DNA of 64,000 bases. Source: Limonium bicolor. Its lineage: Eukaryota; Streptophyta; Magnoliopsida; Caryophyllales; Plumbaginaceae. A program made the position numbers and the translations under genes. The stretch covers positions 94,957,298-95,021,297 of the forward strand of contig CM041783.1 of NCBI GenBank assembly GCA_023374045.1. Direction: 5' to 3'. Below, piece by piece: positions 1-64,000 of this stretch; position 1 is the first letter of the stretch; each line of letters opens with the position of its first letter. The notes under the pieces were generated by a model that was not told the DNA's origin, did no database searches, and worked only from the letters and a program-made list of their open reading frames with translations.

Positions 1-2026
1 CACATATTAAAGTACAAACAACCCACCTTTAGAATTAAAACCTTGTATAAGGTTAGACTTTGTCTAACTTTGTTCCACCTGAATATCCACTCCATCAAAA
101 TCAAGCTTTCTCTTAGCAATCACAGATCAACAAGAATTCCACACCAAGAGTAGTCACCAAAAATCATTCCAGAGCCTTTCAAGGCTAAGCCAAGCAACAA
201 AACACCCAAAACCATACTTAAACACAATTTTCCTTCTTTCCAAGTTTTAGCACACATATAACCTTACAAGACTTCCTTATACCTTTTACACTTCACCACC
301 TCTTACAACTTCAACCACAAGTCATATTAGGACCATAATGACCAGAGAACCATTAAATCCAATAACCAACACACAATTACACTTATTCAAGCTTAAAGCA
401 CACCTTTATCCCAAATCACTTCCTAGTAATTCGAATGACATCCCAAAGGAGTTTCGACCTGAATTTTTGACCATAGATATAAATTCGAAATATAAGAATA
501 CCCTCAAAATTTCAGCTCAAACCCATGTCGGAAACTCATCTAAACAACTCCTAAAGCTTAAAGCTCATTATTTTCCCTTGCCATGTCTATCCGACTTAAA
601 TATCTTCATTCGACTTCATTTTTTGACCATAACCATATGTTCACTATTAAAGACTACCCTCAAAATTTTAAGGCAAGATGAATTCGGGAACCTATTTAAC
701 TAAGTCTCAAGGCTTAAAACACCATTTAAGCCCTCCCACCTTGACCTAGCATTTTTATGTCTAACCACGAGTTCCCACCACCTATAATCAATTATTATGA
801 GTTAATATAGGTAGAATAACACACCAAACTCAACAAAATCCCATCGAAATCACTCAAGGAGTCTTAAAACACATTTTTCCTCCCTAAAAGTTCCCTAGAA
901 CTTATCCTACTTCCCAAAGGTATTTTCGCCTGAATATTTGATATTATTCTAGTAATAACTATCTAAGAACACTGTCAAAATTTCAGCTCAAGAGAAGCTA
1001 GGGTTCGGAAGTTACCATTAACAAGAGTTAAAGCTCAAAATCAGGGTTAAAGAAAGAAATGGTGAGCATAAGTGTTACCTGGAATCTCCTTGCCATTTTA
1101 GCCACGACACTTACAAGTCCCTTAGCTAAATGAAATCAATTCTTTCCACAAACCAATTCGTCCATTCACCAGCTCCTTCTCCCTCCTTGAAAATCTGTTT
1201 TTCCTTGATTTCTAGCTTGAATCGACTTCTCCAATGGTGGGTGTTGAGTTCTATGAGCTTCTATGGTGTTCTAATGGCGTGAGGTGAGTGAGGAAGGCAG
1301 GTAATCGGTTCCCATCTCATTCTTAAGGATGGCGTGAGTGAATTCCAATTTTACTTCATTAATTAAGTGTAATGATTACTAAGATAACCTTATCTCTTCC
1401 TAAGCCATTAGATTAGTGACAATTGTCTAGATTAAATCTCAGCCCTCCATGTGTGACCGGCCTTAATGATGAAGGAGACAAGTGGCATGGGTAATAAAGA
1501 GTATAAGACAAAATAGAATGATGTCTTCACTTACAGCCGTCGGATCGTAGATATTTTGCTTGGATAATCTCCACCTCCATGTGTGACCACCCCTCATTAA
1601 TGAAGGTGACACATGTCTTCTCTTGATTGAACCATGTGTAACTAATCATCTCTTGACACCTCGACGCTTACATCATCGTTATGTCATGCCGACATCATCA
1701 CTGCATCATCACTGCATCATCACTGCATCACCACTGCATCACCACTGCATCATCATGGTCAAAGTTGACCATTGACCAAGGTTTGACCAATGTCCAATGT
1801 TTGACCGAAGTCAGACCAAAGTTGACCTAGGTTTGACCACAGTTGACCGGGGCTTCTAGAACTCCATGCAACTCACCGAAATTTCAGTGTTTCTCGGAAC
1901 TTTCTGAACTAGGGTTTCTCCAAGGTTTCTTGGTTGATTCCCAACCACTATGGCTTCCTCGTGTTCTCTAATAATTCCTAAGGAACTATGGTTTCCATTA
2001 GGGTTACAAAAATTCGGGGTATTACA
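1..2026 (-). mobile_element. LTR copy 0, partial (cut by left window edge)
   Basis: This is the element-sense 5' two thirds of an LTR, ending at TGTAATACCCCG (minus strand) at 2026. By comparison with full copies about 1.0 kb of its other end lies outside the window. It contains the minisatellite, the TTGACC cluster and the diverged direct repeats. Private indels lie at about 1110-1240, where two bases of the usual word GTCCAAGGTCACC are lost. Confidence 0.95.
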
Positions 2027-2991
2027 TTCTCCCCCCGTTAAACAAAGCTTCGTCCCCGATGCTTAACTTACCACCATCATCACCAAATACCCAAACACAA
2101 TACAAATCTTTGACGACAAGGTAATACCACCAAGCATTAAATAGCCATAAATAAATGTCACATAATCATAGCACACAAGCACATAAGCACACAAGTCAAT
2201 TTCCAATACTGAGTAACATCATATTAATCATGTCAATAATTATATCAACACCTCATACATGGTGTCAAACTATTTATTTTCAAAGTATCCAACCACAAAA
2301 TCCCAAACTTTATGTTCTCCTTATGTAATCCACTTCATTAAAACATGAACCAACACACAATTCCTCATGATATAAAGCATATTAACACACATAACCATGT
2401 CAATTATTTTGTCACTCATCACCTATTACACACATACAATAACAATCCATCTACTTCAGACAATTCATCACATAGCAAAAAGATAATAATTTTGATCATA
2501 TAAACATGTCAAACACTTTAAGTGTCCTATTGCATCAATCTCAGATATTAATATCAAACTATCCTCAATTATTTCACCACTAATCAACACCTACGTCTTA
2601 CACCAACCACGCTTCCACTGCGCTACTCTGATCTAATTTTTCGTGATCACTTACAGGAAGCTTCAGGAATCCTCCAACCCTGCCATGGTCAGTGCCAGTG
2701 TTGAACTATCCTTCCACCTCAATTTGTTTTCAGTTTCCCTTGATCTGACCAGGATCAAGGTCAACCTTCCACGTCAGATTCAAGCAATTTGCACAATTAA
2801 ACAAGTTCCAGTTAAATCCTAGTATAGCCCCAATTATCCGACGACCACAACTAATTCCAAACAATCAAACAAATCGGTAACAAGCAACAAACACAATTCC
2901 CATCCCCACGGCTTGTCAAGTTTTTAAGCCTAGATTTAATCTTAACTCAACCAAAGCTCCCTAGAGACCAAACCTGCTCTGAATACCACTC
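2027..2991 (-). mobile_element. Internal region 1 (965 bp)
   Basis: Non-coding internal segment between LTR copies 0 and 1. The polypurine tract is intact at 2027-2036 and the tRNA-Met-like segment is at 2607-2632. The primer-binding site at 2976-2988 carries one extra A (GCTCTGAATACCA on the plus strand), which would interrupt pairing with the primer if real. Confidence 0.93.
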
Positions 2992-5900
2992 TGTAACACC
3001 CCGGTTTTCACACACTAAAATTTTCTTATTACTTAACCTTACTACATATTTTACAGCGGAGCTAACTAAATACACCTAAGTCAAACCGGAGCGCTCCCCA
3101 CGCCACACCCACACCAACTAGTGTGGATGCTAAGCTAATCCACCTACAACCTAACTCCCGGAACATGCTCCAAGGAGTTTACCACTTACAAATAAATAAA
3201 TTTCTAGCTATGTCGGCGCGTTCCCTTGTCCCAAGCTCAAGAGCAATATCACACAAAGAATCAACTTCACCTGCAACAAACCTGTGGCCAGCAAACAATC
3301 ACACAAAAGGGCCACAGGCACAAACCAGAAAACGTCAGCAAAGCTGAGTAACAAATATCACACCCTGTAAAATTCACTCTCTTTGAAAAAAACCTTTTTA
3401 GCAGCATAAAGGCACACATCAACACAAACAACCATGTTATCAACCACAAACACAAGTTTACAACACACTCACCTTCCTTGAGACATTTTACCTTAACACA
3501 CAACCACCTGTTCATAATGATATCACAATACCAGCAAACTCACCAGAGACATAAATCCAATAATATTTTGGAAACCACATAACAATTCCCACCAGTTTGT
3601 ATCTCAATTATTAACATTCCACCAATCCTCGGGCACACCGGTCTTTCGACAAAGAGCTACTAGGCTCTCGGCCCCTTGGACAAATAATTCCACCACCTCA
3701 CCCCATGTCCTTAAGTGTGCACACCCCCTATGAATCATCAGTCCATAGAGTAGATCATGATGGCTTAGCTCCAATACATTGGTAGCGAAAATTCAGTGAA
3801 TGGCCAACCATGGCTCGACAAATTGAAGGAGCTAACCATAGCTCAATAGTTTCGAAATATATATTTCCAAATTCACACTTCCACCACCATAAGTAATATC
3901 AACCTTTCCAACATATAAATATCATCCACAATCATATAAAATTGCTCAAAATAACCACCAACCAAAGGATAGCAATAAACAAGATTAATCACATATTAAA
4001 GTACAAACAACCCACCTTTAGAATTAAAACCTTGTATAAGGTTAGACTTTGTCTAACTTTGTTCCACCTGAATATCCACTCCATCAAAATCAAGCTTTCT
4101 CTTAGCAATCACAGATCAACAGAATTCCACACCAAGAGTAGTCACCAAAAATCATTCCAGAGCCTTTCAAGGCTAAGCCAAGCAACAAAACACCCAAAAC
4201 CATACTTAAACACAATTTTCCTTCTTTCCAAGTTTTAGCACACATATAACCTTACAAGACTTCCTTATACCTTTACACTTCACACTTCACCACCTCTTAC
4301 AACTTCAACCACAAGTCATATTAGGACCATAATGACCAGAGAAACCATTAAATCCAATAACCACACACAATTACACTTATTCAAGCTTAAAGCACACCTT
4401 TATCCCAAATCACTTCCTAGTAATTCGAATGACATCCCAAAGGAGTTTCGACCTGAATTTTTTGACCATAGATATAAATTCGAAATATAAGAATACCCTC
4501 AAAATTTCAGCTCAAACCCATGTCGGAAACTCATCTAAACAACTCCTAAAGCTATTTAAAGCTCATTATTTTCCATTGCCATGTCTATCCGAATTAAATA
4601 TCTTCACATTCGAGCTTCATTTTTTGACAAACCTAGTTCACTATTAAAAGACTACCTCTCCAATTTTAAGGCAAGATGAATTCGGGAACTATTATTTAAC
4701 TAAGTCTCAAGGCTTAAAACACCATTTAAGCCCTCCCACCTTGACCTAGCATTTTTATGTCTAACCACGAGTTCCCACCACCTATAATCAATTATTATGA
4801 GTTAATATAGGTAGAATAAAACACACCAAACTCAACAAAAATCCCATCGAAATCACTCAAGGAGTCTTAAAACACATTTTTCCTCCCTAAAAGTTCCCTA
4901 GAACTTATCCTACTTCCCAAAGGTATTTTCGCCTGAATATTTGATATTATTCTAGTAATAACTATCTAAGAACACTGTCAAAATTTCAGCTCAAGAGAAG
5001 CTAGGGTTCGGAAGTTACCATTAACAAGAGTTAAAGCTCAAAATCAGGTTTAAAGAAAGAAATGGTGAGCATAAGTGTTACCTGGAATCTCCTTGCCATT
5101 TTAGCCACGACCTTACAAGTCCCTTAGCAAATGAATCAATTTCTTCCACCAACCAATTCGTCCAGGTCACCAGCTCCTTCTCCCTCCTTGAAATCTTGTT
5201 TTTCCTTGATTTCTAGCTTGAATCTCCTTCTCCATGGTGGGTGTTGAGTTCTATGAGCTTCTATGGTGTTCTAATGGCGTGAGAGTGAGTGGGAGGAGGC
5301 AGGTAAATCGGTTCCCATCTCTCTTAAGGATGGCGTGTGAGTGAATTCCAATTTTACTTCATTAATTAAGTGTAATGATTACTAAGATAACCTTATCTCT
5401 TCCTAAGCCATTAGATTAGTGACAATTGTCTAGATTAAATCTCAGCCCTCCATGTGTGACCGGCCTTAATGATGAAGGAGACAAGTGGCATGGGTAATAA
5501 AGAGTATAAGACAAAATAGAATGATGTCTTCACTTACAGCCGTCGGATCGTAGATATTTGCTTGGATGAATCTCCACCATCCATGTGTGACCACCCCTCA
5601 TTAATGAAGGTGACACATGTCTTCTCTTGATTGAACCATGTGTAACTAATCATCTCTTGACACCTCGACGCTTACATCATCGTATGTCATGCCGACATCA
5701 TCACTGCATCATCACTGCATCATCACTGCATCACCACTGCATCACCACTGCATCATCATGGTCAAAGTTGACCATTGACCAAGGTTTGACCAATGTCCAA
5801 TGTTTGACCGAAGTCAGACCAAAGTTGACCTAGGTTTGACCACAGTTGACCGGGGCTTCTAGAACTCCATGCAACTCACCGAAATTTCAGTGTTTCTCGG

Positions 5901-6029
5901 AACTTTCTGAACTAGGGTTTCTCCAAGGTTTCTTGGTTGATTCCCAACCACTATGGCTTCCTCGTGTTCTCTAATAATTCCTAAGGAACTATGGTTTCCA
6001 TTAGGGTTACAAAAATTCGGGGTATTACA
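2992..6029 (-). mobile_element. LTR copy 1 (3038 bp)
   Basis: Complete LTR with TG...CA ends. It differs from the common form in patches at 3021-3110 and 4545-4690. There is a short duplication of CACTTCA near 4276-4290 and several indels at 5280-5340. The TTGACC cluster is at 5760-5851. Confidence 0.95.
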
Positions 6030-6994
6030 TTCTCCCCCCGTTAAACAAAGCTTCGTCCCCGATGCTTAACTTACCACCATCATCACCAAATACCCAAACA
6101 CAAATACAAATCTTTGACGACAAGGTAATACCACCAAGCATTAAATAGCCATAAATAAATGTCACATAATCATAGCACACAAGCACATAAGCACACAAGT
6201 CAATTTCCAAATACTGAGTAACATCATATTAATCATGTCAATAATTATATCAACACCTCATACATGGTGTCAAACTATTTATTTTCAAAAGTATCCAACC
6301 ACAAAATCCCAAACTTTATGTTCTCCTTATGTAATCCACTTCATTAAAACATGAACCAACACACAATTCCTCATGATATAAAGCATATTAACACACATAA
6401 CCATGTCAATTATTTTGTCACTCATCACCTATTACACACACAAATAACAATCCATCTACTTCAGACAATTCATCACATAGCAAAAAGATAATAATTTGAT
6501 CATATAAACATGTCAAACACTTTAAGTGTCCTATTGCATCAATCTCAGATATTAATATCAAACTATCCTCAATTATTTCACCACTAATCAACACCTACGT
6601 CTTACACCAACCACGCTTCCACTGCGCTACTCTGATCTAATTTTTCGTGATCACTTACAGGAAGCTTCAGGAATCCTCCAACCCTGCCATGGTCAGTGCC
6701 AGTGTTGAACTATCCTTCCACCTCAATTTGTTTTCAGTTTCCCTTGATCTGACCAGGATCAAGGTCAACCTTCCACGTCAGATTCAAGCAATTTGCACAA
6801 TTAAACAAGTTCCAGTTTAATCCTAGTATAGCCCCAATTATCCGACGACCACAACTAATTCCAAACAATCAAACAAATCGGTAACAAGCAACAAACACAA
6901 TTCCCATCCCCACGGCTTGTCAAGTTTTTAAGCCTAGATTTAATCTTAACTCAACCAAAGCTCCCTAGAGACCAAACCTGCTCTGATACCACTC
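6030..6994 (-). mobile_element. Internal region 2 (965 bp)
   Basis: Non-coding internal segment. Polypurine tract at 6030-6039 and primer-binding site at 6980-6991, both intact. Nearly identical to the common form, apart from a few single-base homopolymer changes. Confidence 0.95.
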
Positions 6995-9900
6995 TGTAAC
7001 ACCCCGGTTTTCACACACTAAAATTTTCTTATTACTTGAAAACTTACTACAATTTTTACAGCGGAAGACTAAATAACACCTAAGTCAAACCGGAGCGCTA
7101 CCGCCACACCCACACCAACTAGTGTGGATGCTAAGGCTAATCCACCTACAACCTAACTCCCGGAACATGCTCCAAGGAGTTTACCACTTACAAATAAATA
7201 AAATTTCTAGCTATGTCGGCGCGTTCCCTTGTCCCAAGCTCAAGAGCAATATCACACAAAGAATCAACTTCACCTGCAACAAACCTGTGGCCAGCAAACA
7301 ATCACCAAAAGGGCCACAGGCACAAACCAGAAAACGTCAGCAAAGCTGAGTAACAAATATCACACCCTGTAAAATTCACTCTCTTTGAAAAAAACCTTTT
7401 TAGCAGCATAAAGGCACACATCAACACAAACAACCATGTTATCAACCACAAACACAAGTTTACAACACACTCACCTTCCTTGAGACATTTTACCTTAACA
7501 CAAACCACCTGTTCATAATGATATCACAATACCAGCAAACTCACCAGAGACATAAATCCAATAATATTTGGAAACCACATAACAATTCCCACCAGTTTGT
7601 ATCTCAATTATTAACATTCCACCAATCCTCGGGCACACCGGTCTTTCGACAAAGAGCTACTAGGCTCTCGGCCCCTTGGACAAATAATTCCACCACCTCA
7701 CCCCATGTCCTTAAGTGTGCACACCCCCTATGAATCATCAGTCCATAGAGTAGATCATGATGGCTTAGCTCCAATACATTGGTAGGAGCGAAAATTCAGT
7801 GAATGGCCAACCATGGCTCGACAAATTGAAGGAGCTAACCATAGCTCAATTTTCGAAATATATTTCCAAATTCACACTTCCACCACCATAAGTAATATCA
7901 ACCTTTCCAACATATAAATATCATCCACAATCATATAAAATTGCTCAAAATAACCACCAACCAAAGGATAGCAATAAACAAGATTAATCACATATTAAAG
8001 TACAAACAACCCACCTTTAGAATTAAAACCTTGTATAAGGTTAGACTTTGTCTAACTTTGTTCCACCTGAATATCCACTCCATCAAAATCAAGCTTTCTC
8101 TTAGCAATCACAGATCAACAAGAATTCCACACCAAGAGTAGTCACCAAAAATCATTCCAGAGCCTTTCAAGGCTAAGCCAAGCAACAAAACACCCAAAAC
8201 CATACTTAAACACAATTTTCCTTCTTTCCAAGTTTTAGCACACATATAACCTTACAAGACTTCCTTATACCTTTTACACTTCACCACCTCTTACAACTTC
8301 AACCACAAGTCATATTAGGACCATAATGACCAGAGAAACCATTAAATCCAATAACCAACACACAATTACACTTATTCAAGCTTAAAGCACACCTTTATCC
8401 CAAATCACTTCCTAGTAATTCGAATGACATCCCAAAGGAGTTTCGACCTGAATTTTGACCATAGATATAAATTCGAAATATAAGAATACCCTCAAAATTT
8501 CAGCTCAAACCCATGTCGGAAACTCATCTAAACAACTCCTAAAGCTATTAAGCTCATTATTTTTCCCTTGCCATGTCTATCCCGACTAAATATCTTCATT
8601 CGACTTCATTTTTGACCATAACATATGTTCACTATTAAAGACTACCCTCAAAATTTAAGGCAAGGATTCGGGGGAACCTATTTAACTAAGTCTCAAGGCT
8701 TAAACACACCATTTAAGCCCTCCCACCTTGACCTAGCATTTTTATGTCTAACAACGAGTTCCCACCACCTATAATCAATATTATGATTAATATAGGTAGA
8801 ATAACAACACCAAACTCAACAAAATCCCATCGAAATCACTCAAGGAGTCTTAAAAACACATTTTTCCTCCCTAAAAGTTCCCTAGAACTTATCCTACTTC
8901 CCAAAGGTATTTTCGCCTGAATATTTGATATTATTCTAGTAATAACTATCTAAGAACACTGTCAAAATTTCAGCTCAAGAGAAGCTAGGGTTCGGAAGTT
9001 ACCACATAACAAGAGTTAAAGCTCAAAATCAGGGTTTAAAGAAAGAAATGGTGAGCATAAGTGTTTACTGGAATCTCCTTGCCATTTTAGCCACGACCTT
9101 ACAAGTCCCTTAGCTAAATGAATCAATTTCTTCCACCAACCAATTCGTCCAAGGTCACCAGCTCCTTCTCCCTCCTTGAAATCTTGTTTTTCCTTGATTT
9201 CTAGCTTGAATCTCCTTCTCCAATGGTGGGTGTTGAGTTCTATGAGCTTCTATGGTGTTCTAATGGCGTGAGAGTGAGTGAGGAAGGCAGGTAAATCGGT
9301 TCCCATCTCATTCTTAAGGATGGCGTGAGTGAATTCCAATTTTACTTCATTAATTAAGTGTAATGATTACTAAGATAACCTTATCTCTTCCTAAGCCATT
9401 AGATTAGTGACAATTGTCTAGATTAAATCTCAGCCCTCCATGTGTGACCGGCCTTAATGATGAAGGAGACAAGTGGCATGGGTAATAAAGAGTATAAGAC
9501 AAAAGAATGATGTCTTCACTTACAGCCGTCGGATCGTAGATATTTTGCTTGGATGAATCTCCACCATCCATGTGTGACCACCCCTCATTAATGAAGGTGA
9601 CACATGTCTTCTCTTGATTGAACCATGTGTAACTAATCATCTCTTGACACCTCGACGCTTACATCATCGTTATGTCATGCCGACATCATCACTGCATCAT
9701 CACTGCATCATCACTGCATCACCACTGCATCACCACTGCATCATCATGGTCAAAGTTGACCATTGACCAAGGTTTTGACCAATACTGTCCAATGTTTGAC
9801 AGAAGGCGTCAGACCAAAGTTGACCTAGGTTTGACCACAGTTGACCGGGGCTTCTAGCACTCCAGGAAACCACGAAAATTTCGTGTGTTATCGGAACTTT

Positions 9901-10021
9901 TGAACTAGGGTTTCTCCAAGGTTTTTGTGTGATTTCCCAACCATATGGCTTCCTCGTGTTCTCTAATAATCCTAAGGAACTATGGTTTCCCATTAGTGTT
10001 ACAAAAAATTCGGGGATTACA
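6995..10021 (-). mobile_element. LTR copy 2 (3027 bp)
   Basis: Complete LTR. The element-sense 5' end is altered: the plus strand reads GGGGATTACA instead of GGGGTATTACA. Indel-rich patches lie at 8540-8830 and 9770-10021. The second patch runs through the TTGACC cluster and adds bases between its words. Confidence 0.94.
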
Positions 10022-10992
10022 TTTCTCCCCCCGTTAAACCAAAGCTTCGTCCCCGATGCTAAACTCCACCATCATCACCCAAATTACCCAAACACAAATA
10101 CAAATCTTTGACGACAAGGTAATACCACCAAGCATTAAATAGCCATAAATAATGTCACATAATCATAGCACACAAGCAATAAGCACAACAAAGTCAATTT
10201 CCAAATACTGAGTAACATCCTATTAATATGTCAATAATAATATCTAACACCTCATACATGGTGTCAAACTATTTATTTTCAAAAGTATCCAACCACAAAA
10301 TCCCAAACTTATGTTCTCCGTATGAATCCACTTCATTAAAAACATGAACCCAACCACATTCCTCATGATATAAAGCATACTAACACACATAAACCATCTG
10401 TCAATTATTTTGTCACTCATCACCTATACACACATACAATAACAATCCATCTACTTCAGACAATTCATCACATAGCAAAAAGATAATAATTTTGAATCAT
10501 ATAAACATGTCAAACACTTTAAGTGCCTATTGCATCAATCTCAGATATTAATATCAAACTATCCCTCAATTATTTCACCAAAATCAACACCTAAGTCTTA
10601 CACCAACCACGCTTCCACTGCGCTACTCTGATCTAATTTTTCGTGATCACATTACAGGAAGCTTCAGGAATCTCCAACCCTGCCATGGTCAGTGCCAGTG
10701 TTGAACTATCCTTCCACCTCAATTTGTTTTCAGTTTCCCTTGATCTGACCAGGATCAAGGTCAACCTTCCACGTCAGATTCAAGCAATTGCACAATTAAA
10801 CAAGTTCCAGTTTAATCCTAGTATAGCCCCAATTATCCCGACGACCACAACTAATTCCAAACAATCAACAAACAAATCGGTAACAAGCAACAAACACAAT
10901 TCCATCCCCACGGCTTGTCAAGTTTTTAAGCCTAGATTTAATCTTAACTCAACCAAAGCTCCCTAGAGACCAAACCTGCTCTGATACCACTC
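10022..10992 (-). mobile_element. Internal region 3 (971 bp)
   Basis: Non-coding internal segment. The polypurine tract at 10022-10032 has one extra base and the primer-binding site at 10978-10989 is intact. Many single-base indels up to about 10880 make it the most diverged internal copy after copy 14. Confidence 0.93.
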
Positions 10993-13430
10993 TGTAACAC
11001 CCCGGTTTTCACACACTAAAATTCTTATTACTTGAACAACTTACTACAATATTTTACAGCGGAAGACTAAATAACACCTAGTCAAACCGGAGCGCTACCG
11101 CCACACCCACACCAACTAGTGTGGATGCTAAGGCTAATCCACCTACAACCTAACTCCCGGAACATGCTCCAAGGAGTTTACCACTTACAAATAAATAAAA
11201 TTTCTAGCTATGTCGGCGCGTTCCCTTGTCCCAAGCTCAAGAGCAATATCACACAAAGAATCAACTTCACCTGCAACAAACCTGTGGCCAGCAAACAATC
11301 ACACAAAAGGGCCACAGGCACAAACCAGAAAACGTCAGCAAAGCTGAGTAACAAATATCACACCCTGTAAAATTCACTCTCTTTGAAAAAAACCTTTTTA
11401 GCAGCATAAAGGCACACATCAACACAACAACCATGTTATCAACCACAAACACAAGTTTACAACACACTCACCTTCCTTGAGACATTTTACCTTAACACAA
11501 ACCACCTGTTCATAATGATATCACAATACCAGCAAACTCACCAGAGACATAAATCCAATAATATTTTGGAAACCACATAACAATTCCACCAGTTTGTATC
11601 TCAATTATTAACATTCCACCAATCCTCGGGCACACCGGTCTTTCGACAAAGAGCTACTAGGCTCTCGGCCCCTTGGACAAATAATTCCACCACCTCACCC
11701 CATGTCCTTAAGTGTGCACACCCCCTATGAATCATCAGTCCATAGAGTAGATCATGATGGCTTAGCTCCAATACATTGGTAGGAGCGAAAATTCAGTGAA
11801 TGGCCAACCATGGCTCGACCCCAAATTGAAGGAGCTAACCATAGCACAATAGTTTCGGAAATATATATTTCCAAATTCACACTTCCAACCACCATAAGTG
11901 CATATCAACCCTTCCAACATTAAATTCATCCAACAATCATATAAAATTGCTCAAAATAAACCACCAACCAAAGGATAGCAATTAAACAGATTAATCACAT
12001 ATTAAAGTACAACCACCCACCTTTAGAATTAAACCTTGTATAAGGTAGACTTTGTCAAACTTTGTTCCACCGAATATCCACTCCATCAAAATCAAGCTTT
12101 CTCTTAGCAATCACAGATCAACAAGAATTCCACACCAAGAGGTCGGTCACCAAAACTCATTCCAGAGCCTTTCAAGGCTAAGCCAAGCAGCAACAAAAAC
12201 ACCCAAAACATACTTAAAACACAATTTTCCTTCTTTCCAAGTTTTAGCACCATATAACCTTACAAGACTTCCTTATACCTTTACACTTCACCCACCTCTT
12301 ACAACTTCAACCACAAGTCATATTAGGACCATAATGACCAGAGAAACCATTAAATCCAATAACCAACACACAATTACACTTATTCAAGCTTAAAGCACAC
12401 CTTTTCCCCAAATCACTTCCTAGTAATTCGAATGACATCCCAAAGGAGTTTCGACCTGAATTTTTGACCATAGATATAAATTCGAATATAAGAATACCCT
12501 CAAAATTTCAGCTCAAACCCATGTCGGAAACTCATCTAAACAACTCCTAAAGCTTAAAGCTCATTATTTTCCCTTGCCATGTCTATCCGACTTAAATATC
12601 TTCATTCGACTTCATTTTTTGACCATAACCATATGTTCACTATTAAAGACTACCCTCAAAATTTTAAGGCAAGATGAATTCGGGAACCTATTTAACTAAG
12701 TCTCAAGGCTTAAAACACCATTTAAGCCCTCCCACCTTGACCTAGCATTTTTATGTCTAACCACGAGTTCCCACCACCTATAATCAATTATTATGAGTTA
12801 ATATAGGTAGAATAACACACCAAACTCAACAAAATCCCATCGAAATCACTCAAGGAGTCTTAAAACACATTTTCCTCCCTAAAAGTTCCCTAGAACTTAT
12901 CCTACTTCCCAAAGGTATTTTCGCCTGAATATTTGATATTATTCTAGTAATAACTATCTAAGAACACTGTCAAAATTTCAGCTCAAGAGAAGCTAGGGTT
13001 CGGAAGTTACCATTAACAAGAGTTAAAGCTCAAAATCAGGGTTTAAAGAAAGAAATGGTGAGCATAGTGTTACCTGGAATCTCCTTGCCATTTTAGCCAC
13101 GACCTTACAAGTCCCTTAGCTAAATGAATCAATTTCTTCCACCAACCAATTCGTCCAAGGTCACCAGCTCCTTCTCCTCCTTGAAATCTTGTTTTCCTTG
13201 ATTTCTAGCTTGAATCTCCTTCTCCAATGGTGGGTGTTGAGTTCTATGAGCTTCTATGGTGTTCTAATGGCGTGAGAGTGAGTGAGGAAGGCAGGTAAAT
13301 CGGTTCCCATCTCATTCTTAAGGATGGCGTGAGTGAATTCCAATTTTACTTCATTAATTAAGTGTAATGATTACTAAGATAACCTTATCTCTTCCTAAGC
13401 CATTAGATTAGTGACAATTGTCTAGATTAA

Positions 13431-13619
13431 ATCTCAGCCCTCCATGTGTGACCGGCCTTAATGATGAAGGAGACAAGTGGCATGGGTAATAAAGAGTATA
13501 AGACAAAATAGAATGATGTCTTCACTTACAGCCGTCGGATCGTAGATATTTTGCTTGGATGAATCTCCACCATCCATGTGTGACCACCCCTCATTAATGA
13601 AGGTGACACATGTCTTCTC
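13431..13619. repeat. Two diverged ~55-bp direct repeats in U3 (reference copy 3)
   Basis: Blocks at 13431-13486 and 13562-13619 both carry ATCTC, then TCCATGTGTGACC, then TTAATGATGAAGGAGACA or TTAATGAAGGTGACACA. They are about 130 bp apart, upstream of the minisatellite on the plus strand, and occur in all LTR copies that cover the region. Confidence 0.65.
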
Positions 13620-13690
13620 TTGATTGAACCATGTGTAACTAATCATCTCTTGACACCTCGACGCTTACATCATCGTTATGTCATGCCGAC

Positions 13691-13745
13691 ATCATCACTG
13701 CATCATCACTGCATCATCACTGCATCACCACTGCATCACCACTGC
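13691..13745. repeat. 11-bp minisatellite in U3 (reference copy)
   Basis: Five tandem 11-bp units: three ATCATCACTGC followed by two ATCACCACTGC, then a partial ATCATCATGG. It lies about 280-335 bp inside the LTR boundary and abuts the TTGACC cluster. The number of units is the same in nearly all copies. LTR copy 7 has an extra 3-bp step near 29660, and copy 10 is damaged near 41670. Confidence 0.92.
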
Positions 13746-13753
13746 ATCATCAT

Positions 13754-13845
13754 GGTCAAAGTTGACCATTGACCAAGGTTTGACCAATGTCCAATGTTTG
13801 ACCGAAGTCAGACCAAAGTTGACCTAGGTTTGACCACAGTTGACC
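13754..13845. promoter_or_regulatory. Cluster of W-box-like TTGACC motifs in U3 (reference copy)
   Basis: Within 92 bp there are seven TTGACC words on the plus strand and one GGTCAA. TTGAC[C/T] is the core of the W-box bound by plant WRKY transcription factors. The cluster lies about 178-269 bp from the element-sense LTR start, where the U3 promoter would be expected. The same cluster is at 5760-5851 in LTR copy 1 and at the matching place in the other LTRs. It is damaged in copies 2, 6 and 10. The motif count is seen; WRKY binding is inferred. Confidence 0.7.
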
Positions 13846-14018
13846 GGGGCTTCTAGAACTCCATGCAACTCACCGAAATTTCAGTGTTTCTCGGAACTTT
13901 CTGAACTAGGGTTTCTCCAAGGTTTCTTGGTTGATTCCCAACCACTATGGCTTCCTCGTGTTCTCTAATAATTCCTAAGGAACTATGGTTTCCATTAGGG
14001 TTACAAAAATTCGGGGTA

Positions 14019-14204
14019 TTACATTCTCCCCCCGTTAAACAAAGCTTCGTCCCCGATGCTTAACTTACCACCATCATCACCAAATACCCAAACACAAATA
14101 CAAATCTTTGACGACAAGGTAATACCACCAAGCATTAAATAGCCATAAATAAATGTCACATAATCATAGCACACAAGCACATAAGCACACAAGTCAATTT
14201 CCAA
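14019..14204 (-). pseudogene. Possible relic of the polyprotein C-terminus before the polypurine tract
   Basis: A 61-codon minus-strand frame ends across the polypurine tract, with its stop codon inside the LTR start (ATG-TAA). Its last residues read SIGDEALFNGGRM. A short acidic GDE-type tail encoded just before the polypurine tract, with the stop in the first LTR bases, is common in plant Ty3/gypsy pol genes. The rest of the frame shows no recognisable domain. The same frame recurs with little or no change in several other internal regions, for example at 6025-6210, 18000-18185 and 57933-58118. It may equally be chance; it is not offered as an expressed gene. Confidence 0.25.
14024..14033 (-). 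promoter_or_regulatory. Polypurine tract (reference copy)
   Basis: The minus strand reads GGGGGGAGAA directly before the LTR start TGTAATACC. Such a tract normally resists RNase H and primes plus-strand DNA synthesis. It is present next to most LTRs in the window. It is one G short at 49932, interrupted at 41952 and lost at 53914. Confidence 0.9.
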
Positions 14205-14511
14205 ATACTGAGTAACATCATATTAATCATGTCAATAATTATATCAACACCTCATACATGGTGTCAAACTATTTATTTTCAAAAGTATCCAACCACAAAA
14301 TCCCAAACTTTATGTTCTCCTTATGTAATCCACTTCATTAAAACATGAACCAACACACAATTCCTCATGATATAAAGCATATTAACACACATAACCATGT
14401 CAATTATTTGTCACTCATCACCTATTACACACATACAATAACAATCCATCTACTTCAGACAATTCATCACATAGCAAAAAGATAATAATTTTGATCATAT
14501 AAACATGTCAA

Positions 14512-14663
14512 ACACTTTAAGTGTCCTATTGCATCAATCTCAGATATTAATATCAAACTATCCTCAATTATTTCACCACTAATCAACACCTACGTCTTAC
14601 ACCAACCACGCTTCCACTGCGCTACTCTGATCTAATTTTTCGTGATCACTTACAGGAAGCTTC
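14512..14663. other. Palindrome-dense stretch of the leader (reference copy)
   Basis: This 152-bp stretch holds four palindromic words: ACACTTTAAGTGT at 14512-14524 (one central base), GATATTAATATC at 14543-14554, GTGATCAC at 14642-14649 and GAAGCTTC at 14656-14663. The tRNA-Met-like segment lies between the second and third. The set recurs in most internal copies. Confidence 0.7.
14606..14631 (-). other. Segment resembling the 5' part of plant initiator tRNA-Met (reference copy)
   Basis: The minus strand reads ATCAGAGTA then GCGCAGTGGAAGCGTGG. I recall plant initiator tRNA-Met as starting ATCAGAGTG then GCGCAGCGGAAGCGTGG, which gives 24 matches in 26. This covers the acceptor 5' strand, the D arm and the start of the anticodon arm, including an A-box-like TAGCGCAGTGG. 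Beyond it the similarity fades, and I see no B box, so this is not a working tRNA gene. It lies about 360-385 bp from the primer-binding-site end of the internal region, on the element-sense strand. Confidence 0.6.
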
Positions 14664-14736
14664 AGGAATCCTCCAACCCTGCCATGGTCAGTGCCAGTGT
14701 TGAACTATCCTTCCACCTCAATTTGTTTTCAGTTTC

Positions 14737-14759
14737 CCTTGATCTGACCAGGATCAAGG
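14737..14759. other. 8-bp perfect stem-loop in the leader (reference copy)
   Basis: CCTTGATC and GATCAAGG flank a 7-nt loop (TGACCAG on the plus strand). In element RNA it would form a stable hairpin about 215-240 nt downstream of the primer-binding site. It is retained in nearly all internal copies; copy 7 loses a base in the left arm. Confidence 0.75.
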
Positions 14760-14974
14760 TCAACCTTCCACGTCAGATTCAAGCAATTTGCACAATTAAA
14801 CAAGTTCCAGTTTAATCCTAGTATAGCCCCAATTATCCGACGACCACAACTAATTCCAAACAATCAAACAAATCGGTAACAAGCAACAAACACAATTCCC
14901 ATCCCCACGGCTTGTCAAGTTTTTAAGCCTAGATTTAATCTTAACTCAACCAAAGCTCCCTAGAGACCAAACCT

Positions 14975-14986
14975 GCTCTGATACCA
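14975..14986 (-). promoter_or_regulatory. Primer-binding site for initiator tRNA-Met (reference copy)
   Basis: The minus strand reads TGGTATCAGAGC, three bases (GAG) after the LTR end. It is the complement of the last 12 nt of plant initiator tRNA-Met (GCTCTGATACCA), where minus-strand DNA synthesis would be primed. Upstream bases in the tRNA (AAACCTGG) also match except for one skipped G, so pairing could extend further. The same site sits 15 to 4 bases before each LTR start. Only copy 1 shows a change inside the 12 nt. The site fixes the element on the minus strand. Confidence 0.93.
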
Positions 14987-15280
14987 CTCTGTAACACCCC
15001 GGTTTTCACACACTAAAATTTTCTTATTACTTGAACAACTTACTACAATATTTTACAGCGGAAGACTAAATAACACCTAAGTCAAACCGGAGCGCTACCG
15101 CCACACCCACACCAACTAGTGTGGATGCTAAGGCTAATCCACCTACAACCTAACTCCCGGAACATGCTCCAAGGAGTTTACCACTTACAAATAAATAAAA
15201 TTTCTAGCTATGTCGGCGCGTTCCCTTGTCCCAAGCTCAAGAGCAATATCACACAAAGAATCAACTTCACCTGCAACAAA

Positions 15281-15318
15281 CCTGTGGCCAGCAAACAATC
15301 ACACAAAAGGGCCACAGG
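15281..15318. other. 9-bp GC-rich inverted repeat near the LTR 3' end (reference copy 4)
   Basis: CCTGTGGCC at 15281-15289 and GGCCACAGG at 15310-15318 are perfect complements around a 20-nt loop. They lie about 290-330 bp from the element-sense LTR 3' end, so probably in R/U5 of the transcript. Retained in most copies, including copy 7, where one G of the loop edge is lost. Broken in copies 8 (near 31225) and 16 (near 63230). Confidence 0.75.
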
Positions 15319-16018
15319 CACAAACCAGAAAACGTCAGCAAAGCTGAGTAACAAATATCACACCCTGTAAAATTCAACTCTCTTTGAAAAAAACCTTTTA
15401 GCAGCATAAAGGCACACATCAACACAAACAACCATGTTATCAACCACAAACACAAGTTACACAACACTCACTCCTTGAGACATTTTACCTTTAACACAAA
15501 CCGACCTGTTCATAAATATCACAATACCAGCAAACTCACCAGAGACATAAATCCAATAAATTTTGGAAACCACATAACAATTCCCACCAGTTTGTATCTC
15601 AATTATTAACATTCCACCATCCTGGGCACACCGGTCTTTCGACAAAGAGCTACTAGGCTCTCGGCCCCTTGGACAAATAATCCACACCTCACCCCATGTC
15701 CTTAAGTGTGCACACCCCCTATGAATCATCAGTCCATAGAGTAGATCATGATGGCTTAGCTCCAATACATTGGTAGGAGCGAAAATTCAGTGAATGGCCA
15801 ACCATGGCTCGACAATTGAAGGAGCTAACCATAGCTCAATAGTTTCGAAAATATATATTTCCAAATTCACACTTCCACCACCATAAGTAATATCAACCTT
15901 TCCAACATATAAATATCATCCACAATCATATAAAATTGCTCAAAATAACCACCAACCAAAGGTAGCAATAAACAAGATTAATCACATATTAAAGTACAAA
16001 CAACCCACCTTAGAATAA

Positions 16019-16048
16019 AACCTTGTATAAGGTTAGACTTTGTCTAAC
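16019..16048. other. Two overlapping hairpins in the LTR (reference copy 4)
   Basis: AACCTTGTATAAGGTT (6-bp stem, 4-nt loop) at 16019-16034 shares its right arm with GTTAGACTTTGTCTAAC (7-bp stem, 3-nt loop) at 16032-16048. The second stem extends by A-T and G-T pairs. The two stems cannot form fully at once. The pair is present in most LTRs and disrupted near 12030-12060 and 55946-55972. Confidence 0.7.
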
Positions 16049-18004
16049 TTTGTTCCACCTGAATATCCACTCCATCAAAATCAAGCTTTCTCTTAGCAAT
16101 CACAGATCAACAAGAATTCCACACCAAGAGTAGTCACCAAAAATCATTCCAGAGCCTTTCAAGGCTAAGCCAAGCAACAAAACCCCAAACCATACTTAAA
16201 CACAATTTCCTTCTTTCCAAGTTTTAGCACACATATAACCTTACAAGACTTCCTTATACCTTTTACACTTCACCACCTCTTACAACTTCAACCACAAGTC
16301 ATATTAGGACCATAATGACCAGAGAACCATTAAATCCAATAACCAACACACAATTACACTTATTCAAGCTTAAAGCACACCTTTATCCCAAATCACTTCC
16401 TAGTAATTCGAATGACATCCCAAATGAGTTTCGACCTGAATTTTTGACCATAGATATAAATTCGAAATATAAGAATACCCTCAAAATTTCAGCTCAAACC
16501 CATGTCGGAAACTCATCTAAACAACTCCTAAAGCTTAAAGCTCATTATTTTCCCTTGCCATGTCTATCCGACTTAAATATCTTCATTCGACTTCATTTTT
16601 GACCATAACCATATGTTCACTATTAAAGACTACCTCAAAATTTTAAGGCAAGATGAATTCGGGAACCTATTTAACTAAGTCTCAAGGCTTAAAACACCAT
16701 TTAAGCCCTCCACCTTGACCTAGCATTTTTATGTCTAACCACGAGTTCCCACCACCTATAATCAATTATTATGAGTTAATATAGGTAGAATAACACACCA
16801 AACTCAACAAAATCCCATCGAAATCACTCAAGGAGTCTTAAAACACATTTTTCCTCCCTAAAAGTTCCCTAGAACTTATCCTACTTCCCAAAGGTATTTT
16901 CGCCTGAATATTTGATATTATTCTAGTAATAACTATCTAAGAACACTGTCAAAATTTCAGCTCAAGAGAAGCTAGGGTTCGGAAGTTACCATTAACAAGA
17001 GTTAAAGCTCAAAATCAGGGTTTAAAGAAAGAAATGGTGAGCATAAGTGTTACCTGGAATCTCCTTGCCATTTTAGCCACGACCTTACAAGTCCCTTAGC
17101 TAAATGAATCAATTTCTTCCACCAACCAATTCGTCCAAGGTCACCAGCTCCTTCTCCCTCCTTGAAATCTTGTTTTTCCTTGATTTCTAGCTTGAATCTC
17201 CTTCTCCAATGGTGGGTGTTGAGTTCTATGAGCTTCTATGGTGTTCTAATGGCGTGAGAGTGAGTGAGGAAGGCAGGTAAATCGGTTCCCATCTCATTCT
17301 TAAGGATGGCGTGAGTGAATTCCAATTTTACTTCATTAATTAAGTGTAATGATTACTAAGATAACCTTATCTCTTCCTAAGCCATTAGATTAGTGACAAT
17401 TGTCTAGATTAAATCTCAGCCCTCCATGTGTGACCGGCCTTAATGATGAAGGAGACAAGTGGCATGGGTAATAAAGAGTATAAGACAAAATAGAATGATG
17501 TCTTCACTTACAGCCGTCGGATCGTAGATATTTGCTTGGATGAATCTCCACCATCCATGTGTGACCACCCCTCATTAATGAAGGTGACACATGTCTTCTC
17601 TTGATTGAACCATGTGTAACTAATCATCTCTTGACACCTCGACGCTTACATCATCGTTATGTCATGCCGACATCATCACTGCATCATCACTGCATCATCA
17701 CTGCATCACCACTGCATCACCACTGCATCATCATGGTCAAAGTTGACCATTGACCAAGGTTTGACCAATGTCCAATGTTTGACCGAAGTCAGACCAAAGT
17801 TGACCTAGGTTTGACCACAGTTGACCGGGGCTTCTAGAACTCCATGCAACTCACCGAAATTTCAGTGTTTCTCGGAACTTTCTGAACTAGGGTTTCTCCA
17901 AGGTTTCTTGGTTGATTCCCAACCACTATGGCTTCCTCGTGTTCTCTAATAATTCCTAAGGAACTATGGTTTCCATTAGGGTTACAAAAATTCGGGGTAT
18001 TACA

Positions 18005-18971
18005 TTCTCCCCCCGTTAAACAAAGCTTCGTCCCCGATGCTTAACTTACCACCATCATCACCAAATACCCAAACACAAATACAAATCTTTGACGACAAGG
18101 TAATACCACCAAGCATTAAATAGCCATAAATAAATGTCACATAATCATAGCACACAAGCACATAAGCACACAAGTCAATTTCCAAATACTGAGTAACATC
18201 ATATTAATCATGTCAATAATTATATCAACACCTCATACATGGTGTCAAACTATTTATTTTCAAAAGTATCCAACCACAAAATCCCAAACTTTATGTTCTC
18301 CTTATGTAATCCACTTCATTAAAACATGAACCAACACACAATTCCTCATGATATAAAGCATATTAACACACATAACCATGTCAATTATTTTGTCACTCAT
18401 CACCTATTACACACATACAATAACAATCCATCTACTTCAGACAATTCATCACATAGCAAAAAGATAATAATTTTGATCATATAAACATGTCAAACACTTT
18501 AAGTGTCCTATTGCATCAATCTCAGATATTAATATCAAACTATCCTCAATTATTTCACCACTAATCAACACCTACGTCTTACACCAACCACGCTTCCACT
18601 GCGCTACTCTGATCTAATTTTTCGTGATCACTTACAGGAAGCTTCAGGAATCCTCCAACCCTGCCATGGTCAGTGCCAGTGTTGAACTATCCTTCCACCT
18701 CAATTTGTTTTCAGTTTCCCTTGATCTGACCAGGATCAAGGTCAACCTTCCACGTCAGATTCAAGCAATTTGCACAATTAAACAAGTTCCAGTTTAATCC
18801 TAGTATAGCCCCAATTATCCGACGACCACAACTAATTCCAAACAATCAAACAAATCGGTAACAAGCAACAAACACAATTCCCATCCCCACGGCTTGTCAA
18901 GTTTTTAAGCCTAGATTTAATCTTAACTCAACCAAAGCTCCCTAGAGACCAAACCTGCTCTGATACCACTC
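18005..18971 (-). mobile_element. Internal region 5 (967 bp)
   Basis: Near-consensus internal segment. Polypurine tract at 18005-18014, primer-binding site at 18957-18968 and tRNA-Met-like segment at 18588-18613, all intact. Confidence 0.95.
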
Positions 18972-21900
18972 TGTAACACCCCGGTTTTCACACACTAAAA
19001 TTTTCTTATTACTTGAACAACTTACTACAATATTTTACAGCGGAAGACTAAATAACACCTAAGTCAAACCGGAGCGCTACCGCCACACCCACACCAACTA
19101 GTGTGGATGCTAAGGCTAATCCACCTACAACCTAACTCCCGGAACATGCTCCAAGGAGTTTACCACTTACAAATAAATAAAATTTCTAGCTATGTCGGCG
19201 CGTTCCCTTGTCCCAAGCTCAAGAGCAATATCACACAAAGAATCAACTTCACCTGCAACAAACCTGTGGCCAGCAAACAATCACACAAAAGGGCCACAGG
19301 CACAAACCAGAAAACGTCAGCAAAGCTGAGTAACAAATATCACACCCTGTAAAATTCACTCTCTTTGAAAAAAAACCTTTTTAGCAGCATAAAGGCACAC
19401 ATCAACACAAACAACCATGTTATCAACCACAAACACAAGTTTACAACACACTCACCTTCCTTGAGACATTTTACCTTAACACAAACCACCTGTTCATAAT
19501 GATATCACAATACCAGCAAACTCACCAGAGACATAAATCCAATAATATTTTGGAAACCACATAACAATTCCCACCAGTTTGTATCTCAATTATTAACATT
19601 CCACCAATCCTCGGGCACACCGGTCTTTCGACAAAGAGCTACTAGGCTCTCGGCCCCTTGGACAAATAATTCCACCACCTCACCCCATGTCCTTAAGTGT
19701 GCACACCCCCTATGAATCATCAGTCCATAGAGTAGATCATGATGGCTTAGCTCCAATACATTGGTAGGAGCGAAAATTCAGTGAATGGCCAACCATGGCT
19801 CGACAAATTGAAGGAGCTAACCATAGCTCAATAGTTTCGAAATATATATTTCCAAATTCACACTTCCACCACCATAAGTAATATCAACCTTTCCAACATA
19901 TAAATATCATCCACAATCATATAAAATTGCTCAAAATAACCACCAACCAAAGGATAGCAATAAACAAGATTAATCACATATTAAAGTACAAACAACCCAC
20001 CTTTAGAATTAAAACCTTGTATAAGGTTAGACTTTGTCTAACTTTGTTCCACCTGAATATCCACTCCATCAAAATCAAGCTTTCTCTTAGCAATCACAGA
20101 TCAACAAGAATTCCACACCAAGAGTAGTCACCAAAAATCATTCCAGAGCCTTTCAAGGCTAAGCCAAGCAACAAAACACCCAAAACCATACTTAAACACA
20201 ATTTTCCTTCTTTCCAAGTTTTAGCACACATATAACCTTACAAGACTTCCTTATACCTTTTACACTTCACCACCTCTTACAACTTCAACCACAAGTCATA
20301 TTAGGACCATAATGACCAGAGAAACCATTAAATCCAATAACCAACACACAATTACACTTATTCAAGCTTAAAGCACACCTTTATCCCAAATCACTTCCTA
20401 GTAATTCGAATGACATCCCAAAGGAGTTTCGACCTGAATTTTTGACCATAGATATAAATTCGAAATATATAAGATACCCTCAAAATTTCAGCTCAAACCC
20501 ATGTCGGAAACTCATCTAAACAACTCCTAAAGCTTAAAGCTCATTATTTTCCCTTGCCATGTCTATCCGACTTAAATATCTTCATTCGACTTCATTTTTT
20601 GACCATAACCATATGTTCACTATTAAAGACTACCCTCAAAATTTTAAGGCAAGATGAATTCGGGAACCTATTTAACTAAGTCTCAAGGCTTAAAACACCA
20701 TTTAAGCCCTCCCACCTTGACCTAGCATTTTTATGTCTAACCACGAGTTCCCACCACCTATAATCAATTATTATGAGTTAATATAGGTAGAATAACACAC
20801 CAAACTCAACAAAATCCCATCGAAATCACTCAAGGAGTCTTAAAACACATTTTTCCTCCCTAAAAGTTCCCTAGAACTTATCCTACTTCCCAAAGGTATT
20901 TCGCCTGAATATTTGATATTATTCTAGTAATAACTATCTAAGAACACTGTCAAAATTTCAGCTCAAGAGAAGCTAGGGTTCGGAAGTTACCATTAACAAG
21001 AGTTAAAGCTCAAAATCAGGGTTTAAAGAAAGAAATGGTGAGCATAAGTGTTACCTGGAATCTCCTTGCCATTTTAGCCACGACCTTACAAGTCCCTTAG
21101 CTAAATGAATCAATTTCTTCCACCAACCAATTCGTCCAAGGTCACCAGCTCCTTCTCCCTCCTTGAAATCTTGTTTTCCTTGATTTCTAGCTTGAATCTC
21201 CTTCTCCAATGGTGGGTGTTGAGTTCTATGAGCTTCTATGGTGTTCTAATGGCGTGAGAGTGAGTGAGGAAGGCAGGTAAATCGGTTCCCATCTCATTCT
21301 TAAGGATGGCGTGAGTGAATTCCAATTTTACTTCATTAATTAAGTGTAATGATTACTAAGATAACCTTATCTCTTCCTAAGCCATTAGATTAGTGACAAT
21401 TGTCTAGATTAAATCTCAGCCCTCCATGTGTGACCGGCCTTAATGATGAAGGAGACAAGTGGCATGGGTAATAAAGAGTATAAGACAAAATAGAATGATG
21501 TCTTCACTTACAGCCGTCGGATCGTAGATATTTTGCTTGGATGAATCTCCACCATCCATGTGTGACCACCCCTCATTAATGAAGGTGACACATGTCTTCT
21601 CTTGATTGAACCATGTGTAACTAATCATCTCTTGACACCTCGACGCTTACATCATCGTTATGTCATGCCGACATCATCACTGCATCATCACTGCATCATC
21701 ACTGCATCACCACTGCATCACCACTGCATCATCATGGTCAAAGTTGACCATTGACCAAGGTTTGACCAATGTCCAATGTTTGACCGAAGTCAGACCAAAG
21801 TTGACCTAGGTTTGACCACAGTTGACCGGGGCTTCTAGAACTCCATGCAACTCACCGAAATTTCAGTGTTTCTCGGAACTTTCTGAACTAGGGTTTCTCC

Positions 21901-22005
21901 AAGGTTTCTTGGTTGATTCCCAACCACTATGGCTTCCTCGTGTTCTCTAATAATTCCTAAGGAACTATGGTTTCCATTAGGGTTACAAAAATTCGGGGTA
22001 TTACA
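18972..22005 (-). mobile_element. LTR copy 5 (3034 bp), near consensus
   Basis: Complete LTR with very few private changes (a small shuffle near 20465-20475 and an added A near 19370). Its length is probably close to the true LTR length. Confidence 0.96.
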
Positions 22006-22972
22006 TTCTCCCCCCGTTAAACAAAGCTTCGTCCCCGATGCTTAACTTACCACCATCATCACCAAATACCCAAACACAAATACAAATCTTTGACGACAAG
22101 GTAATACCACCAAGCATTAAATAGCCATAAATAAATGTCACATAATCATAGCACACAAGCACATAAGCACACAAGTCAATTTCCAAATACTGAGTAACAT
22201 CATATTAATCATGTCAATAATTATATCAACACCTCATACATGGTGTCAAACTATTTATTTTCAAAAGTATCCAACCACAAAATCCCAAACTTTATGTTCT
22301 CCTTATGTAATCCACTTCATTAAAACATGAACCAACACACAATTCCTCATGATATAAAGCATATTAACACACATAACCATGTCAATTATTTTGTCACTCA
22401 TCACCTATTACACACATACAATAACAATCCATCTACTTCAGACAATTCATCACATAGCAAAAAGATAATAATTTTGATCATATAAACATGTCAAACACTT
22501 TAAGTGTCCTATTGCATCAATCTCAGATATTAATATCAAACTATCCTCAATTATTTCACCACTAATCAACACCTACGTCTTACACCAACCACGCTTCCAC
22601 TGCGCTACTCTGATCTAATTTTTCGTGATCACTTACAGGAAGCTTCAGGAATCCTCCAACCCTGCCATGGTCAGTGCCAGTGTTGAACTATCCTTCCACC
22701 TCAATTTGTTTTCAGTTTCCCTTGATCTGACCAGGATCAAGGTCAACCTTCCACGTCAGATTCAAGCAATTTGCACAATTAAACAAGTTCCAGTTTAATC
22801 CTAGTATAGCCCCAATTATCCGACGACCACAACTAATTCCAAACAATCAAACAAATCGGTAACAAGCAACAAACACAATTCCCATCCCCACGGCTTGTCA
22901 AGTTTTTAAGCCTAGATTTAATCTTAACTCAACCAAAGCTCCCTAGAGACCAAACCTGCTCTGATACCACTC
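22006..22972 (-). mobile_element. Internal region 6 (967 bp)
   Basis: Near-consensus internal segment. Polypurine tract at 22006-22015, primer-binding site at 22958-22969 and tRNA-Met-like segment at 22589-22614. Confidence 0.95.
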
Positions 22973-25900
22973 TGTAACACCCCGGTTTTCACACACTAAA
23001 ATTTTCTTATTACTTGAACAACTTACTACAATATTTTACAGCGGAAGACTAAATAACACCTAAGTCAAACCGGAGCGCTACCGCCACACCCACACCAACT
23101 AGTGTGGATGCTAAGGCTAATCCACCTACAACCTAACTCCCGGAACATGCTCCAAGGAGTTTACCACTTACAAATAAATAAAATTTCTAGCTATGTCGGC
23201 GCGTTCCCTTGTCCCAAGCTCAAGAGCAATATCACACAAAGAATCAACTTCACCTGCAACAAACCTGTGGCCAGCAAACAATCACACAAAAGGGCCACAG
23301 GCACAAACCAGAAAACGTCAGCAAAGCTGAGTAACAAATATCACACCCTGTAAAATTCACTCTCTTTGAAAAAAACCTTTTTAGCAGCATAAAGGCACAC
23401 ATCAACACAAACAACCATGTTATCAACCACAAACACAAGTTTACAACACACTCACCTTCCTTGAGACATTTTACCTTAACACAAACCACCTGTTCATAAT
23501 GATATCACAATACCAGCAAACTCACCAGAGACATAAATCCAATAATATTTTGGAAACCACATAACAATTCCCACCAGTTTGTATCTCAATTATTAACATT
23601 CCACCAATCCTCGGGCACACCGGTCTTTCGACAAAGAGCTACTAGGCTCTCGGCCCCTTGGACAAATAATTCCACCACCTCACCCCATGTCCTTAAGTGT
23701 GCACACCCCCTATGAATCATCAGTCCATAGAGTAGATCATGATGGCTTAGCTCCAATACATTGGTAGGAGCGAAAATTCAGTGAATGGCCAACCATGGCT
23801 CGACAAATTGAAGGAGCTAACCATAGCTCAATAGTTTCGAAATATATATTTCCAAATTCACACTTCCACCACCATAAGTAATATCAACCTTTCCAACATA
23901 TAAATATCATCCACAATCATATAAAATTGCTCAAAATAACCACCAACCAAAGGATAGCAATAAACAAGATTAATCACATATTAAAGTACAAACAACCCAC
24001 CTTTAGAATTAAAACCTTGTATAAGGTTAGACTTTGTCTAACTTTGTTCCACCTGAATATCCACTCCATCAAAATCAAGCTTTCTCTTAGCAATCACAGA
24101 TCAACAAGAATTCCACACCAAGAGTAGTCACCAAAAATCATTCCAGAGCCTTTCAAGGCTAAGCCAAGCAACAAAACACCCAAAACCATACTTAAACACA
24201 ATTTTCCTTCTTTCCAAGTTTTAGCACACATATAACCTTACAAGACTTCCTTATACCTTTTACACTTCACCACCTCTTACAACTTCAACCACAAGTCATA
24301 TTAGGACCATAATGACCAGAGAAACCATTAAATCCAATAACCAAACACACAATTACACTTATTCAAGCTTAAAGCACACCTTTATCCCAAATCACTTCCT
24401 AGTAATTCGAATGACATCCCAAAGGAGTTTCGACCTGAATTTTTGACCATAGATATAAATTCGAAATATAAGAATACCCTCAAAATTTCAGCTCAAACCC
24501 ATGTCGGAAACTCATCTAAACAACTCCTAAAGCTTAAAGCTCATTATTTTCCCTTGCCATGTCTATCCGACTTAAATATCTTCATTCGACTTCATTTTTT
24601 GACCATAACCATATGTTCACTATTAAAGACTACCCTCAAAATTTTAAGGCAAGATGAATTCGGGAACCTATCTTAACTAAGTCTCTAGGCTTCAAACACC
24701 ATTAAGCCCTCCCACCTTGACCTAGCATTTTTATGTCTAACCACGAGTTCCCACCACCTATAATCAATATTATGAAGTTAATATAGGTAGAATAACACAC
24801 CAAACTCACAAATCCATCGAAATCACTCAAGGAGTCTTAAAACACATTTTTTCCTCCCTAAAAGTTCCCTAACCTTATCCTACTTCCCAAGGTATTTTCG
24901 CCTGAATATTTGATATTATTCTAGTAATAACTATCTAGAACACTGTCAAAATTTCAGCTCAAGAGAAGCTAGGGTTCGGAAGTTCCATTAAAAGATTAAA
25001 GCTCAAAATCAGGGTTTAAGAAGAAATGGTGCATAAGTGTTACCTGGAATCTCCTTGCCATTTTAGCCACGACCTTACAAGTCCCTTAGCTAAATGAATC
25101 AATTTCTTCCACCAACCAATTCGTCCAAGGTCACCAGCTCCTTCTCCCTCCTTGAAATCTTGTTTTTCCTTGATTTCTAGCTTGAATCTCCTTCTCCAAT
25201 GGTGGGTGTTGAGTTCTATGAGCTTCTATGGTGTTCTAATGGCGTGAGAGTGAGTGAGGAAGGCAGGTAAATCGGTTCCCATCTCATTCTTAAGGATGGC
25301 GTGAGTGAATTCCAATTTTACTTCATTAATTAAGTGTAATGATTACTAAGATAACCTTATCTCTTCCTAAGCCATTAGATTAGTGACAATTGTCTAGATT
25401 AAATCTCAGCCCTCCATGTGTGACCGGCCTTAATGATGAAGGAGACAAGTGGCATGGGTAATAAAGAGTATAAGACAAAATAGAATGATGTCTTCACTTA
25501 CAGCCGTCGGATCGTAGATATTTTGCTTGATGAATCTCCACCATCCATGTGTGCCACCCACCCCTCATTAATGAAGGTGACACATGTCTTCTCTTGATTG
25601 AACCATGTGTAACTAATCATCTCTGACACCTCGACGCTTACATCATCGTTATGTCATGCCGACATCATCACTGCATCATCACTGCATCATCACTGCATCA
25701 CCACTGCATCACCACTGCATCATCATGGTCAAAGTTGACCATTGACCAAGGTTTGACCAATGTCCAATGTTTGACCGAAGTCAGACCAAAGTTGACCTGG
25801 TGGACCACAGTTGACCGGGGCTTCTAGAACTCCATGCAACTCACCGAAATTTCAGTGTTTCTCGGAACTTCTGAACTAGGGTTTCTCCAAGGTTTCTTGG

Positions 25901-25993
25901 TTGATTCCCAACCACTATGGCTTCCTCGTGTTCTCTAATAATTCCTAAGGAACTATGGTTTCCATTAGGGTTACAAAAATTCGGGGTATTACA
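22973..25993 (-). mobile_element. LTR copy 6 (3021 bp)
   Basis: Complete LTR. The first 1.7 kb matches the common form closely. Short deletions then cluster at 24660-25040, with further ones at 25525-25630 and about 25795, where one TTGACC word of the cluster is damaged. Confidence 0.95.
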
Positions 25994-26953
25994 TTCTCCC
26001 CCCGTTAAACAAAGCTTCGTCCCCGATGCTTAACTTACCACCATCATCACCAATACCCCCCAAACACACATACAATCTTTGACGACAAGGTAATACCACC
26101 AGCATTAAAAGCCATAAATAAAGTCACATAAATCATAGCACACAAGCACATAAGCACACAAGTCAATTTCCAAATACTGATACATCATATTAATCATGTC
26201 AATAATTATATTCAACACCTCATACATGGTGTCAAACTATTTATTTTCCAAAAGTATCCAACCACAAAATCCAAACTTTATGTTCTCCTTATGTAATCCA
26301 CTTCATTATAAAACATGAACCAACACACAATTCCTCATGATATAAAGCATATTAACACACATAACCATGTCAATTATTTTGTCACTCATCACCTATTACA
26401 CACATACAATAACAATCCATCTACTTCAGACAATTCATCACATAGCAAAAAGATAATAATTTGATCATATAAACATGTCAAACACTTTAAGTGTCCTATT
26501 GCATCAATCTCAGATATAATATCAAACTATCCTCAATATTTCACCACTAATCAAACACTACGTCTTACACCAACCACGCTTCCACTGCGCTACTCTGATC
26601 TAATTTTCGTGATCACTTACAGGAAGCTTCAGGAATCTCCAACCCTGCCATGGTCAGTGCCAGTGTTGAACTATCCTTCCACCTCAATTGTTTTCAGTTT
26701 CCCTGATCTGACCAGGATCAAGGTCAACCTTCCACGTCAGATTCAAGCAATTTGCACAATTAAACAAGTTCCAGTTTAATCCTAGTATAGCCCCAATTAT
26801 CCGACGACCACAACTAATTCCAAACAATCAAACAAATCGGTAACAAGCAACAAACACAATTCCCATCCCCACGGCTTGTCAAGTTTTTAAGCCTAGATTT
26901 AATCTTAACTCAACCAAAGCTCCCTAGAGACCAAACCTGCTCTGATACCACTC
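25994..26953 (-). mobile_element. Internal region 7 (960 bp)
   Basis: Non-coding internal segment. Polypurine tract at 25994-26003 and primer-binding site at 26939-26950 are intact. Many small indels at 26050-26710. Confidence 0.93.
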
Positions 26954-29900
26954 TGTAAACCCCGGTTTTCACACACTAAAATTTTCTTATTACTTGAACA
27001 ACTTACTACAATATTTACAGCGGAAGACTAAATAACACCTAAGTCAAACCGGAGCGCTACCGCCACACCCACACCAACTAGTGTGGATGCTAAGGCTAAT
27101 CCACCTACAACCTAACTCCCGGAAATGCTCCAAGGAGTTTACCACTTACAAATAAATAAAATTTCTAGCTATGTCGGCGCGTTCCCTTGTCCCAAGCTCA
27201 AGAGCAATATCACACAAAGAATCAACTTCACCTGCAACAAACCTGTGGCCAGCAAACAATCACACAAAAGGCCACAGGCACAAACCAGAAAAACGTCAGC
27301 AAAGCTGAGTGAGTAACAATATCACACCCTGTAAAATTCACTCTCTTTGAAAAAAACCTTTTTAGCAGCATAAAGGCACACATCAACACAAACAACCATG
27401 TTATCAACCACAAACACAAGTTTACAACACACTCACCTTCCTTGAGACATTTTACCTTAACACAAACCACCTGTCATAATGATATCACAATACCAGCAAA
27501 CTCACCAGAGACAAAATCCAATAATATTTTGGACAACCACATAACAATTCCCACCATTTTGTATTCTGCAATAGTTAACATTCCAAACCAAGTCCTCGGC
27601 ACACCGTCTTTTCGACAAAGAGCTACTAGGCTCTCGGCCCCTTGGTACAAATACTTCCCCCACCTCACCCCATGTCTTAAGTGTGCACAAAACCCCCTAT
27701 GACTCATCAGTCCATAGAGTAATCATGTGGCTTCGCTCCAATACATTGGTAGGAGCGAAAATTCAGTGAATGTCCACCCTGGCTCGACAAAGTGAAGAGC
27801 TAACCATAGCTCAATGTTTCGAAATATATATTTCCAAATTCACACTTCCACCACCATAAGTAATATCAACCTTTCCAACATATAAATATCATCCACAATC
27901 ATATAAAATTGCTCAAATAACCACCACCCAAAGGTAGCAATAACATATTAATCACATATTAATACAAACAACCCACCTTTAGAATTAAACCTTGTATAAG
28001 GTTAGACTTTGTCTAACTTGTTCCACCTGAATATCCACTCCATCAAAATCAAGCTTTCTCTTAGCAATCACAGATCAACAAGAATTCCACACCAAGAGTA
28101 GTCACCAAAAATCATTCCAGAGCCTTTCAAGCTAAGCCAAGCAACAACACCCAAACCATACTTAAACACAATTTTCCTCCTTCTTTCCAGTTTTAGCACA
28201 CATATAACCTTACAAGACTTCCTTATACCTTTTACACTTCACCACCTCTTACAACTTCAACCACAAGTCATATTAGGACCATAATGACCAGAGAACCATT
28301 AAATCCAATAACCAACACACAATTACACTTATTCAAGCTTAAAGCACACTTTATCCCAAATCACTTCCTAGTAATTCGAATGACATCCCAAAGGAGTTTC
28401 GACCTGAATTTTTGACCATAGATATAAATTCGAAATATAAGAATACCCTCAAAATTTCAGCTCAACCCCATGTCGGAAACTCATCTAAACTAACAACTCC
28501 TAAAGCTTAAAGCTCATTATTTTCCCTTGCCATGTCTATCCGACTTAAATATCTTCATTCGACTTCATTTTTTGACCATAACCATATGTTCACTATTAAA
28601 CTACCCTCAAAATTTTAAGGCAAGATGAATTCGGGAACCTATTTAACTAAGTCTCAAGGCTTAAAACACCATTTAAGCCCTCCCACCTTGACCTAGCATT
28701 TTTATGTCTAACCACGAGTTCCCACCACCTATAATCAATTATTATGAGTTAATATAGGGTAGAATAACACACCAACTCAACAAATCCCATCGAAATCACT
28801 CAAGGAGTCTTAAAACACATTTTTCCTCCCTAAAAGTTCCCTAGAACTTATCCTACTTCCCAAAGGTATTTTCGCCTGAATATTTGATATTATTCTAGTA
28901 ATAACTATCTAAGAACACTGTCAAAATTTCAGCTCAAGAGAAGCTAGGGTTCGGAAGTTACCATTAACAAGAGTTAAAGCTCAAAATCAGGGTTTAAAGA
29001 AAGAAATGGTGAGCATAAGTGTTACCTGGAATCTCCTTGCCATTTTAGCCACGACCTTACAAGTCCCTTAGCTAAATGAATCAATTTCTTCCACCAACCA
29101 ATTCGTCCAAGGTCACCAGCTCCTTCTCCCTCCTTGAAATCTTTTTTTTCCTTGATTTCTAGCTTGAATCTCCTTCTCCAATGGTGGGTGTTGAGTTCTA
29201 TGAGCTTCTATGGTGTTCTAATGGCGTGAGAGTGAGTGAGGAAGGCAGGTAATCGGTTCCCATCTCATTCTTAAGGATGGCGTGAGTGAATTCCAATTTT
29301 ACTTCATTAATTAAGTGTAATGATTACTAAGATAACCTTATCTCTTCCTAAGCCATTAGATTAGTGACAATTGTCTAGATTAAATCTCAGCCCTCCATGT
29401 GTGACCGGCCTTAATGATGAAGGAGACAAGTGGCATGGGTAATAAAGAGTATAAGACAAAATAGAATGATGTCTTCACTTACAGCCGTCGGATCGTATAT
29501 TTTGCTTGGATGAATCTCCACCATCCATGTGTGACCACCCCTCATTAATGAAGGTGACACATGTCTTCTCTTGATTGAACCATGTGTAACTAATCATCTC
29601 TTGACACCTCGACGCTTACATCATCGTTATGTCATGCCGACATCATCACTGCATCATCACTGCATCATCATCACTGCATCACCACTGCATCACCACTGCA
29701 TCATCATGGTCAAAGTTGACCATTGACCAAGGTTTGACCAATGTCCAATGTTTGACCGAAGTCAGACCAAAGTTGACCTAGGTTTGACCACAGTTGACCG
29801 GGCTTCTAGAACTCCATGCAACTCACCGAAATTTCAGTGTTTCTCGGAACTTTCTGAACTAGGGTTTCTCCAAGGTTTCTTGGTTGATTCCCAACCACTA

Positions 29901-29976
29901 TGGCTTCCTCGTGTTCTCTAATAATTCCTAAGGAACTATGGTTTCCATTAGGGTTACAAAAATTCGGGGTATTACA
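26954..29976 (-). mobile_element. LTR copy 7 (3023 bp)
   Basis: Complete LTR. Its element-sense 3' end lacks one base (TGTAAACCCCGG on the plus strand). Indel-rich at 27290-27780 and 27915-28200, near consensus afterwards. The minisatellite near 29660 has one extra 3-bp ATC step. Confidence 0.94.
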
Positions 29977-30943
29977 TTCTCCCCCCGTTAAACAAAGCTT
30001 CGTCCCCGATGCTTAACTTACCACCATCATCACCAAATACCCAAACACAAATACAAATCTTTGACGACAAGGTAATACCACCAAGCATTAAATAGCCATA
30101 AATAAATGTCACATAATCATAGCACACAAGCACATAAGCACACAAGTCAATTTCCAAATACTGAGTAACATCATATTAATCATGTCAATAATTATATCAA
30201 CACCTCATACATGGTGTCAAACTATTTATTTTCAAAAGTATCCAACCACAAAATCCCAAACTTTATGTTCTCCTTATGTAATCCACTTCATTAAAACATG
30301 AACCAACACACAATTCCTCATGATATAAAGCATATTAACACACATAACCATGTCAATTATTTTGTCACTCATCACCTATTACACACATACAATAACAATC
30401 CATCTACTTCAGACAATTCATCACATAGCAAAAAGATAATAATTTTGATCATATAAACATGTCAAACACTTTAAGTGTCCTATTGCATCAATCTCAGATA
30501 TTAATATCAAACTATCCTCAATTATTTCACCACTAATCAACACCTACGTCTTACACCAACCACGCTTCCACTGCGCTACTCTGATCTAATTTTTCGTGAT
30601 CACTTACAGGAAGCTTCAGGAATCCTCCAACCCTGCCATGGTCAGTGCCAGTGTTGAACTATCCTTCCACCTCAATTTGTTTTCAGTTTCCCTTGATCTG
30701 ACCAGGATCAAGGTCAACCTTCCACGTCAGATTCAAGCAATTTGCACAATTAAACAAGTTCCAGTTTAATCCTAGTATAGCCCCAATTATCCGACGACCA
30801 CAACTAATTCCAAACAATCAAACAAATCGGTAACAAGCAACAAACACAATTCCCATCCCCACGGCTTGTCAAGTTTTTAAGCCTAGATTTAATCTTAACT
30901 CAACCAAAGCTCCCTAGAGACCAAACCTGCTCTGATACCACTC
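29977..30943 (-). mobile_element. Internal region 8 (967 bp)
   Basis: Near-consensus internal segment. Polypurine tract at 29977-29986, primer-binding site at 30929-30940 and tRNA-Met-like segment at 30560-30585. Confidence 0.95.
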
Positions 30944-33900
30944 TGTAACACCCCGGTTTTCACACACTAAAATTTTCTTATTACTTGAACAACTTACTAC
31001 AATATTTTACAGCGGAAGACTAAATAACACCTAAGTCAAACCGGAGCGCTACCGCCACACCCACACCAACTAGTGTGGATGCTAAGGCTAATCCACCTAC
31101 AACCTAACTCCCGGAACATGCTCCAAGGAGTTTATTTCCACTTACAATAATAAAATTTCTAGCTATGTCGGCGCGTTCCTTTCCCAAGCTCAAGAGCAAT
31201 ATCACACAAAAATCAACTACCTGCAACAAACTGTGCCACAGCAACATCACACACTGGCCACAGGCACAAACCATAAAACGTCAGCAAGCTGAGTAACAAA
31301 TATCACACCCTGTAAAATTCACTCTCTTTGAAAAAAACCTTTTTAGCAGCATAAAGGCACACAACACCACAACCCTGTTATCAACCACAAACACAAGTTT
31401 ACAACACACTCACCTTCCTTGAGACATTTTACCTTAACACAAACCACCTTTCATAATGATATCACAATACCAAAAACTCACCAGAGACATAAATCCAATA
31501 ATATTTTGGAAACCACATAACAATTCCCACCAGTTTGTATCTCAATTATTAACATTCCACCATCTCCACGGGCACACCGTCTTTCGACAAAGAGCTACTA
31601 GGCTCTCGGCCCCTTGGACAAATAATTCCACCCCTCACCCCACCCCATGTCCTTAAGTGTGCACACCCCCTATGAATCATCAGTCCATAGAGTAGATCAT
31701 GATGGCTTAGCTCCAATACATTGGTAGGAGCGAAAATTCAGTGAATGGCCAACCATGGCTCGACAAATTGAAGGAGCTAACCATAGCTCAATAGTTTCGA
31801 AATATATATTTCCAAATTCACACTTCCACCACCATAAGTAATATCAACCTTTCCAACATATAAATATCATCCACAATCATATAAAATTGCTCAAAATAAC
31901 CACCAACCAAAGGATAGCAATAAACAAGATTAATCACATATTAAAGTACAAACAACCCACCTTTAGAATTAAAACCTTGTATAAGGTTAGACTTTGTCTA
32001 ACTTTGTTCCACCTGAATATCCACTCCATCAAAATCAAGCTTTCTCTTAGCAATCACAGATCAACAAGAATTCCACACCAAGAGTAGTCACCAAAAATCA
32101 TTCCAGAGCCTTTCAAGGCTAAGCCAAGCAACAAAACACCCAAAACCATACTTAAACACAATTTTCCTTCTTTCCAAGTTTTAGCACACATATAACCTTA
32201 CAAGACTTCCTTATACCTTTTACACTTCACCACCTCTTACAACTTCAACCACAAGTCATATTAGGACCATAATGACCAGAGAAACCATTAAATCCAATAA
32301 CCAACACACAATTACACTTATTCAAGCTTAAAGCACACCTTTATCCCAAATCACTTCCTAGTAATTCGAATGACATCCCAAAGGAGTTTCGACCTGAATT
32401 TTTGACCATAGATATAAATTCGAAATATAAGAATAAAACCCTCAAAATTTCAGCTCAAACCCATGTCGGAGGAAAATCAATCTAAACAACTCCTAAAGCT
32501 TAAAGCTCATTATATTTCCCTTGCCATGTCTATCCGACTTAAATATCTTCATTCGACTTCATTTTTTGACCATAACCATATGTTCACTATTAAAGACTAC
32601 CCTCAAAATTTTAAGGCAAGATGAATTCGGGAACCTATTAACTAAGTCTCAAGGCTTAAAACACCATTTAAGCCCTCCCACCTTGACCTAGCATTTTTAT
32701 GTCTAACACGAGTTCCACCACCTATAATCAATTATTATGAGTTAATATAGGTAGAATAACACACCAAACTCAACAAAATCCCATCGAAATCACTCAAGGA
32801 GTCTTAAAACACATTTTTCCTCCCTAAAGTTCCCTAGAACTTATCCTACTTCCCAAAGGTATTTTCGCCTGAATATTTGATATTATTCTAGTAATAACTA
32901 TCTAAGAACACTGTCAAAATTTCAGCTCAAGAGAAGCTAGGGTTCGGAAGTTACCATTAACAAGAGTTAAAGCTCAAAATCAGGGTTTAAAGAAAGAAAT
33001 GGTGAGCATAAGTGTTACCTGGAATCTCCTTGCCATTTTAGCCACGACCTTACAAGTCCCTTAGCTAAATGAATCAATTTCTTCCACCAACCAATTCGTC
33101 CAAGGTCACCAGCTCCTTCTCCCTCCTTGAAATCTTGTTTTTCCTTGATTTCTAGCTTGAATCTCCTTCTCCAATGGTGGGTGTTGAGTTCTATGAGCTT
33201 CTATGGTGTTCTAATGGCGTGAGAGTGAGTGAGGAAGGCAGGTAATCGGTTCCCATCTCATTCTTAAGGATGGCGTGAGTGAAATTCCAATTTTACTTCA
33301 TTAATTAAGTGTAATGATTACTAAGATAACCTTATCTCTTCCTAAGCCATTAGATTAGTGACAATTGTCTAGATTAAATCTCAGCCCTCCATGTGTGACC
33401 GGCCTTAATGATGAAGGAGACAAGTGGCATGGGTAATAAAGAGTATAAGACAAAATAGAATGATGTCTTCACTTACAGCCGTCGGATCGTAGATATTTTG
33501 CTTGGATGAATCTCCACCATCCATGTGTGACCACCCCTCATTAATGAAGGTGACACATGTCTTCTCTTGATTGAACCATGTGTAACTAATCATCTTGACA
33601 CCTCGACGCTTACATCATCGTTATGTCATGCCGACATCATCACTGCATCATCACTGCATCATCACTGCATCACCACTGCATCACCACTGCATCATCATGG
33701 TCAAAGTTGACCATTGACCAAGGTTGACCAATGTCCAATGTTTGACCGAAGTCAGACCAAAGTTGACCTAGGTTTGACCACAGTTGACCGGGGCTTCTAG
33801 AACTCCATGCAACTCACCGAAATTTCAGTGTTTCTCGGAACTTTCTGAACTAGGGTTCTCCAAGGTTTCTTGGTTGATTCCCAACCACTATGGCTTCCTC

Positions 33901-33964
33901 GTGTTCTCTAATAATTCCTAAGGAACTATGGTTTCCATTAGGGTTACAAAATTCGGGTATTACA
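30944..33964 (-). mobile_element. LTR copy 8 (3021 bp)
   Basis: Complete LTR with a dense patch of indels at 31130-31650 that destroys the 9-bp GC-rich inverted repeat near 31225. Small insertions at 32435-32515. The 5' boundary is slightly short (CGGGTATTACA on the plus strand). Confidence 0.94.
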
Positions 33965-34929
33965 TTCTCCCCCCGTTAACAAAGCTTCGTCCCCGATGCT
34001 TAACTTACCACCATCATCACCAAATACCCAAACACAAATACAAATCTTTGACGACAAGGTAATACCACCAAGCATTAAATAGCCATAAATAAATGTCACA
34101 TAATCATAGCACACAAGCACATAAGCACACAAGTCAATTTCCAAATACTGAGTAACATCATATTAATCATGTCAATAATTATATCAACACCTCATACATG
34201 GTGTCAAACTATTTATTTTCAAAAGTATCCAACCACAAAATCCCAAACTTTATGTTCTCCTTATGTAATCCACTTCATTAAAACATGAACCAACACACAA
34301 TTCCTCATGATATAAAGCATATTAACACACATAACCATGTCAATTATTTTGTCACTCATCACCTATTACACACATACAATAACAATCCATCTACTTCAGA
34401 CAATTCATCACATAGCAAAAAAAAAGATAATTTTGATCATATAAACATGTCAAACACTTTAAGTGTCCTATTGCATCAATCTCAGATATTAATATCAAAC
34501 TATCCTCAATTATTTCACCACTAATCAACACCTACGTCTTACACCAACCACGCTTCCACTGCGCTACTCTGATCTAATTTTTCGTGATCACTTACAGGAA
34601 GCTTCAGGAATCCTCCAACCCTGCCATGGTCAGTGCCAGTGTTGAACTATCCTTCCACCTCAATTTGTTTCAGTTTCCCTTGATCTGACCAGGATCAAGG
34701 TCAACCTTCCACGTCAGATTCAAGCAATTTGCACAATTAAACAAGTTCCAGTTTAATCCTAGTATAGCCCCAATTATCCGACGACCACAACTAATTCCAA
34801 ACAATCAAACAAATCGGTAACAAGCAACAAACACAATTCCCATCCCCACGGCTTGTCAAGTTTTAAGCCTAGATTTAATCTTAACTCAACCAAAGCTCCC
34901 TAGAGACCAAACCTGCTCTGATACCACTC
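33965..34929 (-). mobile_element. Internal region 9 (965 bp)
   Basis: Non-coding internal segment. Polypurine tract at 33965-33974 and primer-binding site at 34915-34926. A local change near 34420 replaces AAAAAGATAATAA with an A-run followed by GATAA. Confidence 0.95.
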
Positions 34930-37900
34930 TGTAACACCCCGGTTTTCACACACTAAAATTTTCTTATTACTTGAACAACTTACTACAATATTTACAGCGG
35001 AAGACTAAATAACACCTAAGTCAAACCGGAGCGCTACCGCCACACCCACACCAACTAGTGTGGATGCTAAGGCTAATCCACCTACAACCTAACTCCCGGA
35101 ACATGCTCCAAGGAGTTTACCACTTACAAATAAATAAAATTTCTAGCTATGTCGGCGCGTTCCCTTGTCCCAAGCTCAAGAGCAATATCACACAAAGAAT
35201 CAACTTCACCTGCAACAAACCTGTGGCCAGCAAACAATCACACAAAAGGGCCACAGGCACAAACCAGAAAACGTCAGCAAAGCTGAGTAACAAATATCAC
35301 ACCCTGTAAAATTCACTCTCTTTGAAAAAAACCTTTTTAGCAGCATAAAGGCACACATCAACACAAACAACCATGTTATCAACCACAAACACAAGTTTAC
35401 AACACACTCACCTTCCTTGAGACATTTTACCTTAACACAAACCACCTGTTCATAATGATATCACAATACCAGCAAACTCACCAGAGACATAAATCCAATA
35501 ATATTTTGGAAACCACATAACAATTCCCACCAGTTTGTATCTCAATTATTAACATTCCACCAATCCTCGGGCACACCGGTCTTTCGACAAAGAGCTACTA
35601 GGCTCTCGGCCCCTTGGACAAATAATTCCACCACCTCACCCCATGTCCTTAAGTGTGCACACCCCCTATGAATCATCAGTCCATAGAGTAGATCATGATG
35701 GCTTAGCTCCAATACATTGGTAGGAGCGAAAATTCAGTGAATGGCCAACCATGGCTCGACAAATTGAAGGAGCTAACCATAGCTCAATAGTTTCGAAATA
35801 TATATTTCCAAATTCACACTTCCACCACCATAAGTAATATCAACCTTTCCAACATATAAATATCATCCACAATCATATAAAATTGCTCAAAATAACCACC
35901 AACCAAAGGATAGCAATAAACAAGATTAATCACATATTAAAGTACAAACAACCCACCTTTAGAATTAAAACCTTGTATAAGGTTAGACTTTGTCTAACTT
36001 TGTTCCACCTGAATATCCACTCCATCAAAATCAAGCTTTCTCTTAGCAATCACAGATCAACAAGAATTCCACACCAAGAGTAGTCACCAAAAATCATTCC
36101 AGAGCCTTTCAAGGCTAAGCCAAGCAACAAAACACCCAAACCATACTTAAACACAATTTTCCTTCTTTCCAAGTTTTAGCACACATATAACCTTACAAGA
36201 CTTCCTTATACCTTTTACACTTCACCACCTCTTACAACTTCAACCACAAGTCATATTAGGACCATAATGACCAGAGAAACCATTAAATCCAATAACCAAC
36301 ACACAATTACACTTATTCAAGCTTAAAGCACACCTTTATCCCAAATCACTTCCTAGTAATTCGAATGACATCCCAAAGGAGTTTCGACCTGAATTTTTGA
36401 CCATAGATATAAATTCGAAATATAAGAATACCCTCAAAATTTCAGCTCAAACCCATGTCGGAAACTCATCTAAACAACTCCTAAAGCTTAAAGCTCATTA
36501 TTTTCCCTTGCCATGTCTATCCGACTTAAATATCTTCATTCGACTTCATTTTTTGACCATAACCATATGTTCACTATTAAAGACTACCCTCAAAATTTTA
36601 AGGCAAGATGAATTCGGGAACCTATTTAACTAAGTCTCAAGGCTTAAAACACCATTTAAGCCCTCCCACCTTGACCTAGCATTTTATGTCTAACCACGAG
36701 TTCCCACCACCTATAATCAATTATTATGAGTTAATATAGGTAGAATAACACACCAAACTCAACAAAATCCCATCGAAATCACTCAAGGAGTCTTAAAACA
36801 CATTTTTCCTCCCTAAAAGTTCCCTAGAACTTATCCTACTTCCCAAAGGTATTTTCGCCTGAATATTTGATATTATTCTAGTAATAACTATCTAAGAACA
36901 CTGTCAAAATTTCAGCTCAAGAGAAGCTAGGGTTCGGAAGTTACCATTAACAAGAGTTAAAGCTCAAAATCAGGGTTTAAAGAAAGAAATGGTGAGCATA
37001 AGTGTTACCTGGAATCTCCTTGCCATTTTAGCCACGACCTTACAAGTCCCTTAGCTAAATGAATCAATTTCTTCCACCAACCAATTCGTCCAAGGTCACC
37101 AGCTCCTTCTCCCTCCTTGAAATCTTGTTTTTCCTTGATTTCTAGCTTGAATCTCCTTCTCCAATGGTGGGTGTTGAGTTCTATGAGCTTCTATGGTGTT
37201 CTAATGGCGTGAGAGTGAGTGAGGAAGGCAGGTAAATCGGTTCCCATCTCATTCTTAAGGATGGCGTGAGTGAATTCAATTTTACTTCATTAATTAAGTG
37301 TAATGATTACTAAGATAACCTTATCTCTTCCTAAGCCATTAGATTAGTGACAATTGTCTAGATTAAATCTCAGCCCTCCATGTGTGACCGGCCTTAATGA
37401 TGAAGGAGACAAGTGGCATGGGTAATAAAGAGTATAAGACAAAATAGAATGATGTCTTCACTTACAGCCGTCGGATCGTAGATATTTTGCTTGGATGAAT
37501 CTCCACCATCCATGTGTGACCACCCCTCATTAATGAAGGTGACACATGTCTTCTCTTGATTGAACCATGTGTAACTAATCATCTCTTGACACCTCGACGC
37601 TTACATCATCGTTATGTCATGCCGACATCATCACTGCATCATCACTGCATCATCACTGCATCACCACTGCATCACCACTGCATCATCATGGTCAAAGTTG
37701 ACCATTGACCAAGGTTTGACCAATGTCCAATGTTTGACCGAAGTCAGACCAAAGTTGACCTAGGTTTGACCACAGTTGACCGGGGCTTCTAGAACTCCAT
37801 GCAACTCACCGAAATTTCAGTGTTTCTCGGAACTTTCTGAACTAGGGTTTCTCCAAGGTTTCTTGGTTGATTCCCAACCACTATGGCTTCCTCGTGTTCT

Positions 37901-37959
37901 CTAATAATTCCTAAGGAACTATGGTTTCCATTAGGGTTACAAAAATTCGGGGTATTACA
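34930..37959 (-). mobile_element. LTR copy 9 (3030 bp), near consensus
   Basis: Complete LTR with only a handful of single-base homopolymer differences from copies 5 and 12. Ends intact. Confidence 0.96.
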
Positions 37960-38925
37960 TTCTCCCCCCGTTAAACAAAGCTTCGTCCCCGATGCTTAAC
38001 TTACCACCATCATCACCAAATACCCAAACACAAATACAAATCTTTGACGACAAGGTAATACCACCAAGCATTAAATAGCCATAAATAAATGTCACATAAT
38101 CATAGCACACAAGCACATAAGCACACAAGTCAATTTCCAAATACTGAGTAACATCATATAATCATGTCAATAATTATATCAACACCTCATACATGGTGTC
38201 AAACTATTTATTTTCAAAAGTATCCAACCACAAAATCCCAAACTTTATGTTCTCCTTATGTAATCCACTTCATTAAAACATGAACCAACACACAATTCCT
38301 CATGATATAAAGCATATTAACACACATAACCATGTCAATTATTTTGTCACTCATCACCTATTACACACATACAATAACAATCCATCTACTTCAGACAATT
38401 CATCACATAGCAAAAAGATAATAATTTTGATCATATAAACATGTCAAACACTTTAAGTGTCCTATTGCATCAATCTCAGATATTAATATCAAACTATCCT
38501 CAATTATTTCACCACTAATCAACACCTACGTCTTACACCAACCACGCTTCCACTGCGCTACTCTGATCTAATTTTTCGTGATCACTTACAGGAAGCTTCA
38601 GGAATCCTCCAACCCTGCCATGGTCAGTGCCAGTGTTGAACTATCCTTCCACCTCAATTTGTTTTCAGTTTCCCTTGATCTGACCAGGATCAAGGTCAAC
38701 CTTCCACGTCAGATTCAAGCAATTTGCACAATTAAACAAGTTCCAGTTTAATCCTAGTATAGCCCCAATTATCCGACGACCACAACTAATTCCAAACAAT
38801 CAAACAAATCGGTAACAAGCAACAAACACAATTCCCATCCCCACGGCTTGTCAAGTTTTTAAGCCTAGATTTAATCTTAACTCAACCAAAGCTCCCTAGA
38901 GACCAAACCTGCTCTGATACCACTC
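37960..38925 (-). mobile_element. Internal region 10 (966 bp)
   Basis: Near-consensus internal segment. Polypurine tract at 37960-37969, primer-binding site at 38911-38922. Confidence 0.95.
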
Positions 38926-41900
38926 TGTAACACCCCGGTTTTCACACACTAAAATTTTCTTATTACTTGAACAACTTACTACAATATTTACAGCGGAAGA
39001 CTAAATAACACCTAAGTCAAACCGGAGCGCTACCGCCACACCCACACCAACTAGTGTGGATGCTAAGGCTAATCCACCTACAACCTAACTCCCGGAACAT
39101 GCTCCAAGGAGTTTACCACTTACAAATAAATAAAATTTCTAGCTATGTCGGCGCGTTCCCTTGTCCCAAGCTCAAGAGCAATATCACACAAAGAATCAAC
39201 TTCACCTGCAACAAACCTGTGGCCAGCAAACAATCACACAAAAGGGCCACAGGCACAAACCAGAAAACGTCAGCAAAGCTGAGTAACAAATATCACACCC
39301 TGTAAAATTCACTCTCTTTGAAAAAAACCTTTTTAGCAGCATAAAGGCACACATCAACACAAACAACCATGTTATCAACCACAAACACAAGTTTACAACA
39401 CACTCACCTTCCTTGAGACATTTTACCTTAACACAAACACCTGTTCATAATGATATCACAATACCAGCAAACTCACCAGAGACATAAATCCAATAATATT
39501 TTGGAAACCACATAACAATTCCCACCAGTTTGTATCTCAATTATTAACATTCCACCAATCCTCGGGCACACCGGTCTTTCGACAAAGAGCTACTAGGCTC
39601 TCGGCCCCTTGGACAAATAATTCCACCACCTCACCCCATGTCCTTAAGTGTGCACACCCCCTATGAATCATCAGTCCATAGAGTAGATCATGATGGCTTA
39701 GCTCCAATACATTGGTAGGAGCGAAAATTCAGTGAATGGCCAACCATGGCTCGACAAATTGAAGGAGCTAACCATAGCTCAATAGTTTCGAAATATATAT
39801 TTCCAAATTCACACTTCCACCACCATAAGTAATATCAACCTTTCCAACATATAAATATCATCCACAATCATATAAAATTGCTCAAAATAACCACCAACCA
39901 AAGGATAGCAATAAACAAGATTAATCACATATATTAAAGTACAAACAACCCACCTTTAGAATTAAAACCTTGTATAAGGTTAGACTTTGTCTAACTTTGT
40001 TCCACCTGAATATCCACTCCATCAAAATCAAGCTTTCTCTTAGCAATCACAGATCAACAAGAATTCCACACCAAGAGTAGTCACCAAAAATCATTCCAGA
40101 GCCTTTCAAGGCTAAGCCAAGCAACAAAACACCCAAAACCATACTTAAACACAATTTTCCTTCTTTCCAAGTTTTAGCACACATATAACCTTACAAGACT
40201 TCCTTATACCTTTTACACTTCACCACCTCTTACAACTTCAACCACAAGTCATATTAGGACCATAATGACCAGAGAAACCATTAAATCCAATAACCAACAC
40301 ACAATTACACTTATTCAAGCTTAAAGCACACCTTTATCCCAAATCACTTCCTAGTAATTCGAATGACATCCCAAAGGAGTTTCGACCTGAATTTTTGACC
40401 ATAGATATAAATTCGAAATATAAGAATACCCTCAAAATTTCAGCTCAAACCCATGTCGGAAACTCATCTAAACAACTCCTAAAGCTTAAAGCTCATTATT
40501 TTCCCTTGCCATGTCTATCCGACTTAAATATCTTCATTCGACTTCATTTTTTGACCATAACCATATGTTCACTATTAAAGACTACCCTCAAATTTTAAGG
40601 CAAGATGAATTCGGGAACCTATTTAACTAAGTCTCAAGGCTTAAAACACCATTTAAGCCCTCCCACCTTGACCTAGCATTTTTATGTCTAACCACGAGTT
40701 CCCACCACCTATAATCAATTATTATGAGTTAATATAGGTAGAATAACACACCAAACTCAACAAAATCCCATCGAAATCACTCAAGGAGTCTTAAAACACA
40801 TTTTTCCTCCCTAAAAGTTCCCTAGAACTTATCCTACTTCCCAAAGGTATTTTCGCCTGAATATTTGATATTATTCTAGTAATAACTATCTAAGAACACT
40901 GTCAAAATTTCAGCTCAAGAGAAGCTAGGGTTCGGAAGTTACCATTAACAAGAGTTAAAGCTCAAAATCAGGGTTTAAAGAAAGAAATGGTGAGCATAAG
41001 TGTTACCTGGAATCTCCTTGCCATTTTAGCCACGACCTTACAAGTCCCTTAGCTAAATGAATCAATTTCTTCCACCAACCAATTCGTCCAAGGTCACCAG
41101 CTCCTTCTCCCTCCTTGAAATCTTGTTTTTCCTTGATTTCTAGCTTGAATCTCCTTCTCCAATGGTGGGTGTTGAGTTCTATGAGCTTCTATGGTGTTCT
41201 AATGGCGTGAGAGTGAGTGAGGAAGGCAGGTAAATCGGTTCCCATCTCATTCTTAAGGATGGCGTGAGTGAATTCCAATTTACTTCATTAATTAAGTGTA
41301 ATGATTACTAAGATAACCTTATCTCTTCCTAAGCCATTAGATTAGTGACAATTGTCTAGATTAAATCTCAGCCCTCCATGTGTGACCGGCCTTAATGATG
41401 AAGGAGACAAGTGGCATGGGTAATAAAGAGTATAAGACAAAATAGAATGATGTCTTCACTTACAGCCGTCGGATCGTAGATATTTTGCTTGGATGAATCT
41501 CCACCATCCATGTGTGACCACCCCTCATTAATGAAGGTGACACATGTCTTCTCTTGATTGAACCATGTGTAACTAATCATCTCTTGACACCTCGACGCTT
41601 ACATCATCGTTATGTCATGCCGACATCATCACTGCATCATCACTGCATCATCACTGCATCACCACTGCAATCACCACTGCAGTCATCATGGGCAATTGAC
41701 CATTGACCAAGGTTGACCATGTCCAATGTTTGACCGAAGTCAGACCAAAGTTGACCTAGGTTTGACCACAGTACCCGGGCTTCTAGACTCTCCATGCAAC
41801 TCCCGAAATTTCAGTGTTTCTCGGAACTTTCTGAACTAGGGTTTCTCCAAGGTTTCTTGGTTGATTCCCAACCACTATGGCTTCCTCGTGTTCTCTAATA

Positions 41901-41951
41901 TTCCTAAGGAACTATGGTTTCATTAGTGGTTACAAAAATTCGGGTATTACA
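38926..41951 (-). mobile_element. LTR copy 10 (3026 bp)
   Basis: Near consensus up to about 41665, apart from an added AT near 39930. The last 290 bp are indel-rich and damage the end of the minisatellite and several TTGACC words. Confidence 0.94.
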
Positions 41952-42909
41952 TTCTCAATCCCCCCGTTAAAAAAAAAGCTTCGTCCCCGATGCTTACTTC
42001 CACCATCATCACCAAATACCCCACACAAATACAAATCTTTGACGACAAGGAATACCACCAAGCATTAAATAGCCATAAATAAATGTCACATAATCATAGC
42101 ACACAAGCACATAAGCACACAAGTCAATTTCCAATACTGAGTAACATCATATTAATCATGTCAATATTATATCAACACCTCATACATGTGTCAAACTATT
42201 TATTTCAAAAGTATCCAACCACAAAATCCCAAACTTTATGTTCTCCTTATGTATCCACTTCATTAAAACAGGAACCAACACACAATTCCTCATGATATAA
42301 AGCATATTAACACACATAACCATGGCAATTATTTTGTCACTCATCACCTATTACACACATACAATAACAATCCATCTACTTCAGACAATCTCACATAGCA
42401 AAAAGATAATAATTTTGATCATATAAACATGTCAAACACTTTAAGTGTCCTATTGCATCAATCTCAGATATTAATATCAAACTATCCTCAATTATTTCAC
42501 CACTAATCAACACCTACGTCTTACACCAACCACGCTTCCACTGCGCTACTCTGATCAATTTTTCGTGATCACTTACAGGAAGCTTCAGGAATCCTCCACC
42601 CTGCCATGGTCAGTGCCAGTGTTGAACTATCCTTCCACCTCAATTTGTTTTCAGTTTCCCTTGATCTGACCAGGATCAAGGTCAACCTTCCACGTCAGAT
42701 TCAAGCAATTTGCACAATTAAACAAGTTCCAGTTTATCCTAGTATAGCCCCAATTATCCGACGACCACAACTAATTCCAAACAATCAAACAAATCGGTAA
42801 CAAGCAACAAACACAATTCCCATCCCCACGGCTTGTCAAGTTTTTAAGCCTAGATTTAATCTTAACTCACCAAAGCTCCCTAGAGACCAAACCTGCTCTG
42901 ATACCACTC
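41952..42909 (-). mobile_element. Internal region 11 (958 bp)
   Basis: Non-coding internal segment. The polypurine tract at 41952-41964 is broken by an AAT insertion (plus strand TTCTCAATCCCCCC) and followed by a long A-run. The primer-binding site at 42895-42906 is intact. Many small deletions to about 42400. Confidence 0.92.
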
Positions 42910-45900
42910 TGTAACCACCCCGGTTTTCACACACTAAAATTTTCTTATTACTTGAACAACTTACTACAATATTTTACAGCGGAAGACTAAATAACACCTA
43001 AGTCAAACCGGAGCGCTACCCGCCACACACCCCACACCAACTAGTGTGGATGCTAGGCTAATCCACCTACAACCTAACTCCCGGAACATGCTCCAAGGAG
43101 TTTACCACTTACAAATAAATAAAATTTCTAGCTATGTCGGCGCGTTCCCCTTGTCCCAGCTCAAGAGCATATCACACAAAGAATCAACTTCACCTGCCAC
43201 AAACCTGTGGCCAGCAAACAATCACACAAAAGGGCCACAGGCACAACCAGAAAACGTCAGCAAAGCTGAGTAACAAATATCACACACCTGTAAAATTCAC
43301 TCTCTTTGAAAAAAACCTTTTTAGCAGCATAAAGGCACACATCAACACAAACAACCATGTATCAACCACAAACACAAGTTTACAACACACTCACCTTCCT
43401 TGAGACATTTTACCTTAACACAAACCACCTGTTCATAATGATATCACAATACCAGCAAACTCACCAGAGACATAAATCCAATAATATTTGGAAACCACAT
43501 AACAATTCCCACCAGTTTGTATCTCAATTATTAACATTCCACCAATCCTCGGGCACACCGGTCTTTCGACAAAGAGCTACTAGGCTCTCGGCCCCTTGGA
43601 CAATAATTCCACCACCTCACCCATGTCCTTAAGTGTGCACACCCCCTATGAATCATCAGTCCATAGAGTAGATCATGATGGCTTAGCTCCAATACATTGG
43701 TAGGAGCGAAAATTCAGTGAATGGCCAACCATGGCTCGACAATTGAAGGAGCTAACCATAGCTCAATAGTTTCGAAATATATATTTCCAAATTCACACTT
43801 CCACCACCATAAGTAATATCAACCTTTCCAACATATAAATATCATCCACAATCATATAAAATTGCTCAAAATAACCACCAACCAAAGGATAGCAATAAAC
43901 AAGATTAATCACATATTAAAGTACAAACACCCACCTTTAGAATTAAAACCTTGTATAAGGTTAGACTTTGTCTAACTTTGTTCCACCTGAATATCCACTC
44001 CATCAAAATCAAGCTTTCTCTTAGCAATCACAGATCAACAAGAATTCCACACCAGAGTAGTCACCAAAAATCATTCCAGAGCCTTTCAAGGCTAAGCCGC
44101 AACACAACAAACCCCAAACCATACTTAAACACAATTTTCCTTCTTTCCAAGTTTTAGCACACATATAACCTTACAAGACTTCCTTATACCTTTTACACTT
44201 CACCACCTCTTACAACTTCAACCACAAGTCATATTAGGACCATAATGACCAGAGAAACCATTAAATCCAATAACCAACACACAATTACACTTATTCAAGC
44301 TTAAAGCACACCTTTATCCCAAATCACTTCCTAGTAATTCGAATGACATCCCAAGGAGTTTCGACCTGAATTTTTGACCATAGATATAAATTCGAAATAT
44401 AAGAATACCCTCAAAATTTCAGCTCAAACCCATGTCGGAAACTCATCTAAACAACTCCTAAAGCTTAAAGCTCATTATTTTCCCTTGCCATGTCTATCCG
44501 ACTTAAATATCTTCATTCGACTTCTTATTTTTTGACCATAACCATATGTTCACTATTAAAGACTACCCTCAAAATTTTAAGGCAAGATGAATTCGGGAAC
44601 CTATTTAACTAAGTCTCAAGGCTTAAAACACCATTTAAGCCCTCCCACCTTGACCTAGCATTTTTATGTCTAACCACGAGTTCCCACCACCTATAATCAA
44701 TTATTATGAGTTAATATAGGTAGAATAACACACCAAACTCAACAAAATCCCATCGAAATCACTCAAGGAGTCTTAAAACACATTTTTCCTCCCTAAAAGT
44801 TCCCTAGAACTTATCCTACTTCCCAAAGGTATTTTCGCCTGAATAAAATTTGATATTATTCTAGTAATAACATCTAAGAACATGTCAAAATTTCAGCTCA
44901 GAGAAGCTAGGGTTCGGAATTTACCATAACAAGAGTTTAAAGCTCAAATAGGTTTAAAGAAAGAAATGGTGAGCATAAGTGTTACCTGGAATCTCCTTGC
45001 CATTTAGCCAGACCTTACAAGTCCCTTAGCTAAATGAATCAATTTCTTCCACCAACCAATTCGTCCAAGGTCACCAGCTCCTTCTCCCTCCTTGAAATCT
45101 TGTTTTTTCCTTGATTTCTAGCTTGAATCCTTCTCCAATGGTGGGTGTTGAGTTCTATGAGCTTCTATGGTGTTCTAATGGCGTGAGAGTGAGTGAGGAA
45201 GGCAGGTAAATCGGTTCCCATCTCATTCTTAAGGATGGCGTGAGTGAATTCCAATTTTTACTTCATTAATTAAGTGTAATGATTACTAAGATAACCTTAT
45301 CTCTTCCTAAGCCATTAGATTAGTGACAATTGTCTAGATTAAATCTCAGCCCTCCATGTGTGACCGGCCTTAATGATGAAGGAGACAAGTGGCATGGGTA
45401 TAAAGAGTATAAGACAAAATAGAATGATGTCTTCACTTACAGCCGTCGGATCGTAGATATTTTGCTTGGATGAATCTCCACCATCCATGTGTGACCACCC
45501 CTCATTAATGAAGGTGACACATGTCTTCTCTTGATTGAACCATGTGTAACTAATCATCTCTTGACACCTCGACGCTTACATCATCGTTATGTCATGCCGA
45601 CATCATCACTGCATCATCACTGCATCATCACTGCATCACCACTGCATCACCACTGCATCATCATGGTCAAAGTTGACCATTGACCAAGGTTTGACCAATG
45701 TCCAATGTTTGACCGAAGTCAGACCAAAGTTGACCTAGGTTTGACCACAGTTGACCGGGGCTTCTAGAACTCCATGCAACTCACCGAAATTTCAGTGTTT
45801 CTCGGAACTTTCTGAACTAGGGTTTCTCCAAGGTTTCTTGGTTGATTCCCAACCACTATGGCTTCCTCGTGTTCTCTAATAATTCCTAAGGAACTATGGT

Positions 45901-45933
45901 TTCCATTAGGGTTACAAAATTCGGGGTATTACA
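42910..45933 (-). mobile_element. LTR copy 11 (3024 bp)
   Basis: Complete LTR; one extra base at its element-sense 3' end (TGTAACCACCCC on the plus strand). Patches of indels at 43018-43250, 44090-44115 and 44845-45010. Confidence 0.94.
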
Positions 45934-46898
45934 TTCTCCCCCCGTAAACAAAGCTTCGTCCCCGATGCTTAACTTACCACCATCATCACCAAATACCCAA
46001 ACACAAATACAAATCTTTGACGACAAGGTAATACCACCAAGCATTAATAGCCATAAATAAATGTCACATAATCATAGCACACAAGCACATAAGCACACAA
46101 GTCAATTTCCAAATACTGAGTAACATCATATTAATCATGTCAATAATTATATCAACACCTCATACATGGTGTCAAACTATTTATTTTCAAAAGTATCCAA
46201 CCACAAAATCCCAAACTTTATGTTCTCCTTATGTAATCCACTTCATTAAAACATGAACCAACACACAATTCCTCATGATATAAAGCATATTAACACACAT
46301 AACCATGTCAATTATTTTGTCACTCATCACCTATTACACACATACAATAACAATCCATCTACTTCAGACAATTCATCACATAGCAAAAAGATAATAATTT
46401 TGATCATATAAACATGTCAAACACTTTAAGTGTCCTATTGCATCAATCTCAGATATTAATATCAAACTATCCTCAATTATTTCACCACTAATCAACACCT
46501 ACGTCTTACACCAACCACGCTTCCACTGCGCTACTCTGATCTAATTTTTCGTGATCACTTACAGGAAGCTTCAGGAATCCTCCAACCCTGCCATGGTCAG
46601 TGCCAGTGTTGAACTATCCTTCCACCTCAATTTGTTTTCAGTTTCCCTTGATCTGACCAGGATCAAGGTCAACCTTCCACGTCAGATTCAAGCAATTTGC
46701 ACAATTAAACAAGTTCCAGTTTAATCCTAGTATAGCCCCAATTATCCGACGACCACAACTAATTCCAAACAATCAAACAAATCGGTAACAAGCAACAAAC
46801 ACAATTCCCATCCCCACGGCTTGTCAAGTTTTTAAGCCTAGATTTAATCTTAACTCAACCAAAGCTCCCTAGAGACCAAACCTGCTCTGATACCACTC
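45934..46898 (-). mobile_element. Internal region 12 (965 bp)
   Basis: Near-consensus internal segment. Polypurine tract at 45934-45943, primer-binding site at 46884-46895 and tRNA-Met-like segment at 46515-46540. Confidence 0.95.
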
Positions 46899-47667
46899 TG
46901 TAACACCCCGGTTTTCACACACTAAAATTTTCTTATTACTTGAACAACTTACTACAATATTTTACAGCGGAAGACTAAATAACACCTAAGTCAAACCGGA
47001 GCGCTACCGCCACACCCACACCAACTAGTGTGGATGCTAAGGCTAATCCACCTACAACCTAACTCCCGGAACATGCTCCAAGGAGTTTACCACTTACAAA
47101 TAAATAAAATTTCTAGCTATGTCGGCGCGTTCCCTTGTCCCAAGCTCAAGAGCAATATCACACAAAGAATCAACTTCACCTGCAACAAACCTGTGGCCAG
47201 CAAACAATCACACAAAAGGGCCACAGGCACAAACCAGAAAACGTCAGCAAAGCTGAGTAACAAATATCACACCCTGTAAAATTCACTCTCTTTGAAAAAA
47301 ACCTTTTTAGCAGCATAAAGGCACACATCAACACAAACAACCATGTTATCAACCACAAACACAAGTTTACAACACACTCACCTTCCTTGAGACATTTTAC
47401 CTTAAACACAAACCACCTGTTCATAATGATATCACAATACCAGCAAACTCACCAGAGACATAAATCCAATAAATTTTGGAAACCACATAACAATTCCCAC
47501 CAGTTTGTATCTCAATTATTAACATTCCACCAATCCTCGGGCACACCGGTCTTTCGACAAAGAGCTACTAGGCTCTCGGCCCCTTGGACAAATAATTCCA
47601 CCACCTCACCCCATGTCCTTAAGTGTGCACACCCCCTATGAATCATCAGTCCATAGAGTAGATCATG

Positions 47668-47750
47668 ATGGCTTAGCTCCAATACATTGGTAGGAGCGAA
47701 AATTCAGTGAATGGCCAACCATGGCTCGACAAATTGAAGGAGCTAACCAT
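47668..47750. other. Inverted repeat ATGGCTTAGCTCC / GGAGCTAACCAT (reference copy 12)
   Basis: Arms at 47668-47680 and 47739-47750 pair over 12 positions with one bulge, around a loop of about 58 bases. The loop and flank contain further related words (CCATGGCTCG, CCATAGCTC). Present at the matching site in most LTRs. Confidence 0.5.
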
Positions 47751-48350
47751 AGCTCAATAGTTTCGAAATATATATTTCCAAATTCACACTTCCACCACCA
47801 TAAGTAATATCAACCTTTCCAACATATAAATATCATCCACAATCATATAAAATTGCTCAAAATAACCACCAACCAAAGGATAGCAATAAACAAGATTAAT
47901 CACATATTAAAGTACAAACAACCCACCTTTAGAATTAAAACCTTGTATAAGGTTAGACTTTGTCTAACTTTGTTCCACCTGAATATCCACTCCATCAAAA
48001 TCAAGCTTTCTCTTAGCAATCACAGATCAACAAGAATTCCACACCAAGAGTAGTCACCAAAAATCATTCCAGAGCCTTTCAAGGCTAAGCCAAGCAACAA
48101 AAACACCCAAACCATACTTAAACACAATTTTCCTTCTTTCCAAGTTTTAGCACACATATAACCTTACAAGACTTCCTTATACCTTTTACACTTCACCACC
48201 TCTTACAACTTCAACCACAAGTCATATTAGGACCATAATGACCAGAGAAACCATTAAATCCAATAACCAACACACAATTACACTTATTCAAGCTTAAAGC
48301 ACACCTTTATCCCAAATCACTTCCTAGTAATTCGAATGACATCCCAAAGG

Positions 48351-48913
48351 AGTTTCGACCTGAATTTTTGACCATAGATATAAATTCGAAATATAAGAAT
48401 ACCCTCAAAATTTCAGCTCAAACCCATGTCGGAAACTCATCTAAACAACTCCTAAAGCTTAAAGCTCATTATTTTCCCTTGCCATGTCTATCCGACTTAA
48501 ATATCTTCATTCGACTTCATTTTTTGACCATAACCATATGTTCACTATTAAAGACTACCCTCAAAATTTTAAGGCAAGATGAATTCGGGAACCTATTTAA
48601 CTAAGTCTCAAGGCTTAAAACACCATTTAAGCCCTCCCACCTTGACCTAGCATTTTTATGTCTAACCACGAGTTCCCACCACCTATAATCAATTATTATG
48701 AGTTAATATAGGTAGAATAACACACCAAACTCAACAAAATCCCATCGAAATCACTCAAGGAGTCTTAAAACACATTTTTCCTCCCTAAAAGTTCCCTAGA
48801 ACTTATCCTACTTCCCAAAGGTATTTTCGCCTGAATATTTGATATTATTCTAGTAATAACTATCTAAGAACACTGTCAAAATTTCAGCTCAAGAGAAGCT
48901 AGGGTTCGGAAGT
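48351..48913. repeat. Three diverged direct repeats inside the LTR (reference copy 12)
   Basis: Modules at about 48353-48436, 48489-48593 and 48825-48913 share an order of words: a TTCG...CCTGAAT or TTCGACTTCAT start, TTTTTGACCATA or ATTTGATATTA, then CTCAAAATTTCAGCTCA or CTCAAAATTTTAAGGCA, and an end like TCGGAA. They look like an old triplication of a 85-105 bp block within the LTR ancestor. Confidence 0.55.
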
Positions 48914-49931
48914 TACCATTAACAAGAGTTAAAGCTCAAAATCAGGGTTTAAAGAAAGAAATGGTGAGCATAAGTGTTACCTGGAATCTCCTTGCCATTT
49001 TAGCCACGACCTTACAAGTCCCTTAGCTAAATGAATCAATTTCTTCCACCAACCAATTCGTCCAAGGTCACCAGCTCCTTCTCCCTCCTTGAAATCTTGT
49101 TTTCCTTGATTTCTAGCTTGAATCTCCTTCTCCAATGGTGGGTGTTGAGTTCTATGAGCTTCTATGGTGTTCTAATGGCGTGAGAGTGAGTGAGGAAGGC
49201 AGGTAAATCGGTTCCCATCTCATTCTTAAGGATGGCGTGAGTGAATTCCAATTTTACTTCATTAATTAAGTGTAATGATTACTAAGATAACCTTATCTCT
49301 TCCTAAGCCATTAGATTAGTGACAATTGTCTAGATTAAATCTCAGCCCTCCATGTGTGACCGGCCTTAATGATGAAGGAGACAAGTGGCATGGGTAATAA
49401 AGAGTATAAGACAAAATAGAATGATGTCTTCACTTACAGCCGTCGGATCGTAGATATTTTGCTTGGATGAATCTCCACCATCCATGTGTGACCACCCCTC
49501 ATTAATGAAGGTGACACATGTCTTCTCTTGATTGAACCATGTGTAACTAATCATCTCTTGACACCTCGACGCTTACATCATCGTTATGTCATGCCGACAT
49601 CATCACTGCATCATCACTGCATCATCACTGCATCACCACTGCATCACCACTGCATCATCATGGTCAAAGTTGACCATTGACCAAGGTTTGACCAATGTCC
49701 AATGTTTGACCGAAGTCAGACCAAAGTTGACCTAGGTTTGACCACAGTTGACCGGGGCTTCTAGAACTCCATGCAACTCACCGAAATTTCAGTGTTTCTC
49801 GGAACTTTCTGAACTAGGGTTTCTCCAAGGTTTCTTGGTTGATTCCCAACCACTATGGCTTCCTCGTGTTCTCTAATAATTCCTAAGGAACTATGGTTTC
49901 CATTAGGGTTACAAAAATTCGGGGTATTACA

Positions 49932-50897
49932 TTCTCCCCCGTTAAACAAAGCTTCGTCCCCGATGCTTAACTTACCACCATCATCACCAAATACCCAAAC
50001 ACAAATACAAATCTTTGACGACAAGGTAATACCACCAAGCATTAAATAGCCATAAATAAATGTCACATAATCATAGCACACAAGCACATAAGCACACAAG
50101 TCAATTTCCAAATACTGAGTAACATCATATTAATCATGTCAATAATATATATCAACACCTCATACATGGTGTCAAACTATTTATTTTCAAAAGTATCCAA
50201 CCACAAAATCCCAAACTTTATGTTCTCCTTATGTAATCCACTTCATTAAAACATGAACCAACACACAATTCCTCATGATATAAAGCATATTAACACACAT
50301 AACCATGTCAATTATTTTGTCACTCATCACCTATTACACACATACAATAACAATCCATCTACTTCAGACAATTCATCACATAGCAAAAAGATAATAATTT
50401 TGATCATATAAACATGTCAAACACTTTAAGTGTCCTATTGCATCAATCTCAGATATTAATATCAAACTATCCTCAATTATTTCACCACTAATCAACACCT
50501 ACGTCTTACACCAACCACGCTTCCACTGCGCTACTCTGATCTAATTTTCGTGATCACTTACAGGAAGCTTCAGGAATCCTCCAACCCTGCCATGGTCAGT
50601 GCCAGTGTTGAACTATCCTTCCACCTCAATTTGTTTTCAGTTTCCCTTGATCTGACCAGGATCAAGGTCAACCTTCCACGTCAGATTCAAGCAATTTGCA
50701 CAATTAAACAAGTTCCAGTTTAATCCTAGTATAGCCCCAATTATCCGACGACCACAACTAATTCCAAACAATCAAACAAATCGGTAACAAGCAACAAACA
50801 CAATTCCCATCCCCACGGCTTGTCAAGTTTTTAAGCCTAGATTTAATCTTAACTCAACCAAAGCTCCCTAGAGACCAAACCTGCTCTGATACCACTC
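49932..50897 (-). mobile_element. Internal region 13 (966 bp)
   Basis: Near-consensus internal segment. The polypurine tract at 49932-49940 is one G shorter than usual. Primer-binding site at 50883-50894. Confidence 0.95.
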
Positions 50898-53800
50898 TGT
50901 AACACCCCGGTTTTCACACACTAAAATTTTCTTATTACTTGAACAACTTACTACAATATTTTACAGCGGAAGACTAAATAACACCTAAGTCAAACCGGAG
51001 CGCTACCGCCACACCCACACCAACTAGTGTGGATGCTAAGGCTAATCCACCTACAACCTAACTCCCGGAACATGCTCCAAGGAGTTTACCACTTACAAAT
51101 AAATAAAATTTCTAGCTATGTCGGCGCGTTCCCTTGTCCCAAGCTCAAGAGCAATATCACACAAAGAATCAACTTCACCTGCAACAAACCTGTGGCCAGC
51201 AAACAATCACACAAAAGGGCCACAGGCACAAACCAGAAAACGTCAGCAAAGCTGAGTAACAAATATCACACCCTGTAAAATTCACTCTCTTTGAAAAAAA
51301 CCTTTTTAGCAGCATAAAGGCACACATCAACACAAACAACCATGTTATCAACCACAAACACAAGTTTACAACACACTCACCTTCCTTGAGACATTTTACC
51401 TTAACACAAACCACCTGTTCATAATGATATCACAATACCAGCAAACTCACCAGAGACATAAATCCAATAATATTTTGGAAACCACATAACAATTCCCACC
51501 AGTTTGTATCTCAATTATTAACATTCCACCAATCCTCGGGCACACCGGTCTTTCGACAAAGAGCTACTAGGCTCTCGGCCCCTTGGACAAATAATTCCAC
51601 CACCTCACCCCATGTCCTTAAGTGTGCACACCCCCTATGAATCATCAGTCCATAGAGTAGATCATGATGGCTTAGCTCCAATACATTGGTAGGAGCGAAA
51701 ATTCAGTGAATGGCCAACCATGGCTCGACAAATTGAAGGAGCTAACCATAGCTCAATAGTTTCGAAATATATTTTCCAAATTCACACTTCCACCACCATA
51801 AGTAATATCAACCTTTCCAACATATAAATATCATCCACAATCATATAAAATTGCTCAAAATAACCACCAACCAAAGGATAGCAATAAACAAGATTAATCA
51901 CATATTAAAGTACAAACAACCCACCTTTAGAATTAAAACCTGTATAAGGTTAGACTTTGTCTAACTTTGTTCCACCTGAATATCCACTCCATCAAAATCA
52001 AGCTTTTCTCTTAGCAATCACAGATCAACAAGAATTCCACACCAAGAGTAGTCACCAAAAATCATTCCAGAGCCTTTCAAGGCTAAGCCAAGCAACAAAA
52101 CACCCAAACCATACTTAAACACAATTTTCCTTCTTTCCAAGTTTTAGCACACATATAACCTTACAAGACTTCCTTATACCTTTTACACTTCACCACCTCT
52201 TACAACTTCAACCACAAGTCATATTAGGACCATAATGACCAGAGAAACCATTAAATCCAATAACCAACACACAATTACACTTATTCAAGCTTAAAGCACA
52301 CCTTTATCCCAAATCACTTCCTAGTAATTCGAATGACATCCCAAAGGAGTTTCGACCTGAATTTTTGACCATAGATATAAATTCGAAATATAAGAATACC
52401 CTCAAAATTTCAGCTCAAACCCATGTCGGAAACTCATCTAAACAACTCCTAAAGCTTAAAGCTCATTATTTTCCCTTGCCATGTCTATCCGACTTAAATA
52501 TCTTCATTCGACTTCATTTTTTGACCATAACCATATGTTCACTATTAAAGACTACCCTCAAAATTTTAAGGCAAGATGAATTCGGGAACCTATTTAACTA
52601 AGTCTCAAGGCTTAAAACACCATTTAAGCCCTCCCACCTTGACCTAGCATTTTTATGTCTAACCACGAGTTCCCACCACCTATAATCAATTATTATGAGT
52701 TAATATAGGTAGAATAACACACCAAACTCAACAAAATCCCATCGAAATCACTCAAGGAGTCTTAAAACACATTTTTCCTCCCTAAAAGTTCCCTAGAACT
52801 TATCCTACTTCCCAAAGGTATTTTCGCCTGAATATTTGATATTATTCTAGTAATAACTATCTAAGAACACTGTCAAAATTTCAGCTCAAGAGAAGCTAGG
52901 GTTCGGAAGTTACCATTAACAAGAGTTAAAGCTCAAAATCAGGGTTTAAAGAAAGAAATGGTGAGCATAAGTGTTACCTGGAATCTCCTTGCCATTTTAG
53001 CCACGACCTTACAAGTCCCTTAGCTAAATGAATCAATTTCTTCCACCAACCAATTCGTCCAAGGTCACCAGCTCCTTCTCCCTCCTTGAAATCTTGTTTT
53101 TCCTTGATTTCTAGCTTGAATCTCCTTCTCCAATGGTGGGTGTTGAGTTCTATGAGCTTCTATGGTGTTCTAATGGCGTGAGAGTGAGTGAGGAAGGCAG
53201 GTAAATCGGTTCCCATCTCATTCTTAAGGATGGCGTGAGTGAATTCCAATTTTACTTCATTAATTAAGTGTAATGATTACTAAGATAACCTTATCTCTTC
53301 CTAAGCCATTAGATTAGTGACAATTGTCTAGATTAAATCTCAGCCCTCCATGTGTGACCGGCCTTAATGATGAAGGAGACAAGTGGCATGGGTAATAAAG
53401 AGTATAAGACAAAATAGAATGATGTCTTCACTTACAGCCGTCGGATCGTAGATATTTTGCTTGGATGAATCTCCACCATCCATGTGTGACCACCCCTCAT
53501 TAATGAAGGTGACACATGTCTTCTCTTGATTGAACCATGTGTAACTAATCATCTCTTGACACCTCGACGCTTACATCATCGTTATGTCATGCCGACATCA
53601 TCACTGCATCATCACTGCATCATCACTGCATCACCACTGCATCACCACTGCATCATCATGGTCAAAGTTGACCATTGACCAAGGTTTGACCAATGTCCAA
53701 TGTTTGACCGAAGTCAGACCAAAGTTGACCTAGGTTTGACCACAGTTGACCGGGGCTTCTAGAACTCCATGCAACTCACCGAAATTTCAGTGTTCTCGGA

Positions 53801-53913
53801 ACTTTCTGAACTAGGGTTCTCAAGGTTTTTGGTTGATTCCCAACCACTATGGCTTCCTCGTGTTCTCTAATTCCTAAGGAACTATGGTTTCATTAGGGTT
53901 ACTTCGTATTACA
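50898..53913 (-). mobile_element. LTR copy 13 (3016 bp), altered 5' end
   Basis: Near consensus for about 2.9 kb. From 53790 it accumulates deletions, and the element-sense 5' terminus no longer reads TGTAATACCCCG: the plus strand has CTTCGTATTACA. It leads straight into the replaced stretch of internal region 14. Confidence 0.92.
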
Positions 53914-54100
53914 TTCTCCGTTCGTTGCGTTATCTTACTACATTGACGACGTTGTGCCTATTCTCTAGCACATAGGATCACAAAATGACGAAGTATATTC
54001 AAGACAAACAAGCAAAAACCACTACATAACATACAATACAAATACCATCAACATAATACACAACACACAGTATCCAAGCAAAACACAATACACACCAGCA
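53890..54100. other. Stretch replaced by sequence absent from other copies
   Basis: Where other units have the LTR start, polypurine tract and about 170 bp of internal sequence, this copy has CTTCGTATTACATTCTCCG and then unfamiliar sequence to about 53985. A/C-rich sequence (ACATACAATAC, AACACAATACACACC) follows to about 54090. It is slightly longer than what it replaces. No coding or known element motif is visible. It could be a gene-conversion patch, a filler at a repaired break or an assembly join. Confidence 0.8.
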
Positions 54101-54907
54101 CATAAGCACACAAGTCAATTTCCAATACTGAGTACATCATATTAATCATGTCAATAATTATATCACACACCCTCATACATGGTGTCAACTATTTATTTCA
54201 AAAAGTATCCAACCACAAAATCCCAAACTTTATGTTCTCCTTATGTAATCCACTTCATTAAAACATGAACCAAACCACAATTCCTCATGATATAAAGCAT
54301 ATTAACACAATAAACACATTCCAATTATTTTGTCACTCATCACCTATTACACACATACAATACCAATCCATCTACTTCAGACAATTCATCACATAGCAAA
54401 AGATAATAATTGATCATATAACATGTCAAACACTTTAAAGTTCCTATTGCATCAATCTCAGATATTAATATCAAACTATCCTCAATTATTTCACCACTAA
54501 TCAACACCCTACGTCTTACACCAACCACTTCCCACTGCGCTACTCTGATCTAATTTTTTCGTGATCACTTACAGGAAGCTTCAGGAATCCTCCAACCCTG
54601 CCATGGTCAGTGCCAGTGTTGAACTATCCTTCCACCTCAATTTGTTTTCAGTTTCCCTTGATCTGACCAGGATCAAGGTCAACTCCTTCACGTCAGATTC
54701 AAGCAATTTGCACAATTAAACAAGTTCCAGTTTATCCTAGTATAGCCCCAATTATCCGACGACCACAACTAATTCCAAACAATCAAACAAATCGGTAACA
54801 AGCAACAAACACAATTCCCATCCCCACGGCTTGTCAAGTTTTTAAGCCTAGATTTAATCTTAACTCAACCAAAGCTCCCTAGAACCAAACCTGCTCTGAT
54901 ACCACTC
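53914..54907 (-). mobile_element. Internal region 14 (994 bp), partly replaced
   Basis: From 53914 to about 54090 the sequence does not match any other copy. The polypurine tract and its flank are missing, replaced by about 60 bp of mixed sequence and then A/C-rich low-complexity sequence. The normal unit resumes at about 54090 (CAGCACATAAGCACACAAG). Indels continue to about 54540 and damage the tRNA-Met-like segment. Primer-binding site at 54893-54904 is intact. Confidence 0.9.
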
Positions 54908-57900
54908 TGTAACCCCCGGTTTTCACACACTAAAATTTTCTTATTACTTGAACACTTACTACAATATTTTACAGCGGAAGACTAAATAACACCTAAGTCA
55001 AACCGGAGCGCTACCGCCACACCCACACCACCAACTAGTGTGGATGCTAAGGCTAATCCACCTACAACCTAACTCCCGGAACATGCTCCAAGGAGTTTAC
55101 CACTTACAAATAAATAAAATTCTAGCTATGTCGGCGCGTTCCCTTGTCCCAAGCTCAGAGCAATATCACACAAAGAATCAACTTCACCTGCAACAAACCT
55201 GTGGCCAGCAAACAATCACACAAAGGGCCACAGGCACAAACCAGAAAACGTCAGCAAAGCTGAGTAACAAATATCACACCCTGTAAAATTCACTCTCTTT
55301 GAAAAAAACCTTTTTAGCAGCATAAAGGCACACATCAACACAAACACCATGTTATCAACCACAAACACAAGTTTACAACACACTCACCTTCCTTGAGACA
55401 TTTTACCTTAACACAAACCACCTGTTCATAATGATATCACAATACCAGCAAACTCACCAGAGACATAAATCCAATAATATTTTGGAAACCACATAACAAT
55501 TCCCACCAGTTTGTATCTCAATTATTAACATTCCACCAATCCTCGGGCACACCGGTCTTTCGACAAGAGCTACTAGGCTCTCGGCCCCTTGGACAAATAA
55601 TTCCACCACCTCACCCCATGTCCTTAAGTGTGCACACCCCCTATGAATCATCAGTCCATAGAGTAGATCATGATGGCTTAGCTCCAATACATTGGTAGGA
55701 GCGAAAATTCAGTGAATGGCCAACCATGGCTCGACAAATTGAAGGAGCTAACCATAGCTCAATAGTTTCGAAATATATATTCCAAATTCACACTTCCACC
55801 ACCATAAGTAATATCAACCTTTCCAACATATAAATATCATCCACAATCATATAAAATTGCTCAAAATAACCACCAACCAAAGGATAGCAATAAACAAGAT
55901 TAATCACATATTAAAGTACACCAAACAACCCACCTTTAGAATTAAAACCTGTATAAGTTAGACTTTGTCTAACTTTGTTCCACCTGAATATCCACTCCAT
56001 CAAATCAAGCTTTCTCTTAGCAATCACAGATCAAACAAGAATTCCACACCAAGAGTAGTCACCAAAAATCATTCCAGCCTTTCAAGCTAAGCCAAGCAAC
56101 AAAACACCCCAAAACCATACTTAAACACAATTTTCCTTCTTTCCAAGTTTTAGCACACATATAACCTTACAAGACTTCCTTATACCTTTTACACTTCACC
56201 ACCTCTTACAACTTCAACCACAAGTCATATTAGGACCATAATGACCAGAGAAACCATTAAATCCAATAACCAACACACAATTACACTTATTCAAGCTTAA
56301 AGCACACCTTTATCCCAAATCACTTCCTAGTAATTCGAATGACATCCCAAAGGAGTTTCGACCTGAATTTTGACCATAGATATAAATTCGAAATATAAGA
56401 ATACCCTCAAAATTTCAGCTCAAACCCATGTCGGAAACTCATCTAAACAACTCCTAAAGCTTAAAGCTCATTATTTTCCCTTGCCATGTCTATCCGACTT
56501 AAATATCTTCATTCGACTTCATTTTTTGACCATAACCATATGTTCACTATTAAAGACTACCCTCAAAATTTTAAGGCAAGATGAATTCGGGAACCTATTT
56601 AACTAAGTCTCAAGGCTTAAAACACCATTTAAGCCCTCCCACCTTGACCTAGCATTTTATGTCTAACCACGAGTTCCCACCACCTATAATCAATTATTAT
56701 GAGTTAATATAGGTAGAATAACACACCAAACTCAACAAAATCCCATCGAAATCACTCAAGGAGTCTTAAAACACATTTTTCCTCCCTAAAAGTTCCCTAG
56801 AACTTATCCTACTTCCCAAAGGTATTTTCGCCTGAATATTTGATATTATTCTAGTAATAACTATCTAAGAACACTGTCAAAATTTCAGCTCAAGAGAAGC
56901 TAGGGTTCGGAAGTTACCATTAACAAGAGTTAAAGCTCAAAATCAGGGTTTAAAGAAAGAAATGGTGAGCATAAGTGTTACCTGGAATCTCCTTGCCATT
57001 TTAGCCACGACCTTACAAGTCCCTTAGCTAAATGAATCAATTTCTTCCACCAACCAATTCGTCCAAGGTCACCAGCTCCTTCTCCCTCTTGAAATCTTGT
57101 TTTTCCTTGATTTCTAGCTTGAATCTCCTTCTCCAATGGTGGGTGTTGAGTTCTATGAGCTTCTATGGTGTTCTAATGGCGTGAGAGTGAGAGTGAGTGA
57201 GGAAGGCAGGTAAATCGGTTCCCATCTCATTCTTAAGGATGGCGTGAGTGAATTCCAATTTACTTCATTAATTAAGTGTAATGATTACTAAGATAACCTT
57301 ATCTCTTCCTAAGCCATTAGATTAGTGACAATTGTCTAGATTAAATCTCAGCCCTCCATGTGTGACCGGCCTTAATGATGAAGGAGACAAGTGGCATGGG
57401 TAATAAAGAGTATAAGACAAAATAGAATGATGTCTTCACTTACAGCCGTCGGATCGTAGATATTTTGCTTGGATGAATCTCCACCATCCATGTGTGACCA
57501 CCCCTCATTAATGAAGGTGACACATGTCTTCTCTTGATTGAACCATGTGTAACTAATCATCTCTTGACACCTCGACGCTTACATCATCGTTATGTCATGC
57601 CGACATCATCACTGCATCATCACTGCATCATCACTGCATCACCACTGCATCACCACTGCATCATCATGGTCAAAGTTGACCATTGACCAAGGTTTGACCA
57701 ATGTCCAATGTTTGACCGAAGTCAGACCAAAGTTGACCTAGGTTTGACCACAGTTGACCGGGGCTTCTAGAACTCCATGCAACTCACCGAAATTTCAGTG
57801 TTTCTCGGAACTTTCTGAACTAGGGTTTCTCCAAGGTTTCTTGGTTGATTCCCAACCACTATGGCTTCCTCGTGTTCTCTAATAATTCCTAAGGAACTAT

Positions 57901-57937
57901 GGTTTCCATTAGGGTTACAAAAATTCGGGGTATTACA
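54908..57937 (-). mobile_element. LTR copy 14 (3030 bp)
   Basis: Complete LTR; the element-sense 3' end is missing bases (TGTAACCCCCGG on the plus strand). Indels at 54940-55150 and 55915-56110. The GAGAGT step near 57183 is repeated once more than in other copies. Confidence 0.94.
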
Positions 57938-58911
57938 TTCTCCCCCCGTTAAACAAAGCTTCGTCCCCGATGCTTAACTTACCACCATCATCACCAAATA
58001 CCCAAACACAAATACAAATCTTTGACGACAAGGTAATACCACCAAGCATTAAATAGCCATAAATAAATGTCACATAATCATAGCACACAAGCACATAAGC
58101 ACACAAGTCAATTTCCAAATACTGAGTAACATCATATTAATCATGTCAATAATTATATCAACACCTCATACATGGTGTCAAACTATTTATTTTCAAAAGT
58201 ATCCAACCACAAAATCCCAAACTTTATGTTCTCCTTATGTAATCCACTTCATTAAAACATGAACCAACACACAATTCCTCATGATATAAAGCATATTAAC
58301 ACACATAACCATGTCAATTATTTTGTCACTCATCACCTATTACACACATACAATAACAATCCATCTACTTCAGACAATTCATCACATAGCAAAAAGATAA
58401 TAATTTGATCATATAAACATGTCAAACACTTTAAGTGTCCTATTGCATCAATCTCAGATATTAATATCAAACTATCCTCAATTATTTCACCACTAATCAA
58501 CACCTACGTCTTACACCAACCACGCTTCCACTGCGCTACTCTGATCTAATTTTTCGTGATCACTTACAGGAAGCTTCAGGAATCCTCCAACCCTGCCATG
58601 GTCAGTGCCAGTGTTGAACTATCCTTCCACCTCAATTTGTTTTCAGTTTCCCTTGATCTGACCAGGATCAAGGTCAACCTTCCACGTCAGATTCAAGCAA
58701 TTTGCACAATTAAACAAGTTCCAGTTTAATCCTAGTATAGCCCCAATTATCCGACGACCACAACTAATTCCAAACAATCAAACAAATCGGTAAACAAGCA
58801 AATAACAACAACAAACACACTTCCCTCCCCACGGCTTGTCAGTTTTTAAGCCTAGATTTAATCTGAACTCAACAAAGCCTCCCTAGGACCAAACCTGCTC
58901 TGATACCACTC
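57938..58911 (-). mobile_element. Internal region 15 (974 bp)
   Basis: Near consensus until about 58790, then indel-rich up to the LTR, including an added AATAACAAC-like stretch near 58800. Polypurine tract at 57938-57947 and primer-binding site at 58897-58908 are intact. Confidence 0.94.
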
Positions 58912-61900
58912 TGTAACACCCGGTTTTCACACACTAAATTTTCTTATTACTGAACAATTACTACAATAGTTTACAGCGGAAGACTAAATAACACCTAAGT
59001 CAAACCGGAGCGCAACCCACACCCCACCAACTAGTGTGGATGCTAAGCTAATCCACCTACACCTAACTCCCGGAACATGCTCCAAGGAGTTTACCACTTA
59101 CAATAAATAAAATTTCTAGCTATGTCGGCGCGTTCCCTTGTCCCAGCTCAAGAGCAATATCACACAAAGAATCAACTTCACCTGCAACAAACCTGTGGCC
59201 AGCAAACAATCACACAAAAGGGCCACAGGCACAAACCAGAAAACGTCAGCAAAGCTGAGTAACAAATATCACACCCTGTAAAATTCACTCTCTTTGAAAA
59301 AAACCTTTTTAGCAGCATAAAGGCACACATCAACACAAACAACCATGTTATCAACCACAAACACAAGTTTACAACACACTCACCTTCCTTGAGACATTTT
59401 ACTTAACACAAACCACCTGTTCATAATGATATCACAATACCAGCAAACTCACCAGAGACATAAATCCAATAATATTTTGGAAAACATAACAATTCCACCA
59501 GTTTGTATCTCAATTATTAACATTCCACCAATCCTCGGGCACACCGGTCTTTCGACAAAGAGCTACTAGGCTCTCGGCCCCTTGGACAAATAATTCCACC
59601 ACCTCACCCCATGTCCTTAAGTGTGCACACCCCCTATGAATCATCAGTCCATAGAGTAGATCATGATGGCTTAGCTCCAATACATTGGTAGGAGCGAAAA
59701 TTCAGTGAATGGCCAACCATGGCTCGACAAATTGAAGGAGCTAACCATAGCTCAATAGTTTCGAAATATATATTCCAAATTCACACTTCCACCACCATAA
59801 GTAATATCAACCTTTCCAACATATAAATATCATCCACAATCATATAAAATTGCTCAAAATAACCACCACCAAAGGATAGCAATAAACAAGATTAATCACA
59901 TATTAAAGTACAAACAACCCACCTTTAGAATTAAAACCTTGTATAAGGTTAGACTTTGTCTAACTTTGTTCCACCTGAATATCCACTCCATCAAAATCAA
60001 GCTTTCTCTTAGCAATCACAGATCAACAAGAATTCCACACCAAGAGTAGTCACCAAAAATCATTCCAGAGCCTTTCAAGGCTAAGCCAAGCAACAAAAAC
60101 ACCCAAAACCATACTTAAACACAATTTCCTTCTTTCCAAGTTTTAGCACACATATAACCTTACAAGACTTCCTTATACCTTTTACACTTCACCACCTCTT
60201 ACAACTTCAACCACAAGTCATATTAGGACCATAATGACCAGAGAAACCATTAAATCCAATAACCAACACACAATTACACTTATTCAAGCTTAAAGCACAC
60301 CTTTATCCCAAATCACTTCCTAGTAATTCGAATGACATCCCAAAGGAGTTTCGACCTGAATTTTGACCATAGATAAAATTCGAAATATAAGAATACCCTC
60401 AAAATTTCAGCTCAAACCATGTCGGAAACTCATCTAAACAACTCCTAAAGCTTAAAGCTCATTATTTTCCCTTGCCATGTCTATCCGACTTAAATATCTT
60501 CATTCGACTTCATTTTTTGACCATAACCATATGTTCACTATTAAAGACTACCCTCAAAATTTTAAGGCAAGATGAATTCGGGAACCTATTTAACTAAGTC
60601 TCAAGGCTTAAAACACCATTTAAGCCCTCCCACCTTGACCTAGCATTTTATGTCTAACCACGAGTTCCCACCACCTATAATCAATTATTATGAGTTAATA
60701 TAGGTAGAATAACACACCAAACTCAACAAAATCCCATCGAAATCACTCAAGGAGTCTTTAAAACACATTTTCCTCCCTAAAAGTTCCCTAGAACTTATCC
60801 TACTTCCCAAGGTATTTTCGCCTGAATATTTGATATTATTCTAGTAATAACTATCTAAGAACACTGTCAAAATTTCAGCTCAAGAGAAGCTAGGGTTCGG
60901 AAGTTACCATTCAAGAATCTATTATAGTTAATATAGGTCACAAAATCCATCGGGGGGGAAGGTAGTTACCAGTAATAACAAGAGTTAAAGCTCAAGAAAT
61001 CTAGGGTTTAACAAGAAAGTCAAAATTCAGGTGAGCATAAGTGTTACTAAATCTTCCCTTGCCATTTTAGCCACGACCTTACAAGTCCCTTAGCTAAATG
61101 AATCAATTTCTTCCACCAACCAATTCGTCCAAGTCACCAGCTCCTTCTCCCTCTTGAAAATCTTGTTTTCCTTGATTTCTAGCTTGAATCTCCTTCTCAA
61201 TGGTGGTGTTGAGTTCTATGAGCTTCTATGGTGTTCTAATGGCGTGAGAGTGAGTGAGGAAGGCAGGTAATCGGTTCCCATCTCATTCTTAGGATGGCGT
61301 GAGTGAATTCCAATTTACTTCATTAATTAAGTGTAATGATTACTAAGATAACCTTATTCTTCCTAAGCCATTAGATTAGTGACAATGTCTAGATTAAATC
61401 TCAGCCCTCCATGTGTGACCGGCCTAATGATGAAGGAGACAAGTGCATGGGTAATAAAGAGTATAAGACAAAATAGAATGATGTCTTCACTTACAGCCGT
61501 CGGATCGTAGATATTTTGCTTGGATGAATCTCCACCATCCATGTGTGACCACCCCTCATTAATGAAGGTGACACATGTCTTCTCTTGATTGAACCATGTG
61601 TAACAATCATCTCTTGACACCTCGACGCTTACATCATCGTTATGTCATGCCGACATCATCACTGCATCATCACTGCATCATCACTGCATCACCACTGCAT
61701 CACCACTGCATCATCATGGTCAAAGTTGACCATTGACCAAGGTTTGACCAATGTCCAATGTTTGACCGAAGTCAGACCAAAGTTGACCTAGGTTTGACCA
61801 CAGTTGACCGGGGCTTCTAGAACTCCATGCAACTCACCGAAATTTCAGTGTTCTCGGAACTTCTGAACTAGGGTTTCTCCAAGGTTTCTTGGTTGATTCC

Positions 61901-61984
61901 CAACCACTATGGCTTCCTCGTGTCTCTAATAATTCCTAAGGAACTATGGTTTCCATTAGGGTTACAAAAATTCGGGGTATTACA
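58912..61984 (-). mobile_element. LTR copy 15 (3073 bp), with insertion
   Basis: The longest LTR in the window. It is about 40 bp longer than the common form because of a patchwork insertion at about 60915-61040, with further indels to 61200. The region 58912-59110 is also indel-rich. Confidence 0.94.
60915..61040. other. Patchwork insertion in LTR copy 15
   Basis: After GGAAGTTACCATT the normal AACAAGAGTTAAAG is delayed by about 50 bp that includes ATTATAGTTAATATAGGT and CACAAAATCCATCG, then a run of G. These words resemble the sequence about 200 bp earlier in the same LTR (TATGAGTTAATATAGGT, CAAAATCCCATCG). It looks like locally templated filler or merged reads. Confidence 0.75.
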
Positions 61985-62938
61985 TTCTCCCCCCGTTAAA
62001 CAAAGCTTCGTCCCCGATGCTTAACTTACCACCATCATCACCAAATACCAAACACAAATACAAATCTTGACGACAGGTAATACCACCAGCATTAAATAGC
62101 CATAAATAAATGTCACATAATCATAGCACACAAGCACATAAGCACACAAGTCAATTTCCAAATACTGAGTAACATCATATTAATCATGTCAATAATTATA
62201 TCAACACCTCATACATGGTGTCAAACTATTTATTTTCAAAGTATCAAACCACAAAATCCCAAACTTTAGGTTCTCCTTATGTAATCCACTTCATTAAAAC
62301 ATGAACCAACACCAAATTCCTCATGATATAAAGCATATTAACACACATAACAGTCAATTATTTGTCACACTCATCATATTACACACATACAATACAATCC
62401 ATCTACTTCAGACAATTCATCACATAGCAAAAAGATAATAATTTTGATCATATAAACATGTCAAACACTTTAAGTGTCCTATTGCATCAATCTCAGATAT
62501 TAATATCAAACTATCCTCAATTATTTCACCACTAATCAACACCTACGTCTTACACCAACCACGCTTCCACTGCGCTACTCTGATCTAATTTTTCGTGATC
62601 ACTTACAGGAAGCTTCAGGAATCCTCCAACCCTGCCATGGTCAGTGCCAGTGAACTATCCTTCCACCTCAATTTGTTTTCAGTTTCCCTTGATCTGACCA
62701 GGATCAAGGTCAACCTTCACGTCAGATTCAAGCAATTTGCACAATTAAACAAGTTCCAGTTTAATCCTAGTATAGCCCCAATTATCCGACGACCACAACT
62801 AATTCCAAACAATCAAACAAATCGGTAACAAGCAACAAACACAATTCCCATCCCCACGGCTTGTCAAGTTTTTAAGCCTAGATTTAATCTTAACTCAACC
62901 AAAGCTCCCTAGAGACCAAACCTGCTCTGATACCACTC
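61985..62938 (-). mobile_element. Internal region 16 (954 bp)
   Basis: Non-coding internal segment, shortest of the set because of small deletions at 62040-62400 and 62650-62720. Polypurine tract at 61985-61994 and primer-binding site at 62924-62935 are intact. Confidence 0.94.
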
Positions 62939-64000
62939 TGTAACACCCGGTTTTCACACACTAAAATTTTCTTATTACTTGAACAACTTACTACAATATT
63001 TTACAGCGGAAGACTAAATAACACCTAAGTCAAACCGGAGCGCTACCGCCACACCACACCAACTAGTGTGGATGCTAAGGCTAATCCACCTACAACCTAA
63101 CTCCCGGAACATGCTCCAAGGAGTTTACCACTTACAAATAAATAAAATTTCTAGCTATGTCGGCGCGTTCCCTTGTCCCAAGCTCAAGAGCAATATCACA
63201 CAAAGAATCAACTTCACCTGCAACAAACCTGTGGCAGCAAACAATCACACAAAAGGGCCACAGGCACAAACCAGAAAACGTCAGCAAAGCTGAGTAACAA
63301 ATATCACACCTGTAAAATTCACTCTCTTTGAAAAAACCTTTTTAGCAGCATAAAGGCACACATCAACACAAACAACCATGTTATCAACCACAAACACAAG
63401 TTTACAACACACTCACCTTCCTTGAGACATTTTACCTTAACACAAACCACCTGTTCATAATGATATCACAATACCAGCAAACTCACCAGAGACATAAATC
63501 CAATAATATTTGGAAACCACATAACAATTCCCACCAGTTTGTATCTCAATTATTAACATTCCACCAATCCTCGGGCACACCGGTCTTTCGACAAAGAGCT
63601 ACTAGGCTCTCGGCCCCTTGGACAAATAATTCCACCACCTCACCCCATGTCCTTAAGTGTGCACACCCCCTATGAATCATCAGTCCATAGAGTAGATCAT
63701 GATGGCTTAGCTCCAATACATTGGTAGGAGCGCAAAATTCAGTGAATGGCCACCATGGCTCGACCAAATGAAGGAGCTAACCTAGCTCAATAGTTTCGCA
63801 ATATATATATTTCCAAATTCAACTTCCACCACCATAAGTAATATCAACCTTTCCAACATATAAATATCATCCACAATCATATAAAATTGCTCAAAAATAA
63901 CCACCAACCAAAGGATAGCATAAACAAGATTAATCACATATTAAAGTACAAACAACCCACCTTTAGAATTAAAACCTTGTATAAGGTTAGACTTTGTCTA
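62939..64000 (-). mobile_element. LTR copy 16, partial (cut by right window edge)
   Basis: The element-sense 3' third of an LTR (1062 bp), with a small patch of indels at 63730-63830 and one arm of the GC-rich inverted repeat damaged near 63230. The array clearly continues to the right. Confidence 0.95.

Follow-up and report, generated by a model that had tools for sequence, protein, structure and literature searches.

How does a retrotransposon come to be repeated head to tail until it resembles a satellite? The question is raised by a 64-kb stretch of Limonium DNA (hereafter the window), which is occupied from end to end by a minus-strand (LTR–internal)n array with a period of ~3,996 bp, each unit being made up of an LTR of ~3.03 kb and a non-coding internal region of ~0.97 kb. 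Counted kilobase by kilobase, 15-mers have a median copy number of 13–15 throughout, far above chance. Read on the minus strand, the LTR runs TGTAATACC…GTGTTACA and is followed by the spacer GAG; the primer site is TGGTATCAGAGC (with an extra T in the first unit) and the polypurine tract …GGGGGGAGAA. The LTR–primer-site junction was found 16 times out of 16 at ≤2 edits, at spacings of 3,982–4,027 bp, and the polypurine-tract–LTR junction 14 times with ≤4 edits allowed, rising to 15 times out of 16 with ≤6.

A sequence-only reading had proposed that both junctions recur every ~4.0 kb in the same orientation, with a single LTR between internal regions and no foreign sequence, and these points are borne out. 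In the window there are 16 internal regions, 15 whole LTRs and two LTRs cut at its ends, and no foreign insertion between units was recognised in it. Only two places are irregular: ~185 scrambled bp at ~53,903–54,087, where one internal region fails to align over the 141 bases on its polypurine side, and ~50 unaligned bases at ~60,912–60,960, inside one LTR. The scrambled stretch is probably low-quality sequence. The description as a sixteen-unit array holds for the internal regions, but the window is a slice of an array of 55 LTRs. The features of the window are as follows (limits from BLAST to an LTR piece, each ±5 bp).

1..2027, minus: LTR, cut by the window start (begins at window −997)
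2027..2993, minus: internal region 1; primer site ~2,976–2,988, polypurine tract ~2,023–2,035
2994..6030, minus: LTR
6030..6996, minus: internal region 2
6997..10022, minus: LTR
10023..10994, minus: internal region 3
10995..14024, minus: LTR
14024..14991, minus: internal region 4
14992..18005, minus: LTR
18005..18973, minus: internal region 5
18974..22006, minus: LTR
22006..22974, minus: internal region 6
22975..25994, minus: LTR
25994..26955, minus: internal region 7
26956..29977, minus: LTR
29977..30945, minus: internal region 8
30946..33965, minus: LTR
33965..34931, minus: internal region 9
34932..37960, minus: LTR
37960..38927, minus: internal region 10
38928..41952, minus: LTR
41959..42911, minus: internal region 11; polypurine-tract junction unrecognised at ≤4 edits
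42912..45934, minus: LTR
45934..46900, minus: internal region 12
46901..49932, minus: LTR
49932..50899, minus: internal region 13
50900..53902, minus: LTR; first 20 bases unaligned
53903..54087, minus: scrambled ~185 bp replacing the polypurine-tract end of internal region 14
54088..54909, minus: internal region 14; 826 of 967 positions aligned
54910..57938, minus: LTR
57938..58913, minus: internal region 15
58914..61985, minus: LTR; ~50 unaligned bases at ~60,912–60,960
61985..62940, minus: internal region 16
62941..64000, minus: LTR, cut by the window end (continues to window 65,962)

LTRs bounded by TG...CA, a primer site, a polypurine tract and a dispersed copy with a target-site duplication (TSD) are all present, as in an LTR retrotransposon. 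Among 14 stop-to-stop ORFs of ≥60 aa from one unit, the seven tested, including all four on the sense strand, had no Pfam match at E≤1, to gag/pol or any other domain, and no coding remnant was found in them. The proposal of a gutted retrotransposon stands to this extent, the sequence supporting a non-autonomous, non-coding LTR element. Cassandra is rejected as an identity, an Rfam search of window positions 1–9000 at E≤1 having given no 5S rRNA match; its LTR is about one tenth the length of the one described here. LARDs (large retrotransposon derivatives), a class mentioned in PMC7215508, share with the Limonium element long LTRs and the lack of protein-coding capacity, but their interiors are typically longer than its internal region of only ~1 kb. 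They depend on an autonomous partner for movement.

The full array on C8 and its insertion point

The assembled array extends over C8:94,948,314–95,167,074 (~219 kb) and contains 55 LTRs and 54 internal regions (L55I54) in one orientation, 53 of the latter complete and one damaged, the copy number being the assembler's estimate only. It terminates at an LTR end on each side. The alternating LxIy layout, with an LTR first and last, is that of tandem LTR-retrotransposon structures, and the array is homogeneous over ~219 kb at this one fully studied locus; satellite DNA typically forms long homogenised arrays at several loci or visible cytologically. The right flank is made up of RNase H and integrase zinc-binding sequence. 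When the two flanks are joined with GTAC kept once, positions 1–298 of this query are matched over 298–300 bases, at 98%, in all 40 places scored, which were taken from 3,286 first-look candidates, the target being a high-copy pol gene. Since the joined flanks match uninterrupted pol sequence, the array occupies one insertion point. Instead of a clean 5-bp target duplication, its two sides share 4 bp, GTAC, and two extra bases lie beside the 3' LTR. Several independent insertions, nesting or fusion are ruled out by this one target site together with the absence of recognised foreign DNA. The array looks like one insertion that was later enlarged in place, unusual in size and of a structural type already known.

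The 55 LTR sequences of the array are all distinct. Their differences are clustered: among 1,927 rare events, 1,266 have a neighbour within 20 columns (547 expected), and the rare cells of the LTR alignment comprise 1,229 indels and 752 substitutions. The ratio Ti:Tv is 280:431 in the LTRs and 99:207 in the internal regions, and the clean LTRs are still error-like (28:61). Judging from these patterns, what separates one unit from another seems to be mostly consensus error of long reads. With such a near-random spectrum, the order of the units cannot be checked from real variants; of 77 shared alleles, a single one occurs in carriers that are locally clean. The mean p between LTRs is nearly independent of spacing (0.0107 at lag 1, 0.0097 at lag 15), and between internal regions it is 0.0135 and 0.0157 at the same lags. 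Lag distances and shared alleles across the array gave nothing clear as to positional or higher-order structure, and the flatness of the former says little either way, because most of the variation resembles errors of assembly. An age estimate from the overall divergence of the units was likewise rejected, since the differences are near-random in spectrum and bursty. The clean units are near-identical, so that the array is either young or homogenised; they give a rough age bound only, and their selection biases it towards young ages.

Other copies and published tandem elements

The expectation of dispersed single copies with TSDs holds for a copy of ~7.0 kb on C6 (L2I1), flanked by CTCAG/CTCAG, but not for that at C5:273.16 Mb, whose flanks, TGGGT/GTGGT, do not match. 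The C6 copy has an internal region identical to those of clean array units, and its 3' LTR differs from a clean array LTR by no substitutions and five small indels. Nine other clusters were tried; both ends were obtained in five, each of them flanked by a perfect 5-bp TSD: the L3I2 arrays at C1:146.68 Mb (GAACA/GAACA), C1:258.42 Mb (ATGAC/ATGAC), C4:142.19 Mb (GGGGT/GGGGT) and C2:386.33 Mb (ATAAT/ATAAT), and an L6I5 array at C2:200.66 Mb (ATCAT/ATCAT). Their unit numbers were derived from junction positions and total length, with interiors unread, and their end pieces match the LTR of the C8 array at 90–99.7%. The upper end of the C2:239.04 Mb cluster and the lower end of that at C1:445.98 Mb were not found, the short pieces examined having no LTR match, so that such arrays may be truncated. 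At C4:76.80 Mb (lower end) and C1:492.57 Mb (both ends), where ends were not found either, the short pieces examined lie inside an LTR. Of the first 100 exact LTR–primer-site junctions listed, 49 are grouped into 15 same-strand clusters, where chance alone would give 0.055 such neighbours, and of the first 100 polypurine junctions listed, 36 are grouped into 13 clusters. A second large cluster, at C4:62.07–62.21 Mb, is irregular.

Tandem LTR elements are known from published work, as are TA-TRIMs and arrays of Cassandra, and the C8 array is an extreme member of this company. Tandem LTR-retrotransposon insertions (TLI1/TLI2 and the IDENTAM set) are described from rice, Arabidopsis, almond and cotton, with Tekay elements enriched in rice (PMC11899658); like the C8 array, they have alternating shared LTRs with an LTR at both ends and are inferred to be single insertions. 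One TSD flanks such an insertion as a whole. Whereas the two loci treated there in detail have an L3I2 layout, the C8 array has ~54 non-coding units over ~219 kb; all 28 curated rice loci of that source encode retrotransposon domains (PMC11899658). Pipelines limited to tens of kilobases, such as the one used there with its locus size limit of 40 kb (PMC11899658), will overlook such arrays. TA-TRIMs resemble the Limonium family as non-coding LxIy arrays with one flanking TSD, those of maize including an L3I2 with GGGTT and an L5I4 with ATAAT (PMC4717578), and Wukong arrays are described with as many as 7 LTRs (PMC4528315). Nevertheless, TRIMs are by definition <1.5 kb (PMC4717578), and this class is rejected for the Limonium element, whose LTR alone measures ~3.03 kb, its L2I1 copy on C6 ~7 kb and its array far more. 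Cassandra is also non-autonomous, has the primer site TGGTATCAGAGC and forms head-to-tail LTR–internal arrays, of up to 12 repeats per array or, elsewhere in the same source, "at least 12" (PMC7215508). The Sobo satellite of wild potato (4.7-kb monomer, ~360 kb) and CRM1TR and CRM4TR of maize are, like the C8 array, long arrays derived from gypsy LTRs, but the CRM monomers join a partial LTR to a partial UTR with new joints (PMC3648361), whereas the C8 units consist of a complete LTR and internal region and the C8 array retains both element ends.

Origin and growth of the array

The explanation that we consider quite probable is that one insertion was duplicated by LTR–LTR unequal recombination and then expanded in place. 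A short non-autonomous element (two ~3.03-kb LTRs and a ~0.97-kb non-coding middle) would have inserted once on C8, where an older Ty3/gypsy-type element provided the target in its pol gene. Recombination out of register between the two long LTRs of the newcomer, by unequal exchange between sister chromatids or homologues or by break repair with the wrong LTR, would then have produced LTR-int-LTR-int-LTR, and more unequal exchange between 4-kb units would have let the array grow to ~54 units. The ~219-kb alternation, the LTR ends on both sides, the empty target site and the smaller TSD-intact arrays elsewhere are seen directly; from them we infer which recombination steps occurred and in what order, and that the array grew in place as opposed to arriving as a multimer. 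A cDNA of 219 kb far exceeds the known capacity of a retrotransposon particle, so that at least most of the growth would have followed insertion. The smaller TSD-intact arrays would represent intermediate steps and are the place to examine chimeric middle LTRs, which LTR–LTR exchange would leave as its direct mark. Points against this explanation are the unclean TSD on C8, the lack of a clear trace of stepwise local duplication, the missing ends in four of the nine clusters and the single copy on C5 without a matching TSD.

The competing explanations overlap, and their probabilities need not total one. The sequence-only reading had left the choice between recombination, which remains the natural route, and an origin from circles, of which one form is lost: end-joining of a circle linearised at a random break is excluded, as is fusion of separate insertions, by the single insertion point, and the LTR-bounded ends also speak against it. 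Alternatively, a one-LTR extrachromosomal circle or rolling-circle concatemer could have recombined by homology into a resident copy, adding many units at once. LTR ends and one target site would likewise result, and a single burst would explain the weak positional structure and the near-identical clean units; yet no observation here singles this route out and ordinary unequal exchange accounts for the frequent small arrays, so that it seems unlikely. Integration as a ready-made short multimer, formed by read-through of a circle or array or by template switching and followed only later by recombination, overlaps the preferred explanation at the growth step. The small arrays with perfect TSDs are compatible with it, and the choice between multimer insertion and in-place growth is left open for tandem LTR elements (PMC11899658) and Cassandra (PMC7215508), but this route is insufficient alone for ~219 kb, adds an unneeded step and appears distinctly improbable. 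A ~219-kb array with both element ends and one insertion point verified by its empty site argues that in-place growth can reach satellite size. That its length is mostly an artefact, the assembler having inflated a few real units from noisy long reads, is very improbable: the bursty, indel-rich, near-random LTR differences and the uncheckable unit order would fit, but C8:94,887,301–95,151,290 contains no N, error sets differ among the units, there are independent arrays whose periods differ and whose TSDs are intact, and assemblies collapse repeats more often than they expand them.

Expansion in place may tentatively be carried further, to the proposal, plausible though somewhat short of likely, that the insertion became a long-monomer proto-satellite of ~219 kb, its growth falling within about the past few tens of thousands of years. 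The family forms a size series in the genome, L2I1, L3I2, L6I5, an array of ~15 units and L55I54, most of them with TSDs, so that, if the proto-satellite reading is true, the passage from mobile element to satellite could be read step by step. Since the C6 copy is identical in its internal region, and nearly so in its 3' LTR, to clean units, new dispersed copies may even arise from the C8 array.

Architecture and extent of the C8 array

In the window, C8:94,957,298–95,021,297, successive copies of the same 15-mer most commonly lie 3,977–4,011 bp apart. Read on the minus strand, each unit is made up of an LTR of ~3.03 kb (starting with TGTAATACC and ending with GTGTTACA), the spacer GAG, a primer site (TGGTATCAGAGC), an interior of ~0.97 kb and a polypurine tract whose end, GGGGGGAGAA, adjoins the next LTR. 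The LTR–primer-site junction was found 16 of 16 times in the window at ≤2 edits, and the polypurine–LTR junction 14 of 16 times at ≤4 edits and 15 of 16 at ≤6 edits. The primer site is identical to the one quoted for Cassandra (PMC7215508). One unit has 14 stop-to-stop ORFs of ≥60 aa; the seven that were compared with Pfam, among them all four on the sense strand, gave no match at E≤1, and no Rfam match to 5S was found in window positions 1–9000, where nothing reached the gathering score.

After adding flanking sequence, the array spans C8:94,948,314–95,167,074 (~219 kb) and contains 55 LTRs, all full length by BLAST limits, and 54 internal regions, 53 of them full length by the same measure. 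The outermost piece at each end is an LTR extending to the LTR terminus. There are no N bases across 263,990 joined bases (C8:94,887,301–95,151,290), and what fails to align inside the array amounts to short stretches of about 50, 64 and 185 bp. One unit contains ~185 bp of scrambled sequence (window 53,903–54,087), probably a patch of low-quality consensus.

Tandem LTR-retrotransposon insertions that have LTRs in common and a single flanking target-site duplication (TSD) are described as common in plants (PMC11899658). In the parts of these sources available, TA-TRIMs reach L5I4, that is, five LTRs and four internal regions (PMC4717578), Wukong seven LTRs (PMC4528315) and Cassandra arrays 12 repeats (PMC7215508). 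Retrotransposon-derived repeats also include Sobo, with a 4.7-kb monomer and ~360 kb, and CRM1TR/CRM4TR (PMC3648361); satellites derived from short tandem repeats within LTR elements represent a different route (PMC7004042). Since no such array of ~55 LTRs was found in the accessible parts of the open-licence literature, the C8 array (L55I54) appears to be an extreme example of an already known kind.

Insertion site and mode of growth

The left flank of the array can be read by eye as reverse transcriptase, with frame breaks; in the right flank, RNase H and integrase zinc-binding domains exceed the Pfam cut-offs and an integrase core match falls under its cut-off. When both flanks were joined with their common GTAC included once (298 bases), the full query matched 298–300 target bases at 98% identity at all 40 scored places, drawn from 3,286 first-look candidates. 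The 219-kb array therefore occupies a single point in a high-copy Ty3/gypsy-type pol gene. Its TSD is imperfect: GTAC is present on both sides, with two extra bases adjoining the 3' LTR. These are the same as the first bases of the LTR–primer-site spacer and could reflect either assembly noise or ends that were incompletely trimmed on integration.

Nine other clusters, same-strand groups of element junctions, were tried. Both ends were located for five, all of which carry a perfect 5-bp TSD; their unit numbers derive from junction positions and length rather than from interior sequence.

Arrays with both ends located and their TSDs
C1:146,679,725–146,690,453, array, TSD GAACA
C1:258,418,390–258,429,091, array, TSD ATGAC
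C2:200,663,744–200,688,221, array, TSD ATCAT
C4:142,194,372–142,205,483, array, TSD GGGGT
C2:386,329,024–386,340,396, array, TSD ATAAT

In the remaining four, the flanking pieces examined lacked one end or both. Two of their end pieces lack any LTR match, so either truncated arrays exist or the predicted end positions were wrong. Of two dispersed single copies, the one at C6:105.15 Mb is flanked by CTCAG on both sides, and comparison of the flanks of the one at C5:273.16 Mb gave no matching TSD.

The alternating architecture, the single target site and the smaller arrays with intact TSDs are best explained by one insertion followed by growth in place, in which a first duplication by unequal LTR–LTR exchange would have preceded further growth through exchange between units. 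Integration of the element as a multimer could account for the small arrays, but hardly for 219 kb. Less probably, a circle recombined by homology into a resident copy. A circle end-joined at a random break is excluded.

Differences between units and age

Most minor alleles in the aligned LTRs, 601 of 711, occur in one unit each. Transversions outnumber transitions: the transition-to-transversion ratio is 280:431 in the LTRs and 99:207 in the internal regions. The rare LTR cells comprise 1,229 indels versus 752 substitutions. Rare events are bursty: in the LTRs, 1,266 of 1,927 have a further one no more than 20 columns on, against 547 expected, and in the internal regions 571 of 780, against 424 expected. 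Columns with few gaps contain 77 minor alleles common to 2–20 units; for a single one of these, every carrier is locally clean. The differences between units seem to represent unpolished long-read consensus error rather than mutation. The two LTRs of the C6 copy differ from each other by 7 substitutions and 34 small indels; as this single copy is equally noisy, the noise is not peculiar to the C8 array. Such error in the repeats of this assembly affects any dating from it. Because of this noise, the nearly flat relation between distance and lag (LTRs, 0.0107 at lag 1 and 0.0097 at lag 15; internal regions, 0.0135 and 0.0157) speaks neither for nor against stepwise growth.

Six of the 54 internal regions have exactly the same sequence, and all 55 LTRs are distinct. 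Clean units show 6.9e-4 differences per site in 14 internal regions, transitions only, and 1.4e-3 in 7 LTRs, transversions still in excess. At a substitution rate of 1.3e-8 per site per year, the former value corresponds very roughly to 27,000 years, biased low by the selection of clean units. The internal region of the C6 copy is identical to that of a clean array unit over 969 bases; compared with one and the same clean array LTR, its 3' LTR has no substitution over 3,027 positions and 5 small indels, and its 5' LTR has 7 substitutions and 35 indels. As a copy on a different chromosome is just as close, homogenisation within the array seems on its own to account for the identity of the units less well than a recent origin does.

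Related copies and clusters across the genome

In the assembly (2.92 Gb, 2,686 contigs), matches to the 24-base LTR–primer-site junction at ≤2 mismatches number 1,824 + 1,763 = 3,587, a count that may take in related families, the pattern being largely primer site; its reversed control gave 0 matches. For the 28-base polypurine junction the count is 414 + 362 = 776, and for a 43-base internal piece 200 + 143 = 343; the latter is an undercount because this piece was detected in 47 of 56 internal regions, namely the 54 of the array and those of the C5 and C6 copies. Among the first 100 places listed for each, same-strand clusters within 9.5 kb take in 49 LTR–primer-site junctions (15 clusters, where chance would give about 0.055 such neighbours), 36 polypurine junctions (13 clusters) and 44 internal pieces (14 clusters), the three samples overlapping. 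Among the listed matches, regular spacings vary by locus from about 1.5 to 4.6 kb, and the distance between the two junction patterns, i.e. the internal length, ranges over 764–1,569 bp (30 pairs). Given these differences between loci, array formation recurred in different subfamilies.

The largest regular array besides C8 among the matches listed is at C2:239.04–239.10 Mb, with ~15 units based on 13 exact junctions. The large C4 cluster is interrupted or complex, as 5 of the 14 gaps within it do not approximate a whole multiple of the spacing.

Further clusters and copies
C2:239,033,536 to at least 239,099,103, regular, ~4.365-kb period, related subfamily; lower end located, piece at the expected upper end without LTR match
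C4:62,072,313–62,212,080, large cluster of the same family, ~3.69-kb spacings
C4:61.947–61.977 Mb, plus-strand copies near that cluster
C7:5.630–5.665 Mb, minus strand, window unit matched four times with high scores, at spacings that suggest another array
C1:522,236,907–522,239,935, three LTR–primer-site junctions at intervals of just ~1.5 kb, forming an array whose units are much shorter and belong to the C8 family or a related one
C1:492,569,001–492,577,950, junction spacing implying a ~2-kb middle LTR; both end pieces lie inside LTR, past where a 2-kb LTR would stop, and the middle LTR may be shorter than the outer ones
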